DNA of 64,000 nt from contig CM049321.1 of assembly GCA_026874595.1 (NCBI GenBank), positions 1,424,479-1,488,478 of the forward strand, read 5' to 3'. The first letter of the stretch is position 1. Each line of letters begins with the position of its first letter. Positions 1-64,000 of the stretch are shown one piece after another. The stretch is from Sipunculus nudus (Eukaryota > Annelida > Sipuncula > Golfingiida > Sipunculidae). The notes under the pieces were generated by a model that worked only from the letters and a program-made list of their open reading frames with translations, had not been told where the DNA came from and made no database searches. Position numbers and translations under genes: made by a program.

Positions 1-690
1 ATTACTGTTTGACTTATAATGCTCACAGTATATACTGTCAAGTGGCAATGATGGGGTATTCAAAGGCACAAAAAACAAGAATAGGACAACAGGTGGCGCC
101 ACCTATCTTCTGCAAAAGACAAAACTATCCAAGATCTTCCGTCAACTTGATTTTTGGACCAATCCATGCATCCCTTTTTAAGATATTCATGATTTTATGT
201 GATTTTCACCATATATGGTAATATTCAAGGTCAAAGCCACTCTCAAAGGAAAGGTCATGATCCCAATTTTAATATACATCATCCCATAATCCATACCTAT
301 GTACATGCATAATATTAAAGAAATCTGTCAATCAGTTTTTGACTTGTGATGCTAAAAGTACTGTCAAGTGGCAATGATGGGGGTATTAAACGGCACAAAA
401 ACAAGAAAAGGATACTAGGTGGCACCACCAGTTTCCGGTACATGACATCACTATCCAAGATCTTTGTCCAACTTGATTTTTGGATAAATCCATGAAAGAT
501 TTCTTGAGATATTTAAGAATTTGTGTGATTTTCCCCAAAAATGGATCTATTCAAGGTCAAGGTCACTCTCCTAGTTGAGGTCATGACCCCATTTTAAATA
601 GGCTTCGTCCTCTCACCTATATCTATAAATGTGTCAAGTTTGAAAAAGATCCTTGAAATATTTTTTGAGTTATTGTGTCCAAAAGAAATC
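1..690. repeat. Two-unit tandem of ~330-bp GGTGGCGCCACC module
   Basis: Two diverged units follow one another. The core AGGTGGCGCCACC at about 91 recurs as AGGTGGCACCACC at about 417. Each core is followed by CTATCCAAGATCTT, CAACTTGATTTTTGGA and ATTCAAGGTCAAGG(C)CACTCTC. The module resembles the tandem modules at 32310, 48200-49260 and 58670-62990. A (GCG)n tract at 694-712 lies just beyond it. Confidence 0.7.
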
Positions 691-693
691 TCT

Positions 694-712
694 GCGGCGG
701 CGGCGGCGGCGC
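694..712. repeat. (GCG)n microsatellite
   Basis: About six GCG/CGG triplets in an otherwise A+T-rich intron. It makes a short poly-Ala run in one open frame, which is not a gene. Confidence 0.85.
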
Positions 713-1223
713 AACCGTGCCTAAACCATAGTATCTCCAGACTGTCTGGCGATACAATTATTTACCTCCTATTAATTCATTCTGATTATTATTTTTTTGC
801 ATGTGCCATTGCAATTTCCTTTGTGAGCTCTCAAATTTGGTGTAGCAGTTTGCAATGTAGGAATTCTTTATCATGTATGTGCCCTAAATCTACTTTTAAT
901 GTTTGCTAGTGGACCTCTCCACTCCCACAGAAACATAATTAGAGGGAGAGCTACAGTTTTCTTTTAACCGCTGAAAAGAACTGACACCCATTTTGGTAAT
1001 ACTGACTTGTTTTTCTAAAAAAGTCTGTATTTTACGTAAGTAGGAATTGAATGGAGAACTGAATCATAGGGAAAAAATCATAATTGAATCAATTCTAAGG
1101 GCCCTCACAATGCACTGAATATAATATTGATATTTTATGACAATTCTCTACTTACACAGTCTACACACAGTTCAACCCTGTATGACTTGGGATTTTGGTT
1201 TATCATTATACTGCATCACTTAC

Positions 1224-1360
1224 CCGTTGATATAGTTACCGCTGCTGACGCTGTCTGAATCAGCAGCCTTGTGAAACATCCCCTGTACCTTAACACCTGC
1301 GGCGAAACTGCCGGAGAATGTGCCATCAATGTAGTCACCATTAGGCATGGTCATCCTTCC
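1224..1360 (-). CDS. ALS2: ALS2 exon: last MORN repeat
   Basis: A 137-bp exon, acceptor CATGACAG and donor GTAAGT, phase 0 in and phase 2 out. It encodes [20 protein letters not shown], then AGVKVQGMFHK, matching [31 protein letters not shown] at the end of the alsin MORN region. No further exon was found in bases 1-1223, so the VPS9 catalytic region must lie beyond the left edge. Confidence 0.96.
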
Positions 1361-4300
1361 CTGTCATGAGTAAATAAACAGATCATGTGTCACATGACTC
1401 AGTTGGGTTTAAAAGGATCTATTCTGATATCTGACACTGTTAAATAAAGACAATCTCTTGAACATTTTGATAACATGAGTACAGCAAATGGTGCATAATA
1501 CACCCATTGCACATCTTGTGACCTTTGATCTCATTAAATATGCTCGAATTTTGCTGAGAATGTAACACATGTGAGAAACTGTATTGGTTAATATTCATAA
1601 TGAGTTTCATGAAAATCCATCAGAGTTTTGGTAAGTAATCACTGCACCACAAAAGTCTGGTGACCTCTGACATAATTAAACATGCATGGGTTTTGCTGGA
1701 AATCAAACTTAGGCAACTAATATACTGATTAATATTTCTACTGAGTTTTATCAAAATCCATCATATTCCTGGTTTTCACAGCAACACCACAAAGTAGCCC
1801 AGTGACCATGGTACACTGGTACACCAGCTGTCAGTTTAGTTTATACCCACATGTTATAAACATATATTGTGTTTACTAACAGTTTGTAGATAAACAAGCT
1901 CACACAGAGGTAAAAAGCATTGTTATAAGAAGTTTTATCAAGAGAAATTAGCTAGGGTTTATTTATATGTATGCAGAGTAAGCAAGAAATTAAAAACAAG
2001 TGACCCATGGGTCATGACGCCAGCTGACAAGCAAGAAATCCACATAACAAGGGACCCATGGGTCACGGCGCTCAGCTGAAGTTTGAAATTTTTGCAAATG
2101 CAAAATATGCAAAATATTCTATTGTAATGTTTTTCATTTATATAAGTATATGAGAAGCTAAGAGGAAAGGGGCCCTCCTACTTGGTTATAGTAAAGTTCT
2201 GAATATACGATTGCAAACTAATACTCTGACAAGACTGTCATGAAGAAAAACAGTAAAAGTTTTGAGATACTGTGATGCATATGAAAAATTTACAGATGGA
2301 CAGGCAAGTGGACAGAAAGGACTAATTATAGTTTACCTTTATTTCACTTTCAAGGGAATAATGCTTTTAAGTTTATATATTAGCCTATTTTTTTAGCATA
2401 TCCATTTTCCATAAATAGTTTTTATCTGATTCATTTTTTTTTAATTTACAATTTTTATAAATTTTTAATTAAAAAAACTGAAAATATAAGTTAAAATATT
2501 AGAATTCTAAGTTGCAATCATTATACATCCAGAGTGTAGCTCATATTGGGTCATATTATGCATAGACATATATTTTATTATTTTTAAATCACAAATGTGT
2601 AAACTGAATTTAAAAGAAAATAATGCCACAACATGGCATCTTCAAGATTATTCCTTGAATCACTAAAAAAGTTTTGCACATGGGAGTTTTCAGTACATGC
2701 TTAATTTTATTCACCGAAATCAAATAAAAGATTCAGTAAATTTGATAAAATAAAGTATACACACTGTTGGTTGAATGAGGGACAAACAATATCATTGTGT
2801 TAATTACTATCTCAGCTATAATTTATTACTGGAATTTATAGTCAATTTCACACCTGGTGAAGTTTTTACTCCTCTGAATTAAGGAACTACATATCCGATG
2901 AACACCCACACTTTCATAGCAATACACCACTTTGTGGACACAATTAAATGTGCACTTTAATCATTGTAACCCTGGTGGTACAACACAAAATCTAATATGT
3001 AATCAAGAATAAAATAAAATACAGAAAATATAAACATTCATCTAGTTAATGCACCATCTGGGGAGGGGGAGTGCAGGTCAGAGGGGAAGCCTGCTTGTAG
3101 TGGCCAAGCTGAGCCAAGGCAAGCTGCCTGGGTGGGTTACATAATGCAAGTGAAGGCTGTACTACTAGGTGGGCTAGATGTAAACAACACTTGACAGTGT
3201 GTATGAAAACTTGAATAAAAGCTACTCTTTTCAACCAATTCCTGTGAAATTTCAGATTTTTAAAGATTAAATCCTTATGTATATATGCTGTGAAAATTAA
3301 ATCAACAGTGCTTACCGGGAAAAAACGTGCCATTGCCAAAGTTGGACAAAATTTAAGGTATTGATTTTTTATTTATGCTAATAACTTTAAAAATTTGCAC
3401 AATTCAGATCTAATTTTGGGTAAACAAATGAATCTTGATTAAATAAAGTTATATTCCTGAAAAAAAGTCTCCAGCTTCAGCAATTCTCATGTTAGGTGAG
3501 TTAACATATTTCCTGGGTTTTTTTTAAAAATTGCATTATATTTGGGCCCATAACTTCTAAATAATACCCAATACTGACCTAAATTTTTATATGTTCATAG
3601 AAAATGTATTTAAGAATAAGAATACTAAATATGATCAAAAACAGATCAGTGGTTTTGATATTAGGCAGCCTTGAAGTGTAACAATGGCTTTTTTATGGAA
3701 AACGGAGGTTTTTCCTTAATATCTCAAAGGAACAAAGTCTTAATGACCCAATTTTTGGTATGGTAGGAGATTCTGGGGACATCTAATGGTATGCATAATT
3801 TTGGATTAGTAGGTCCAATGGTTTCAAAACGTGCCCTGTTAACAGACAGACGGACGGACGGACGGACGGACAGACAATGGACAAAGGACCACGACTATAG
3901 CTCAGAGTTGATAATTCAAGGAATATTAAATAGACTTACTTTTCCTTGAAGCACTGGACCTCCAGCAAACTCCCCTTCATAGCAGGTGTCATCTTCAGTT
4001 AGAATTAGTCCTACACCCTGAATACAAGGCAGAAAGCATGTAAGCAAGAAGGTAGTACCGTATATTCTCTATCTTAAGCCGCAGATTAAATTAGAAACTA
4101 GTGTTGTAAAACCTTTAAATTTTTGCTCAACTCACACTGCAGCTTTAAATAGATGATCCTCTTGAAGTCATTATCCTGATCTAGATGTATGTGGGTGATA
4201 ACAGGGAGATGACAGCCAACCTTGAGAGGAAATAGACCAAAAGGACGATTTGGCAGAACCATATTCTAGACCTGATGTATAAAAGTCATGTTTATCAATT

Positions 4301-7300
4301 AATCTTAATAACTGATAAACCCTGATGATTATGTCTGAGAGCCCAACTCTAGACGGGACTTTGTCAGTTTGCCAGCTTGAAAGACTGACCGCCAAGGCTC
4401 TGTCCTGCAAGGTCTGTCCCCTGACAATGTCAATCCTCGTGGAATTCAGGTACATATGTGGATGTAAAGTTCAAAAATATATTTACTTGGTATTTGTTAC
4501 TTCTCATAATTTAAATATACTTTTTGAAATAATATTAATGAAACAATAAAGATATATTTTGTCCATATGCCCTCTTGAATGACTGAACGCCAAGGCTCTG
4601 TCTTACAAGGTCTGTCCCCTAACGTTGCCAATCCCTGTTGAATTCAGGTACTTATGGGGATGTATCATTCAATAAAATAGATTTACTTGGTGTTTCTTAT
4701 TTCTCATTATTTAAATGTTCTCTCTTAAATAATAGTAATAAAACAATGAGGACATCTATCTAACTCAATGCCTCACATGTCAATGTATGAGCAGTTGGCC
4801 TGCGAACCCTGAAACTAATTACAGCTGAAATGATGCTCCAATTAACCATTTCAAAATCATCAGTAATCAATGGGTTGCACAGTCAGATGAACTTACTTTA
4901 TTTTGGCAGTTTAATGTGACAGTTGTATAACACACTGGTATATATGATATAACAAGGGACCCATGGGTCACGGCGTTCAGCTGATCGTGATTAGACTATA
5001 AATGTTTCTCCACTGTGATACTATATCGAGTCGATAAAGCTTATGAATATCATGGACATGTTGGGCTATTATAAAGGTATGTAATGTAATATGTGAGTAA
5101 ATGATAAATGAAATTACCTGACTGATGGATTAATAGAGTCAAATATAGTGGTTTATTTTTTATTTATTTAGGAGGGGTTGAAAACTGTGATATATTTGAG
5201 CAAAATATGAATGCAATGACAGCAGTTATAGGCAGTAGTAGAATGGTGATAAGGCTATTTGTTGAAGGATCTAAAGTGTATGGTAGTCTGCAAGCTTTCA
5301 ATTTGACAAATATGATGTTATGATTAACTATGCTGATGAAGTGATTTATGAATTTGTGACTGTATGACACAATATCTCTTTAGTCTTGACAAGGTACATT
5401 ATTGTGATGCCCACTTTGTCTACATATTACACAATATTGACATAATTTCTGGCATGTACATAGGTACCTATGGATGAATAGTTATACAAAATGTTAAAGT
5501 ATGAATATATCTGATTCATCTTGTTCTTGCTTACTGAGGCTGACTTTGGGATGGGGTTCGAAGAAGGGAAAAGTGGGGGCAGCATGAAGGTGGATGTAGA
5601 AATATTCTATTGTAATGTTTTTCATTTACATAAGAATATGAAAAGCTAAGAGGAAAGGGGCCCTCCTACTTGGTTATAGTAAAGTTCTAAATATACGATT
5701 GCAAACTAATACTCTGACAAGACTGTCATGAAGAAAAACAGTAAATTTTTGAGATACTGTGATGCATATGAAAATTTACAGATGGACAGGCAAGTGGACA
5801 GAATGGACTAATACCTTTATTTCACTTTCAAGGGAATAATGCATTTACGTTTATATATAATCCTATTTTTTTAAGCATATCCACTTTTTCCATTAAGAAG
5901 TTTTTATCTGAATCATTTTTTTATTTACAGGTTTTATAAATTTTTAATAAAAAAACCTGAAAATATAAGTTTAAATATCAGAATTGTTGCAAAAGTTGCA
6001 ATCATTATATATACAGAGTAAAAAACTGAAACTATAAGTTAAAATATTAGAATTGTTGCAAAAGTTGCAATCATCATATATCCAGAGTGTAGCTCATATT
6101 GGGTCATATTATGCATACACATATATTTTATTATTTTTAAATCATAAATGTTTAAACTGAATTTAAAGAAAATAATGCCACAACATGGCATCTACAAGAA
6201 TATTCCTTGAATCACTATTAAAAAGTTTTGCACATTGGAGTTTTCAGTACATGCTTAATTTTATTCACCAAAATAAAATAAAAGTAAATTTGATAAAATA
6301 AAACATCTTTTCAAATAAAGTATACACACTGTTGGTTGAATGAGGGACAAACAATATCATTATGCTAATTACTATCCAAGTTTTAATTTATTACTGGAAT
6401 TAATAGTCAATTTCACACCTGGTGAAGTTTTTACTCTTCTGAAGTAAGGAATTACTTATCTGATGAACATCCACACTTTCATAGCAATACACCACTTTGT
6501 GGACATGTGGACACAATTAAATGTACACTTTAATCATTGTAACCCTGGTGGTACAATACAAAATCTAAAATGTAGCATAGCCTAGAATAAGGATGAATCA
6601 AATACAGAAAATAATAACATTCATCTAGTTTATGCACCATCTGGGGGGGGGGGATTGCAGGGCAGAGGGGAAGCCTGCTGGTAGTGGCCAGGCTGACCTA
6701 AGGCAAGCTGCCTGGGGTGGGTTACATAATGCAAGTGAAGGCTGTACTACTAGGTGGGCTAGATGTAAACAACACTTGACATGGTGTATGAAAACATGAA
6801 TAAAAGCTATTCTTTCCAATCAATTTCTTTGAAATTTCAGATTTTAAAAGATTAAATCCTTATGTATATATGCTGTGAAAATTAAATCAACAGTGCCAAA
6901 GTTGGACAAAATTTAAGGTATTGATTTTTTATTTATGCTGATAACTTGAAAAATTTGCAAAATTCAGATCTAATTTTGGGTAAACAATTGAATCTTGATT
7001 ATATAAAGTTATATTCCTGAAAAAAGTCTCTAGGTTCAGCAATTCTCATGTTAGGTGAGTAAATATATTTCCTGATTTTTAAAAAAAACTGCATTATGTT
7101 TTGGCCCATAACTTTAAAATAATACCCAATACTGACCTAATTTTTGGTATGTTTTATAGAAAATGTATGAAAGAATGTAAATACTAAATACAATCAAAAA
7201 CAGATCAGTTGTTTTGATATTAGGCAGCCTTGAAGTGTAACAATGGCTTTTTTTTATGGAAAACAGAGTTTTTTTTCCTTAATATCTCGAAGGAATGAAG

Positions 7301-10300
7301 TCCTAATGACCCAATTTTCGGTATGGTAGGAGATTTGAGGGACATCTAAAATTATGCCAACAGCCTGGGGAGCATAGAGATGTGCACTGAATGACCTACA
7401 GTCATCAAAGTGGACTGCTTGACAATGTAAGGGAATACAACAAGAGCCTCCAAAAAAATTCAATAACTAGCCTAATTTTGCAGCTTTTATTTTCAAATTT
7501 CAGATTTTAACAGATTAAATCCTTATGTATACATGCTTTGAAAATTAAATCCACAGTACTTACAGGAAAAAAAACGTGCCGTGGCCTAAGTTGGGCAAAA
7601 TTTAAGGTACCAATTTTATATTTTTGCCAATATTTAAAACAAGGGACCCATGGGTCACGGCGCTCAGCTGATCGTGATTGGACTAAAAATGTTTCTCCAC
7701 TGTGATACTATATCGAATCGATAAAGCTTATGAATATCATAGACATGTTCGGCTATTATAAAGGAATGTAATGTAATATGTGAGTAAATCATAAATGAAA
7801 TAACCTGACTGATGGATTAACAGAGTCAAATATAGTGGTTTATTTTTATTTATTTAGGAGGGGTTGAAAATTGTGATATATTTGAGCAAATATGAATGCA
7901 ATGACAGCAGTAATAAGCAGTAGTAGAATGATGATAAGGCTATTTGTTGAAGGATCTAAAGTGTATGGTAGTCTGCAAGCTTTCAATTTGACAGATATGA
8001 TGTTATGATTAACTATGCTGATGAAGTGATTTATGAATTTGTGACTGTATGACACAATATCTCTTTAGTCTTGACAAGGTACATTATTGTGATGCCCACT
8101 ATGTCTACATATTACACAATATTGACATAATTTCTGGCATGTACATTGGTACCTATGGACGAATAGTTATACAAAATATAATTATGAATATATCTGATTC
8201 ATCTTGTTCTTGCTTACTGAGGCTGACTTTGGGATGGGGTTCGGAGAAGGGAAAAGTGAGGGCAGCACGAAGGTGGATGTAGAAATATTCTATTGTAATG
8301 TTTTTCATTTATATAAGAATATGAAAAGCTAAGAGGAAAGGGGCCCTCCTACTTCGTTATAGTAAGGTTCTAAATATATGATTGCAAACTAATACTCTGA
8401 CAAGACTGTCATGAAGAAAAACAGTAAAAGTTTTGAGATACTGTGATGCATATGAAAATTTACAGATGGACAGGCAAGTGGACAGAATGGACTAATACCT
8501 TTATTTCACTTTCAAGGGAATAATGCATTTAAGTTTATATATAATCCTATTTTTTTAAGCATATCCACTTTTTCCATTAAGAAGTTTTTATCTGAATCAT
8601 TTTTTTATTTACAGGTTTTATAAATTTTTAATAAAAAAACCTGAAAATATAAGTTTAAATATTAGAATTGTTGCAAAAGTTGCAATCATTATATATACAG
8701 AGTAAAAGACTGAAACTATAAGTTAAAATATTAGAATTGTTGCAAAAGTTGCAATCATCATATATCCAGAGTGTAGCTCATATTAGGTCATATTATGCAT
8801 ACACATATATTTTATTATTTTAAATCATAAATGTTTAAACTGAATTTAAAAGAAAATAATGCCACAACATGGCATCTACAAGAATATTCCTTGAATCACT
8901 ATTAAAAAGTTTTGCACATATGAGTTTTCAGTACATGCTTAATTTTATTCACCAAAATAAAATAAAAGATTCAGTAGCTTTCATAGCAATACTCCACTTT
9001 GTGGACACAATTAAATGTACACTTTAATCATTGTAACCCTGGTGGTACAATACAAAATCTAAAATGTAGCATAGCCTAGAATAAGAATGAATCAAATAAA
9101 GAAAATAATAACATTTATCTAGTTTATGCACCATCGGGGGGGGGGGGGGGGAGTGCAGGGCAGAGGGGAAGCCTGCTGTTAGTGGCCAAGCTGACCCAAG
9201 GCAAGCTGCCTGGGGTGGGTTACAAAATGCAAGTGAAGGCTGTACTACAAGGTGGGCTAGATGTAAACAACACTTGACATGGTGTATGAAAACATGAATA
9301 AAAGCTATTCTTTCCAATCAATTTCTTTGAAATTTCAGATTTTAAAAGATTTAATCCTTATGTATATATGCTGTGAAAATTAAATCAACAGTGCCAAAGT
9401 TGGACAAAATTTAAGGTATTGAATATTTATTAATGCTAATAACTTGAAAAATTTGCAAAATTCAGATCTAATTTTGGGTAAACAATTGAATCTTGATTAT
9501 ATAAAGTTATATTCCTGAAAAAAAGTCTCTAGGTTCAGCAATTCTCATGTTAGGTGAGTAAATATATTTCCTGATTTTTTTTAAAAATTGCATTATGTTT
9601 TGGCCCATAACTTCAAAATAATACCCAATACTGACCTAATTTTTGGTATGTTCATAGAAAATGTATGAAAGAATGTGAATACTAAATACGATCAAAAACA
9701 GATCAGTTGTTTTGATATTAGGCAGCCTTGAAGTGTAACAATGGTTTTTTTTATGGAAAACGGAGTTTTTTCCTTAATATCTCAAAGGAACGAAGTCCTA
9801 ATGACCCAATTTTCGGTATGGTAGGAGATTTTGGGGACATATAAAATTATGCCAACAGCCTGGGGAGCATACAGATGTGCACTGAATGACCTACATTCAT
9901 CAAAGTGGACTGCTTGACAATGTAAGGGAATACAACAAGAGCCTCCAAAAAAATTCAATAACTAGCCTAATTTTGCAGCTTTTATTTTCAAATTTCAGAT
10001 TTTAACAGATTAAATCCTTGTGTATACATGCTGTGAAAATTAAATCCACAGTACTTACAAGAAAAAAACGTGCTGTGGCCAAAGTTGGGCAAAATTTAAG
10101 GTACCAATTTTATATTTTTGCCAATATTAAAAAAATTTAACAGATTTTGATCTAATTTTTGGTATACAATTAAATTTTGATTAATTAAAGTTGTATTACT
10201 GGAAAAAAGTCCCTACCTTTAACACTTTTGGTCTTAAGTGACCTAATATCTTCCTGATTTTTTTACAAAGTCCATTATGTTGGGGCCCATAACTTTTTTA

Positions 10301-13300
10301 AATTATAAAATACTGACTTAATATCTGGCATGTACATAGGAACTATATAGAGGAATATTTATGTTAAATATGAAGAAAACCAGATGAGTGGTTTTGATAT
10401 TAGGCAGTCCTGAAGTGTGAAAATAGATTTCTAATGAAAAATTGAGGTTTTTCCTTAATATCTCGAAGGAACGAAGTCCTATTGACCCAATTTTTGGCAT
10501 GGTAGTAGATTTTGGGGACATCTAACTGTATGCCGAATTTCAGATTTGTAGGTCCAATGGTGTCGAAACGTGCCAGTCTTACGGACAGACATCCGAACGG
10601 ACAGACGGACGGACGGATGGATGGACGGCAAGACAGACGGACGGACGATGGACAATGGACCACGACTATAGCTCAGATGACTTATAGTCAGCTGAGCTAA
10701 AAATGCAAGATATCCTGCCTGCACAGACTGCTATCGCTGCAAGAAATGTAAACCGGAAATTTTGTCACATGTATGCATCATGCAGACACGCTTTATGCTA
10801 ATGATTCATTCAAGGGTAATCATTTGTATCGCCTTATGTGTTGTTCACTCTCATTCAAAACGATACGAAACAATGTACCTTCCCTGTTTCGGGAATGGTG
10901 AATGTCAACGTGACCTAATTATAACAACAGGCATGAAACCTGTCAAATCAACTACGGAAATGACCTGGAACTTTGGATTCACAGCAGACTTTCATTAAAG
11001 AGTTCATTTATTACCACTCTTCTTATTCCTCTTAACCTGCCAAAGATATCTCAAACTGCGGTCATTCATACAATTCTTACACTTGCATACAACACAAAAT
11101 AAAATCCCCTGCAAATCCATGTGAGATAGAAATAATGCCACATATAGCACAAACAATGCAGTAAATTGAAGTTTTGGTAAGAGAAATTTATTTAACTGCT
11201 TTGATTCTCACAGAAATAACACTGGGCATCATAAACACTGTCGCAGTTACATTTCACTCGTGGGAAGTTCATGCAGGGCTTTGGTTCTTGTTGACACTGT
11301 ATAATCCAGCAGATTTAAAGTCGGTCTACTGCATTCTTTTAATCTGTGTCAAATATTTAATTTAATGTTCTTTTTTTAAATTATCATCTTTTCTCCTTCT
11401 CACCAATATATTGTCTTTGAAGTGGTATTATCATAGATCAGCCAACAATCTCTGGTGACTTGAATGGCTCCAGCCGGTAAGGGTTCATGCACCTGAAGTC
11501 CAGGTGCGGCTTTAAAGGGGGGTTTTCCAGATCTCCTCCTCAGATCATTAAGGATAGGAAACAGAAAAGTCCGGGTACGGCTTATAATAGACATGCAGCT
11601 TAAAATGGAGAATTTACGGTAGTATTATGCATGAGCAGAAATCATGTAAGTTGTAAGCTATTATTTATATACATAAGCAGAAATCACGTGGTTCACAAGA
11701 TCATACAAATATTCATGGGACATCCTACAATCTGTAAACAAGGCTGAAATTATATACAACAAATGGTCATTTTAAAATATTTGAACAGAAATTATGTAGG
11801 TCATAAGCTAATATTAATATATATAAGCAGAAATCATGTGGGTCATAAGCTTATATATATGTAGGTCATAAGGTCAAATTAATATTCATGGAATATCGTA
11901 CAAACTGTAAACAAGGCTGAATTTATGTAGGTCACATGGTCATTTAAATAAACATAAGCAGCTCCAGAAATTATGTACCTCATAATAGTCAGAATAATAT
12001 ACATGAGCAGAAATCATGAAGGTCACAAGGTCATATTAATATTCATGGAACTTATGGGTCATATCAATATTCATGAGGCTATAAATCTGGAACACTGATC
12101 ATATTTTGGGATTAATCATTCACCCTGTACACAGGGTAGAAATCATGTGGGTCACAGGGTCATATTTACATTCAAAAGTCTAATTTATATTCATGGTAAA
12201 ATAGATTTAAAGCAATCTGTTGGCAAGCATAAACTAGAATGAGGTTGATTTTGCAATGCAAAAACAGATATGTCTCCCCTCCTAATGGGCCTCCCATCCC
12301 CAAATTTGTGGAAAAAATTCTTAAAAAGTCAGAGCTTTTTCGAATAATTTCTATTCTGGCTGATTTGGCCTTGAAAATGAAGATCAAGGTTACATGTTTT
12401 TAACACTTTCAAGATTTTTATGGAAACATTTCATGAATCAAATTTTATGAAAATATACTGAATGGTTCAAAAGCGATACCTTTCACAAATAATTTCTATT
12501 CTGGCTGATTTGACCTTGAAGATCCAGGTCAAGGGCACCAGTTTCAAACAAGTCAAAAAACTTGGTTGAAACAATTTGTGTTTCAAGTTTGAGGAAAAAA
12601 TATGTGATACTTCAAAAGTTATTTGGTTCACAAAAAATTGGCCTTATTGAACTTGATGATGAAGGTCAAGGTCACAAGTTTTTGAACTCATCTGAGATAT
12701 TGGTAGGAACAATTTAAATTTCATGAAAAAGTGTTGAGTCTTTTTAAAATTTTTTAAAAGTTATGACATTCAGAAGAAATGACACAGACGACAACAACTC
12801 TGCTGAGGACAAAACAAACACCATATGTCTCCCCCCATGGGAGGGCAGAAATAATCAGTCTTTTGAAGTACAATTAAGCAGGGAAATAAGAATTCTTGCA
12901 GGACTTACGAATCAGAAATTCTGACAGAATACAGATATTCAAAGGGATTTTAAAAGAGACTATAAATAGAATGGATTGTGACTGGGTAACTTGAAATATT
13001 AAAACTATTTTTTTTAGGATATTGGTTTGGGTGCTATGGAATAAATAAGTTGTTGTTATCTTAAATAGTTATTAGAAAACAAATAACCAGTACAAAAGTA
13101 GTACAGAATTAAAGCAGATTGATACAAGTTTCCCATTTGACTACAACATACGTCCCATGATCAGTAAGCTTCACCAAATACAACAGCCAGTCAGTAGTGT
13201 CCTTTTACCTTGTCCAGAGTAACGAGAAAGCAATTATTATCATTAGACATAACTCACTGTTATCCTGTCCATTACGAAATTGCCTTCAAAGTACATGCCA

Positions 13301-16300
13301 TCCAAGGTCACAATGATGCCATTTCCATGACGATTGCCATCTTGCCACATGCCCATATATTTCTGACCTGAAATACAAAGCAATGACTTTAGGTACTGTT
13401 GCCTGAAGATTTATTTGAATCATTATCTACACTGTATTTATTATGACATAAAAACTGTAAATATCAATAATGAGATTATACACCGACTGAGACACTGACA
13501 ATGGTCAGCTCACAATCAGATACTGGTTCAACCAATCAGTGACAGACTGACATTTGTTAAATTATTTGAATTTCATCAAGCCGAGGAGCAGTGAATGAGA
13601 GGTAAGTCAAGTGACCCATGACCCATGACACTCAGCAGCTGTGTGTGATGTACTAAACTTACAGGACTGTCAATGCAACTGCTGAGGGTACAGAAAATCA
13701 GTTTCTAGATTATTGTATTCAGATTTGTTTTACAGAGTAAGCCTGTTATCAAATCAGAATATTTCTACAAATAAGATACATTTCAACTATGTAAACTCCA
13801 GTATATATAGCAGCTGTTTTGTGTTGATTTCAAAGCTCTTATTAAAAACTGTAATAAAGATTTCATCATAGTATCATCATAAAAGTGTGTTATATGTTGA
13901 CAAAGGCAGGACAACTATTCTCACTGAGCAGTTCATAAATGTGTGGAAACTGAACACCCATAATCCAAATTCAAATTTTAAGAAATTAGTTAACTGCAGT
14001 GATTTTATTACTGCTTAATATTGATTTAATAATTATAGCTAATGGTAGAATTTTCTTTATAGGAGTAAAACACTGATTTCCTGGTTATGTTACCTCTCTG
14101 GATGTCATCTAGCACACCGTAACCACAGCGACGATCATCTCGCCATTCACCCAGATAGATGCTGGCAATGCTCGACAGGAAGCGGCCCTGACGCATAAGA
14201 CCATGGCCGAACCTCTTTCCCTGAACAAAATGACCTTCATAGGTATCACCTGAGGAATACCTGCGAATAAATTTAAATATAAAGTAGCAGTACGTTAAAT
14301 AAAATTAAATATAAATATGAATAACAATAAGTGGGTGTTTTCATAATCAAGGGAAAAATCCTTTGGTTTTGATATGAATGTCACAAGGGGAATGCACCAT
14401 GTTTGACTTTTAAAATGTGTCAGATGTCAAATAATTTATATGCCTCTTTCCTGGCCTGCAGCAAACAGAGTGTTGGGACTACTAGACAAATTTAATCATA
14501 TCATGAATATGTATGAGATGGACCTTAGATCCTATACATACTTCACAGTAAAGGAAAGGTAAGACAAGTGACTCAAGGGTCATGAAACTCAGATAACATA
14601 AAGTTATTTATTTTACATGGATTGTACAAATAAATATTATAACTAATCACAGCATTCTCCATGGCTCAGATAATGGCATTTGGTAGCCTGTCGGGATGGA
14701 GGAAACCTGAGAGCCTGGAGAAAACCACCGGGTGGTTAGCATGACATGTGATACAGTACTCACTTCACAGTAGCAAACCCATGAAGCAGTCCTTCCTTCC
14801 AGTTCCCTGTTTGTATCTCCTGCTGGTCACCTGATGGGATCATCATGGTACCAGGTCTGTAAAAATATATCATTTCATTTTAACAATGACTGAAAGCTCC
14901 AGAACCATCAACAGAATGCAAAAGGGAAGTACACTGTCTGACAGTGACTTTGCCGAGTCCACAACGTCTGAGTCAAGAGTAAGAACAAGTCATGGACTAA
15001 CAAGTCTAGATTCTCGAGGTTTGAGTACAAGTCCACCTTCTTCGAGTCTCAGCCACTTTGAAGCCAAGTACAAGTCCGAGTCACAGACCAATACACATCT
15101 CCTTGATTAGAAATTTTTAATGGATATTTTAGATTATCATGTGTATATTAAGTTAGTTATTATATGCTCTTTACTTGAATGTTACATTGCCCTGAATGCC
15201 AACCTGAAGTTTGGTAGTTTGTGAATTGTGTATCAGTCGTTATAGACAGTGACAAGAGCTTTTTCCTGATGGACTCCAGCAGAGACTCAGTCTTACTTCT
15301 CTAGTCCTCACCTCTAAGTACTAGTCCGAGTACAGAACCTTCAAGTCTGAGTCCAGAACCTTCAAGTCAGAGTCAGAGTCCCTCGAAAAGTGGATTCACG
15401 TCTAGACTTGACCACAGTGTGAAGTGATCTACGCTTCTTAACAACTCTTCTTCTTTTCAATAGCCGTCACATTCAGAGTTCAGTTCTTCTGATGAAATGT
15501 GTGGGCTGTACAACTTCTCCCTGGCCATGGTTGGTGTTGCCCAGATCTCTTTCCTTAGTGGCTGGTGGTTCCTGCAGTCCTGGAGTACATGCTCAACAGC
15601 CCAAATGGGCATAATGGAGACCATATTAGCTGGAAGCATCTGTACATGTGTTGGTTCAGCCTGGTGTGTTCTGTCTGGATGTGATATATGGATACTTGCT
15701 GTTGCCTTGACAGTGGATGGCAGCTGTCCTTCACCTTTGGTGGTGTGTGTAATGATATGATGTTGGTCTTTATCTCTTTATCTCGTTATCTCTTCATAGC
15801 TAATAGCATCCTCCTCTTGGTCATCAGATGCACACCTAGCCTTGCCATCCTGTCAGCTTCCTCATTACCTACAGTGTTCCACAGTGGGATGGGGTCTCCT
15901 GTAGTACTAGTCTAGTACACTTGATGCTAATTTACAAATGAAAACACAGACGTTTTTTCAACCTACTGAAGAACACTTGACACAAACAGAAATGAAAATA
16001 TTTTTTTCGGGGCTTTTTTGGTTTGTAAACAATGTCACAATAAATTGACAGCACATAACTTACCCATGCATCATGTTCTCCTTGAAGTGACCTTCATATT
16101 TTTTCCCATCATTCCACTCCAAAACACCCCTGAAACACAGAAAATCTCCATTACTTACAGGAAATTAAGTGTATCATGTATGTACAGAAAGAAAACAAAA
16201 ATATTCTCATATCAGCAGGTAAATTTTACAAAGAACATGTCTGTAAAGTATACAGAGTTTCCACTTCCAATTAGTGAAGCCATTTGCAGTCATAAGTCTG

Positions 16301-19300
16301 TGATTAAACTTCATTTTAGTACAAAATGTAGGTATAAAATATTAATATTATTTAAAATTTCTGGAGTATATATATGACCATATTTCAAAATATCAAAAAC
16401 ATTTGTGTGAAATTTTTATTTGATTAACAATGCCACCAACAGGCCTTTTCCTGAAATTTCGAAGTCAATTAAGCCTCTACCCCCCAGGATAAGTTCATTT
16501 CTAGGCTAGACACGTGACCAACATGGCGGTATGAGACGTGGAGAGAAAGGTCTCTGGATATAAGCGAATTGTAATCACGTGAAAAAAGGTCTAGAAATGC
16601 CACCAAAAGGTAAAAGAGGGAGGGGAGGAGAAAAAGCTAGTGAGAGTGAGTCTTCAGAGACAATAGAAGCGTATTTGACGCGAGAAACTGAAAGTTTGTC
16701 TGATGATCAGGGACAAATGGCGGAGGCGAGCCCAACAGAGCTCGGCACGCTTGAGCGGAGACTAACAGATTTAATTACAAGGGTGGCCAGTGGTATCAAA
16801 GCGGAATGTAAGAAGATCAGAGATGAATTTACTGAAAAGTTTGACAGTCTGAAAGGATTACAAACGAGTCTTGAGTTTACACAGGCACAGGTTAAAGAAC
16901 TTGGAGAAGATAAACTTAAGCTGGAACAACGGGTGAAAGAACTAGAGATAAAACTTGAGAATAACCAGAGAGAATTGTTGGTCTACAAAGGTGAAATACG
17001 GGAGAAACTAAATCAAATCGAGAGACACAGCAGAGAATATAATGTCAGAGTGAAAGGAGTAAAAGAGGAAAAAGGTGAAAATGTCAGACAGAAAGTGGTC
17101 AAAGCACTTGAAAAACAAGGAGCCGGGAGAGCAGACATGCTCAGTGAGAAAATTGAAGTAGCCCATAGAATAGGTCCATGGAAAGACAATCGAGACCGGC
17201 ACATTATTGTGAGATTATTTAGTAGAGAGGACCGCCAGGAGCTATTGACGAAAACAAAAAGGCGTGGGCCAGGTGGGAAGAATATGGTGACCGAGGATCT
17301 TACTAAAATGGACTTAGCATTGAAGAAAAAGGCCATTCCGCTCATGAATGAAGCCCACGCAAATAATCAGAAAGCCAGGTTCACAAGAGGCCGACTGATC
17401 ATTGATGGGAAACAAGTGCCCATTGAACAGTCTCGCGTCGGGGAAACGGCGAGCCAAGGCTCTGATATTCCTACAATAGGCAATGTGACCAGCTGAACAG
17501 TGAATGGCGTCTATGCGGACAGGCGGGTTGTAACTGAGGGCGACACCTTCTGGACATTGTCAAAACCAGCTTAAGCTGTCAGAGACGGTGGTTCTGGTTA
17601 TGAGAGACTGTACATAAACATTATGTAAGTTTATTTTTGGAACCATTCGTAACAAAACGTTACATATATGTATATGTATTTTTCATACGTGTAATTGTAA
17701 CATGAAATGATCATTCGATCTTTGTGATTTTATAAGGCTGTCTTAAGTTTCAAGATAGCTTGTTTTCTGAATTTGTGAAATAAGGTAAATTGTATTATAT
17801 ATATGAAACTATGGCATTGTTGACAAAGCTTGTTAGTAGATCTGTATAATACCAGCAATCGGGCAGAGATATTAAAACAGTTTATTTTTAATTGGTCAGG
17901 GTTTGAATACATGCATATTAAGTAATTATATGTATGCATATTTATGTACTTTATTCACTTCTCAGATTTAATTACATTCATGAAATTGCAGCAAGTGGAT
18001 AACTTCACAACGTCCTTGATGGAGAAATCTGGTTACATCTTATTTAACTTTATTTATCTATTTATTTTGTGAATTTATGATCTTGATACATATTTCAATG
18101 TTAAATTTATAAAAGCAATTGCAGGAATCTAAATGCTTGAAAGATCTTTTATTTAATCATTTATTAATGTTTGTGACATGGTGATTGTGACATCTATGTA
18201 AACATTTCATCTTTATTATTGAAATTGTGGGAAGCAAAATGTTTGCCTAGTGAAAGGTCTTTATTTATTCATGTATTTTTATTTTTTTTTTTTTTAATCT
18301 TGAATTTGTGATTTTGATATCCATTTATAAATTCTATTTTTATTAATGCCATTGCAAAAAGTATATGCTTGAATAGCTTTTATATGGGGCAAACTGAATT
18401 TAATCATTTATACTGTTATGAAGACAAAATGTCAGACCGTTTTGTTAATAACAAAAGTGTATCTCGAGACCAGTATGTTGGACACAGTAACACACCGGGC
18501 TATCAGAATTCACACCGGTTAGCTCGATGGTGGAACTTCACTGTTTTGTGTACCTTCATTGTTACTACAGAAGTCAGAGAGATGACAAAAATAACATAAT
18601 CACTTTTGAAACCTATGTATTCATTGTATTTATATTAATTTGTTTTATGCTTAGTGGAAGCTACATAATTTGTAAGTGGAGTTCCTATAGGTTTGTGCTT
18701 ATAGATATATTAGAAGAGTCTCTTGTGAGATGTAAAACATATCAGGTAGAATGTAACATTAATTTATATTTCCAAAAATTTTGTGGGAAAATTATATTTA
18801 AGCATATTATACCTGGTACACTCAGGATACTTCACATGATAATTTACATACACCTACAACTACTTCGAGTCAGATTTTAATGTATTAAGCATGAATGTTA
18901 GGGGTTTTAGAAATTTAAAGAAAAGAAGAGCCATATTCAGTTGGGCAAGGAAACATAAATCAGATATTGTGATGTTACAAGAAACTTACAGCGAAAATAT
19001 GGATGAAAATTATTGGAAACATGAGTGGGGAGGAGAAGTTATTTTTAGTCACGGCACCAGTAACAGCAGGGGGGTAGCCTGTTTTATTTCCAACAAAATT
19101 CAGTGTAAAATTGTTAACAAATATACTGACAAAGAAGGAAGAATCATAATCTTCAAAGCAGATATAAATAATAATATGTGGAATATTATAAACTTGTATG
19201 CACCAAATGAGGAAAGAAAACAAATTTTGTTTTACAGAGACCTAAAATTAATGCTGAAAGAGATGGAAATTGAACCTGATGATAACATTATACTTGGAGG

Positions 19301-22300
19301 TGATTGGAACTGTGCTTTAACATTAAGGGATAAAAAGGGGGGTCAAGGTCTTTGTAAATTAAGAGTTGTAACTGAGATAATGAAGATAAAAACCAGTCTA
19401 GATTTGAAAGATATATGGAGAATGAAAAATCCAGAAAAAGAACAGTATACATGGCGACAAAGATCAAAAAAGATTTACAGCAGGTTAGACTATTTTCTTA
19501 TATCTAATAGTGTGCAAGAACGTGTAATGAATACCTTAATACTACCAGCGTTTAAGTCCGACCACTCAAGCATCACAATTACTTTTAATAAAAATGAAAA
19601 TGAAAAAAGAGGGAGAGGATATTGGAAGTTTAATAACAAACTTTTAGAAGATAAAAAATATAGAGATTTAATGAATTCAAAGATAGAGGAATGGCTTCAG
19701 GAGAAAGACGATTTTAATCCAAACCTATTCTGGGAATTGATCAAATATAAAATTAGAAAAGAAACTATAAAATATGCAAAAAATAAAAGCAAAGAATTAA
19801 AAGAACGAGAATTAAGTATTATTGGAGAGCTTCAAATTTTAGAAGATGATGAAAGCAATCAAGAAAAGTATAGTGAATTACAAAAAGAATTAAATGAAAT
19901 TTACAAAATCAAGGTAGACGGAATAATTACAAGGGCAAAAATTAGATGGGTAGAGAAGGGAGAGACAAATTCAAAATATTTCTATAGCTTAGAGAAAAGG
20001 AATGGGAATAATAAATATATAAAACAATTAGAAGATAGTGATGGCATGATGATTACAGGTATGCAGAATATTCTTCAGGAAGAAAAAAGATTTTTCAAAA
20101 AGCTTTATTCGTCTAGAAATATAAATTCAATACATTTAAATACAAATCCTTTCCTAAATAATGATAATATTCCAAAACTTACTACAGAAGAGCGACTGTC
20201 ATGTGAAGGATATTTATCTGTAGAAGAATGTCTAAAAGCAACAAAAACCTTTAAGAAAAATAAGTCGCCAGGAAATGATGGACTCTCATCTGAATATATA
20301 CTATGTTTTTGGGAGAAGCTAGGAAACGTTATGGTCCACAGTTTTAATTATTCTTTAGATTTAGGTATAATGACACCATCACAGAGGCAAGCAGTTATAA
20401 CATTAATTGAGAAAAAAGATAAAGATCGTACAAAACTAAAAAACTGGCGCCCAATCTCCCTTCTTAATACGGATTACAAAGTTATGACAAAAGCTCTTTC
20501 ATTCAGACTTAAATCAGTATTATCAAAATTGATACACAAGAATCAGTATGGATATATGAAAGACACATCAACAACGGAAGCTGTAAGAACTATTTTAGAC
20601 GCCATATATTATATTGATTCAAGAAAATTAAATGGAATATTATTAACTATAGATTATGAAAAGGCTTTTGATACTTTAGAATGGAAATTTATATATGCTA
20701 CATTAAAGAAATTTAATTTTGGGGATTCCTTTATTAAATGGATTAAATTGTTATATAATGATATTCAGGCTTGTGTAATAAATAATGGCCATTCTTCAGG
20801 ATATTTTGAAATAGAAAGGGGGGTTAGACAAGGAGATCCGCTATCACCATATTTATTTATATTGTGTTTAGAAATAATGGCTATTAATATTCGTAATAAT
20901 CAAAATATACAAGGAATAAAAACTGAACATGAAGAACTGAAATTGACCTTATACGCGGATGATACTACAGTAATTGTAAAAAATATTGATTCTTTGAAAA
21001 GGGTTATGTCGCTTTTCAATGAATTTACATTGTACTCAGGATTACAGATGAACAAAGATAAAACCGAGGCAATGTGGCTGGGACAATGTAAGAATAATGA
21101 TGAAAAACCCTTTGGTCTAAAATGGCAAGATTGTGTCAAAGTGTTGGGAGTTCATATATCGTGTAATACTGAAATAATGGATAGACGCAACTTTGAGGAT
21201 AAACTTCAAAGTATTTATAGGATAACTAACATATGGAAACAAAGAAATTTAACCCTACAAGGAAGAATACTAATAACTAAGACCTTATGTTTTTCAAAGC
21301 TAACACATATATTATCAAACTTTATTATACCAAAAAGATTTAAGGATCAATTAAGTAAGTTAATGTGGACATTTATATGGAAAGGGAGAACTAGGGGGAA
21401 AGTGAAAAGAGAAGTTTTGGTAAAACCAATAGGAGAAGGCGGTTTAAATATGTTACATATTGATAGTTTTATAAAAGCACAGCACGTTATGTGGATCAAA
21501 AGGTACTTTAATAGAACACAGAAAGATTGGAAATTACTCCTTGATATATTTTGTGAAAGAATGGGAGGTACAAAACTTTTACTTAAATGTGACTATGAAC
21601 AAAATCAGTTGAGAAAGGTGTTGCCAGATATATATGTTAATATATTGATGACTTGGAAAGAAATTAGAGGGCAAAATTTGTTAAGTCCTTGTATCTGGAA
21701 TAACAAAAACATTAAAATAAAACAAGCAAAGTATTTTTGTGAATTCTCTTTTTCATAAAGGATTAGTGTATGTTAATCAAATGTATAAGAGCAATGGAAA
21801 TCCAGTTAGTTTCCAATATTGGGTCAACAAAGGAGCAAAAACCTGTGATTATTTAATTTATAGGGCAATCTTAAAACAGTGCAGGGGATTGATTTACAAA
21901 ACTGAGATAGAAAATGCAGAGAACGAGGAGAGATTGAAACAATGTAAGATAAAAAAGAGTTATGTATCTATAGAGAAAATTAAATCAAAACAAGCTTATG
22001 ATTTTTTTGTTGATCGGATAAAGAGTGGGCAACATACAACAAAAGAAAAATTGAGTATAAGGTATAATATATCAGAAGAAGAATGGGAAACTTTGTTTTT
22101 AAATGCTGCTTCCTTATGTAAAGCTAAAAAGCTGTGGGAATTTCAGTATAAAATTTTGCAAGATTATTTATATTTAAATGGAAAATTATTTAAATTTGGT
22201 CTTACAGAAACCCCTAACTGCAGATACTGTCAATTACATATTGAGGATTATGCACATTTATTTCTAAGATGTGATGTGGTGAAGTTATTATGGCAAGAAG

Positions 22301-25300
22301 TCATTAGTTTTTATAATATATCACCAGAATTTATATGTGAGAAATTTATTATCTTTGGTATACCAGAGAAACATCATAAAAAAGAGAATAAAATTTTCCT
22401 ACATGTCAAAGATTTTATTTATAAGACAAAGGAGAATTATATGCTTAGTATAGAAAACTTTAAAAATTACATGAAGTTTGAAAAAAGGGTAGAATGCACT
22501 CAAAATAAGAGAGATAGTAATTGGTGTTTACTTTGGGAATCAATTGAAGGAAACTGTTAATATCATATATGTTAATACTAAAGCCAAACCATCTTTATAT
22601 TTTATGTAATTTTCTATGTCTATTGTTGTTTGTCGTGTTTTGTTTAAGTATATGTATATGTCCACTCTGTTTTTGTATGTTCATTGTATCTTGTTTGTTT
22701 CAATAAAAATTAAAAAAAAAAAAAAAAAAAAAAAAGTTCATTTCTATATCCATATTTGGGTAAAAAGTTTTTTTGGGTGGACCTTCTTGGAAACAGAACC
22801 ATCGATTTCAAATTTTTCTTTTTTTCTGCTATTTTCAGTTTATTTTAGATCTCCAATATGGCTGATTTTCAAAAGCTGAACTTTAAGCACAATGTCTGTC
22901 TTGGTCAAAGATTTGCACCTGATATTTATTTATGACCTTGACCTTATTCCAAAGGTCATGCACTGTATAGCCAATCTCCCATTATCACTCAGGGGTGGGC
23001 ATAAGGGGGAGGCTTCCAGTGAATGCTTTGCGACTGCATCCGTCTGGTTTTGATCCTGACTTTGGCTCTCTCAAGTGTAGTTTACGACAATATTTTGACC
23101 AACAAGGTTAACCATTTTAATATGGAATATCAATATAGACTAGATAAGCTTCATGAGTCAGAACAGAAGACTGTTAGAGCTTACTGTCCATGCATGACAC
23201 CGTTGTGCCAGGCTCCGGTGTATTTGGCATCTTTGTGTGGTCCAGGTTTGTAGAAGATATGGATCCCGTGCCGTGTTTTTGGAGGTGTCAGTCTGGTATT
23301 CCCAAGATGGATGACACCTGCCCCTTTCTGTCTCTGACTAGTAACTGCTTTATATATGGCATCCTGTAGCGCCCACAACCAGTCAGCCTGAAGATATATA
23401 ATCATGTAATAATCATATGATAATTATAATTAATATAATAGCATAAACCATTAATCCTTATCATAAAAAACAGTAACATTAAAATTATGCTAAATGAAAA
23501 CAAATATATTTTGGTGCCATATTACAACTTTTATGTTATCTTTGTTATAGCAACAGGTTCCAATAATTTTATGATCCAATGCAAACATATACATATTTGA
23601 AGATCTTCAACACTGAGACAGTTCTGACTTTTAAATGGTTTTAGAAAGCATGTTATCCTAGGCCTTCTTGGTATTGGCATACAAATATTCTACGTCCAAT
23701 AAATATGAGCTCTTCCGTGCTCAAAAAAGGACAAATGACATTACTACATCTATAAACAAAAGCACTGCAAGGGTGCTTAATACAGAGAACTGAATTTCTT
23801 GTGAAAAAGTCTATTGGTAATGAGTTTTATAAAAATTCATCAAATTTTTGGTGATTCATCCAGGCACCCCCAAAGTCTGGTGACCTCTGACCTCAATAGA
23901 TATGGGTGGTTCTGCCTAGAATCGAACTCAGGTGAGATATAATATTAATTAATACTTCTGTGGAGTATCATTGAAATCCAACAGATTTCTGGTAAGTTAT
24001 TGCGGGGACTTTAAAAATTTATGGACGTACATATATATGGACAGATGCTGCCTATACCATAATTTGACTCATCTTAGACAGTGAGGTAGGACTCGAGTCC
24101 AGACTTGGACTCAAGTCTGGACTAGGAATTGAGGACTCAAGAAATCATTCATTGTCCATCTCAAGTACTGTAGAAAACAAAACTCTGTCACATATTACAT
24201 AATGAGTGTGCACATGGGTGAACCACAAAAGGAATATTACAACAAGGGACCTATGGGTCATGTCGCTCAGCTGAATTTTGGAAAATATAGGTAACTGCAA
24301 AATATTTTTGTTTCTTATGGTTTTTCCATGTATATTACCATTTGAAAAGCTAAGAGAAAATGGCCCAGCTTAAATGAAACTCTGTAAATTATAGAATAAT
24401 GGACATGAGCTAAAGCATATGGACTGTGTAATAAATGAAACCTTTGGCCTGAAACCATTTAGTGATGCACCAAGGGAAAAAATGGCCTTATAAAAGTTCC
24501 ATTTCATAAACAAATAATGTGTGAAGGTAATTAATTTTTCAAAAGTTAAATATATGGCCATATGAGTTAAAAATAAATCCCACAAAGTTTGACCAATATT
24601 TCTAATTTTAAAAACTAGATAACTAGACCCCGTCAACTTTAAGAGATATGAACGAAATGCTACAAAGTATTTATATCTTCTTAATTCTTGTCAGTTAGCA
24701 CTTTCATTAGGTCCTAATATTTTACCATATATGAATATTAGGATTAAATTCCTGAACATTTTTTCTTTAAAAAAAAATAAAAATTGCCCAAGTCTCAACA
24801 GAAAGAATTTTTTAACATTAAAATTATCAGCTTTGTCTTGTATATTAGTCCTGTGTATCGAAGCGGTGGGTTCAGTGAGGGGTCTCTGTTGTTACTGTTC
24901 ATCACTGAAAAAATGTGAAATTATAAGATTCATCTTGTTTAGAGTACAGGTCTGTCAACAGAATGGGGTGGGGGGGGGAGAGAGAAAGACTCCCTGTGGT
25001 ATTTACGCTGGCAGCCTGATCAAGCTCAACAAGAGAGAGGGCTTGCCGAAGTGATGGGATTACATAACAGCCTGGGGAGCATAGAGAGTTGCATTGAATG
25101 ACCTACAGTGACCTCAGTGGACTGCTTGACAATGTAAGGGAATACAACAAGAGCCTCCAAAAAAATTCAATAACTAGCCTAATTTTGCAGCTTTTGTTTT
25201 TCATATTTAAGATTTTAACAGATTTAATCCTTATGTGTACATGCTGTGAAAATAACATCCACAGTACTTACAGGAAAAAATTGTGCCGTGGCCAAAGTTG

Positions 25301-28300
25301 GGCAAAATTTAAGGTACTGATTTTATATTTATGCTAATAACTTAAAAAAAATTGCAAATTTCAGATCTAATTTTCCGTATAAAATTGAATCTTGATTAAA
25401 TGATGTTATATTCCTGATAAAAAGTCTCAGCCATTCTTATGTTAAGTGAGTAAATATATATCCTGATTTTTTTACAAAGTGCATTATGTTTGGGCCTTTA
25501 ACTTCAACAAATTATGCAATACTGACCTAAATTTTGGTATGTACATAGGAAATGTATGGAAGAATATGAATATTTACAATTACATCTAACATTATGCCAA
25601 TGTCTGGATTACCAGGTAAACAAAAGTAGGGTCATGATGCTAGAAAATACATATACATTAAGTCTTCTAAAAAACTTCAATAGCCTGACTATTTTTTAAG
25701 CTTATACTTTCAATTTCAAAATTCATCAGATTACATCCATATGTAAACTGGCTGTGAAAATTAAATCAAATGTACTTATAAGAAAAAAACATGCCATGGT
25801 CAAATTTAGGCAAAATTTAAGGTACCAATTTTTTTTTTGCTAATATTTTTAAAAATTTAACAGATTTTGATCTAATTTTGGGTATACAATTTAATTTTGA
25901 TTAAAAAGAAAGATATGTTACTGGAAAAAAAGTCCATAGCTTTAAATGTTTTGTGTTAAGTGATCAAATATCTTTCCTGATTTTTTACAAAATGCATTAT
26001 GTTTGAGCCCATAACTTTTTTTAAATCATATAATACAGACCTAATTTCTGGCATGTACATAGGAACTATATAGAGGAATATTTATGGTAAATATGAGAAA
26101 AAACAGGTGAGTGGTTTCGTAGTTAGGCTGTCCTGAAATGTGAAAATAGGTTTTTAATAAAAAATTGAGGTTTTTCCTTAATTTCTCAAAGGAACAAAGT
26201 CGCAAAGACCCAGTTTTGGCTTGGTAGGAGATCTTCGGGACATCTAACATTATGCCAACAACCTTGGGAGCATACAGAGCTGCACTGAATGACAAACAGT
26301 GACCACAGTGGACTGCTTGACAATGTAAGGGAATACAACCAGAGCCTCCAAAAAAATTCAATAACTAGCCTAATTTTGCAGCTTTAATTTTCAAATTTCA
26401 GATTTTACCGGTTAAATCCTTATTTGTACATGCTGTGAAAATTAGATCAACAGTACTTATAGGAAAAAAACGTGCCATGGTCAAAACTGGGCAAAATTTA
26501 AGGTACCAATTTTTTATATTTGTTAATATTTTTAAAAATTTTAAAGATTTTGATCAAATTTTGGGTATAAAATTTACTTTTGATTAATCAAAGTTATATT
26601 ACTGGAAAAAAAGTCCATAGCTTTAACATGTTTTGTGTTAAGTGTTCAAATATCTTTCCTGATTTCTTACAAAATGCATTATGTTTGGGCCCATAACTTT
26701 TTTAAATTGCATAATACAGACCTAATTTCTGGCATGTACATAGGAACTATATAGAGAAATATTTATGGTAAATATGAGGAAAAACAGATAAGTGGTTTTG
26801 ATATTAGGCAGTCCTGAAGTGTGAAAATAGGTTTTTAATAAAAAAATTGAGGTTTTTCCTTAATTTCTCAAAGGAATGAAGTAGCAAAGACCCAGTTTTC
26901 GGCTTGGTAGGAGATCTTGGGGACATCTAACATTATGCCGAATTTTGGATTCCTAGGTCTTACGGTTTCAAAATGTGCCACATCTACGGACGGACGGACG
27001 GACGGACCGACGGATGGACGGACAGACAGACGGACGGACGACGGACCACGACTATAGCTCAGATGACTTATAGTCAGCTGAGCTAAAAAATAAGACTATA
27101 CATACAAAGTTTTAGCTGTGTATCAAGGGTAAAATGAAATTTAAACATTCAAGTTAAGGGCATTTGTAAACTAACGTAGAATTTGCATGATTGTCTCAAT
27201 TATCCTTCTTAAAGCTCTTTCAATAAAAAGATTTGTATTGGACTCAGACTTGGACTTGAGTTCCATATGACACAGACTTGAAGAAGATAGACTTGGACAT
27301 GAACCTCAAGGACTCGGACTTTGGATTCAGACTTAGAGTAGCCCGGACTTGGACTTGCACTCGGGTTCAGATGGTGTGGACTTTGACTACATCACTGATC
27401 TAAGACTGATATATAAAAAGCATTTGCCTACATATCAGTATTGTATTAAGTCTATTTACCTTACTCTGGGTGTCAGGTGTGGTTAGGATGAGTGTTTCCT
27501 CTGGCATCATTAACTTAATTGCATTCCTGTCAATCAAACAAAAAAATTTCTATTTATAGCATGCATGTATTCTATATATAGCATATTTATAGTCAATACA
27601 GTTTCTCTAATATTATGTATCAGTTCTAACCTGCTTAGAACTTAAAGACATTTCAGAAATACATGAATGACACTAAGCCTTCATTTGCTCTCTGATAAAC
27701 ACTTAATCTATATTGTCATCTTATTACTACTGATGAAACGGAATGACAAGTCTGAAACCTTGAATAAGTCTTCATGAATACACAACAAACATATTCACTG
27801 ATATATGATATTTTGGTACAAATAACTGAATGAATTGATGTATAATGAAACTGAATAATGGGGCAAAAACCACTTATGTTTCAAAAGTTCAACTGAATAA
27901 ATGTTGTTAAATATTCATAATATTTGGTTAAAACAACTCCCTACTTTGATTTTTTAGAAATACTGGTATAATATAGCATGACATATTTCAGTGCCTAAAG
28001 TATGGTTTCATATACAGTGTTTTAAATGATGATGTAATGCATATAAATTGAAAGTGCATACAATATTCAAAATGGCCAATAACAAGGACTTATATTAAGG
28101 TTTCTTTAGTGAAAAATTGCTAGACTAAGTAATATTTCCCTGTCTGATTAATATTCTCCTGTCTGATTAATATTCTCCTGTCTGATTAATATTCTCCTGC
28201 TGATTAATATTCTCCTGTCTGATTAATATTCTCCTGCCTGATTAATATTCTCCTGCTGATTAATATTCTCCTGCCTGATTAATATTCTCCTGTCTGATTA

Positions 28301-31300
28301 ATATTCTCCTGCCTGATTAATATTCTCCTGTCTGATTAATATTCTCCTGTCTGATTAATATTCTCCTGCCTGATTAATATTCTCCTGTCTGATTAATATT
28401 CTCCTGCCTGATTAATATTCTCCTGCCTGATTAATATTCTCCTGTCTGATTAATATCCTCCTGTCTGATTAATATTCTCCTGCCTGATTAATATTCTCCT
28501 GTCTGATTAATATTCTCCTGTCTGATTAATATTCTCCTGCTGATTAATATTCTCCTGCTGATTAATATTCTCCTGCCTGATTAATATTCTCCTGCCTGAT
28601 TAATATTCTCCTGCTGTTTAATATTCTCCTGCCTGATTAATATTCTCCTGTCTGATTAAAATTCTCCTGCCTGATTAATATTCTCCTGTCTGATTAATAT
28701 TCTCCTGTCTGATTAATATTCTCCTGCTGATTAATATTCTCCTGTCTGATTAATATTCTCCTGCCTGATTAATATTCTCCTGCTGATTAATATTCTCCTG
28801 CCTGATTAATATTCTCCTGTCTGATTAATATTCTCCTGCCTGATTAATATTCTCCTGTCTGATTAATATTCTCCTGCCTGATTAATATTCTCCTGCCTGA
28901 TTAATATTCTCCTGCCTGATTAATATTCTCCTGCCTGATTAATATTCTCCTGCCTGATTAATATTCTCCTGCCTGATTAATATTCTCCTGCCTGATTAAT
29001 ATTCTCCTGCCTGATTAATATTCTCCTGTCTGATTAATATTCTCCTGCCTGATTAATATTCTCCTGCCTGATTAATATTCTCCTGCCTGATTAATATTCT
29101 CCTGCCTGATTAATATTCTCCTGTCTGATTAATATTCTCCTGTCTGATTAATATTCTCCTGCCTGATTAATATTCTCCTGCCTGATTAATATTCTCTATG
29201 AGATGTCTTACTTGAGTTTGTCTGTGGATGGCACAGCTTCCACCCAGATGGTCGACAAAGGAAAACTCTGGTGCATGGAATTCTGGGAATGAAAAAACAC
29301 ACAAGTATCAGTATGCACTCGTTGACCCACAGTTGTGATCCTGTCACTCATGACTATAAAGTATTTCTTGCAGAACACTATATCAAACTGTAAGAACAGT
29401 ATAAATTTGTGTAAATGTTCAGAGTCAAACTTAGTATTTTCTACTGGTAGTTCTCATTTGAGGACCAAGTAACCCATGTGTTCTGAAGCCCTGCTAATCA
29501 TAATATATCCCCAGGTTTAACATAAAATGAAAACATAAGATAATATAAAATCAAACCATTATCAGTCTCATAAACCATAATTTTTTTCATATCAATATTA
29601 TTGGTTCCTTGCTAACGGACAGAGGGATGAAAGACCTACCGGTACAGCTATTCAGAATAACTGAAATAAACTAAGCTGAACATGTCAGAAGGGGCTGACT
29701 ATAAGTACCCCTCCTCATTTATAACATGACCCACTTATTAACCACCTAGTTATATAAAATTTTACCCAGTTTTATAACACTGACCATATGGTCAGATTTA
29801 TAAAATTTACCATGTTTTCAATCCAGATTTAAAAAATTTTCAACCTAAATTCATAACAATGCCAACTACATTTAATAACATTTATTTGCAAATATATAAA
29901 ACATTTACAAATAATTTGTATAACATTTGAATTGATAGCACTGAGGACCATTTTTATGGCAACATAATTTGCAGTAAAAATTCTCAATCTTGAGAAACAT
30001 TTGAATTTTACACAAACAATCTCCTCAGAGCCTTTTAGGTTACTTACATGACCATGGACGAAGACATCATTGAACAAAAGAAACCAGTGGACAGAAAATC
30101 GTCCAGCATTTGGCAAAGATAGAGGATATGTTCGACTGTCCCTCAGCATCCGACGGCTTGGAATACACAGACTGGCCTGGGAAAGTACAGATACAATGCT
30201 ATGTTACTTACTCACTCTGTATAGATACAATGCCATGTTACTTAATTACTTTGTATAGAAACAAGGGTATATTACTGAGAGTTTATTATCAACACACTAG
30301 TTTAGTTTTGCTGATTTCCTGAACTTGTTTAAAAGATTTATTAAGAAAATATATAGGAGTACATACAGAAAACAAACTACAAAAGTATATAGATAACATG
30401 TATCAGGAGAAAAATCACAAGCTACTCCACACCTGCCAAAGGTAAATCAAGGAAAAAAAGAGTAAATGCTCTGAAAAAAATATCAGAAATTTGGGTATGT
30501 CCCATTCTTGCTTTTGCTGGACTGTTAAAACAGGAGAGAAATAGTATATATCAGAATTCTTTCACAGAAAAAAAAGAGAGGAAAAAAAACAGTGCTGCTG
30601 AAAAAAGAAAGAAGGAATAAAGAGTAATTAGTGTCATTTTTAGGAAATCCTCAAAATGAAAGATCGACTCTTTTAAACTAGGGACCCATGGGTCTCGACG
30701 CTCAGCTGCATTTGTCTATAAGGATATATGTTTATGAGGTTTTCCAAAATATTGGTCCTGTGATCAGTTTGAAGCCAACCTGTCTACCCAAACTGGAGTT
30801 ATCATCCATAAACTAATTTGTGAATGGATGGGCCCTGTGACCTTAACCTTTGACCTTGTGACCCAAATATCAAAAGGAAACTTCCCCTATCGGCAGGTGC
30901 ACCACATGTTGATGATGGAAGGACTGAGATGAAAAGTTTTGCTTAAAATGCATCCACAATCTTTCTAAAGTGGTGGGTCCTGTGACCTTGATCTTTGATC
31001 TCATGACCCCAGAATCAACAGTTCTTACTTTAGTGGTGGGCAATATATATAAGTCAAGTTTAAAACCAATATTTCAAACCAAACTGGTGTTATCATCTGC
31101 CAACTAATATGTGGATAGATGGCCCACATGACTTTGACCTTTGACCTTGTGACCCCAAAATCCACAAGTTACTTCCACTATTGGCAGGTGAGCAACATCT
31201 GGAAGATAGAAGGTTTAGGACAGAAAGTTTGGATAAAATACATCAACAATCTTTTTAAGGAAGTGGGTCCTGTGACCTTTGACCTTAGGACCCCAAAATC

Positions 31301-34300
31301 AAAAGGGTTCTTACATTATTGGTTGGTCATATATAAGTCAAAATTGAAACCAATATATCGACCAAAACTGGAGTTATTATCCAGAAACAAATATTTGGAC
31401 AGATGGGCCCCTGTGACCATGACCTTTGACCTTGTGACCCCCAAATCAATCAGGTTCTTCCCCATTGGCAGCTCAGCTATATGTGCAAGATGGAAGGTTT
31501 GGGATGAAAAGTTTGGCTTAAAATGCATCCACAATCTTTCTAAATAAGTGGGTACTGTGACCTTGACCTTTGACCTCATGACCCAAAAATTTAACAGAAT
31601 CTTTCCCTATTGGCAGATTAGCAACATCTTGAAGATGGAAGGTTTGCAATGAAAAGTTTGGCTTCAAATGCATATGCATTCTTTTTAAAGAAATAAGTCT
31701 TTTGACCTTGACCTTTGACCGTTGAACCCCAAAATCGACACGGTTCTTACTTTAGTGGCGAGTCATATATAAGTTACATTTGAAACCAATATGTCAAACT
31801 AAACTGGAGTTATCATCTGGAAACTAATTTGTGAACAGATGGCCCCTGTGACCTTGACCTTTGACCATGTGACCCTAAATTCATTTATGCTCTCCCCATA
31901 CTGGCAAGTCAGCTAAATGTGCAAAATGAAAAGTTTGGGATGAAAAGCTTGGCTTAAAATGCAGCCATAATCTTTTTAAATAAGTGAGTCCTGTGACCTT
32001 GACCTTTGGCCTTGTGACCCCAAAATCATATAGGTTCCTGCTTTAGTGGTAGGCCATAAGTAAGTCAAGTTTGTAATCCATGTGTCAATACAACCTGGAG
32101 TTATCATCTGGAAACAAATTTGTGTGGATGGAAGGATTGACAGACAGACGAACAGACAGACAGACAAGGTTATTACTATATGGCATCCAATTGTGATCAA
32201 TAAACACACCAGGTTTTGGGACACTAGATGTAATAACAGCTGTGAAACTGACATGATTGTTGTCATTTTAAAGTAAAAAATAGAAAAATATTCATTAAAA
32301 TGACAAAAAATACAGGTGGTGCCAACACTTTATAGGAACTGACCAAACTAGTCATGGTCAATATTCAAGGGAAGATTCATGACAATCCATGCATTAATTA
32401 TCAAGATATTGGAGGTTTTGTATTATATTTTTGATTATTCTGGGGGGTACTTTCAAGCCCCATAGCTCCGAGGATATAGGTCACAGTGACCTAACTTCAG
32501 GTTTCCAAGGAGATTTTTTATGGACCTCCTTGGATGTTAACTTAGAAGTTTCTAGGACCAGCAGTTACGATTTGTGCCCTGCTAACGGACGGCCGGCCGG
32601 ACGGCCGGACGGACGACGGACAAAGCGCCATTCCTATACCTCATTTGACATTCAGTCAGCTGAGTTAAAAAGAGTGATACGGCAGGCCTGTACAGGGCTG
32701 GTACAAAGTCAGATATTGTATTGGTAGATGCCTCTGTATCAATATGTCAAAGATAAACGACCATCCAACAGAAAGTCTGACAATCAATGAGCCAATAATA
32801 GTCAGCAGCAGCAGCATGTAAGGCAAAACATCATTGGTAAGAAATCAGTTAACTGACATCTGATTGGCTAACTACGGCCATATCAAACCAATTAAAGTGG
32901 CTATTTCATTATTCATTATTTTTTAAGCATGAAGGTCACAGTGTGAACTGTGTATAGATCACTTGAATTCTAATCATAAGTTGATACCACTTAAATGTAT
33001 TGTTTTGTGAGTTAAGTTTCACGATATCATGTTGTGAGACAATGTATTATTACAGCCCTATTAAGCTCCCTATTTGTTTCCATAGTAAGCGAATTCTGAT
33101 GCCACTTAGGTTCGAATGTGTCGAATCAAAAACCTGAGAATATAAGTTCCTGAACCTGTGTGACTCAGAGCAAACAAAGCTTTCCTCTAGAATCAATTCT
33201 GCTGACTTCAAAAGCAAGTTTGCTAACTCAATATATAACTATGATATTATCATGCACTAAAACTTGCTTGAAAAGTTAACAGAGGGAAAACATAAAATAT
33301 CTTTTTACACTGATATACAATTCAATTAGAAATGAAATACATATATTTATAAATCAGCTTGCATGTTAAGCTGATAAACAAATGCAGAATGATTTATTTG
33401 AAAAATCATAATACAATTTTAATCAGGAGATTTAGAGGATTGGTTAACATTTATGTCCATCTGAACTTTGGTAAGTCATCATGAAGTCACCAAGGTCTGG
33501 TGACCTCTGACCTCATTAGATATATATGGATTTTTCTGTGAAATGGACTTGGGTGAGATATTATATTTATTAATATTTCTGTTGAGTTTCATAAAAAAAT
33601 CCATCATATTCCTGATAAGTTATTGCAGCAACACCACAAGGTAGACATGTGACCTCTGACCTCATTGAATATGTGTGGATTTTGAGATAATCTAATGGTT
33701 AGAGGTCATGGTGAGGTTTGTGAAAATCCATCAAACCCCTGGTAAGTTATCGCAGCTAACTCAAAGTTAACTGATGGACACAGATGGACTGTGGGTATAC
33801 CATAATGCATCCTGACAGATGGGCGTATATAAACACACATAAGGAAAATATACTAAAATAAGAACTTACAGCAAATTTGGTTGGACAGGAAGCCCAGAAC
33901 TGTTTGCTGGCCTCAGCGTTGCCATGTTCTTTGCTTGCTTTGTTCTTCAAGCTGTCCCAAACTTGATATGCTTTCCTTAATGAGGCATGGAGAGTGCTCT
34001 CCTGTCAAAGAGGAGAACATAGTTCAGTAAATGTTCTTTAGATGATACCAATACAAATTTTAGTAGGAAAAATTTCAAAACTCTCAAATATAGAAATCAC
34101 TAAATATGCATGTCCATAGATAACCTATGATGATTTAAATGGATATGGATTAGCATTAAATTTCAATATCTGAAGTCATTAAAATGGATAAGCATAACAT
34201 ATGAAAAGTCCTATAGAAAAAGTATCTGTGAGATGAAAATGTCAGATATGTCATGCAAGTGTGTCTTATCAGCAAATAGTAAAACTGGACTAGATTTTAA

Positions 34301-37300
34301 AACAAGGGACCTATGGGTCACGACGCTCAGCTGTTATATATGATAAAAAAATATTATTAAGAAATGAGGCACATGCTGGTTTTGTGTGGTAATAAATATA
34401 AGCTGTATTATGAGTTGTTGTTGTTTAGCTTATGTATGATTTTGATAGTACCTTTGGAGACAGGGAAGAGGATTGATTTCATTGATTTTATTAACAAATG
34501 GATTACTACTGTCACACAGATTTTGACTTGGCCATATAACTTATAAGCAGAACATATAATATAAGAGTTTAACTATTTATTAAAAAAATTACAAATATTG
34601 TCCCAAATATAATTTTTATTAAAAATAATAAGAGAATCATATGATTTTTTAAAATGAAATATAATTGATATGATTATTAAAATAATATTAAAGAATATAT
34701 TCATGAATGCATTCATGAATACATTTTGAAAGTATTTGCACGAGTATTCATATACTTTCAGTTTTACCTGAATTCCCATTCTTTATGCAAGAAATTTTAT
34801 AATGGAGTACATAATCATATTCGTATTTAAATACAATTACAAAGTATTCGCACCATGTCTGGTATTTATTCAGTTTTCACCAAACAATGATGTTGAGAAT
34901 CCAGAATATACAAAATTCACACATTTAAATAATGATCATAAGTACCTGGTTTTATGGCTTTTATTTATATTAAAAAATAACTGTAAAAAATTCATTTTGG
35001 ACTAATTTCACATCAATGTACACACTAGACACAGTAGGAATCTAGATTAATATTATCAACTGCATCTTTGTCTATCATTAATTTCCTTCATATAATCCTT
35101 AATGATTAGTAATGAATAATATGATTTACTTCTTTATCATTAAAAATGAACTGAAAAATGCCATAGGTGACTGCATGGTGTTATTTGGAATACGTGACAT
35201 TCTACCCATCGATACAAGATTCTTATATCATCAGTAACTGCAAGTTAATTTCCTGTTATTATAAACTAACAAATTCCTTTTTTATTTGTCTTTAATTTGT
35301 TATTAAAAACCAATAAAAATTTATTAATTTATTGTTTATTGTTATGTTGTTGGTTAAAACTACTAGATGAGTTGGGTTGCAAGGACACCTGGATCAACTG
35401 TGGCTGGCCATAAGCTGCCTGGATTCTCCCCTCAAGCGTGCATAATTTGATGAAAGGTCAACAAGGTCAACAAACAGGTGACTCAAGAGGGGCTGGAGAG
35501 AGCCAAAGTCTGACAGGGTCTCATAAAAAACATTAATAAAAGCTACAATATTTGGCAAATTTCTTTCAGCTTTCTAAACTAAAAAGCTGAAATCCTTATG
35601 TGTGCATGATATGAAAATTATATCAACAGTGCTCACGGGAAACAAACGTGCCATGGTCACAGTTGGGCAAAATTTAAGGTACTAATTTTATATTTATACT
35701 AATAACTTATAAAATTTGAAAAATTCAGAACTAATTTTGGGTATTCAATTGAATCTTGATTAAATAATGTTACATCCCTGACAAAAAAGATCTCTAGCTT
35801 CAGCAATCCCCTTGTTAAGGGAGTAAATATATTTCTTGATTTTTTACAAAGTGCATTATGTTTGGGCCCATAACTTAAAAAAAATACACAATACTGACAT
35901 CATTTCTGGCATGTGCATATTGAATGTATAGAAAAATATGTATAATATATATGATCAAAGTCAGATCAGTGGTTTTGATATTAGGCAGTCTTAAAGTGTA
36001 ACATTGGGTTTTTAATGGAAAAATTAAGTTTTTCATTGATATCTCAAAGGAATTAAGTCCTAGTGACCAAATTCTTGGCATGGTAGGGGATTTTGGAGAA
36101 ATCTAACTGTATGCCAAATTTAAGGAACTTAGAGCTGAAGCTCAGGGGCTGAGCTCTAGCAAACTGCATAACACTAGCAATATGTGACATGGTGCTTGAA
36201 AACTTGAATAAAATCTACAGTTTTTGATCAACTGGTTTCAAATTTTTTGGTGTTAACAGTTGAAATGCTAACAAAAACATGCTGTGAAAATTAAATCCAC
36301 AGCAGTTACAGCAAAAAAACGTGCCATGGTCAAAGTTGGGCAAAATTTAAGGTACCAATTTTTTATTTTTGCTAATATTTTTAAAAATTTAAAAGATTTT
36401 GATCTTATTTTGGGTATACAATTTAATTTTGATTAATAAAAGTAATATTACTGGAAAAAAAGTGCTTAGCTTTAACAAGTTTTGTGTTAAGTGATAAAAT
36501 TTCTTTCCTGATTATTTAAAAAATGCATTATGTTTGGGCCCATAACTTTTTTAAATTAAATAATACAGACCTAATTTCTGGCATGTACATAGGAATTATA
36601 TAGAGGATTATTTATAGGAAATATGAGGAAAAACAGATGAGTGGTTTTGATATTAGGCAGTCCTAAAGTGTGAAAATAGGTTTTTAATAAAAAATTGAGG
36701 TTTTTCCTTGATTTCTCAAAGGAATGAAGTCGCAAAGACCCAGTTTTTGGCTTTGTAGGAGATCTTGGGGACATCTAACATTATGCTGAATTTTGGATTC
36801 CTAGGTCTTACGGTTTCAAAACGTGCCACATCTACGGACGGACGGACGGACGGACGGACAGACGGACGGACGACGGACAATGGACCACGACTATAGCTCA
36901 GATGACTTATAGTCAGCTGAGCTAATAATTATATTACCACTGATCCAAATGAGGGAAAAATCAATTGACCATACACAAAAATTCATATAGAAAGGAGGAC
37001 TGCTCAGGATAATAGTGAGACTGGTGGCCCCCTGACTGACCTCTGAGGCAAGACTTAATAATGTAGATAAATGGCTACAATAGTCTTTGATCCTATGAAG
37101 AGGTATTTGAAACAAGCGCTGCAGGTTGGCTCCGGGATTTTTCTTGTCGTATTTCCCTTCCTGTAGGATGATTTCTATCTCAGAAGCATGTTTAGAGAAG
37201 AAGGCACTGAAATAAAAAGTTATGGTCCCAGGATTGTTTGCCAGCAGAGAGAATTGAGCAATATCATAGTATCATTAGTAGTATTACCATAATTTTGACA

Positions 37301-40300
37301 TGTGACCTGTGACATCTGGGTTTTAGTGTGTTCACAAAATGGTAGCCCCCATGAGTGGTTTCAAGAAACTAGGAGAAATAAACTTATCAGGGTTGGATAA
37401 GGGCACATGGATGCAGCACATAAGTACTCTTACTTCTAAGGCCAGTAAGTTTAATTTTATTTTACAGATCAAGTCCAACTAAAAATGTGGTATTTCATTT
37501 ATACACAGTTTATTATAAACTCACAAGAATGTTCAAATTTAAGGCAATTGTTAAAAGAAACACTAAGAAAACCTTGATATAACATATGGTGCACAAGCAT
37601 TAAACAGATGATGTGAATATTTCACATTATAATTAAACAATATGTTTTCTAACAATTCAAGAGCTGGCTAAACGGCACATCTTTAGTAAAGTTATCTATG
37701 GGACTCACCCTGCAGTTTTGCCACAGTACTGGAAACCTCCAATAGCAAGAGTGTTACAGAAACTGCGGACAAAATGTTGAAAAGCTGCAATGTAGCGGTC
37801 CAGCTGTGCTATCAGCTGTATCTGTTCCAGCTGCACCTTGCCTTGAACCACCTGTGTCAACTGCCACACATTAACAAGCACCTGCAAACATGAATTGTGT
37901 CAAATCAAATATTCATCTGTATCCACAGCTGCACATCATATATATAGCAGCTGCACCTTGCCTTGAACCACCTGTGTCAACTGCCACACATTAACAAGCA
38001 CCTGCAAACATGAAAGGTGTCAGATCAAATATTCAGCTGTGTAAACAACTGTGCATTATATATTCCAGCTGCAGCTGCCCTAACACATTCATTATTCCTG
38101 TCATTATCCATGATGTCAATATTTTTGGTGTGATCAAGCTTTTATATATCCTCAAACCAGGGATTGTTCTATCTTTTATGACTTAGGGCCTTTTTGCTTA
38201 AAGGGGCCTGTTCCAATTTTTAGTATCTATTAACTAAAGGTAACCTCCTGAAGTTGAAGCTTTTATAAAAATAGGCCAGAATACACTGATTTAAACAAGG
38301 GACCTATGGGTCACGGCGCTCAGCTGTTATATAAGATAAAAAAATTTTGATTTGAAATTTGAAATGAGGCACATGCTGGTTTTGTGTGGAAATAAATATA
38401 AGCTGTATTTTGAGTTGTTAGTGTTAAGCTTATGTATGATTTTGATAGTTTCTTTGGAGACAGGGAAGAGATTGATTTCATTTATTTTATTAACAGATGG
38501 AGTGCCACTGTCATACAGATTTTGACTTGGCCATATAACTGATAAGCAGCACATATAAGATAAAGAGTTTAACTATTTATTAAATTTAATAACAAATATT
38601 GTGCCAAATATAATTTTTATTAAAAATAATAAGAGAATCATATGATTTTTTAAATAAAATATAACTGAAATGATTATTAAAATAATATTATAGAATATAT
38701 TCATGAATACATTCATGAATACATTTTGAAAGTATTTGCACTGGTATTCAAATACTTTCATTTTTACCTGAATTCCCATTCTTATGCAAGAAATTTTATA
38801 ATGGAGTACATATTCATATTCATATTCATATACATTTGCCAAGTATTCGCACCATGTCTGGTATTTATTCAGTTTTAGCCAAACAATGATGTTGAGAATC
38901 CAGAATATAAACAATTTGCAGATAGACAGGCAAGTGGACAGAATGGACTAATACCTTCATTTCACTTTCAAGGGAATAATGCATTTAAGTTTATATATAA
39001 CAACCTGGCATCTACAAAATTATTCCTTGAATCCCTATTAAAACGTTTTGCACATTGGAGTTTTCAGTACATGCTTAATTTTATTCACCGAAATAAAATA
39101 AAAGATTCAGTACATTTGATAAAATAAACACATCTTTTCAAATAAAGTATACACACTGTTGGTTGAATGAGGGACAAACAATATCATTATGCTAATTACA
39201 ATCTCAGCTATAATTAATTACTGGAATTAATAGTCAATTTCACACCTGGTGAAGTTTTACTCTTCTGAAGTAAAGCATTACTTATCTGATGAACATCCAC
39301 ACTTTCATAGCAATACATCACTTTGTGGACACAATTAAATGTGCACTTTAATCATTGTAACCCTGGTGGTACAATACAAAATCTAAAATGTAGCATGTCC
39401 AAGAATAAAATAAAATACAGAAAATTATAACATTCATCAAGTTTATGCACCAGCTGGGGGGGGGGGGGTGAGTGCAGGGCAGAGGGGAAGCCTGCTAGTA
39501 GTGGCCAAGCTGGGCCAAGGCAAGCTGCCTGGGGTGGGTTACATAATGCAAGTGAAGGCTGTACTACTAGGTGGGCCAGATGTAAACAACACTTGACATG
39601 GTGTATGAAAACTTGAATAAAAGTTACTCTTTTTCAAACAATTTCTTTGAAATTTCAGATTTAAAAAGATTAAATCCTTATGTATATATGCTGTGAAAAT
39701 AAAATCAAAAGTACTTACAGGGAAAAAACATGCCACTGCCAAATTTGGACAAAATTTAAGGTATTGAATTTTTATTTATGCTAATAACTTGAACAATTTG
39801 CAAAATTCAGATCTAATTTTGGGTAAACAATTAAATCTTAATTAAATAAAGTTATATTTCTGAAAAAAAGTCTCCAGCTTCAGCAATTCTCATGTTAAGT
39901 GAGCAAATATATTTCCTGATTTTAAAAAATTGCATTATATTTGGGCTTATAACTTCAAAATAATACCCAATACTGACCTAATTTTTGGTATGTGCACAGA
40001 AAATGTATAGAAGAATATGAATACTAAATCTGATCAAAAACAGATCAGTGGTTTTGATATTAGGCAGCCTTGAAGTGTAACAATGGCTTTTTTATGGAAA
40101 ACGGAGGTTTTTCCTTAATATCTCGAAGGAACAAAGTTCTAATGACCCAATTTTTGGTATGGTAGGAGATTTTGGGGACATCTAATGGTATGCAAAATTT
40201 TGGATTCGTAGGTCCAACAGTTTTAAAACGTGCCCTGTTAACGGCTGGACGGCCGGACGGACAACGGACAAAGGTCCACGACTATAGCTCAGATGACTTA

Positions 40301-43300
40301 TAGTCAGCTGAGCTAAAAATTCCTCTAAACAAAGGTTGTTAATTTATCTTATATATCCACGTTTTTAACAAAAAGGCCAGTTTTGCCAAAAGGCATTTTG
40401 CACTTTGTAACATTTCAACTCCCATTCAGATGCAGCCAACCACATTAGGTTACATGGTATTTCTGTTTGTCAACATCTGGGCATGTACCGTGTTTACTAA
40501 CAGCTGGTAGATAAACAAGTTCATACATCCTTCAGGTGAAGGTGGTATAAGATATTTCCAAACAGGAATAATCTGTAGAGTTCATTAACATGAATGCCGA
40601 GTGAGACGGAAATCACATAAATTCTACGGAAAGAGCAGGTGAATAGCTGGCTTTAAGGGGGAAATAATTTTTTTTCAATGTTTTGTAAGAAAAGAGGGAA
40701 ATTCTGCAAAAAAAGAAAGGGGAATTTTCAGGAACGATGCCTAAAATAATCCTGACTGTATCAATCTAAATCACAGGTATTCATTTGCACCCTTTCACAA
40801 TATTTTAGAGTTTGTGGATAGGATATAAAATTATGGTTTCAGTGCTTTTGAGCAGAGGGAAACATGAAAAGGCTGACTGTTGTCCAGTCCTACTTCTGAG
40901 GCTGAAAAGATTTAACACAGAGATATTCTTTTCTTAAAGTGATCTATATTTTTCTATGCAACAAGGATAGATCCAGAAATCAAAAATTTGTTTAAGCATT
41001 AGATTAAATTGCTACAGCTCATTTGAAACTTTCACTATTTGTTGTTAGTTCTGGGGGTTTTATTACTATAATTATCACTAATACATTTTTATTATTATTA
41101 TAACTAGTGGTATTATTATTATTTATTATTATTATTATCATCATCATTCTTTTTCTTCTTATGATTATTATTATCATTATTGTTATTACTACTATTTTTA
41201 TTTATTATTATTTTTCTTATTATTATTATTGATATTATTATAATAAAGCACAGAAATAGCACATTATTCAAATCAGAGCATGCTCTTAGGTGTCTCCAGT
41301 ATTCTTCAGTTTACAAAAGCTAATTCGAAATGACAATCTTTATTTATTTCTCATTCAGAATTTGATATTCAGCCAATGGACAAAATTTTTAACCTTCTTC
41401 CTGACACACAGTGGCACCCCCTATGCTCACCTTTCCTGTCAGATGAGTGAACGCGTCCATCAGTACAATCAGAGCTGGACCTTCCTTCTGGTTTGTCTCC
41501 AGCTTCCTGTACATGTCTGTAAAACAAGACTACAGTATATCATTTATGTATGTAATATCATGAATTACACACAGAGATGACTAATTCAATAGCAATTACT
41601 GGCCCTGGTCTGGAAACAGACTATAAACTAGAAAAGCACTCAGAGAGTGCAGACCTCCGCCGAGGAAGCTCGATCATTACCCCTTATGGAACTGTCAGAA
41701 AAGCAGCAATGTTCCCTTAAAATATTTCTAGATGAAGATTGTTATCTGTATCAAAATTTAATCAATCTTTCCTACTATCATTGTTGAGCTATCCTGAAAA
41801 TTTCATCAAACTCCATTGAGGACTTTTTGTGTTATCATGCTAACAGACAAACAGATAAACAGATAGACATACATAAGCGCCCAAAAACATAACCCCCGCC
41901 ACTAGGCTTGGCCGAGTAACAATATTAGGAAGTATTGAGAAAGATGTTATCACTGATTAACAGAGTGAGCTTATAGTAGTGTTGCGAATAAGTTGTAATT
42001 CCATGATAAATCATCAATAAAAATCGGTTGACCTTTCCCCATCGATAATTGGAAATAATCGGTTGTTTAGATATATGAACTTTTGGACTATATGTAGAAT
42101 GGTACATCATCTCAACTAATATGTAGGCCTACATTCAGGCTAATGATGTCATGATTCTATAGCCTAAATGTCTGTTTAGTAACTAAGAAATTACTTTTCT
42201 TTAGTACACACTGACTTTTCTCTAGTTTGCTTGCATAATGTATATAAAAGCTTACATTTCCTCATCACAAAGCCTAAGTTACATGCTAAATTTTTTAATC
42301 AATTATGGCACTGTAAGACTGATCATCAAATTGTTAGCATCTACCCAACCAATCATCGATTATAATCAATCATCAGCCAATCACTACCTTATAGACAGAA
42401 TATATGTATATACAATGGAACCTGTCTTAATGACCACAGGTCTAATAAGACCACGTATCTGCCTATTAAGACCACCACTGACTGAACCATAAACATCAAC
42501 ATCATGTAAAACTGGCCTGTCTAGTAAGACTACTTGTAAATTAGGATATAAATATATGTCTATGGATGAGATGAAACTATTCCTAATTAGAATTTCAAGA
42601 TTCTGAAGAATCTATGCAACATCTCACCAGTAATTTTAAATGGCTGCAGGATTTTGTCTGAGATACGCTGAAGCTGAAGAAAGAATGCCCTCTCCTCCAT
42701 CACAAACTGATGACAGGCTGAGATCACTGATGTTCCTGGTGGCCCACAGATGGCGCCACTGAATGGGCCACCTCCAAACACTTGTTGCACAAAATTAATC
42801 TAAAAAAAGAGAAATTAACAAGTGAATCAAGGGACTGATGCTCAGCTGACAGACCTACAGCACAAGAATATCAAATCCATTGGCTAATAAAGTTCAAAGT
42901 ATGTTTAAATAAACTGAGTTTCTGAAATTGATAGAACTGAAACATAGACCTATAAATGACTTTATCTGTATTGTTTTAAATGAACAATAATTTATCTGGA
43001 TGTTAACTAATCTAATAACTAAATCCCCCTTTTCTTATTTGATACTGTTATTTTAAATAACTGATATAAAATAGATAAAATAGTGTATAAAAGAAGAGAT
43101 ACAGGTGGTGTTCTCATAATGTACCTTACCTTTTTCGAAAATACTGTTTTGGTAAAATAGCTGACAGGAGGAATGTCAGTTTTACTTGGTGAATCACTAA
43201 AATAAAAAGTAAAATATTACATTCATACACTGTGTAAATTAGGGTTATAAGGCCAAAAAAAATAAGGTTTGGTTCTCAGGCACTTTTTTTCAGAAATCAA

Positions 43301-46300
43301 TGCAGGAGGGCGTTTTTTCTTATTTTTAATTTTTTTGTATGTTTCGATAAAAAATGTTAAATATAAGGGAAAAGCATGATAATAACATATTTATTATGCT
43401 AAACAAGTAAAAGAACTACATAAAAAAGGAAATTTTTATCAAGATTGTATGATTTTATCTTCTTGAAAGAAATGGCTGAGCAGCTGGAGCTCAAAATTGG
43501 TAAGTTTCTATTGAAAATCAAAATCAAAATTTTTGACACGGTGGGTTAAAAATGATCTGGGTGGTGCCTGAGAACCATCCCTTTTATTTATTATTGGCCT
43601 AATATATCATAATGACTCATCAAATATCCCACAAGATTTCTATGACAATGCTATATTAAGTATAACACATATGAGGTATATTATGGCTAATAAGGCTGCA
43701 ACAATACATTATCTCAGAATACCATTATGCTCCTCACACGGCGGCTGTACACTGCCATCTCCTTTGTTTTAACCGCTGCGTTGTGTGACAAGGTCCTCTG
43801 GGTCAGTACACCAGGGTGCGCACAGAGCAAAGAACTGACAAATGAGAGCGTGGTATTGCATTTTGCATCCAGCTCAAAATTTTAAACATGATTGGTCTTC
43901 CTGGGTTGGACTCTCCCCTTTCCAAAATCTTGGATCCATCTCTGAATGTGTCCCTTTAAATGACTTACCCAGATGCTTTCCCTGAGAAGAACACCTGCGG
44001 CTGACCACCGTCCCCCAGGATGACCGTGTGATGACTACCCGCTGAGAGGTCAAATGGGTGGATCGTCATTGGTAACTGTGATCCAGCATAAAGGAAGTTT
44101 AAATAATATGAACATGTTTCTTATACAGCTTTCTTGTAGGCCACACACTTAAAATGATTGACAGATACAAAGACAATGTTCTAGCTAATATTAAAAGGGA
44201 CATTAATAAACATGATTGTATATAATGCAATTTTTATGGGGTTTTTTTTTCTTCTTTTTTGGCCAATAAAATTCTGATGCTTGGTGCAGTATGTGTGATT
44301 TTTAATATCTAAATACAATGTAACAGGCAGGGTTACCTTCTTCCATCAAAGTGCTGATGTGACTGTTTGCCTCAATACAAGTCAAGGTTACATATAAATG
44401 TTAAGGTCACACAGACATACTGTACAGTTGCTGATATATATGTAACTTTTTTTTATTGTTATTCATTCACCTTTTTATGAACAGTTGAGATGAACTTAAA
44501 CTTAAGACAACGTGTCCCACCTTTATATACTTCACCTGAGGCAGTGTATATAATTTATTGTCATGGTAACTTACTGTTACAGGCTGAGGAGCTACAGCAG
44601 TGGATCCCGTGACACCAAGCTGACCTTCACTATTGTCACCCCACACAAACACCTGTAAGTATAATACCTCCATAATGATATCATATCATACACATGATAT
44701 CTGGTATAATATAGATATATATATCACCAAAACATCATTTTAATGATTATCTCAAATTATTATTGTCCCAAGATGGCAGTATATTGTCTCACCTCCACTG
44801 GGTGGTGTGAGATATTACATATATCCTCATTTTTTTTGTTTGTCTGTTAGCAACTTTATAAAAGAAGTTCTGAACAGATAATGATAATTTTGTAGAGGCT
44901 TCAGAACACACACTGTGACAGACATTTGCATTTCTGCTGGCTCCTTTTACATGAGTGCTTTACTTCTGTTATTAGATTTATATTTCATAAAAACCTCTTT
45001 AATTTGTCCAAAATCCCTTGCAGATAGGCAATATTCAAATATCTCCCAACAGTCAAACCTTTTCTGTTCACAAGGGATCACCAAGAGTGTTTCAACACCC
45101 AAATCAGCATTTCTTGCAATAGCCTGCCCTTTATTAAATGTTTTTTTTTTAAGTTTAGTATATTGAACAGGGGTGATCATATAAAGTTTTTTTTAATAAA
45201 GGATAGGTCCATGGCCTGTAGGTGGCACTGTCTATTGAATGAGGATGAAGGTATCTATATAATATGAAGGATGTGTTTCTTTTAGGTTTCCAGGAATAAT
45301 CACTGATTCATAACTTGTCATTAAGGACAAATCTCTGAGGTTCTATCATGATTTCACCATTTAGCATCCTTTTGGCCCTCTGACATTAGAGAGTATGCCC
45401 AGTATACAGGCTGTAAGAGTGCCGTTACATCCTTCAACGAGGAACGCACTTGAAGTCTCTATGAGGATGCAAATATTTTCATCATTTCTGACAACACCCC
45501 ATTACCTACAGGTACTCTGGCACTTGACAAAAACCAGACCAATTAGCTTTTTTTAGTATACTTTCTAACAACACCTTCTATGAGCCAGAAGAATTTCTTT
45601 TAACTCAGCACATTGGTAAATCCCTCTACATGCTTGTTCAATTTCTGACCACATGAATACAAGCATGGCTCGCACTCGTTACTGGATGGCAACCAACTTG
45701 TACATGATACAGGAAATGACTCTTTATCATAGAGACAAAGTTTCAGTTTGGGTTGTGAGTTCACATGTATTCTGTTGTGTTAATTCATCATTTGTAGCTT
45801 AATGTTAAGATTATGGGCTGTTTAACTCAATATCAATGCAACATGATTGAAGACCACTGCAATGCATTCCCCAGTATTGATAGAATCATGAATCAAGTTA
45901 AGCTTACTAGCATTATAGGTGCCAGCTGAGTTGTGTACTCACAGTTATTCACCATTAAACCATTCAGGTACTAGAAGGATTAAAACTAAGGATATTCCAA
46001 AACTTTAACCATGGTCAAATAAAGTAAATATTTGAGTAGCTGTGTTTGTGGTTGTGTACTAGCACATGTGTATGTATGTGTGCTGATGTTTGTGTATGTC
46101 TGACCTTAAGATCTCCTGTGAGTGCTGCCACGTGGTTTGCCCCTGCCACGACCTTCACAACCTTTTTACCAGTAAGGGAGCTGATGCAGCAAGGATGCAG
46201 TCTGAAAACAAAAATATTTATCATCAATAGCCGACAAGAGCACCGTAAATGTGCAAAATACACCTGTCTTATGTCTTGTGACCCCTGACCTCATTAAATA

Positions 46301-49300
46301 TGAGTGAATTTTGTTGAGAATTAATTTCAGGTGAGAAACTGTATCGGTTAATATTTCTGTTGTGTTTCATCAAAATCCATCATATTCCTGATAAGTTATC
46401 GCTGTGACACCACAAAGTAGCCTCAAGATCACATTATATATACGTGGATTTTACCTATAATCAAACTGGTGCGAGATAATCTGTTGGTAAGTAGTTCTTG
46501 TCAGTTTTGTGAAAATCCATCAAATTCCTGGTAATAGGGGGACAAACTGTCTCACCTGTCCAGAGTATCCCCATGCCCAAGCTGACCAAGTTGACCACTG
46601 CCCCATGTCCAGACCTCCGTGTCAAGTACAGGGTCAGACAGAGCTGTAACGGTCACATGATCCCCTAAAACACAGCAAGAGGATAGGTATCTTGTAAGGT
46701 AGTCACAATCACATAATCTGTAAATGCTAACACAGGGACATTGTGATATGTTTAAACAAGACCAAATCCAGTTAGCAGAATAACAGTGAAGTGTTCAAAG
46801 GGTTCGTAATACTTCAAAATGTTTACCTTTCCAACAGAAATGCATAAATCTAGTTTGCCTTTCCACAAGAAAATTTTCCTTTCCACTACAAATGCATCCT
46901 CATATGATAATTATCAAATTAAACTTTCAATCAGTCACTTCCATTTTGATATTTCTGTGGAACCGTTACACCTGTGTTTTTATGGTGCAGCTTTATGCTA
47001 TGACACCATAAATCTTTTTTATCTTGAATATAGACAGTAGCAATTATATAACAAATTGACCAATAACATATTTCCTTACAAAGTAAGAATGGGGCTAGGG
47101 TTTAGACTTAAACTCTGCTATATTATGGCTCCACTGCTTTGTAAATCATAAAGCTCTATGATTCCATCAGCGAAGCCATAATAGTACAGGTACCAAGTAG
47201 CTCCTGGTTTCAAAGTTATCATACGATGGCATATTTTGGTTTATTTTTAGTATTTTTCATTATTTGTGATGTTGGGAAACTTTCCATCGGATCGGAACAA
47301 AATGAAAAATGCCTTTTAATGCATCTGTTGAGACAGACGGCAAGATGTTATTACAACCCCTGTGTTCATCTTGGGGCTGTAACAATTTGACAGCGCCCCC
47401 ATATACATCGCAATACAGATTCCAATATAGTGTGATTATTATCTGCACAATATCAGTTTGAGTATTATCTGTATTATCAATACACTGAAAATATGTTATT
47501 TGTTTTGCAAAACTATTAACAGAAGTGGCTGTTAAGATGATGATGACAACCAAACTTTATTAATAGTTTGGGAATAAATTTTGTTTTTTGATGGTTTGGT
47601 ATCTTTCTATGAATGGATGCAGATTATACTATATATAGTGTCCTAGTGCCGACATAGTAATTCAATTCACCATCCATAGTACATCCTACCTATGATATGG
47701 CCTACCCCTATTTATGACCACATGTCTAATTATAGACACACCATGAGTTTGCAAGGTCCCTTTAGGGAGCTCTCACTAAAGTCAAAATACTCAAAGACTC
47801 CGTTGAAAGCTACACTCCCATTTCTGGCCATTTTTTGCTCTTTAAACCCCCTCCCTTTACTGGACCTGAGGACTTTTTTTAGGATTTGTCATTAGTTCTC
47901 CCAAGTTCCACCCTTCCTTTTTTTGAAAATCCTGGATCTGCTCCTGGACTCTGTCCCTGCCCTAAGTGTAGCAATAGTCAGCTGCACTTAGCAAATAAAT
48001 CATGATATATAGCTGCTTCAATGAAGAACAAGGCCTACAGGCCTAATGCGAACCTGTGCCAAGTTTGGGAGTATGAATGGAGGTTTATTTTTAAAATTTA
48101 ATATTGATCCTTTTAAGTCCTGCATATCAACCTTAGTCATTATGATTTCAGCAAAATGGACATTTCGGACCTGCAAGTTTCAGACTAGGACATTTTAAAA
48201 TAGAATATGGGTAGTCGACAAGCGACTATGTGTATCCGCAGAAATCAGAGTGGGACGGGTGAAGTGAGGCATGGATTAAGTGGCAAGGGGAATAGAGTGA
48301 GGTGTGTTGTATATAAGCATGGATGTCTGCAGCGTAAACATGAATGTAAGTGGTGCCACCTGTCATAAAATCGAGAAAATTGTTCAGGATGTATGAACCT
48401 GCAAAATTTCAGGTGGATAAGTCAAACCACTGCTGAGATATGAGTAATATTATCCCAAGGCAGATGAACAGATGGATGCTGTGCAAAAATGGTTGCAGGT
48501 GGCGCCACCAGTTTTGCCTATGATGAAGAGCTATGTGAGATCTTTACACATGCAAACTTTTGGCCCAATCGCTCAAACAGTTCCAAGATATGAGCTTGGA
48601 TGTCTGCAGAGTAAACGTGAATGTAGGTGGCGCTACCTGTCATAAAATCGAGAAGGCTGTCCAGGATGTATAAACCTGCAAAATTTCAGGTGGATAAGTC
48701 AAACCACTTCTGAGATATGAGTGATTTTATCCCAAGGCACATGAACAGATGGGTGCTGTGCATAAGAGGTTGCAGGTGGCACCACCGGTTTTGCCTATGA
48801 TAGAGAGCTATGTGAGATCTATACACATGCAAAATTTTGGCCCAATCGGTCAAACCGTTCCCGAATTATGAGCATGGATGTCTGCAGAGTGAATGTGAAT
48901 GTAGGTGGCGCCACCTGTCATAAAATCGAGAAAGCGATCCAGGATGTATAAACCTGCAAAATATCAGGTGGATAAGTCAAAACACTGCTGAGATATGAGT
49001 GATATTGTCCAAAGGCAGATGAACAGATGGACGTTGTGCAAAAATGGTTGCAGGGGGGCACCACCATTTTTAGTGTATATCATAAAGCTATCAAAGGGCT
49101 ACATTTGTGCAAAATTTTCAGCCTGATCGGTCAAACCGTTCCGGAGATATGCGGGTTTTTGTGTGGAAACAGACGCACAAATGGACGCTGGGCAGTGAGG
49201 AAAGGTCAGAGGTCAACCAAAAATGAGGGCGCAGCAGTTCACATGTGACCTGATGATAAACCCAATTTGCTTAAAATGCAAACCAAGTTTTTTCAAACAG

Positions 49301-52300
49301 TTGAAAGATATAGTTCCAATAATCTGGGAATTCTGCATCTAAACATTGTGTCTAGAAGTCTAGACACATTGTCTGGACACTCCCCCAGAGCCAGGTCAGT
49401 TGCCTTGGTGATGTCTGGTCCCCACCTGTTTGTCCTGAGTGACCTCTTGACTTGGTTGCTGAAACTCAGCATGTTGTCAAATCTGTTTTCAAATACAGAA
49501 AGCCTTTTTCAATTGCCTACAATGTTTTTTTAAAACTGTATTTACCCAATCTATTCTTATAAAACTGGCAGAACCCTACCATAGAATAATTCTTGTAAAG
49601 TTTAAACCAATCAGCTTAACAGTTTCATCATAAATCAGTGTATAAGCTAGTAGAGTTTAAAATTACATTTTCGCTTGTAAAAAACACATCAATGTAGGTG
49701 GCGCCACTAATACCTCAAAATCAGATATGACATACGTGACAAACATTGGTATAAAATTTGGTGATAATAGCTCTAGCCGTTTCTGAGATTTTAATTTTAG
49801 TGTGCTTTTTTGGACAGATGACTAAATTCAACCTCCTGTAACTTTGCCAAAAATCTGGGAACTGGAACCATTCGAACAAACTTGAGAGAGATTGTTCCAG
49901 GGATCATTTCTGTGAAATATTGTACAATTTGGCTGGACAGTTTCAGAGAAGAAGATTTTTAAAGGTTTTTTAGCTTTTTCCCTATAAAATCTAAATTAAT
50001 GCAGATACCCAATAATAAGCTCCAGGGCACCAAGTTTCACATATGACTAATTCTTACATGTAATTTGGAGCTGCTAGCTCCGACAGTTTCTGACTTACAG
50101 CCATGGACGGCGGAAAGCCAGCCCTGGACGGCGGACGGCTGAGGATGGATGGAGGGATTATGTATATTTAATATATTTAAAGCTCAAGGAAGTATCAAAA
50201 TATCTGTATGTTACACATATTTATTGCCCCAGCGACAGCTCATGGACAATCAGGCATTTATCAGTTATGGAAAGATTGCTTGAACAATCATTTCATTTTG
50301 TATGGTTGTTGCGCAAAACACTTGTATGCTTCTTAACACTTCCTGGCATGTACACCCAGTTGTCAAAGACCATTGTATGACCATTTAATTGAGATTTATA
50401 TACATGTTGAGGGAAGAATGTGAATCTGGGAATATCCCGAATCTGAGAATTCCCATTCTTCCCAGGAAAAATCAGAATTCTCATTCTTCCTGGGAAGAAC
50501 AGTAATCAATTCATAATATCTCTTCATTCTCATTTTCCTGGTTTTCCCCAAGAACAACAGGAATTCTCATTTTTCCCAGAAGTAAATAAATCATAAAATG
50601 GTATCTTCTATAGGTAGGAAATTAAAGGTTAATAAAATAACAATAAACATCAAATTTTGTTTTTATTCCTTTGAAGAAACTTGCCATTAGCAAGTTAATA
50701 AAATGACTGCAGTGAAAGAAATTGAAAGAAAAAAAAAATGATGGTAATATGATACTTTTGCCAACTTGCAGTAGTATCCATATTATTTCATGAATAGAAT
50801 CTGATTTTTTGTGTAACATTTATCCAAAATTCAGAGTTAATGTGAAAGAAAGATAGTATCTTTTTTAGAAAGAATCAAGATAAGCATACTTTTTATGATG
50901 AAAATGGAGTTGAAAGCTGGCATGAAATATTCTTTCTGGGATAAATGAGAATTCCCATTTTCCCAGGTTTGAATTTCAAATCTGAATTCCAGTCTCTTCC
51001 AGGTGGATTGTGAATTCTCATTTTTCCTGGGAAAGACTGTAATTCTCATTCTTTGCGGGAAGATTCTTGATCTTCCAGATTCTCATTCTTCCCTCAACAT
51101 ATACATGTATTGAAGCAAGAAGCCTCAGTACAAACCAGTGACATGTACTGAACTGGCAGGGTTTTATTGTTAACAAAAACATGAAAAGACTCACGGACAG
51201 GCTTCTTGAATGACGGTAGTGATGCGTTCCTCGAGTGAGCCTTAAGCCTGTTGTGACCTAGAGCCATGGATCTAGACCTCTGGATGTTATTATCTGTTGG
51301 GTGAAAACAAACAGAAATACATGTATAGCAAACAGGTACATTACTACAACAACAACAGTTCCCTGTAAAGGATGGAAAATATTATGGCTGTCCTTCTGAA
51401 ATGGGAGAAAAGACGTTTTAAATGCATGAAATAAATGGTTATTTCCTATTAAATCTTATTGACACAACATCTTATCTGACAATAAGTCTAAATGTTAACC
51501 TTGTGCAAATGGTCAAAATTACTCATCTGCTGATTCAAAATTTACTATGTACAAAGTGTTATGCATTTTTTTCACATTTGATACAGTAAAATCTGTCTGA
51601 CACTTATTGGTGTAACAACAAAATATTAATTATCACTGATCTGTTTTTATTTAATACGTATAAATTTCAGTGTGTATATTCCATAAAACTTTTATGTCTT
51701 TACCCTTTAGCCAATTTAAAACTACAGAAAACTCTTTTATTAACAATATGATGGAATGAACCTTTATCAATATTTTAACTGGGATTTGATAAAATGAACA
51801 AAAGCATTGGAAATGTGCATAATAGAACTGTCTTATGTCTTGTGACCTCTGACCTCAGTAAAGTGTGAATTTTGCCCAAAATGTAAATAAGGTGAGTAGC
51901 TCTATTGATTATATTCATAATAAGTTTCATAAAAATCCATAAGACGTTTATCATTATTTCTATCAAGTCATCAGGGCGCCACCAAAGTCCTGTAGCCTCT
52001 GTCTCATTTAATATGTAAGATTTTGGAACTAATGGAACTAAGGTGAGATATTATTCTAGTTAATATTTATGTTGAGTTTATCAAAATTCATCATATTCCT
52101 GGTAAGGTATCACGGCCACACAACAAAGTAGCCTAGTGACCTAGCTCTGACCTTATTATATATGAGAGCTTTTTTCCCAATATTCAGACTCCGGTGAGAT
52201 TATCTATTGGTAACTTAAAGGGGCCCAATCACCTATAAAAGCATGTTGAATAAACATGAAAAAAATAACGTCTTCTCTCAGAAAAAAAACTGGTACTTTT

Positions 52301-55300
52301 GCCCTGAAACCGTTGGCTTACTCCTATACATGAGTGTTAAATACAGTGGATTGGGTGTGATAACAGGTGTGAACATAAACACAGCCCATGGGACTACGTG
52401 CACCACCTGGGCCAAAACAAATGTCAATCAGGAGGTACCCTGACTGACTTGGTCCCAAAAATGTAATACATGTTCCCGCTGGCTGAAACATCATATGTTA
52501 TCTGTTGCGCATGCACAAAATCGGACCTCAAGACACGCGGCCTTGTTATTGTAAATAGACACACGTAGACTGTGTTTACAAACATGCTAAACCATAACAA
52601 GATGTTAAACAGCAAAAAGGGAGACACTGAGACTGTCTGTTGGGATATTTTTGCCTGGGAACTTTTGTATAAAGCAAACGTGAACTGATAGTGTGAAAGA
52701 AAAGGCATACTATTGCTCCTGATTATGTTCCCCTAAGTAGTTATGGTGAGTATCGTGAAAATCCATCAGAGCCCCAGTAAATTATCACAACGACACTAAA
52801 AGTTAAAGGACGGATGGACCATGGGTATACCATAATGCATCCCGTCATTGACAAGTGTATAATAAAAAGTACAACAATTTACTGTATAGGCCGTTATATA
52901 TCCTTGACTCACCTGTGTTACATTTACGGACATCATCAACTGATGCAGAACTAGCTAGACTGGTTGGGCTGGCGTCTGACAGTGACGCTAGCTCCACCTC
53001 GCTGGCTGCCGTCGTCAGCGTTAATTTATCAACAGTTGTGCGTAGATTTGACACCATCTTGCTGGTCAATGAGGACATGTACTCTTGCACAGCCGCAGGA
53101 CTCGTTGGAACGTACTGAAAAAGACTTTCCATTTTCTTCACCAGGGGGCTCTGGGGACTGCCAGCATCGTCATTCTCTGCTAAATTTTTTGTTCGTCCAT
53201 CTTTGACTGGTGGTGTTACAAGTTCTGTGGACAGGTGGCGCTCCAGGTACTCCCTTGCTTCATTTTCGTCAATAATAACTGATAATTTTGACTTGCGGGA
53301 TGGTGATGTTGGAGAGGAGACTGCGCTTGTGGAATCATTTTGTTCCAATGGCAGCTGTATATTTTGCCTATCACTCTCACTATTGCGCGTCATTTCATTT
53401 ACAGAATCAACACTAGTCCTCGTATCAACATTTCCTGCATTACTGTTTGCGGATCCTGTTAACTGTTCTTCATATTTGACAGTTCCTTCAATGTACACAC
53501 TTTCCTTTTCTGGTGTTGTTTCCTCTGTATGCGAAACTGTGTGTTCCACAGAAACAAGTTCCAAAACAACATCTTTGGAATCAGCATACTGTTCCGAAGA
53601 TGCTGCACTTTGACTAGATGATCCTTTCACTGATTTACACCCTGTACCATGTGACTCTTGATCAGTTTGTTCATCTTTAACACTGTGACCCTCCTGTGAA
53701 GGTTTGTTTCTCACATTGGCACATAGGTGGAGACACTGGCAGCCCCTCTGATTGTTTTCTGGAGAATCACACACAATACAGCGTCCACCCGAGACCACCT
53801 TTGTACTTCCATGACTACACCCATTTTCTGTAATTTGGGATTGACTCCCTTCTGATGGATTTCCCAAAGACTCAAGTTCTATTGATATTTTTTCTGTATT
53901 TACACATAAACTGTCTGTTTCTGATAATCGATCCATCTTTTCATCTTCAACTGGTGTTCCTCTGTCTATATCACTAAGCATGGCTGGACTTTCCATTAAT
54001 GCATGTGGCGTCACACCCTCTTGCTTTTCAGTCTCAGGACTGTCTGGAATATCCTCCTTTTCAATCACTGTTTCCATGGTAACAGATATTTCTGGGTGTT
54101 CAGAAGTCTCCTTTTGAGCAGTGGATAAAGGAGTCTGAGGGGGTGTTGCTATGGAAACAGGTATTTGGGATGACAGAGGATCTGTGAGAACCATGTTTTG
54201 ATTATGTGACACTGTACACCTGTGGTGATCCGTAATAATACATGTATCTCCGTTTTCGGTGAAAGAATAACGCTCTTCACTGCATTTTTGGCATTTTGAC
54301 AGTGATGATATGGAAGCTGTTTCTGCAATGGTGCTGTTATCACCATCTTTTTTTAACTGAAAAGAATTCCCAGAACTGATACTGAGGGAACTCTGGGATA
54401 GATTAGAATTAGAACCTGACAGACCAATCAGTGAGCGGTTACTCTCATGTGACAGCACAGACAGGTCTGACTGGCTGATGTCAAGGTGACCATTAAGTGT
54501 AGACTTGTTTCCATCTCGACTTTTGCACACAAGAACTGCAGTGTGTTTTTCACCACAGCAAGCCTGCAAGACATGTTTACCCTCTAAAAAATCCACTCGC
54601 TGTGGAGTCATGCATTTTTCCGGCCCTGTCATACCAAGGTGCATGCCTAGACCCCAGACCCACAATTCCCCATCACAAGTCACTGAAACTGTATGGTCTT
54701 TTCCGCACACAACCTGTCGAAACCATGGTTTCCGTAAAACTTCACCTGGTTGTGACAATGGTGACAGGTCACCATGATTACCATGGTTTGTATTAAAATG
54801 AACTTTTTGGGGAAGCACATATTCTTCTTTTACGCCAGTTCCACACTGTCCAAGACTTGAGTTCCCCCAACAATAAACACAACCATCAGCTGTGACTGCT
54901 GCAGAATGGCTGTCCCCACATCCAGCATCAACAACAGGCCATTCTGTGGAAAAACAGACTGAATTAAAAGATATCAACAGATAAAGCAGTGGTGCAACTC
55001 TGAAGCCTATCAAACAGAACAGCGAAATTTATCTGTGACAAATGATACTAACTTGAAAATAAGTCTTAAAAATAATTAATTTTATTTATTATAAATTATA
55101 ATAATATTTAACTAGAATACGGGTAGTCGATCAGCGACTACGTGTATCCTCCAAAATCAGAGTGGAACAGGTGAAGTGAGGCATGGATTGAGTGGCAAGG
55201 GGAAACAGAGTGAGGTGTGTTGCATATTAGCATGGATGTCTGCATAAGAAAAACCACTACTGAGATATGAGTGATTTTAGCCCACGGAAGACAAACAGAA

Positions 55301-57003
55301 GGACGCTGTGCAAAAATGGTTGCAGTTGGCCCCTCCATTTTGTGTATGATAAAGAGCTATGTGAGATCTACACACATGCAAAACTTTGGCCAAATCGTTC
55401 AAACGGTTTCTGAGATATGAGCTTGGAAGTCTGCAGCATAAACTAGAATGTAGGTGGGGCCACCTGTCATAAAATCAAGAAAGCTGTCCAGGATGTATAA
55501 ACCAGCAAAATTTTAGGCAGATATGTCAAACCACTGCCAAGATATGAGTGAATTACTCCCATGGCAGACAAACAGACGGACGTTGTGCAAATATGGTTGC
55601 AGGTGGCGGCACCAATTTGCGTATGATAAAGAGCTATGTGAGATCTACACACATGCAAAATTTTGGCTAAATCTGTCAAACGGTTTCCGAGATATGAGCT
55701 TGGATGTCTGCAGCGTAAACTAGAATGTAGGTGGGGCCACCTGTCATAAAATCAAGAAAGCTGTCCAGGATGTATGAACCAGCAAAATTTTAGGCAGATA
55801 TGTCAAACCACTGCCAAGATATGAGTGATTTTATCCAATGGCAGACAAACAGACGAAGGCTATGCAAATATGGTTGCAGGTGGCGGCACCAATTTGCGTA
55901 TTATAAAGAGCTATGTGAGATCTATACATATGCAAAATTTTGGCCCAATCGGTCAAGCAGTTCCCGAGATATGAGCTTGGATGTCTGCAGTGTGAACATG
56001 AATGTAGGTGGGGCCACCTGTCATAAAATCAAGAAAGCTATCCAGGATATATACGCATGCCGAATTTCAGGTGAACTAGTCAAACCACTGCAGAGATATG
56101 AGTGATTTTAACCCAAGGCAGACGAACAGATGGACACTGTGCAAACATGGTTGCAGGTGGCACCACCATTTTTTGTTTATGTTATAAAGCTATCCAAGGG
56201 CTACATTTGGACAAAATGTTTTTCCTGATCTGTCAAATGGTTCCCGAGATATGTGGGTTTATGTGTGGAAACAGATGCACAAATGGACGCTAGGCAGAGA
56301 GGAAAGGTCAGATGTCAACGCCAACTGGTAATGCACCAGTTCACATGTGACCCGATAATTGGTGTAAGTTTCGGAAAAATCAGTCCAGTAGTCTCGTCAG
56401 AGTTCTCTGGAAAACAACGCCGAGGCGGGGGGCGATGGCAGAACTTGGTCAAAAACATAGTATCCGCAAATCTTCATTTTTTTGGCTGGCACAATAATTA
56501 TAATTTACAGCCTCCCTGTCTCCACTTTTACATATTTTACAATGTTATCCATTTAACCAAAGTGCATGGAATGGATTTTTCTTTCTTCCTTTTTTAATGA
56601 TTGTTCAATGGCCTGTAGGTGCCGCTGTCTGCTGAATGAGGATGAAGGTTTTCATATGACAAGAGTGATATGTTAACAATGTTTAGAGAGGATTAATGCT
56701 TTTATTGGACCATGTCCAAATCCTCAGATAATAGTAGTATACTAAACCAGTGATACAATTATCTCACCTGAGAACGTATGGACATACTGCGGCTGTGACA
56801 GACAGTCATGTAAATGACCAAGTCCAAGCTGGCCATGTTGATTGGCTCCCAATGTAAATAACTGATGATCCCTGGTCAAGAAAGCACAATGACCAGTCCC
56901 CAGCGAGAGCTTCACGACGTGAGTCTGTGTGAATACAGGGAACAGTCTGGGCTCCACCAGTGTCCCTCCCTTCCACACGTGGATTCTGGCCGGCTCCAAA
57001 TCT
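1224..57003 (-). CDS. ALS2: Alsin (ALS2) gene, 23 internal exons; 5' exon and VPS9 end missing
   Basis: Alsin is a cytosolic, endosome-associated exchange factor for Rab5 (MORN plus VPS9) and is linked to Rac1 signalling (DH/PH). Joined in transcript order, the exons are 57003-56768, 54943-52913, 51293-51195, 46664-46556, 46201-46105, 44652-44575, 44075-43969, 43196-43130, 42799-42628, 41516-41431, 37881-37709, 37206-37041, 34001-33870, 30176-30048, 29282-29212, 27526-27460, 23387-23185, 16129-16064, 14856-14764, 14260-14094, 13367-13258, 4017-3940 and 1360-1224. All junctions are GT-AG and all phases fit, giving 1,557 open codons. Domains by codon of this partial frame: RCC1 blades about 1-230, linker about 230-800, RCC1 blades about 810-920, DH about 955-1140, PH about 1195-1290, MORN about 1325-1540. 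Known alsin then has a VPS9 domain, which would lie beyond base 1. The initiator exon was not found above 57003. The linker is longer than in human alsin. Identity rests on domain order and motif matches, not a database search. Confidence 0.95.
1361..2046. repeat. Intron with two dispersed repeats
   Basis: About 1495-1835 is a copy of a dispersed repeat marked by CTTGTGACCTTTGATCTCATTAAATATG and CACCACAAAGTAGCC. Related copies are near 23820, 33425, 46262 and 51820. About 1855-2000 resembles 40485-40620 (GTGTTTACTAACAG...GTAGATAAACAAG). A degenerate head motif, GTGACCCATGGGTCATGACG, occurs near 2000. Confidence 0.6.
2047..3915 (+). mobile_element. Head/tail repeat family, copy 1 (decayed tail)
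   Basis: It begins with ACAAGGGACCCATGGGTCAC at about 2047 and ends after a (GGAC)n tract (3848-3872) and ACCACGACTATAGCTCAGAG, a decayed form of the family tail hairpin. The interior shares long blocks with the copies starting at 4951, 7638 and 38295, for example GAGGAAAGGGGCCCTCCTAC near 2162. No coding capacity is visible. The subterminal inverted motif GCTCAGCTG/CAGCTGAGC, the microsatellite and the 3' hairpin recall bivalve pearl and Helentron-associated elements. That assignment is inference. Confidence 0.7.
3940..4017 (-). CDS. ALS2: ALS2 exon: MORN repeat
   Basis: A 78-bp phase-0 exon, acceptor TATTCAG and donor GTAAGT. It encodes GVGLILTEDDTCYEGEFAGG, matching [20 protein letters not shown]. 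Between this exon and the previous one is a 9.2-kb intron filled by tandem copies of a mobile repeat. Confidence 0.96.
4375..4755. repeat. Two-unit tandem duplication, ~195-bp period
   Basis: GACCGCCAAGGCTCTGTCCT with GGTCTGTCCCCTGACAATG at about 4387 recurs as GAACGCCAAGGCTCTGTCTT with GGTCTGTCCCCTAACGTTG near 4583. The same downstream order follows in each unit (AATTCAGGTAC, ATTTACTTGGT, TTCTCAT). The units are clearly diverged. This is intronic ALS2 sequence. Confidence 0.75.
4951..7637 (+). mobile_element. Head/tail repeat family, copy 2 (tail missing)
   Basis: It starts with the head AACAAGGGACCCATGGGTCA and runs 2,687 bp. It stops where copy 3 starts, at a point that corresponds to about 10120 inside copy 3. 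It is therefore a direct tandem duplicate of most of the element, without its own tail. Compared with copy 1, it carries an internal ~75-bp duplication around 5985-6075 (GTTGCAAAAGTTGCAATCAT twice). Confidence 0.75.
7638..10700 (+). mobile_element. Head/tail repeat family, copy 3 (complete)
   Basis: The head ACAAGGGACCCATGGGTCAC lies at 7638. The tail has an ACGG-rich tract (about 10583-10645), then CACGACTATAGCTCAGATGA and the hairpin arms AGCTCAG...CTGAGCT, ending CTAA near 10700. It lacks about 200 bp near 8967 that copy 2 has (about 6290-6475). It contains a 16-G run at 9136. No transposase or helicase frame is visible, so it is non-autonomous. Confidence 0.78.
10701..13257. repeat. Intron: unique DNA, then short degenerate repeats
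   Basis: 10701-11640 shows no gene. Near 11560-11625 a segment ends CAGCTTAAAATGGAGAATTTACGG, the inverted counterpart of TACCGTATATTCTC...TTAAGCCGCA at about 4055, so this is a dispersed repeat. 11640-12175 holds degenerate tandem units of the type AGCAGAAATCATGTGGGTCA and TATTAATATTCATGG. 12190-12860 is another dispersed repeat with GACCTTGAAGATCAAGGTCA-like phrases, bounded by ATATGTCTCCCC blocks. Confidence 0.55.
13258..13367 (-). CDS. ALS2: ALS2 exon: MORN repeats
   Basis: A 110-bp exon, acceptor TATTTCAG and donor GTGAGT, phase 1 in and phase 0 out. It encodes KYMGMWQDGNRHGNGIIVTL, then YFEGNFVMDR. This is nearly the same as KYMGMWQDDVCQGNGVVVT...YYEGNF in human alsin. Confidence 0.97.
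14094..14260 (-). CDS. ALS2: ALS2 exon: MORN repeats
   Basis: A 167-bp exon, acceptor ATTCGCAG and donor GTAACA, phase 2 in and phase 1 out. It encodes YSSGDTYEGHFVQGKRFGHG and YLGEWRDDRRCGYGVLDDIQ, which align closely with two consecutive alsin MORN units (ASGEVFEGCFQDNMRHGHG and FIGQWVMDKKAGYGVFDDI). Confidence 0.96.
14764..14856 (-). CDS. ALS2: ALS2 exon: MORN repeat
   Basis: A 93-bp exon, acceptor TTTTACAG and donor GTGAGT, phase 2 at both ends. It encodes MIPSGDQQEIQTGNWKEGLL, then HGFATVK. This equals the diverged alsin MORN unit with YVGHWKEGKMCGQGVYSY. Confidence 0.9.
15445..15910 (-). pseudogene. Dead LINE fragment: RNase H and ORF2 C-terminal region
   Basis: On the minus strand, about 15905-15800 encodes GNEEADRMARLG, the GN-E-AD-x-x-A block of LINE RNase H domains. 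About 15640-15457 encodes AVEHVLQDCRNHQPLRKEIW, then ATPTMAREKLYSP. This resembles the EHILQSCP...LRRQTWP segment at the C terminus of invertebrate LINE ORF2 proteins. The pieces fall in different frames (HTRLNQHMYR appears in another frame near 15650) and are separated by stops. It is a frameshifted remnant in an ALS2 intron. Confidence 0.65.
16064..16129 (-). CDS. ALS2: ALS2 exon: MORN repeat
   Basis: A 66-bp exon, acceptor TGTTTCAG and donor GTAAGT, phase 2 at both ends. It encodes GVLEWNDGKKYEGHFKENMM, a clear MORN unit matching [20 protein letters not shown]. Confidence 0.95.
16491..16503 (+). repeat. Left target-site duplication of the LINE
   Basis: AAGTTCATTTCTA here is repeated exactly at 22734-22746, after the poly(A) tail. 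The first AA may be shared with the tail. It marks the 5' insertion boundary. Confidence 0.9.
16597..17496 (+). CDS. LINE ORF1 protein (L1-type nucleic-acid chaperone)
   Basis: About 299 residues from the ATG at 16597 (MPPKGKRGRGG). An in-frame ATG at 16579 would add six residues. A basic N terminus and an acidic Ser-rich stretch lead into a coiled coil (about residues 75-150, including LKLEQRVKELEIKLE). An RRM-like core follows, with RHSREYNVRVKGVKE, EVAHRIG and RHIIVRLFSRED. The C-terminal domain has ARFTRGRLIIDGKQV. These match the L1 ORF1p (Transposase_22) pattern: trimeric RNA-binding chaperone. No stops or frameshifts are seen. Upstream DNA up to 16504 acts as the element's 5' UTR. Confidence 0.88.
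   Translation: MPPKGKRGRGGEKASESESSETIEAYLTRETESLSDDQGQMAEASPTELGTLERRLTDLITRVASGIKAECKKIRDEFTEKFDSLKGLQTSLEFTQAQVKELGEDKLKLEQRVKELEIKLENNQRELLVYKGEIREKLNQIERHSREYNVRVKGVKEEKGENVRQKVVKALEKQGAGRADMLSEKIEVAHRIGPWKDNRDRHIIVRLFSREDRQELLTKTKRRGPGGKNMVTEDLTKMDLALKKKAIPLMNEAHANNQKARFTRGRLIIDGKQVPIEQSRVGETASQGSDIPTIGNVTS
17497..18890 (+). other. LINE inter-ORF region, ~1.4 kb, no clear ORF
   Basis: This stretch separates ORF1 and ORF2. It is A+T-rich, and the small open frames in it (18369-18599 and 18527-18880) match nothing I recognise. It is much longer than the short spacer of typical L1 elements. A short open stretch (about 18843-18890) runs in frame into ORF2 and reads DFNVLS before the first Met. 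Confidence 0.6.
18891..22560 (+). pseudogene. LINE ORF2: endonuclease and reverse transcriptase, one frameshift
   Basis: The frame from 18891 runs to a stop at 21758 (955 codons) and then continues in the next frame (21739-22560), giving about 1,220 residues in all. AP endonuclease: MNVRGF, LQET (near residue 30), GGDWN, DYFLIS and SDHSSI. Reverse transcriptase: KNKSPGNDGLSSEYI, NWRPISLLNTDYK, LLTIDYEKAFDTLEW, GVRQGDPLSPYLFI and the catalytic LTLYADDTT, then LQMNKDKTEAMWLG. The C terminus, after the frameshift near 21735-21758, has CRYCQLHIEDYAHLFLRC, a Cys-Cys-His-Cys motif usual in L1-like ORF2. The shift falls beside a T-run and could be real or an assembly indel. ATG 18891 is chosen because it sits at the expected start of the endonuclease. 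Confidence 0.92.
22702..22733 (+). terminator. LINE polyadenylation signal and poly(A) tail
   Basis: AATAAA at 22702-22707 is followed at once by a run of about 25 A. The tail ends at the right copy of the 13-bp target-site duplication. Confidence 0.88.
22734..22746 (+). repeat. Right target-site duplication of the LINE
   Basis: AAGTTCATTTCTA, identical to 16491-16503. Confidence 0.9.
23185..23387 (-). CDS. ALS2: ALS2 exon: PH end and first MORN repeat
   Basis: A 203-bp exon, acceptor ATCTTCAG and donor GTAAGC, phase 0 in and phase 2 out. It begins ADWLWALQDAIYKAV, the C-terminal PH helix (KWLRAISQAVDQAL in alsin). It ends KDAKYTGAWHNGVMHGQ, the first MORN repeat. The next intron contains the L1-like element. 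Confidence 0.96.
23388..24240. repeat. Intron with a dispersed GACCTCTGACCTC repeat
   Basis: 23388-23815 shows no gene or recognised repeat. About 23820-24065 is a copy of the dispersed family with GGTGACCTCTGACCTC and CTATACCATAATTTGACTC at its end. Copies near 33815 and 52845 end in GGGTATACCATAATGCATCC. 24070-24140 is GACTC-rich low-complexity sequence. Confidence 0.55.
24241..27085 (+). mobile_element. Head/tail repeat family, complete copy with internal duplication
   Basis: The head AACAAGGGACCTATGGGTCA is at 24241. The tail is an ACGG tract at about 26986-27042, followed by CCACGACTATAGCTCAGATG and the CTGAGCTAA hairpin end at 27085. The interior differs from copies 1-3 at its 5' part. 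Its 3' part holds successive related ~650-bp blocks, marked by ACGTGCC/ATGTGCC with GGGCAAAATTTAAGGTAC near 25280, 25800 and 26480. No coding capacity. Confidence 0.75.
27086..28136. other. Intron flanking the exon at 27460-27526
   Basis: 27240-27380 is degenerate GGACTTGGACTC-type low-complexity sequence. 27527-28136 shows no gene, RNA or repeat that I recognise. Confidence 0.5.
27460..27526 (-). CDS. ALS2: ALS2 exon: PH domain
   Basis: A 67-bp exon, acceptor ATTGACAG and donor GTAAAT, phase 2 in and phase 0 out. It encodes NAIKLMMPEETLILTTPDTQ, equivalent to [20 protein letters not shown] of alsin. Confidence 0.93.
28137..29196. repeat. Minisatellite, ~57 units of 18-19 bp
   Basis: An uninterrupted head-to-tail array. 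The unit is CTGTCTGATTAATATTCTC or CTGCCTGATTAATATTCTC. An 18-bp variant, CTGCTGATTAATATTCTC, lacks one base. Only a few units have other point changes (for example ATCCTCC near 28455 and GTTTAAT near 28615). Units differ mainly at one T/C position, so homogenisation is recent. The array ends 15 bp before the ALS2 exon at 29212-29282, inside the intron just after that exon's donor. Confidence 0.97.
29212..29282 (-). CDS. ALS2: ALS2 exon: PH domain
   Basis: A 71-bp exon, acceptor ATTCCCAG and donor GTAAGA, phase 0 in and phase 2 out. It encodes HQSFPLSTIWVEAVPSTDKL, matching [20 protein letters not shown] of alsin. Its donor lies only 15 bp from a 1-kb minisatellite in the following intron. 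Confidence 0.94.
29283..30047. other. ALS2 intron, no feature seen
   Basis: A+T-rich sequence. Loose repeats of TTTATAAAATTTACC type occur near 29750-29850. No exon, RNA gene or mobile-element end is recognised. Confidence 0.45.
30048..30176 (-). CDS. ALS2: ALS2 exon: PH domain start
   Basis: A 129-bp phase-0 exon, acceptor TTTCCCAG and donor GTAAGT. NAGRFSVHWFLLFNDVFVHG is nearly identical to [20 protein letters not shown] of human alsin, the beta strands that open its PH domain. Confidence 0.97.
30677..32668 (+). mobile_element. Composite element: family head, DR1 array, GGTG module, family tail
   Basis: It opens with GGGACCCATGGGTCTCGACG and CTCAGCTG at 30677. Nine ~145-bp units containing GTGACCTTGACCTTTGACC follow (about 30830-32110), then a GACAGACAGA tract. 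Next comes one GGTGGTGCCA module (about 32310-32570), with a GGCCGGACGG tract at 32589-32618. The end is CATTCAGTCAGCTGAGTTAA near 32668. Treating all this as one element is inference from the shared termini. Confidence 0.55.
30830..32200 (+). repeat. Nine-unit tandem array with DR1-like motifs
   Basis: The units lie near 30840, 30978, 31130, 31272, 31412, 31556, 31702, 31848 and 31993, about 145 bp apart. They alternate in type, giving a ~290-bp higher-order period (TTATCATCTGGAAACTAAT versus GCTTAAAATGCATCCACAAT). Perfect TGACCTTTGACCT occurs at 31135-31147, 31273-31285, 31420-31432 and 31564-31576, with one-base variants in other units. Confidence 0.85.
32669..33869. repeat. Intron with dispersed GACCTCTGACCTC repeat
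   Basis: 32669-33420 shows no gene. About 33425-33815 is the best-preserved copy of the dispersed repeat with GGTGACCTCTGACCTCATTA. It ends GGGTATACCATAATGCATCC at 33793-33812, 57 bp short of the ALS2 exon at 33870. Confidence 0.6.
33870..34001 (-). CDS. ALS2: ALS2 exon: DH-PH junction
   Basis: A 132-bp phase-0 exon, acceptor TTTGACAG and donor GTAAGT. It encodes ESTLHASLRKAYQVWDSLKN and ends SKQFWASCPTKFA. It is helical and basic, in the place of alsin residues linking the last DH helix to the PH domain. Support is good splice sites and phase with modest similarity. Confidence 0.87.
34301..36924 (+). mobile_element. Head/tail repeat family, complete copy
   Basis: The head AACAAGGGACCTATGGGTCA is at 34301. 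The tail is (GGAC)n at about 36837-36878, then CCACGACTATAGCTCAGATG and CAGCTGAGCTAA ending at 36924. Its first ~600 bp match the element at 38295 (GAAATGAGGCACATGCTGGT and TGAATACATTTTGAAAGTAT). Its 3' part matches the copy ending at 27085. No coding capacity. Confidence 0.77.
37041..37206 (-). CDS. ALS2: ALS2 exon: end of DH domain
   Basis: A 166-bp exon, acceptor TATTTCAG and donor GTCAGT, phase 2 in and phase 0 out. LQRLFQIPLHRIKDYCSHLS matches [20 protein letters not shown] of alsin, the conserved last DH helix (P-x-x-R-x-x-x-Y) of RhoGEF proteins. Confidence 0.94.
37709..37881 (-). CDS. ALS2: ALS2 exon: DH domain core
   Basis: A 173-bp exon, acceptor TTTGCAG and donor GTGAGT, phase 0 in and phase 2 out. 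It encodes helices including LDRYIAAFQHFVRSFCNTLA and GGFQYCGK. These match [23 protein letters not shown] in alsin. The acceptor and first 54 bp of this exon are repeated exactly 120 bp upstream in the intron. Confidence 0.93.
37828..38067. repeat. 120-bp tandem duplication across a DH-exon acceptor
   Basis: The sequence at 37828-37947 is repeated at 37948-38067 with an exact 120-bp offset and few changes. The first unit holds the last 54 bp (plus-strand order) of the ALS2 exon 37709-37881 and its acceptor. The second unit holds an identical 54-bp pseudo-exon start and acceptor at 38001-38003. Confidence 0.92.
38295..40315 (+). mobile_element. Head/tail repeat family, complete copy
   Basis: The head AACAAGGGACCTATGGGTCA is at 38295. 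The tail has GGACGGCCGGACGG at about 40245, then CCACGACTATAGCTCAGATG and CAGCTGAGCTAA at 40315. The first 620 bp match the element at 34301. From about 38915 it matches copies 1-3, so it looks like a recombinant of two subfamilies. A 13-G run lies at 39456-39468. Confidence 0.78.
41045..41255. repeat. (ATT)n / (TTATT)n microsatellite
   Basis: Irregular ATT and TTATT repeats spanning about 200 bp in the intron upstream of the exon at 37709-37881. Confidence 0.8.
41431..41516 (-). CDS. ALS2: ALS2 exon: DH domain
   Basis: An 86-bp exon, acceptor TTTTACAG and donor GTGAGC, phase 1 in and phase 0 out. It encodes DMYRKLETNQKEGPALIVLM, then DAFTHLTGK, an amphipathic helical segment in the position of the second DH helices. 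The next exon acceptor is locally duplicated. Confidence 0.87.
41630..41910. repeat. Dispersed repeat with GCAGACCTCCGCCGAGG
   Basis: It begins GAAAAGCACTCAGAGAGTGC and AGACCTCCGCCGAGGAAGCT. It ends near AACCCCCGCCACTAGGCTTGGCCGAGTAAC. The G+C-rich ends in A+T-rich intron DNA suggest a mobile repeat. Only one copy lies in the window, so boundaries are uncertain. Confidence 0.45.
42628..42799 (-). CDS. ALS2: ALS2 exon: start of DH (RhoGEF) domain
   Basis: A 172-bp exon, acceptor TTTTTTAG and donor GTGAGA, phase 0 in and phase 1 out. EERAFFLQLQRISDKILQPF matches the first DH helix of alsin (ERRFYSKLSDIKSQILRPL). A Gly-rich insert (GGGPFSGAICGPPGT) precedes it that I do not recognise from vertebrate alsin. 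Confidence 0.93.
43130..43196 (-). CDS. ALS2: ALS2 exon: RCC1-DH connector
   Basis: A 67-bp exon, acceptor ATTTTAG and donor GTAAGG, phase 2 in and phase 0 out. It encodes GDSPSKTDIPPVSYFTK. There is little recognisable homology beyond the SKT...P stretch of the alsin connector, so the exon rests mainly on splice sites and phase. Confidence 0.8.
43270..43577. mobile_element. Small inverted-repeat (MITE-like) element, ~308 bp
   Basis: TGGTTCTCAGGCAC at 43270-43283 is the exact inverted complement of GTGCCTGAGAACCA at 43564-43577. The interior is A+T-rich with no coding potential. A clear target-site duplication was not found, so this could be a chance or internal palindrome. Confidence 0.5.
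43969..44075 (-). CDS. ALS2: ALS2 exon: last RCC1 blade
   Basis: A 107-bp exon, acceptor GATCACAG and donor GTAAGT, phase 0 in and phase 2 out. It encodes LSAGSHHTVILGD, then QVFFSGKASG. This corresponds to IAAGRDYSLFLVD...LYYSGR, the closing RCC1 blade of alsin. Confidence 0.92.
44575..44652 (-). CDS. ALS2: ALS2 exon: RCC1 blade
   Basis: A 78-bp phase-0 exon, acceptor ACTTACAG and donor GTAAGT. It encodes VFVWGDNSEGQLGVTG, a canonical RCC1 strand equivalent to VYSWGSNTFGQLGHSD in alsin. Confidence 0.93.
44653..46104. repeat. Intron with two dispersed repeats
   Basis: About 45205-45260 (GGCCTGTAGGTGGCACTGTCT, then GAATGAGGATGAAGGT) recurs at 56608-56660. About 45545-45980 (TACTTTCTAACAACACC, ACAAGCATGGCTCGC, ATACAGGAAATGA) recurs in diverged form at about 63020-63430. 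No gene is seen besides the flanking exons. Confidence 0.6.
46105..46201 (-). CDS. ALS2: ALS2 exon: RCC1 blade
   Basis: A 97-bp exon, acceptor GTTTTCAG and donor GTCAGA, phase 2 in and phase 0 out. It encodes GKKVVKVVAGANHVAALTGD, the AGxxHxxALT signature of an RCC1 repeat, matching DGKEVIHLEAGGYHSLALT of alsin. Confidence 0.93.
46202..46555. repeat. Short intron occupied by a dispersed repeat
   Basis: About 46262-46540 is a diverged copy of the GTCTTGTGACCCCTGACCTC family (compare 1495, 33425, 51820), with the phrase CACCACAAAGTAGCC and CATCAAATTCCTGGTAA. Confidence 0.55.
46556..46664 (-). CDS. ALS2: ALS2 exon: RCC1 blade (TEVWTWG)
   Basis: A 109-bp exon, acceptor GTTTTAG and donor GTGAGA, phase 1 in and phase 2 out. 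It encodes TEVWTWGSGQLGQLGHGD, nearly identical to the TEVWTWG...GQLGHGD blade where RCC1 homology resumes after the linker in human alsin. Confidence 0.95.
46665..48190. other. Large intron, left part, no gene seen
   Basis: Open frames at 46819-47040, 47260-47553 and 47692-47895 match nothing recognised and lack supporting features. No mobile-element ends are identified here. Confidence 0.45.
48198..49255 (+). repeat. GGTGGCGCCACC tandem-module element, copy 1
   Basis: It starts near ATATGGGTAGTCGACAAGCG and CTATGTGTATCCGCAGAAAT. It contains three to four ~300-bp units with AGGTGGCGCCACCTGTCATA, AAATCGAGAAAG, TATGAGTGATTTTATCCC and GCAGATGAACAGATGGA. It ends in GTGTGGAAACAGACGCACAA and AGGAAAGGTCAGAGGTCAAC. 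Related elements lie at 55110-56490 and 57490-58665. No coding capacity. Confidence 0.75.
49256..50404. other. Intron DNA with one GGTGGCGCCAC module
   Basis: A single diverged module with TGTAGGTGGCGCCACTAATA lies near 49692. The end at about 50100-50160 is GGACGGCGGA-rich. No gene or other feature is recognised. Confidence 0.45.
50405..51099. mobile_element. 695-bp inverted-repeat element flanked by TATACA
   Basis: The left end TGTTGAGGGAAGAATGTGAA and TCTGG (50405-50429) is matched in inverted orientation by the right end, ATTCTCATTCTTCCCTCAACA (to 51099). The hexamer TATACA lies immediately outside both ends (50399-50404 and 51100-51105), a likely target-site duplication. Inside are many degenerate AATTCTCATTCTTCCTGGGA words in both arms. 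No transposase frame. It is probably a non-autonomous DNA element whose superfamily I cannot name. Confidence 0.75.
51195..51293 (-). CDS. ALS2: ALS2 exon: basic linker segment
   Basis: A 99-bp exon, acceptor CCCAACAG and donor GTGAGT, entered and left in phase 1. The product is basic (QRSRSMALGH, then NASLPSFKKPV). The LSLPS-like stretch resembles the Arg/Ser-rich segment just before the second set of RCC1 blades in vertebrate alsin. Support comes from the phase match with both neighbours and intact splice sites. Sequence conservation alone is weak. Confidence 0.8.
51294..52912. repeat. Intron with dispersed repeats
   Basis: About 51825-52215 and 52735-52850 are copies of the GTCTTGTGACCTCTGACCTC family. 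The second ends GGGTATACCATAATGCATCC. Between them (52220-52730) is DNA with no recognised feature. Confidence 0.55.
52913..54943 (-). CDS. ALS2: ALS2 giant exon: RCC1 blades plus Ser/Thr-rich linker
   Basis: A 2,031-bp exon, open throughout. The acceptor is TTCCACAG and the donor GTGAGT. About the first 150 codons are RCC1 blades, with motifs CGDSHSAAV, VYCWGNSSLGQCG, CGKDHTVSV, LWVWGLG and CCGEKHTAVLV. The remaining ~520 codons are low-complexity, rich in Ser, Thr, Glu and Asp, and probably disordered. Two cysteine clusters stand out. KCQKC followed by a short spacer and CIITDHHRC matches a Cys-rich stretch at the same place in vertebrate alsin. A second cluster, CIVCDSPENNQRGCQCLHLC, looks lineage-specific. 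Several long plus-strand open frames here are shadows of this exon. Confidence 0.95.
55110..56490 (+). repeat. GGTGGCGCCACC tandem-module element, copy 2
   Basis: It starts at AGAATACGGGTAGTCGATCA and CGTGTATCCTCCAAAATC. About four ~300-bp units follow, with TGTCATAAAATCAAGAAAGC and GCAGACAAACAGACG. It ends with AACATAGTATCCGCAAATCT, a decayed version of the 3' hairpin seen in copy 3. No coding capacity. Confidence 0.75.
56608..56660 (+). repeat. Dispersed repeat fragment
   Basis: GGCCTGTAGGTGCCGCTGTCT, then GAATGAGGATGAAGGT, matching about 45212-45260. Confidence 0.6.
56768..57003 (-). CDS. ALS2: ALS2 exon: first RCC1 blades
   Basis: The first exon recognised. The acceptor is TTACAG on the minus strand, and the donor is GTGAGA directly after TTCTCAG. 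The exon opens with one base that completes a codon from an upstream exon and ends in phase 1. The product includes HVWKGGT, equivalent to the HIWQAG region near the alsin N terminus, and LFTLGANQHGQLGLGH, a canonical RCC1 blade strand. The start codon must lie further upstream. No convincing short ATG exon was identified between here and base 64000. Confidence 0.9.
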
Positions 57004-57489
57004 CTGTAAATGATTCAGAAAATAAGAGTTACCTTAAGCATGAAAATAACATTAGATATTACTAAATACATGAGATAACATGGGTTGGGACCAGGTACAT
57101 GTGGCAAAACAAAGGTACAAGTACCTGTCCAGGTACAGGTCAATAGATAGATACAGGGCTTACACAGAGTAAAAGTACAGGTACTTCAGAAAATACCTTA
57201 GTACAGATACACATAATTTTAATGTTATGAAAATTACACAGAAAACATTCAGAAAAAAAAATTTTCATTATTTTTATAGTTAATCACTGCCCACAAGTGC
57301 TGTATCACTGAACAAGTGACCCATGGGTCATGACGCTCAGCTGACTGGGAAGAGATTCGCAAAAGGAAATTTTATCACCAGAATGGTAGTATATACCCAT
57401 TCAACTGAAGCATCAAACAGATTAACCAACAGGCCAAGATTTAGTCTGTATTTATATATCTCAAAAATAGAGAAAAATGTGTAAACTTT
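57004..57489. other. ALS2 intron upstream of first recognised exon
   Basis: GTACAGGTAC-rich short repeats lie at about 57090-57210. A head motif, AACAAGTGACCCATGGGTCA then TGACGCTCAGCTGA, is at 57311-57344 without an obvious matching tail. No initiator exon is recognised. Confidence 0.45.
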
Positions 57490-58665
57490 TAAAACTAGAA
57501 TACGGGTAACCGACAAGTGACTACATGTATCTGCCAAAATCGGATAGTGAGGCATGGATTGAGTGGCAAGGGGAAATAGAGTGAGGTATGTTGCATATTA
57601 GCATGGATGTCTGCAGCCTAAATGTGTATGTAGGTTGTGCCACCTACCACAAATCCAGAAAGCTGTCCAAGTTGTATACACCTGCAAAATTTTAGGCAGA
57701 AAAGTCAAACCACTACATGTATATGAGCCATTTTTGCCCATGGCAGACAAACAGACAAACACTGTGCAAAAATCTTTGCAGGTAACCCCTCCAGTTTTGT
57801 GTATGATGAAGACCTATGTGAGATCTAAACACATGCACAATTTTGGCCCAATCGGTCAAATGGTTCCTGAGATATGAGCTTGGATGTGTGCAGCGTTAAC
57901 TAGAATGTAGGTGGCGCCACCTGTCATAAAATCAAGAAAGCTGTCCACGATGTATAAACCTGCAAAATTATAGGCAGTTATGTCGAACCACTACAGAGAA
58001 ATGAGTAATTTTAGGCCACGACAGACTAACAGACAGACGCTGTGCAAACATTGTTACAGGTGGCGCCACCATTTTTTGTGTATGTTACAGAGCTATCAAA
58101 GGGCTACATTTGTATAAATTTTATTTCCTGATCGGTCAAACGGTTCCCGAGATATAAGCTTGGATGTCATCAGCGTGAACGTGAACGTAGGTGGCGCCAC
58201 CTGTCATAAAATCAAGAAAGCTATCCTGGATGTATACACATGACGAATTTCAGGTGAATTAGTCAATTCACTGCAGAGATATGAGTGATTTTAACCCAAG
58301 GCAGATGAACAGATGGACACTGTGCAAACATGGTTACAGGTGGCGCCACCATTTTTTGTGTATGTTATAAAGCAATCCAAGGGCTACATTTGTTTCAATT
58401 TTATTTCTTGATCGGTCAAACGGTTCCCGAGATATGAGGGTTTATGAGTGGAAACAGACCCACAAATGGACACTGGATAGAGAGTAAAGGTCAGAGGTCA
58501 ATGCAAATTGGTTAGGCACCAGTTTACATGTGACCCGATAATAGGTGTAAGTTTGGGAAAAATCGGTCCATTAGTCTCCGAGGAGCTCTCTGGAAACGAA
58601 CGCCGCCGCGGCGGAGGAACTCGGTCAAAAACATAGTATCCGCAAAACTTCGTTTTGGCGGATAC
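57490..58665 (+). repeat. GGTGGCGCCACC tandem-module element, copy 3 with intact 3' hairpin
   Basis: It begins at TAGAATACGGGTAACCGACA and TGTATCTGCCAAAATCGG. It holds about four ~300-bp units with GTAGGTGGCGCCACCTGTCA. It ends GGAACGAACGCCGCCGCGGC-like text and a hairpin at 58636-58665. The head TGCCAAAATC and the hairpin arm TTTTGGCGGATAC form subterminal inverted repeats. No coding capacity. Confidence 0.77.
58636..58665 (+). repeat. Terminal hairpin GTATCCGCAAAAC-TTC-GTTTTGGCGGATAC
   Basis: Left arm GTATCCGCAAAAC and right arm GTTTTGGCGGATAC are complementary apart from one extra base, with a TTC loop. It sits at the 3' end of the module element. Confidence 0.9.
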
Positions 58666-60067
58666 AAAAATACAGGTGGCTCCACCAGTCTGCAAAAACT
58701 AATAAAAACACTTAATGGTCAATATCCATGCAAAAAATCATGGTGATCTCTGCATTAGTTGTTCAGATACTTCAGTTTTTGTATCAAATTGTCCATTATT
58801 CTGAGGGATACTTCGGAGTCCTATAGCTTGAAGGATATGGGTAACAGAGACCTAATTTCAAGTTTCCACAGGCACCTTTCATGGGCCTCCTTGCATGACA
58901 AGAATGAAGATTCTAGGTCCAGTTGTTGCGATTTGTACCCTGTTGACAGATAACCACATCTTTAAAGGTCTCAAAAAAAAGAAAAAAATTCGTAAAAATT
59001 TGAAAAAAAAATAGAGGTGGCACACCCAGTCTGCAGAAACTGATGGAACAGCTCATGATCAATATGTATGCCGAAAATCATGACCATCAGTGTTGTAGTT
59101 ATTGAAATACTGCAGTTTTTGTATCAAATTTTCCATTATTCTGGGGGGGGGGGGGTATTTTGGACCCATACAGCTTAAAGAATATGGGTAACAGAGACCT
59201 AATTTCAAGTTTCCATGGAGACTTTTCATGGGTCTCCCTGTGTGTCAAGAATAAAGATTCTTGGTCCAGTTTTTATGATTTGTGCCCTGTTAACAGATGT
59301 TCATATCTTTAAAGGTCTCAAAAATACAGAAAAATTTCGTAAAAAAACGAACAAATACAGGTGGTGCCACCAGTCTGCAAAAACTTATGAAACACTCCAT
59401 GATCAATATCCATGCAAACAATTATGGTTATCTCTGCATTAGTTGTTCAGATACTTTAGCTTTTGTATCAAATTTTCCATTATTCTGATCTGTACTTTGG
59501 AGTGCCATAGCTCAAAGGATATGGGTAACAGAGACCAAATTTCAGGTTTCCATGGAGACTTATCATGGGTCTCCCTGTGTGTCAAGAACGAAGATTCTAG
59601 GTCCAGTCGTTACGATTTGTACCCTGTTGACAGATAACTACATCCTTAAAGGTCTCAAAAATGGAGAAAACAATTCGTGAACATTGAAAAATACAGGTGG
59701 CGCCACCAGTCTGCACAAACTGATGAAACATCTCATGATCAATATGTATGTCGAAAATCATGACCATCAGTGATGTAGTTAATGAGATATTGAAGTTTTT
59801 GTATGAAATTTTTGACTATTCTGGGGGGTAATTTTGGGCCCCATAGCTCGAAGGATATGGGTAACAGGGACCTAATTTCTGGTTTCCATGGAGACTTTTC
59901 ATAGGTCTCTCAGTGTGTCGAAAATGAAGATTCTAGGTCCAGTTATACGATTTGTGCCACGCTAACAGATGACAGCATCCTCAGAGGTCTCAAAAATAGA
60001 GGAAAAAATCGTAAAAAATCAAACAGTACAGGTGGCGCCACCAGTCTGCAGGAACTGATAGAACATC
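58666..60067 (+). repeat. ACAGGTGGCGCCACCAGTCTGC tandem modules, left part
   Basis: Units of about 335-345 bp begin near 58672, 59013, 59357, 59692 and 60027. Each has CCACCAGTCTGC, then TCATGATCAATATG, GGATATGGGTAACAGAGACC and GATTCTAGGTCCAGT. The last unit is split at 60067 by the inverted-repeat element and resumes at 62343. A G13 run at 59143-59155 replaces a shorter G run in sister units. Confidence 0.85.
60059..60067 (+). repeat. Left 9-bp target-site duplication
   Basis: TAGAACATC directly outside the element start. It is repeated at 62334-62342. Confidence 0.9.
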
Positions 60068-62333
60068 GGCAATAAATAAAACTCGGAAGTCGGAAGTCGG
60101 AAGCCCTCGGAAGTCGGAAGCCGTTTTATATTTTAGTATAATTTTAAAAATAACGAACAAATGGACAAGTTTTTGTGTTAAAACGGAAGATATAGACACC
60201 CTTTTTCATACGAGAAAGTTTCAAAGATATATATTGATATATATGAAAATTTAAGCATAATTAATGCGTCGGAAGCCTCTCGGAAGTCATCCTGAAGTGA
60301 CAGATCATGCTCAAAATGCATAAAACTTGGAAGTCAAGCCACAGTATACCAACCGACAACGACACAAAAAGGGTCTTGCATCAACCCAAATATTAATTTA
60401 GGTAATATTTATGTATTTGAATAAAATCATAATGTATATAACTAACAAAATAATATATGCATTAACCCAAAAATTAATTTAAGTGATATTAATGTATTTG
60501 AATAAAATCATAATGTATATAACTAACAACATAATATATAAATTCATATTAAAATATAAAACATGAATATAAAATACTATAATTATAAATAAAAAAAAAA
60601 TAAAATACAATACAGATTTGTTTTGGTATTCTCTATTTTTTTCATTGAACAAATACATATATGATGCAAAATATAATTACATAATACAAGTATAATAAAA
60701 TGTATACATAATGTGTTAAATAACACAGATGACGATATAATTATATATTCATTCAACATCGATATAATTTGATATTAAATTATATTATATGATAAAATAA
60801 ATATTAAAAAAGTACATTATAATCAATATTCCTATATTAAGTAAGACCAAATTATATAAGTCAATATAAATTAATATATGAAATGATTAAATTGTATATA
60901 ATATGATTATTTATATATCCATTCATGTATGTGATAATTTATCTCCTCCACCTAGGGAGTTATTCTAACAAATAAAAAGGATAACAGATGGCAGAAAAGA
61001 ATTTAGATGGCGATTCCTCCTATTAGTTGTAACTGATAATTATCTAAAGATAGTTTATGTCGTTACCTTAAAGGCACACGCGTTTCATTGTTCTTATTGC
61101 CTGATCCCCAGTTAGCACAAACATTTTATGAAACTGTTCTTAAAATGTTTCCGAAACAGTATGTGGCTTTAAAGTGTAAAATTTAAAAATGATCTCTGGA
61201 ATCATATAATAATGTAATATCCTTCCTACATAAATTGTTTTGATTAAGCTAAAATTGAAATATAAAGATACTGTTATAATTTATATCAATATTTTTGCAA
61301 CATCACATGCCTTTTTTTCAATCTTTCACAGTTATGTAGTTTTACATATTTTTAAATTTTCGAAATATTTTGGAAGTGTTTTTATAATGGTTTATGCAAA
61401 TTGTCTGTGCAATGATCTAAAAATGTTTCCTGATACGTTGGGTGATCAGTATTCAACAAGCATTGGAGAGTTATATGCGTTCCATATAAAGCAACCTAAT
61501 GCATGGATAAAAATTAGTTTCATTTATATGTATATAGCACCCTAATGGATAAAGAAGAATAGTTTTATTAATACAAAACTTAATGGACTTTTCTTACGGT
61601 TTTACCAGTTCCTGCAAGGATGCGACAGTTTGATAATTTGCTAGTTTTTTACATTAATATACAAATTTATGTATTTATCAAATATTTGAATATTATTATG
61701 TAAAAATATTATAATACAAATTAATTTAGAATACTTAACTTTTTTTATATGATAAAATATTCTTATCTATTTTGTTATATAAGGAAAAAAATTATCACAC
61801 CTTTTTGATAAAATTACGAAATTTTAAAAGCTTTTATATTATATTTATTAGAAATAACATTCCATATTAAAATATTTCGTCGCGATATGATATATAATGT
61901 ATTACATTTGAATGCATATTTCAACATTTATTTTTTCTATTTTATATATTATTATGTTTAATTAGTAATATACATTATGGTTTCATTCAAATACATAAAT
62001 ATAACTTAAATTAAAATTTGGAATTATGCCAGACTTTTTCTGTGTCATTTTTGGTTGGTGCTATATGGTCTTGACTTCCGAGTTTTATGCATTTTGAACA
62101 TCATCTGTCACCTCAGGATGACTTCCGAGAGGCTTCCGACGCATTAAAAATGCTTTGATTTTCATATATGGGAATATACGTTTGTGCGACTTTCTGGTTT
62201 TGCAAAGGGGGTCTATATCTTCCATTTTAACACGAAAAAGTGTTGGTATAATCGTTATTTTTAACATTATATCAAAAATTATAACGGCTTCCGACTTCCG
62301 AAGGCTTCCGACTTCCGAGTTTTATTTATTGCC
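60068..62333. mobile_element. 2,266-bp Mutator-like (MULE) non-autonomous element
   Basis: The termini are GGCAATAAATAAAACTCGGA and its exact inverse, ending TTTATTTATTGCC. Inverted similarity continues for at least 300 bp (60068 to about 60378 against about 62024 to 62333), including CGTCGGAAGCCTCTCGGAAG with its inverse. It appears to extend into the A+T-rich part, where ATTTATGTATTTGAAT is matched inversely near 61985-62000. Each tip carries several CGGAAGT words. The 9-bp duplication and long inverted repeats fit the Mutator superfamily. No transposase is seen. The longest inner frame (61240-61545, 101 codons) is unrecognised and hydrophobic. Confidence 0.87.
60377..60545 (+). repeat. Two-unit tandem inside the MULE-like element
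   Basis: AACCCAAATATTAATTTAGG, then TGTATTTGAATAAAATCATA and ATGTATATAACTAACAA, is repeated with an ~88-bp period. Confidence 0.8.
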
Positions 62334-62342
62334 TAGAACATC
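62334..62342 (+). repeat. Right 9-bp target-site duplication
   Basis: TAGAACATC, identical to 60059-60067. Confidence 0.9.
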
Positions 62343-62997
62343 TCATGATCAATATACAGTATATGCCAAAAATGAAGACCATCAGTGATGTAGTTATTGA
62401 GATATTGAAGTTTTTGTATGAAATTTTTTACTATTCTTGAGGGTACTTTGGGGCCCCATAGCTCAAAGGATATGGGTAACAGAGACCTAATTTCTGGTTT
62501 CCAAGGAGATTTTTCATGGACCTCTCAGTGTGTCAAGAATTAAGATTCTAAGTCCAGTCTTTATGATTTGTGCCTTGTTAACAGATGTTCACATTTTTAA
62601 AGGTCTCAAAAATAGAGAAAAAAATTCGTAAAAAATCGAAAAATACAGGTGGCGCCACCAGTCTGCAGGAAGTGATGTAACATCTCATGATCAATATGTA
62701 TGCCAAAAATCATGACCATCAGTCAAGTAGTTAATGAGATATTGAAGTTTTTGTATGAAATTTTTGACTTTTCTGGGGGGTACTTTGGGGCCACCTAGCT
62801 CGAAGGATATGGGTAACAGAGACCTAATTTCTGGTTTCCAAGGAGATTTTTTATGGACCTCTCAGAATCCCAAGTTACAAGGTTCTAGGTCCAGCGGTTA
62901 CGATTTGTGCCTGGTTAACGGACGGACAGACGGATAGACGGACGACAGACAAAGAGTGATCGCTATAGCTCAGATGACTTTCAGTCAGCTGAGCTAA
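62343..62997 (+). repeat. GGTGGCGCCACC modules, right part, with shared tail
   Basis: It resumes the split unit (TCATGATCAATATACAG...) and adds one more unit from about 62645. The array ends with GGACGGACAGACGGATAGAC and CTATAGCTCAGATGACTTTC, then AGTCAGCTGAGCTAA at about 62997. This is the same tail that closes the GGGACCCATGGGTCAC family. Confidence 0.83.
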
Positions 62998-63680
62998 AAA
63001 CTGAGACCACAGCATTTGTGTACTTTCTAACAACAATCACAATGGTTAAGAAAGACTAATTGATAAATCTGTATATTGGTAAACCTCCCTGCATGTTGTT
63101 TGAATTTCTGACAGCATACAAGCATGTCTCCAACAGTTTATGTTATTGACAGCCAGATCATGTGAGACACAGGAAATGAATGAGGAGATTTACTCTTTAG
63201 TTTGTATTTCAACATGACTTATTGTGTTAAATTATCAGTCTTAGCTTACAGTTAAGGTCACTGGCTGTGTGCAGTGGTGTCATTGCATTAGACTGAATGG
63301 CCATTGCCATTGTAGTTTTTTTGTAAAACTAATGTCAAGACTTGAAGTAGGCCATATCAGTCCACATAAAATGCCAACCTAGTCATGTATTCATGGTTTC
63401 AGGTAATGCCACTATGTTTTAATGTACCACACTTTATCGTAATATAACATGAATTCATGATACCACCCCAGGTACATGTTACTTGCATTGTGGCTTCAAA
63501 ACAAAACCAGACCTCAACTTTCTATAAGTTATGCATGGTTAAATGAGTATGCAAGCGTCAGCTCTTACATACACATATATTTTTTTATATGGGATGACCT
63601 TAAAAGGACATTTTTATAGTGCAACAACATTGAAACATATTACATGTTTCATTTGCAATTTATGGGCCTAAAACAATTCA
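62998..63680. repeat. Diverged copy of the 45545-45980 repeat, then unassigned DNA
   Basis: About 63020-63430 shares TACTTTCTAACAACA, ACAAGCATGTCTCC, ACACAGGAAATGA and TGTGTTAAATTATCA with the segment at 45560-45790. The rest shows nothing recognisable. Confidence 0.55.
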
Positions 63681-63685
63681 TATAT

Positions 63686-63695
63686 ACATATAAAT

Positions 63696-63753
<58 letters not shown>
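63686..63753. repeat. (TA)n dinucleotide tract
   Basis: Nearly pure TA repeats with a few AA interruptions at the left. No promoter claim is made. Confidence 0.95.
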
Positions 63754-63757
<4 letters not shown>

Positions 63758-63760
63758 CAA

Positions 63761-63960
63761 GGCCCAGATTAGAACTGGCCCAGATCAAAATTCTAATCTG
63801 GGCCAGACCAGTTTTAAACTGGGCCAGCCCAGATTAAAATTTTGATCTGGGCCGGTCCAGATAACAATCCTGTGGTGATGACTTCAGGATTTAAATCTGG
63901 TCTGGACTGATTTTAAACTGGGCTGGCCCAGATCAGAATCCTAATCTAACCTTAGGCTAG
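63761..63960. repeat. Palindromic CCAGAT/ATCTGG repeat cluster
   Basis: Repeated GGCCCAGATTAGAA, TTCTAATCTGGGCC, TTTTAAACTGGGCC and GATCTGGGCC words in both orientations. The first pair (63761-63774 and 63791-63804) is an exact 14-bp stem with a 16-base loop. The cluster abuts the (TA)n tract. Confidence 0.8.
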
Positions 63961-64000
63961 CTTGATTTTTATCATCTTAAATCAGATAATACAGTTAACA

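Follow-up and report, generated by a model that had tools for sequence, protein, structure and literature searches.

The window analysed here is a 64,000-nucleotide stretch of the Sipunculus nudus genome. A DH domain of the ALS2 type lies at about 37-38 kb on its minus strand (Pfam DH_ALS2, E = 5.1e-11, and DH_Alsin, 5.6e-10, with two putative exons joined), and RCC1 repeats occur at 52.8-55.0 kb and 56.7-57.0 kb. Given this combination of domains, it is likely that an alsin-like gene on the minus strand spans much of the window. Two of six peptides gave a domain match and four gave none, and a PDB search with a host-gene peptide returned 0 matches. A 120-bp unit is duplicated in tandem (90%) at 37828-38063, where it overlaps a putative exon of the alsin gene and its flank. 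The window also carries a non-LTR retrotransposon (16564-22560, plus strand) with an endonuclease, a reverse transcriptase (E = 4.4e-44) and, in a further frame, a zf-RVT piece; its first frame is coiled-coil-like, without a Pfam match. A minisatellite with a 19-bp unit (56.5 copies, 96% matches) occupies 28130-29196. Among these features lie the repeat-bearing elements listed below, grouped by their ends into F1 (the AGCTCAGCTGA-type end signature), F2 and F3, together with the R5 repeats.

2051-3906, minus strand: E1 (F1); from the 3' end (2051) onwards, a short 3' region, then A2, the C core and a microsatellite; 5' end truncated, with the subTIR lost
2000: partial extra 3' end near E1, 51 bp from E1's own
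4956-7642, minus strand: E2 (F1); module A adjoins the 3' end; 5' part (tail) missing; abuts E3
7643-10703, minus strand: E3, complete F1; module A, A2 and two C units
24246-27089, minus strand: E4 (F1); a 3' region of its own and three C-type units
30681-32671, minus strand: E5 (F1); one G1 (GGTGG) unit on the 5' side, the DR1 array and a separate microsatellite on the 3' side
34306-36928, minus strand: E6 (F1); module B adjoins the 3' end; two C units
38299-40319, minus strand: E7, chimeric F1; E6-type module B followed by A2 and C of the E1-E3 type
38905-38916, minus strand: E7 junction, a stretch matching both parents (microhomology)
57316-63000, minus strand: E8 (F1); array of 336-bp G1 units (58666-60067, 62334-62922), broken by F2c and a TIR transposon
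62963-63000, minus strand: 5' end of E8 (the "tail" of the preliminary description); subTIR and inverted-repeat hairpin, adjoined by a GTCC-type microsatellite at 62917-62944
57316-57343, minus strand: 3' end of E8 (the "head" of that description); subTIR and perfect palindrome GTGACCCATGGGTCAC
48190-49258, minus strand: F2a, of a second family resembling HINEs, recognised at its 3' end; GGTGGCGCCACC boxes in units of 277 bp
55104-56497, minus strand: F2b; both ends recognised by profile
57486-58671, minus strand: F2c, an F2 copy nested in the G1 array of E8
1-758, minus strand: F3; 326-bp repeats that include the GGTGGCGCCACC box; 5' end weakly F2-like; truncated at the window edge
1473-1807, 23812-24003, 33456-33767, 46234-46534 and 51811-52141, plus strand: R5 repeat family, with TGACCTCTGACC-like sites

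Element ends and their polarity

The preliminary description had proposed that a single pair of ends, a head and a tail, bounds a series of elements, and these ends are real: matches far exceeded expectation and resolved into E1 to E8, whose eight 3' ends and seven 5' ends all lie on the same strand, where chance would produce near none. In a scan of the 64-kb window, the head motif (28 letters, at most 10 mismatches) matched 11 times on the plus strand against 0.1 expected, and once on the minus strand (position 43998, 10 mismatches) against 0.05 expected. The tail motif (38 letters, at most 14 mismatches) matched six times on the plus strand against 0.0 expected, and its six minus-strand matches were the same near-palindromic hairpins read backwards. 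Profile searches placed all eight head matches and seven of the eight tail matches on the plus strand, the remaining minus match being E8's own palindrome. The head-tail pairs have the coordinates given above for E1 to E8, with the ends of E4-E8 paired by order. With the head at 2000 (partial) and those at 13611, 14568 and 42837 (weak) set aside, a head stood directly before every tail, as it does in 8 of 6435 random orders of eight heads and seven tails (p = 0.0012). Heads without a tail of their own were those at 2000 and 4956 and the three weak ones; CAAG precedes two of these three weak head-like sites, which are possibly decayed solo 3' ends.

The ends had, however, been assigned the wrong way round. 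Read on the minus strand, the tail begins with TTTTAGCTCAGCTGACTATAAGTCATCTGAGCTATAG followed by GTCC-type repeats, and the head ends in CAGCTGAGC..GACCCATGGGTC..CTTGTT. Two published accounts of HINEs describe a 5' end made up of a subTIR, an inverted repeat close to it and a microsatellite; at the 3' end, a palindrome follows the subTIR (PMC7492417, PMC4067079). Since the order of features fits this layout on the minus strand, head and tail should be exchanged, i.e., the tail is the 5' end and the head the 3' end. The 5' end of F1 reads TTTTAGCTCAGCTGA...TCATCTGAGCTATAG, followed by the GTCC-type microsatellite; its hairpin arms, AGCTCAGCTGAC..GTCATCTGAGCT, fold at -10.6 kcal/mol (as DNA), and the subTIR is kept in six of seven 5' ends, E1 having lost it. 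The 3' end has CAGCTGAGC and then a palindrome around GACCCATGGGTC and CTTG followed by TT, with a weak predicted hairpin (-1.8 kcal/mol). CTTGTT terminates eight of the nine 3' ends, E5 having CTAGTT. Most of the nine carry the GACCCATGGGTC type of palindrome, GACCCATAGGTC occurs in E4, E6 and E7, and the perfect 16-bp palindrome GTGACCCATGGGTCAC occurs at 2000 and 57316. The inverted motif GCTCAGCTG/CAGCTGAGC, which the earlier description had reported for head and tail, is indeed present subterminally at both ends. Its lead towards Helentron-associated or pearl elements was likewise supported, as these HINE features were found: subTIRs at both ends, a 5' inverted-repeat hairpin, a tetranucleotide microsatellite, central tandem repeats (optional in HINEs) and a 3' palindrome.

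The ends of F2 differ from those of F1 in having a GTATCCGCC-type subTIR, and the 277-bp units of F2 carry two boxes. Profile searches found an F2 3' end in all three copies, a 5' end in F2b and F2c, and no 5' end in F2a, and matched the F2 5' profile weakly to F3 at 698-758 (E = 9.9e-3). The R5 repeat can be read as a HINE, and two of its copies precede microsatellite-like and TATACCATAAT-like sequence (by reading); the sole further match of the R5 profile was an R5 fragment at 52727-52803 (6.7e-8). Also by reading, 41640-41920 has a palindrome-like GCACTCAGAGAGTGC and CCTCCGCC on the left and a ACAGACAAACAG tract on the right, in the same orientation as the other elements, and is possibly a further HINE-like element.

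Canonical Helitrons have a 5' TC, a 3' CTRR after a hairpin and an A-T target, and lack subTIRs. F1 was not placed among them, as it starts with Ts, ends in CTTG in eight of nine cases (CTAG in E5) and has subTIRs; it also differs in its apparent T-run targets and in its 5' hairpin with a microsatellite. Shared with canonical Helitrons are the presumed rolling-circle, single-strand transposition, a 3' hairpin and an apparent lack of target duplication, and the CTAG of E5 and the TTCTAG with which F2b and F2c terminate (by reading) are like canonical ends.

By its published description, Cg_HINE of Crassostrea gigas has the same 5' subTIR, inverted repeat and microsatellite, short tandem arrays, and 3' subTIR and palindrome, and inserts into T-rich sites without duplication; its group 2 comprises two elements whose flanks are related but whose repeats are not (PMC7492417). 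Its monomers are described as averaging about 140-180 bp, versus 277, 336 and about 600-670 bp here (PMC7492417). Bivalve pearl elements, later re-classed as non-autonomous Helentrons, likewise have short central arrays, with repeats described as about 160 bp long (PMC7492417). The DINE-1/HINE elements of Drosophila and a mite show the same end layout, a T-rich target, a variable number of terminal Ts and nearby copies, and they have autonomous Helentron partners, whereas none is known here (PMC4067079).

Insertion sites

T is present at the junctions of both F1 ends. Across six flank pairs, with E3's 5' flank paired to E2's 3' flank because later recombination was assumed, the summed longest shared word was 19 against a shuffled mean of 19.3; duplication was thus not beyond chance. 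The TCAGT shared by the flanks of E8 is probably due to chance. The only empty site found in the window is a paralogous one and belongs to F2c, not to an F1 copy; its flanks, once joined, match uninterrupted G1 junctions and show no target duplication. The G1 array of E8 is also interrupted by a TIR DNA transposon (60068-62333; arms 60068-60458 versus 62333-61944, 81%) with a 9-bp duplication, TAGAACATC (by reading), so duplications can be detected here where they exist. The length of this duplication recalls Mutator-like elements.

These observations bear on an older view of pearl and DINE-1 elements, in which E1 to E8 would be cut-and-paste DNA transposons of the MITE type, bounded by short inverted repeats and filled with tandem repeats. 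Both ends do bear short inverted motifs, and DINE-1-like elements were once classed as MITEs (PMC4067079). However, the motifs are subterminal, the ends are asymmetric, with a hairpin and microsatellite at one and a palindrome at the other, and the six flank pairs share no words beyond chance, in contrast to the 9-bp duplication of the TIR transposon in the E8 array. We accordingly regard an origin of F1 as a MITE or TIR DNA transposon as highly improbable.

Repeat cores and module exchange

In E1-E4, E6 and E7, the core adjoining the 5' end is built of C units, each about 600-670 bp long; in E5 and E8 it consists of 336-bp G1 units, which contain GGTGGCGCCACC. When the box was masked and the C profile was lengthened on its microsatellite side, the profile matched G1 at E = 3.4e-10 (best control, 0.023) and a G1 unit away from the element end at 3.3e-7. 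The unextended C profile matched G1 at 1.1e-4 (best control, 0.037) and the G1 profile matched C at 5.4e-6 (best control, 0.16), the controls being five 64-kb sequences, i.e., the reversed window and four shuffles. Matches so far beyond the controls indicate, as judged from sequence, that the C and G1 cores are one diverged lineage. Plain consensus alignments with the box masked (21 pairs, both strands, 200 shuffles each) also made C-G1 stand out (z = 3.8), along with G2a-G2b (3.6), G1-R5 (3.1) and C-G2b (3.0), while G1-G2, G1-G3 and G2-G3 reached z of at most 1.1; a value of 4.1 for G3 versus reversed DR1 was taken as chance. Profile searches moderately supported G3-G1 (4.6e-4) and extended C-G2 (2.7e-4), weakly supported G3-G2 (0.019) and G1-G3 (0.038), and did not support G1-G2 (0.12) or G2-C (0.19). 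A special role for the GGTGGCGCCACC box, e.g., as a protein-binding box kept across unrelated repeats, was unsupported, as many windows are equally conserved: 13-column windows at least as conserved as the box numbered 79 of 323 in G1 (six units), 38 of 138 in G2a (nine units) and 7 of 118 in G2b (nine units).

The 3'-proximal modules differ: E2 and E3 have A, E6 and E7 have B, E5 has the DR1 array, and E1, E4 and E8 each carry something else; module A contains a C fragment (2.2e-14, profile search). Thus, of the very different interiors seen in the preliminary description, the parts adjoining its head do differ but the repeat cores by its tail (C and GGTGG types) are homologous. The cargo it took to be interchangeable, of the 4951/7638, 34301 and GGTGGCGCCACC types, shares one diverged core and is not three unrelated cargoes, although the 3'-proximal module varies. 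Cargo with unrelated ends of its own, which that description would have counted against a common set of ends, was found in part: the 277-bp GGTGGCGCCACC arrays have their F2 ends, and DR1 has its own microsatellite inside E5.

The DR1 array of E5 (30786-32124) holds six exact copies of TGACCTTTGACC, the only plus-strand ones in the window, and is followed by its own ACAG-type microsatellite (32139-32166). With a microsatellite of its own, DR1 looks like part of another element and not like bare captured repeats, so that E5 looks like an F1 element containing much of another element; a 3' end of that other element was not found within E5. A true exchange of cargo, in which unrelated tandem arrays were independently captured between one pair of ends, has been proposed for the group 2 oyster elements and is published for Cg_HINE_3 and _6 (PMC7492417). 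The DR1 profile would agree with it, having no match outside its own array below E = 0.1 in the 64-kb window. We nevertheless consider such exchange unlikely, since the C and G1 cores are homologous and the DR1 array bears its own microsatellite; unlike in Cg_HINE group 2 (PMC7492417), the cores are related here and it is the 3'-proximal part that changes.

The swapping of ends or modules, previously called plausible but unproven, now has direct evidence in E7, while E5 is suggestive only. By BLAST, E7 is 91.1% identical to E6 over 621 bp and 89.3% identical to E1 over 1311 bp. Its 150-bp windows up to 38948 are 90-94% identical to E6 and those from 38899 are 87-96% identical to E1 and E2; in the shared core from 39599, E6 reaches only 75-85%. 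The E6-type and E1-type matches overlap at 38905-38916, and a short AAATT-like stretch there is common to all three sequences. Since both partners are cut internally, the alignments are direct evidence that E7 joins E6's 3' module to a body of the E1-E3 type, at microhomology. As one copy with one breakpoint, E7 is compatible with template switching, composite transposition, repair or recombination.

Mosaics might instead have been made after insertion, by chromosomal nesting, unequal recombination and deletion. Nesting is common at this locus, with F2c and the TIR transposon inside E8 and E3 abutting E2's core. E2 and E3 are 96.9% (1331 bp) and 95.2% (1169 bp) identical, E3's 3' end meets E2's core within a T-run (minus strand), and the pair could result from E3 having inserted into E2, followed by recombination between their direct repeats. 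In E7, however, clean flanks and a single F1 3' end and a single F1 5' end surround the internal join, as would be expected of a transposed chimera, although a single copy is no proof. We hold post-insertion rearrangement to be the less probable source of the mosaics.

Probably, then, E1 to E8 are copies of one non-autonomous Helentron (HINE) family on the minus strand in which the 5' end and core are stable and the 3' part is swapped. By analogy with the family, a Rep/helicase/endonuclease encoded by an autonomous Helentron at another site in the genome would nick the T-run at the 5' end, one strand would be peeled off by rolling-circle replication until stopped at the 3' subTIR and palindrome, and this strand would be joined into a T-rich target, which would not be duplicated. 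As the ends alone would suffice, the interior would be free to change. In the sequence, the 5' end and adjoining core are of one lineage, while the 3'-proximal module varies between copies. Exchange could arise by template switching, or by missed termination and composite transposition between neighbouring copies, the last two being capture routes given for DINE-1/HINE in PMC4067079. No autonomous partner was seen in the window, where the longest open reading frame overlapping the element stretches is 143 aa. Rfam at gathering scores and the tRNA search gave 0 matches, as did exact-pattern scans for relatives in viral, bacterial and archaeal contigs, collections that say little here. A literal literature search with the GGTGGCGCCACC box and the DR1 string returned nothing related among the titles. 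The elements make up a mosaic set that is new but belongs to a known kind; for oyster, unrelated repeats between related ends have already been published (PMC7492417).

Uniform orientation

Unexpectedly, all 17 family loci (eight F1, three F2, F3 and five R5) share one orientation, which is also the sense orientation of the alsin-like gene (minus strand). Apparently independent insertions of HINE-like copies, whose ends are of two or more unrelated kinds, thus point in the same direction along 63 kb. GACN-type tracts, a family-independent proxy, numbered 17 on the plus strand at about 11 loci and two on the minus strand, one of which falls within the RCC1 reading frame. If the 12 copies for which one or both ends were recognised are treated as independent, p is 0.0005 (two-sided), although independence is weakened by E2/E3 and the nested F2c, and the test was chosen after the pattern had been seen. 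Cg_HINE, by comparison, occurs in both orientations genome-wide (PMC7492417). The orientation of single-strand IS200/IS605 transposons is reported to follow replication direction (PMC5371812). That Helentron insertion similarly follows local host polarity, i.e., the direction of the replication fork or of transcription, is a speculative proposal that we would not favour at present, and transcription-linked selection may equally be the cause. If the proposal is true, rolling-circle elements would record fork or transcript direction in animal genomes. The uniform orientation offers a concrete genome-wide test of replication- or transcription-guided single-strand rolling-circle insertion in animals.

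The window therefore adds a corrected polarity, homologous cores, the E7 chimera and a uniform orientation to what is described for such elements. Within one locus, it suggests how a HINE family may diversify, with a stable 5' end and core and with 3' modules replaced at microhomology or by inclusion of part of another element.
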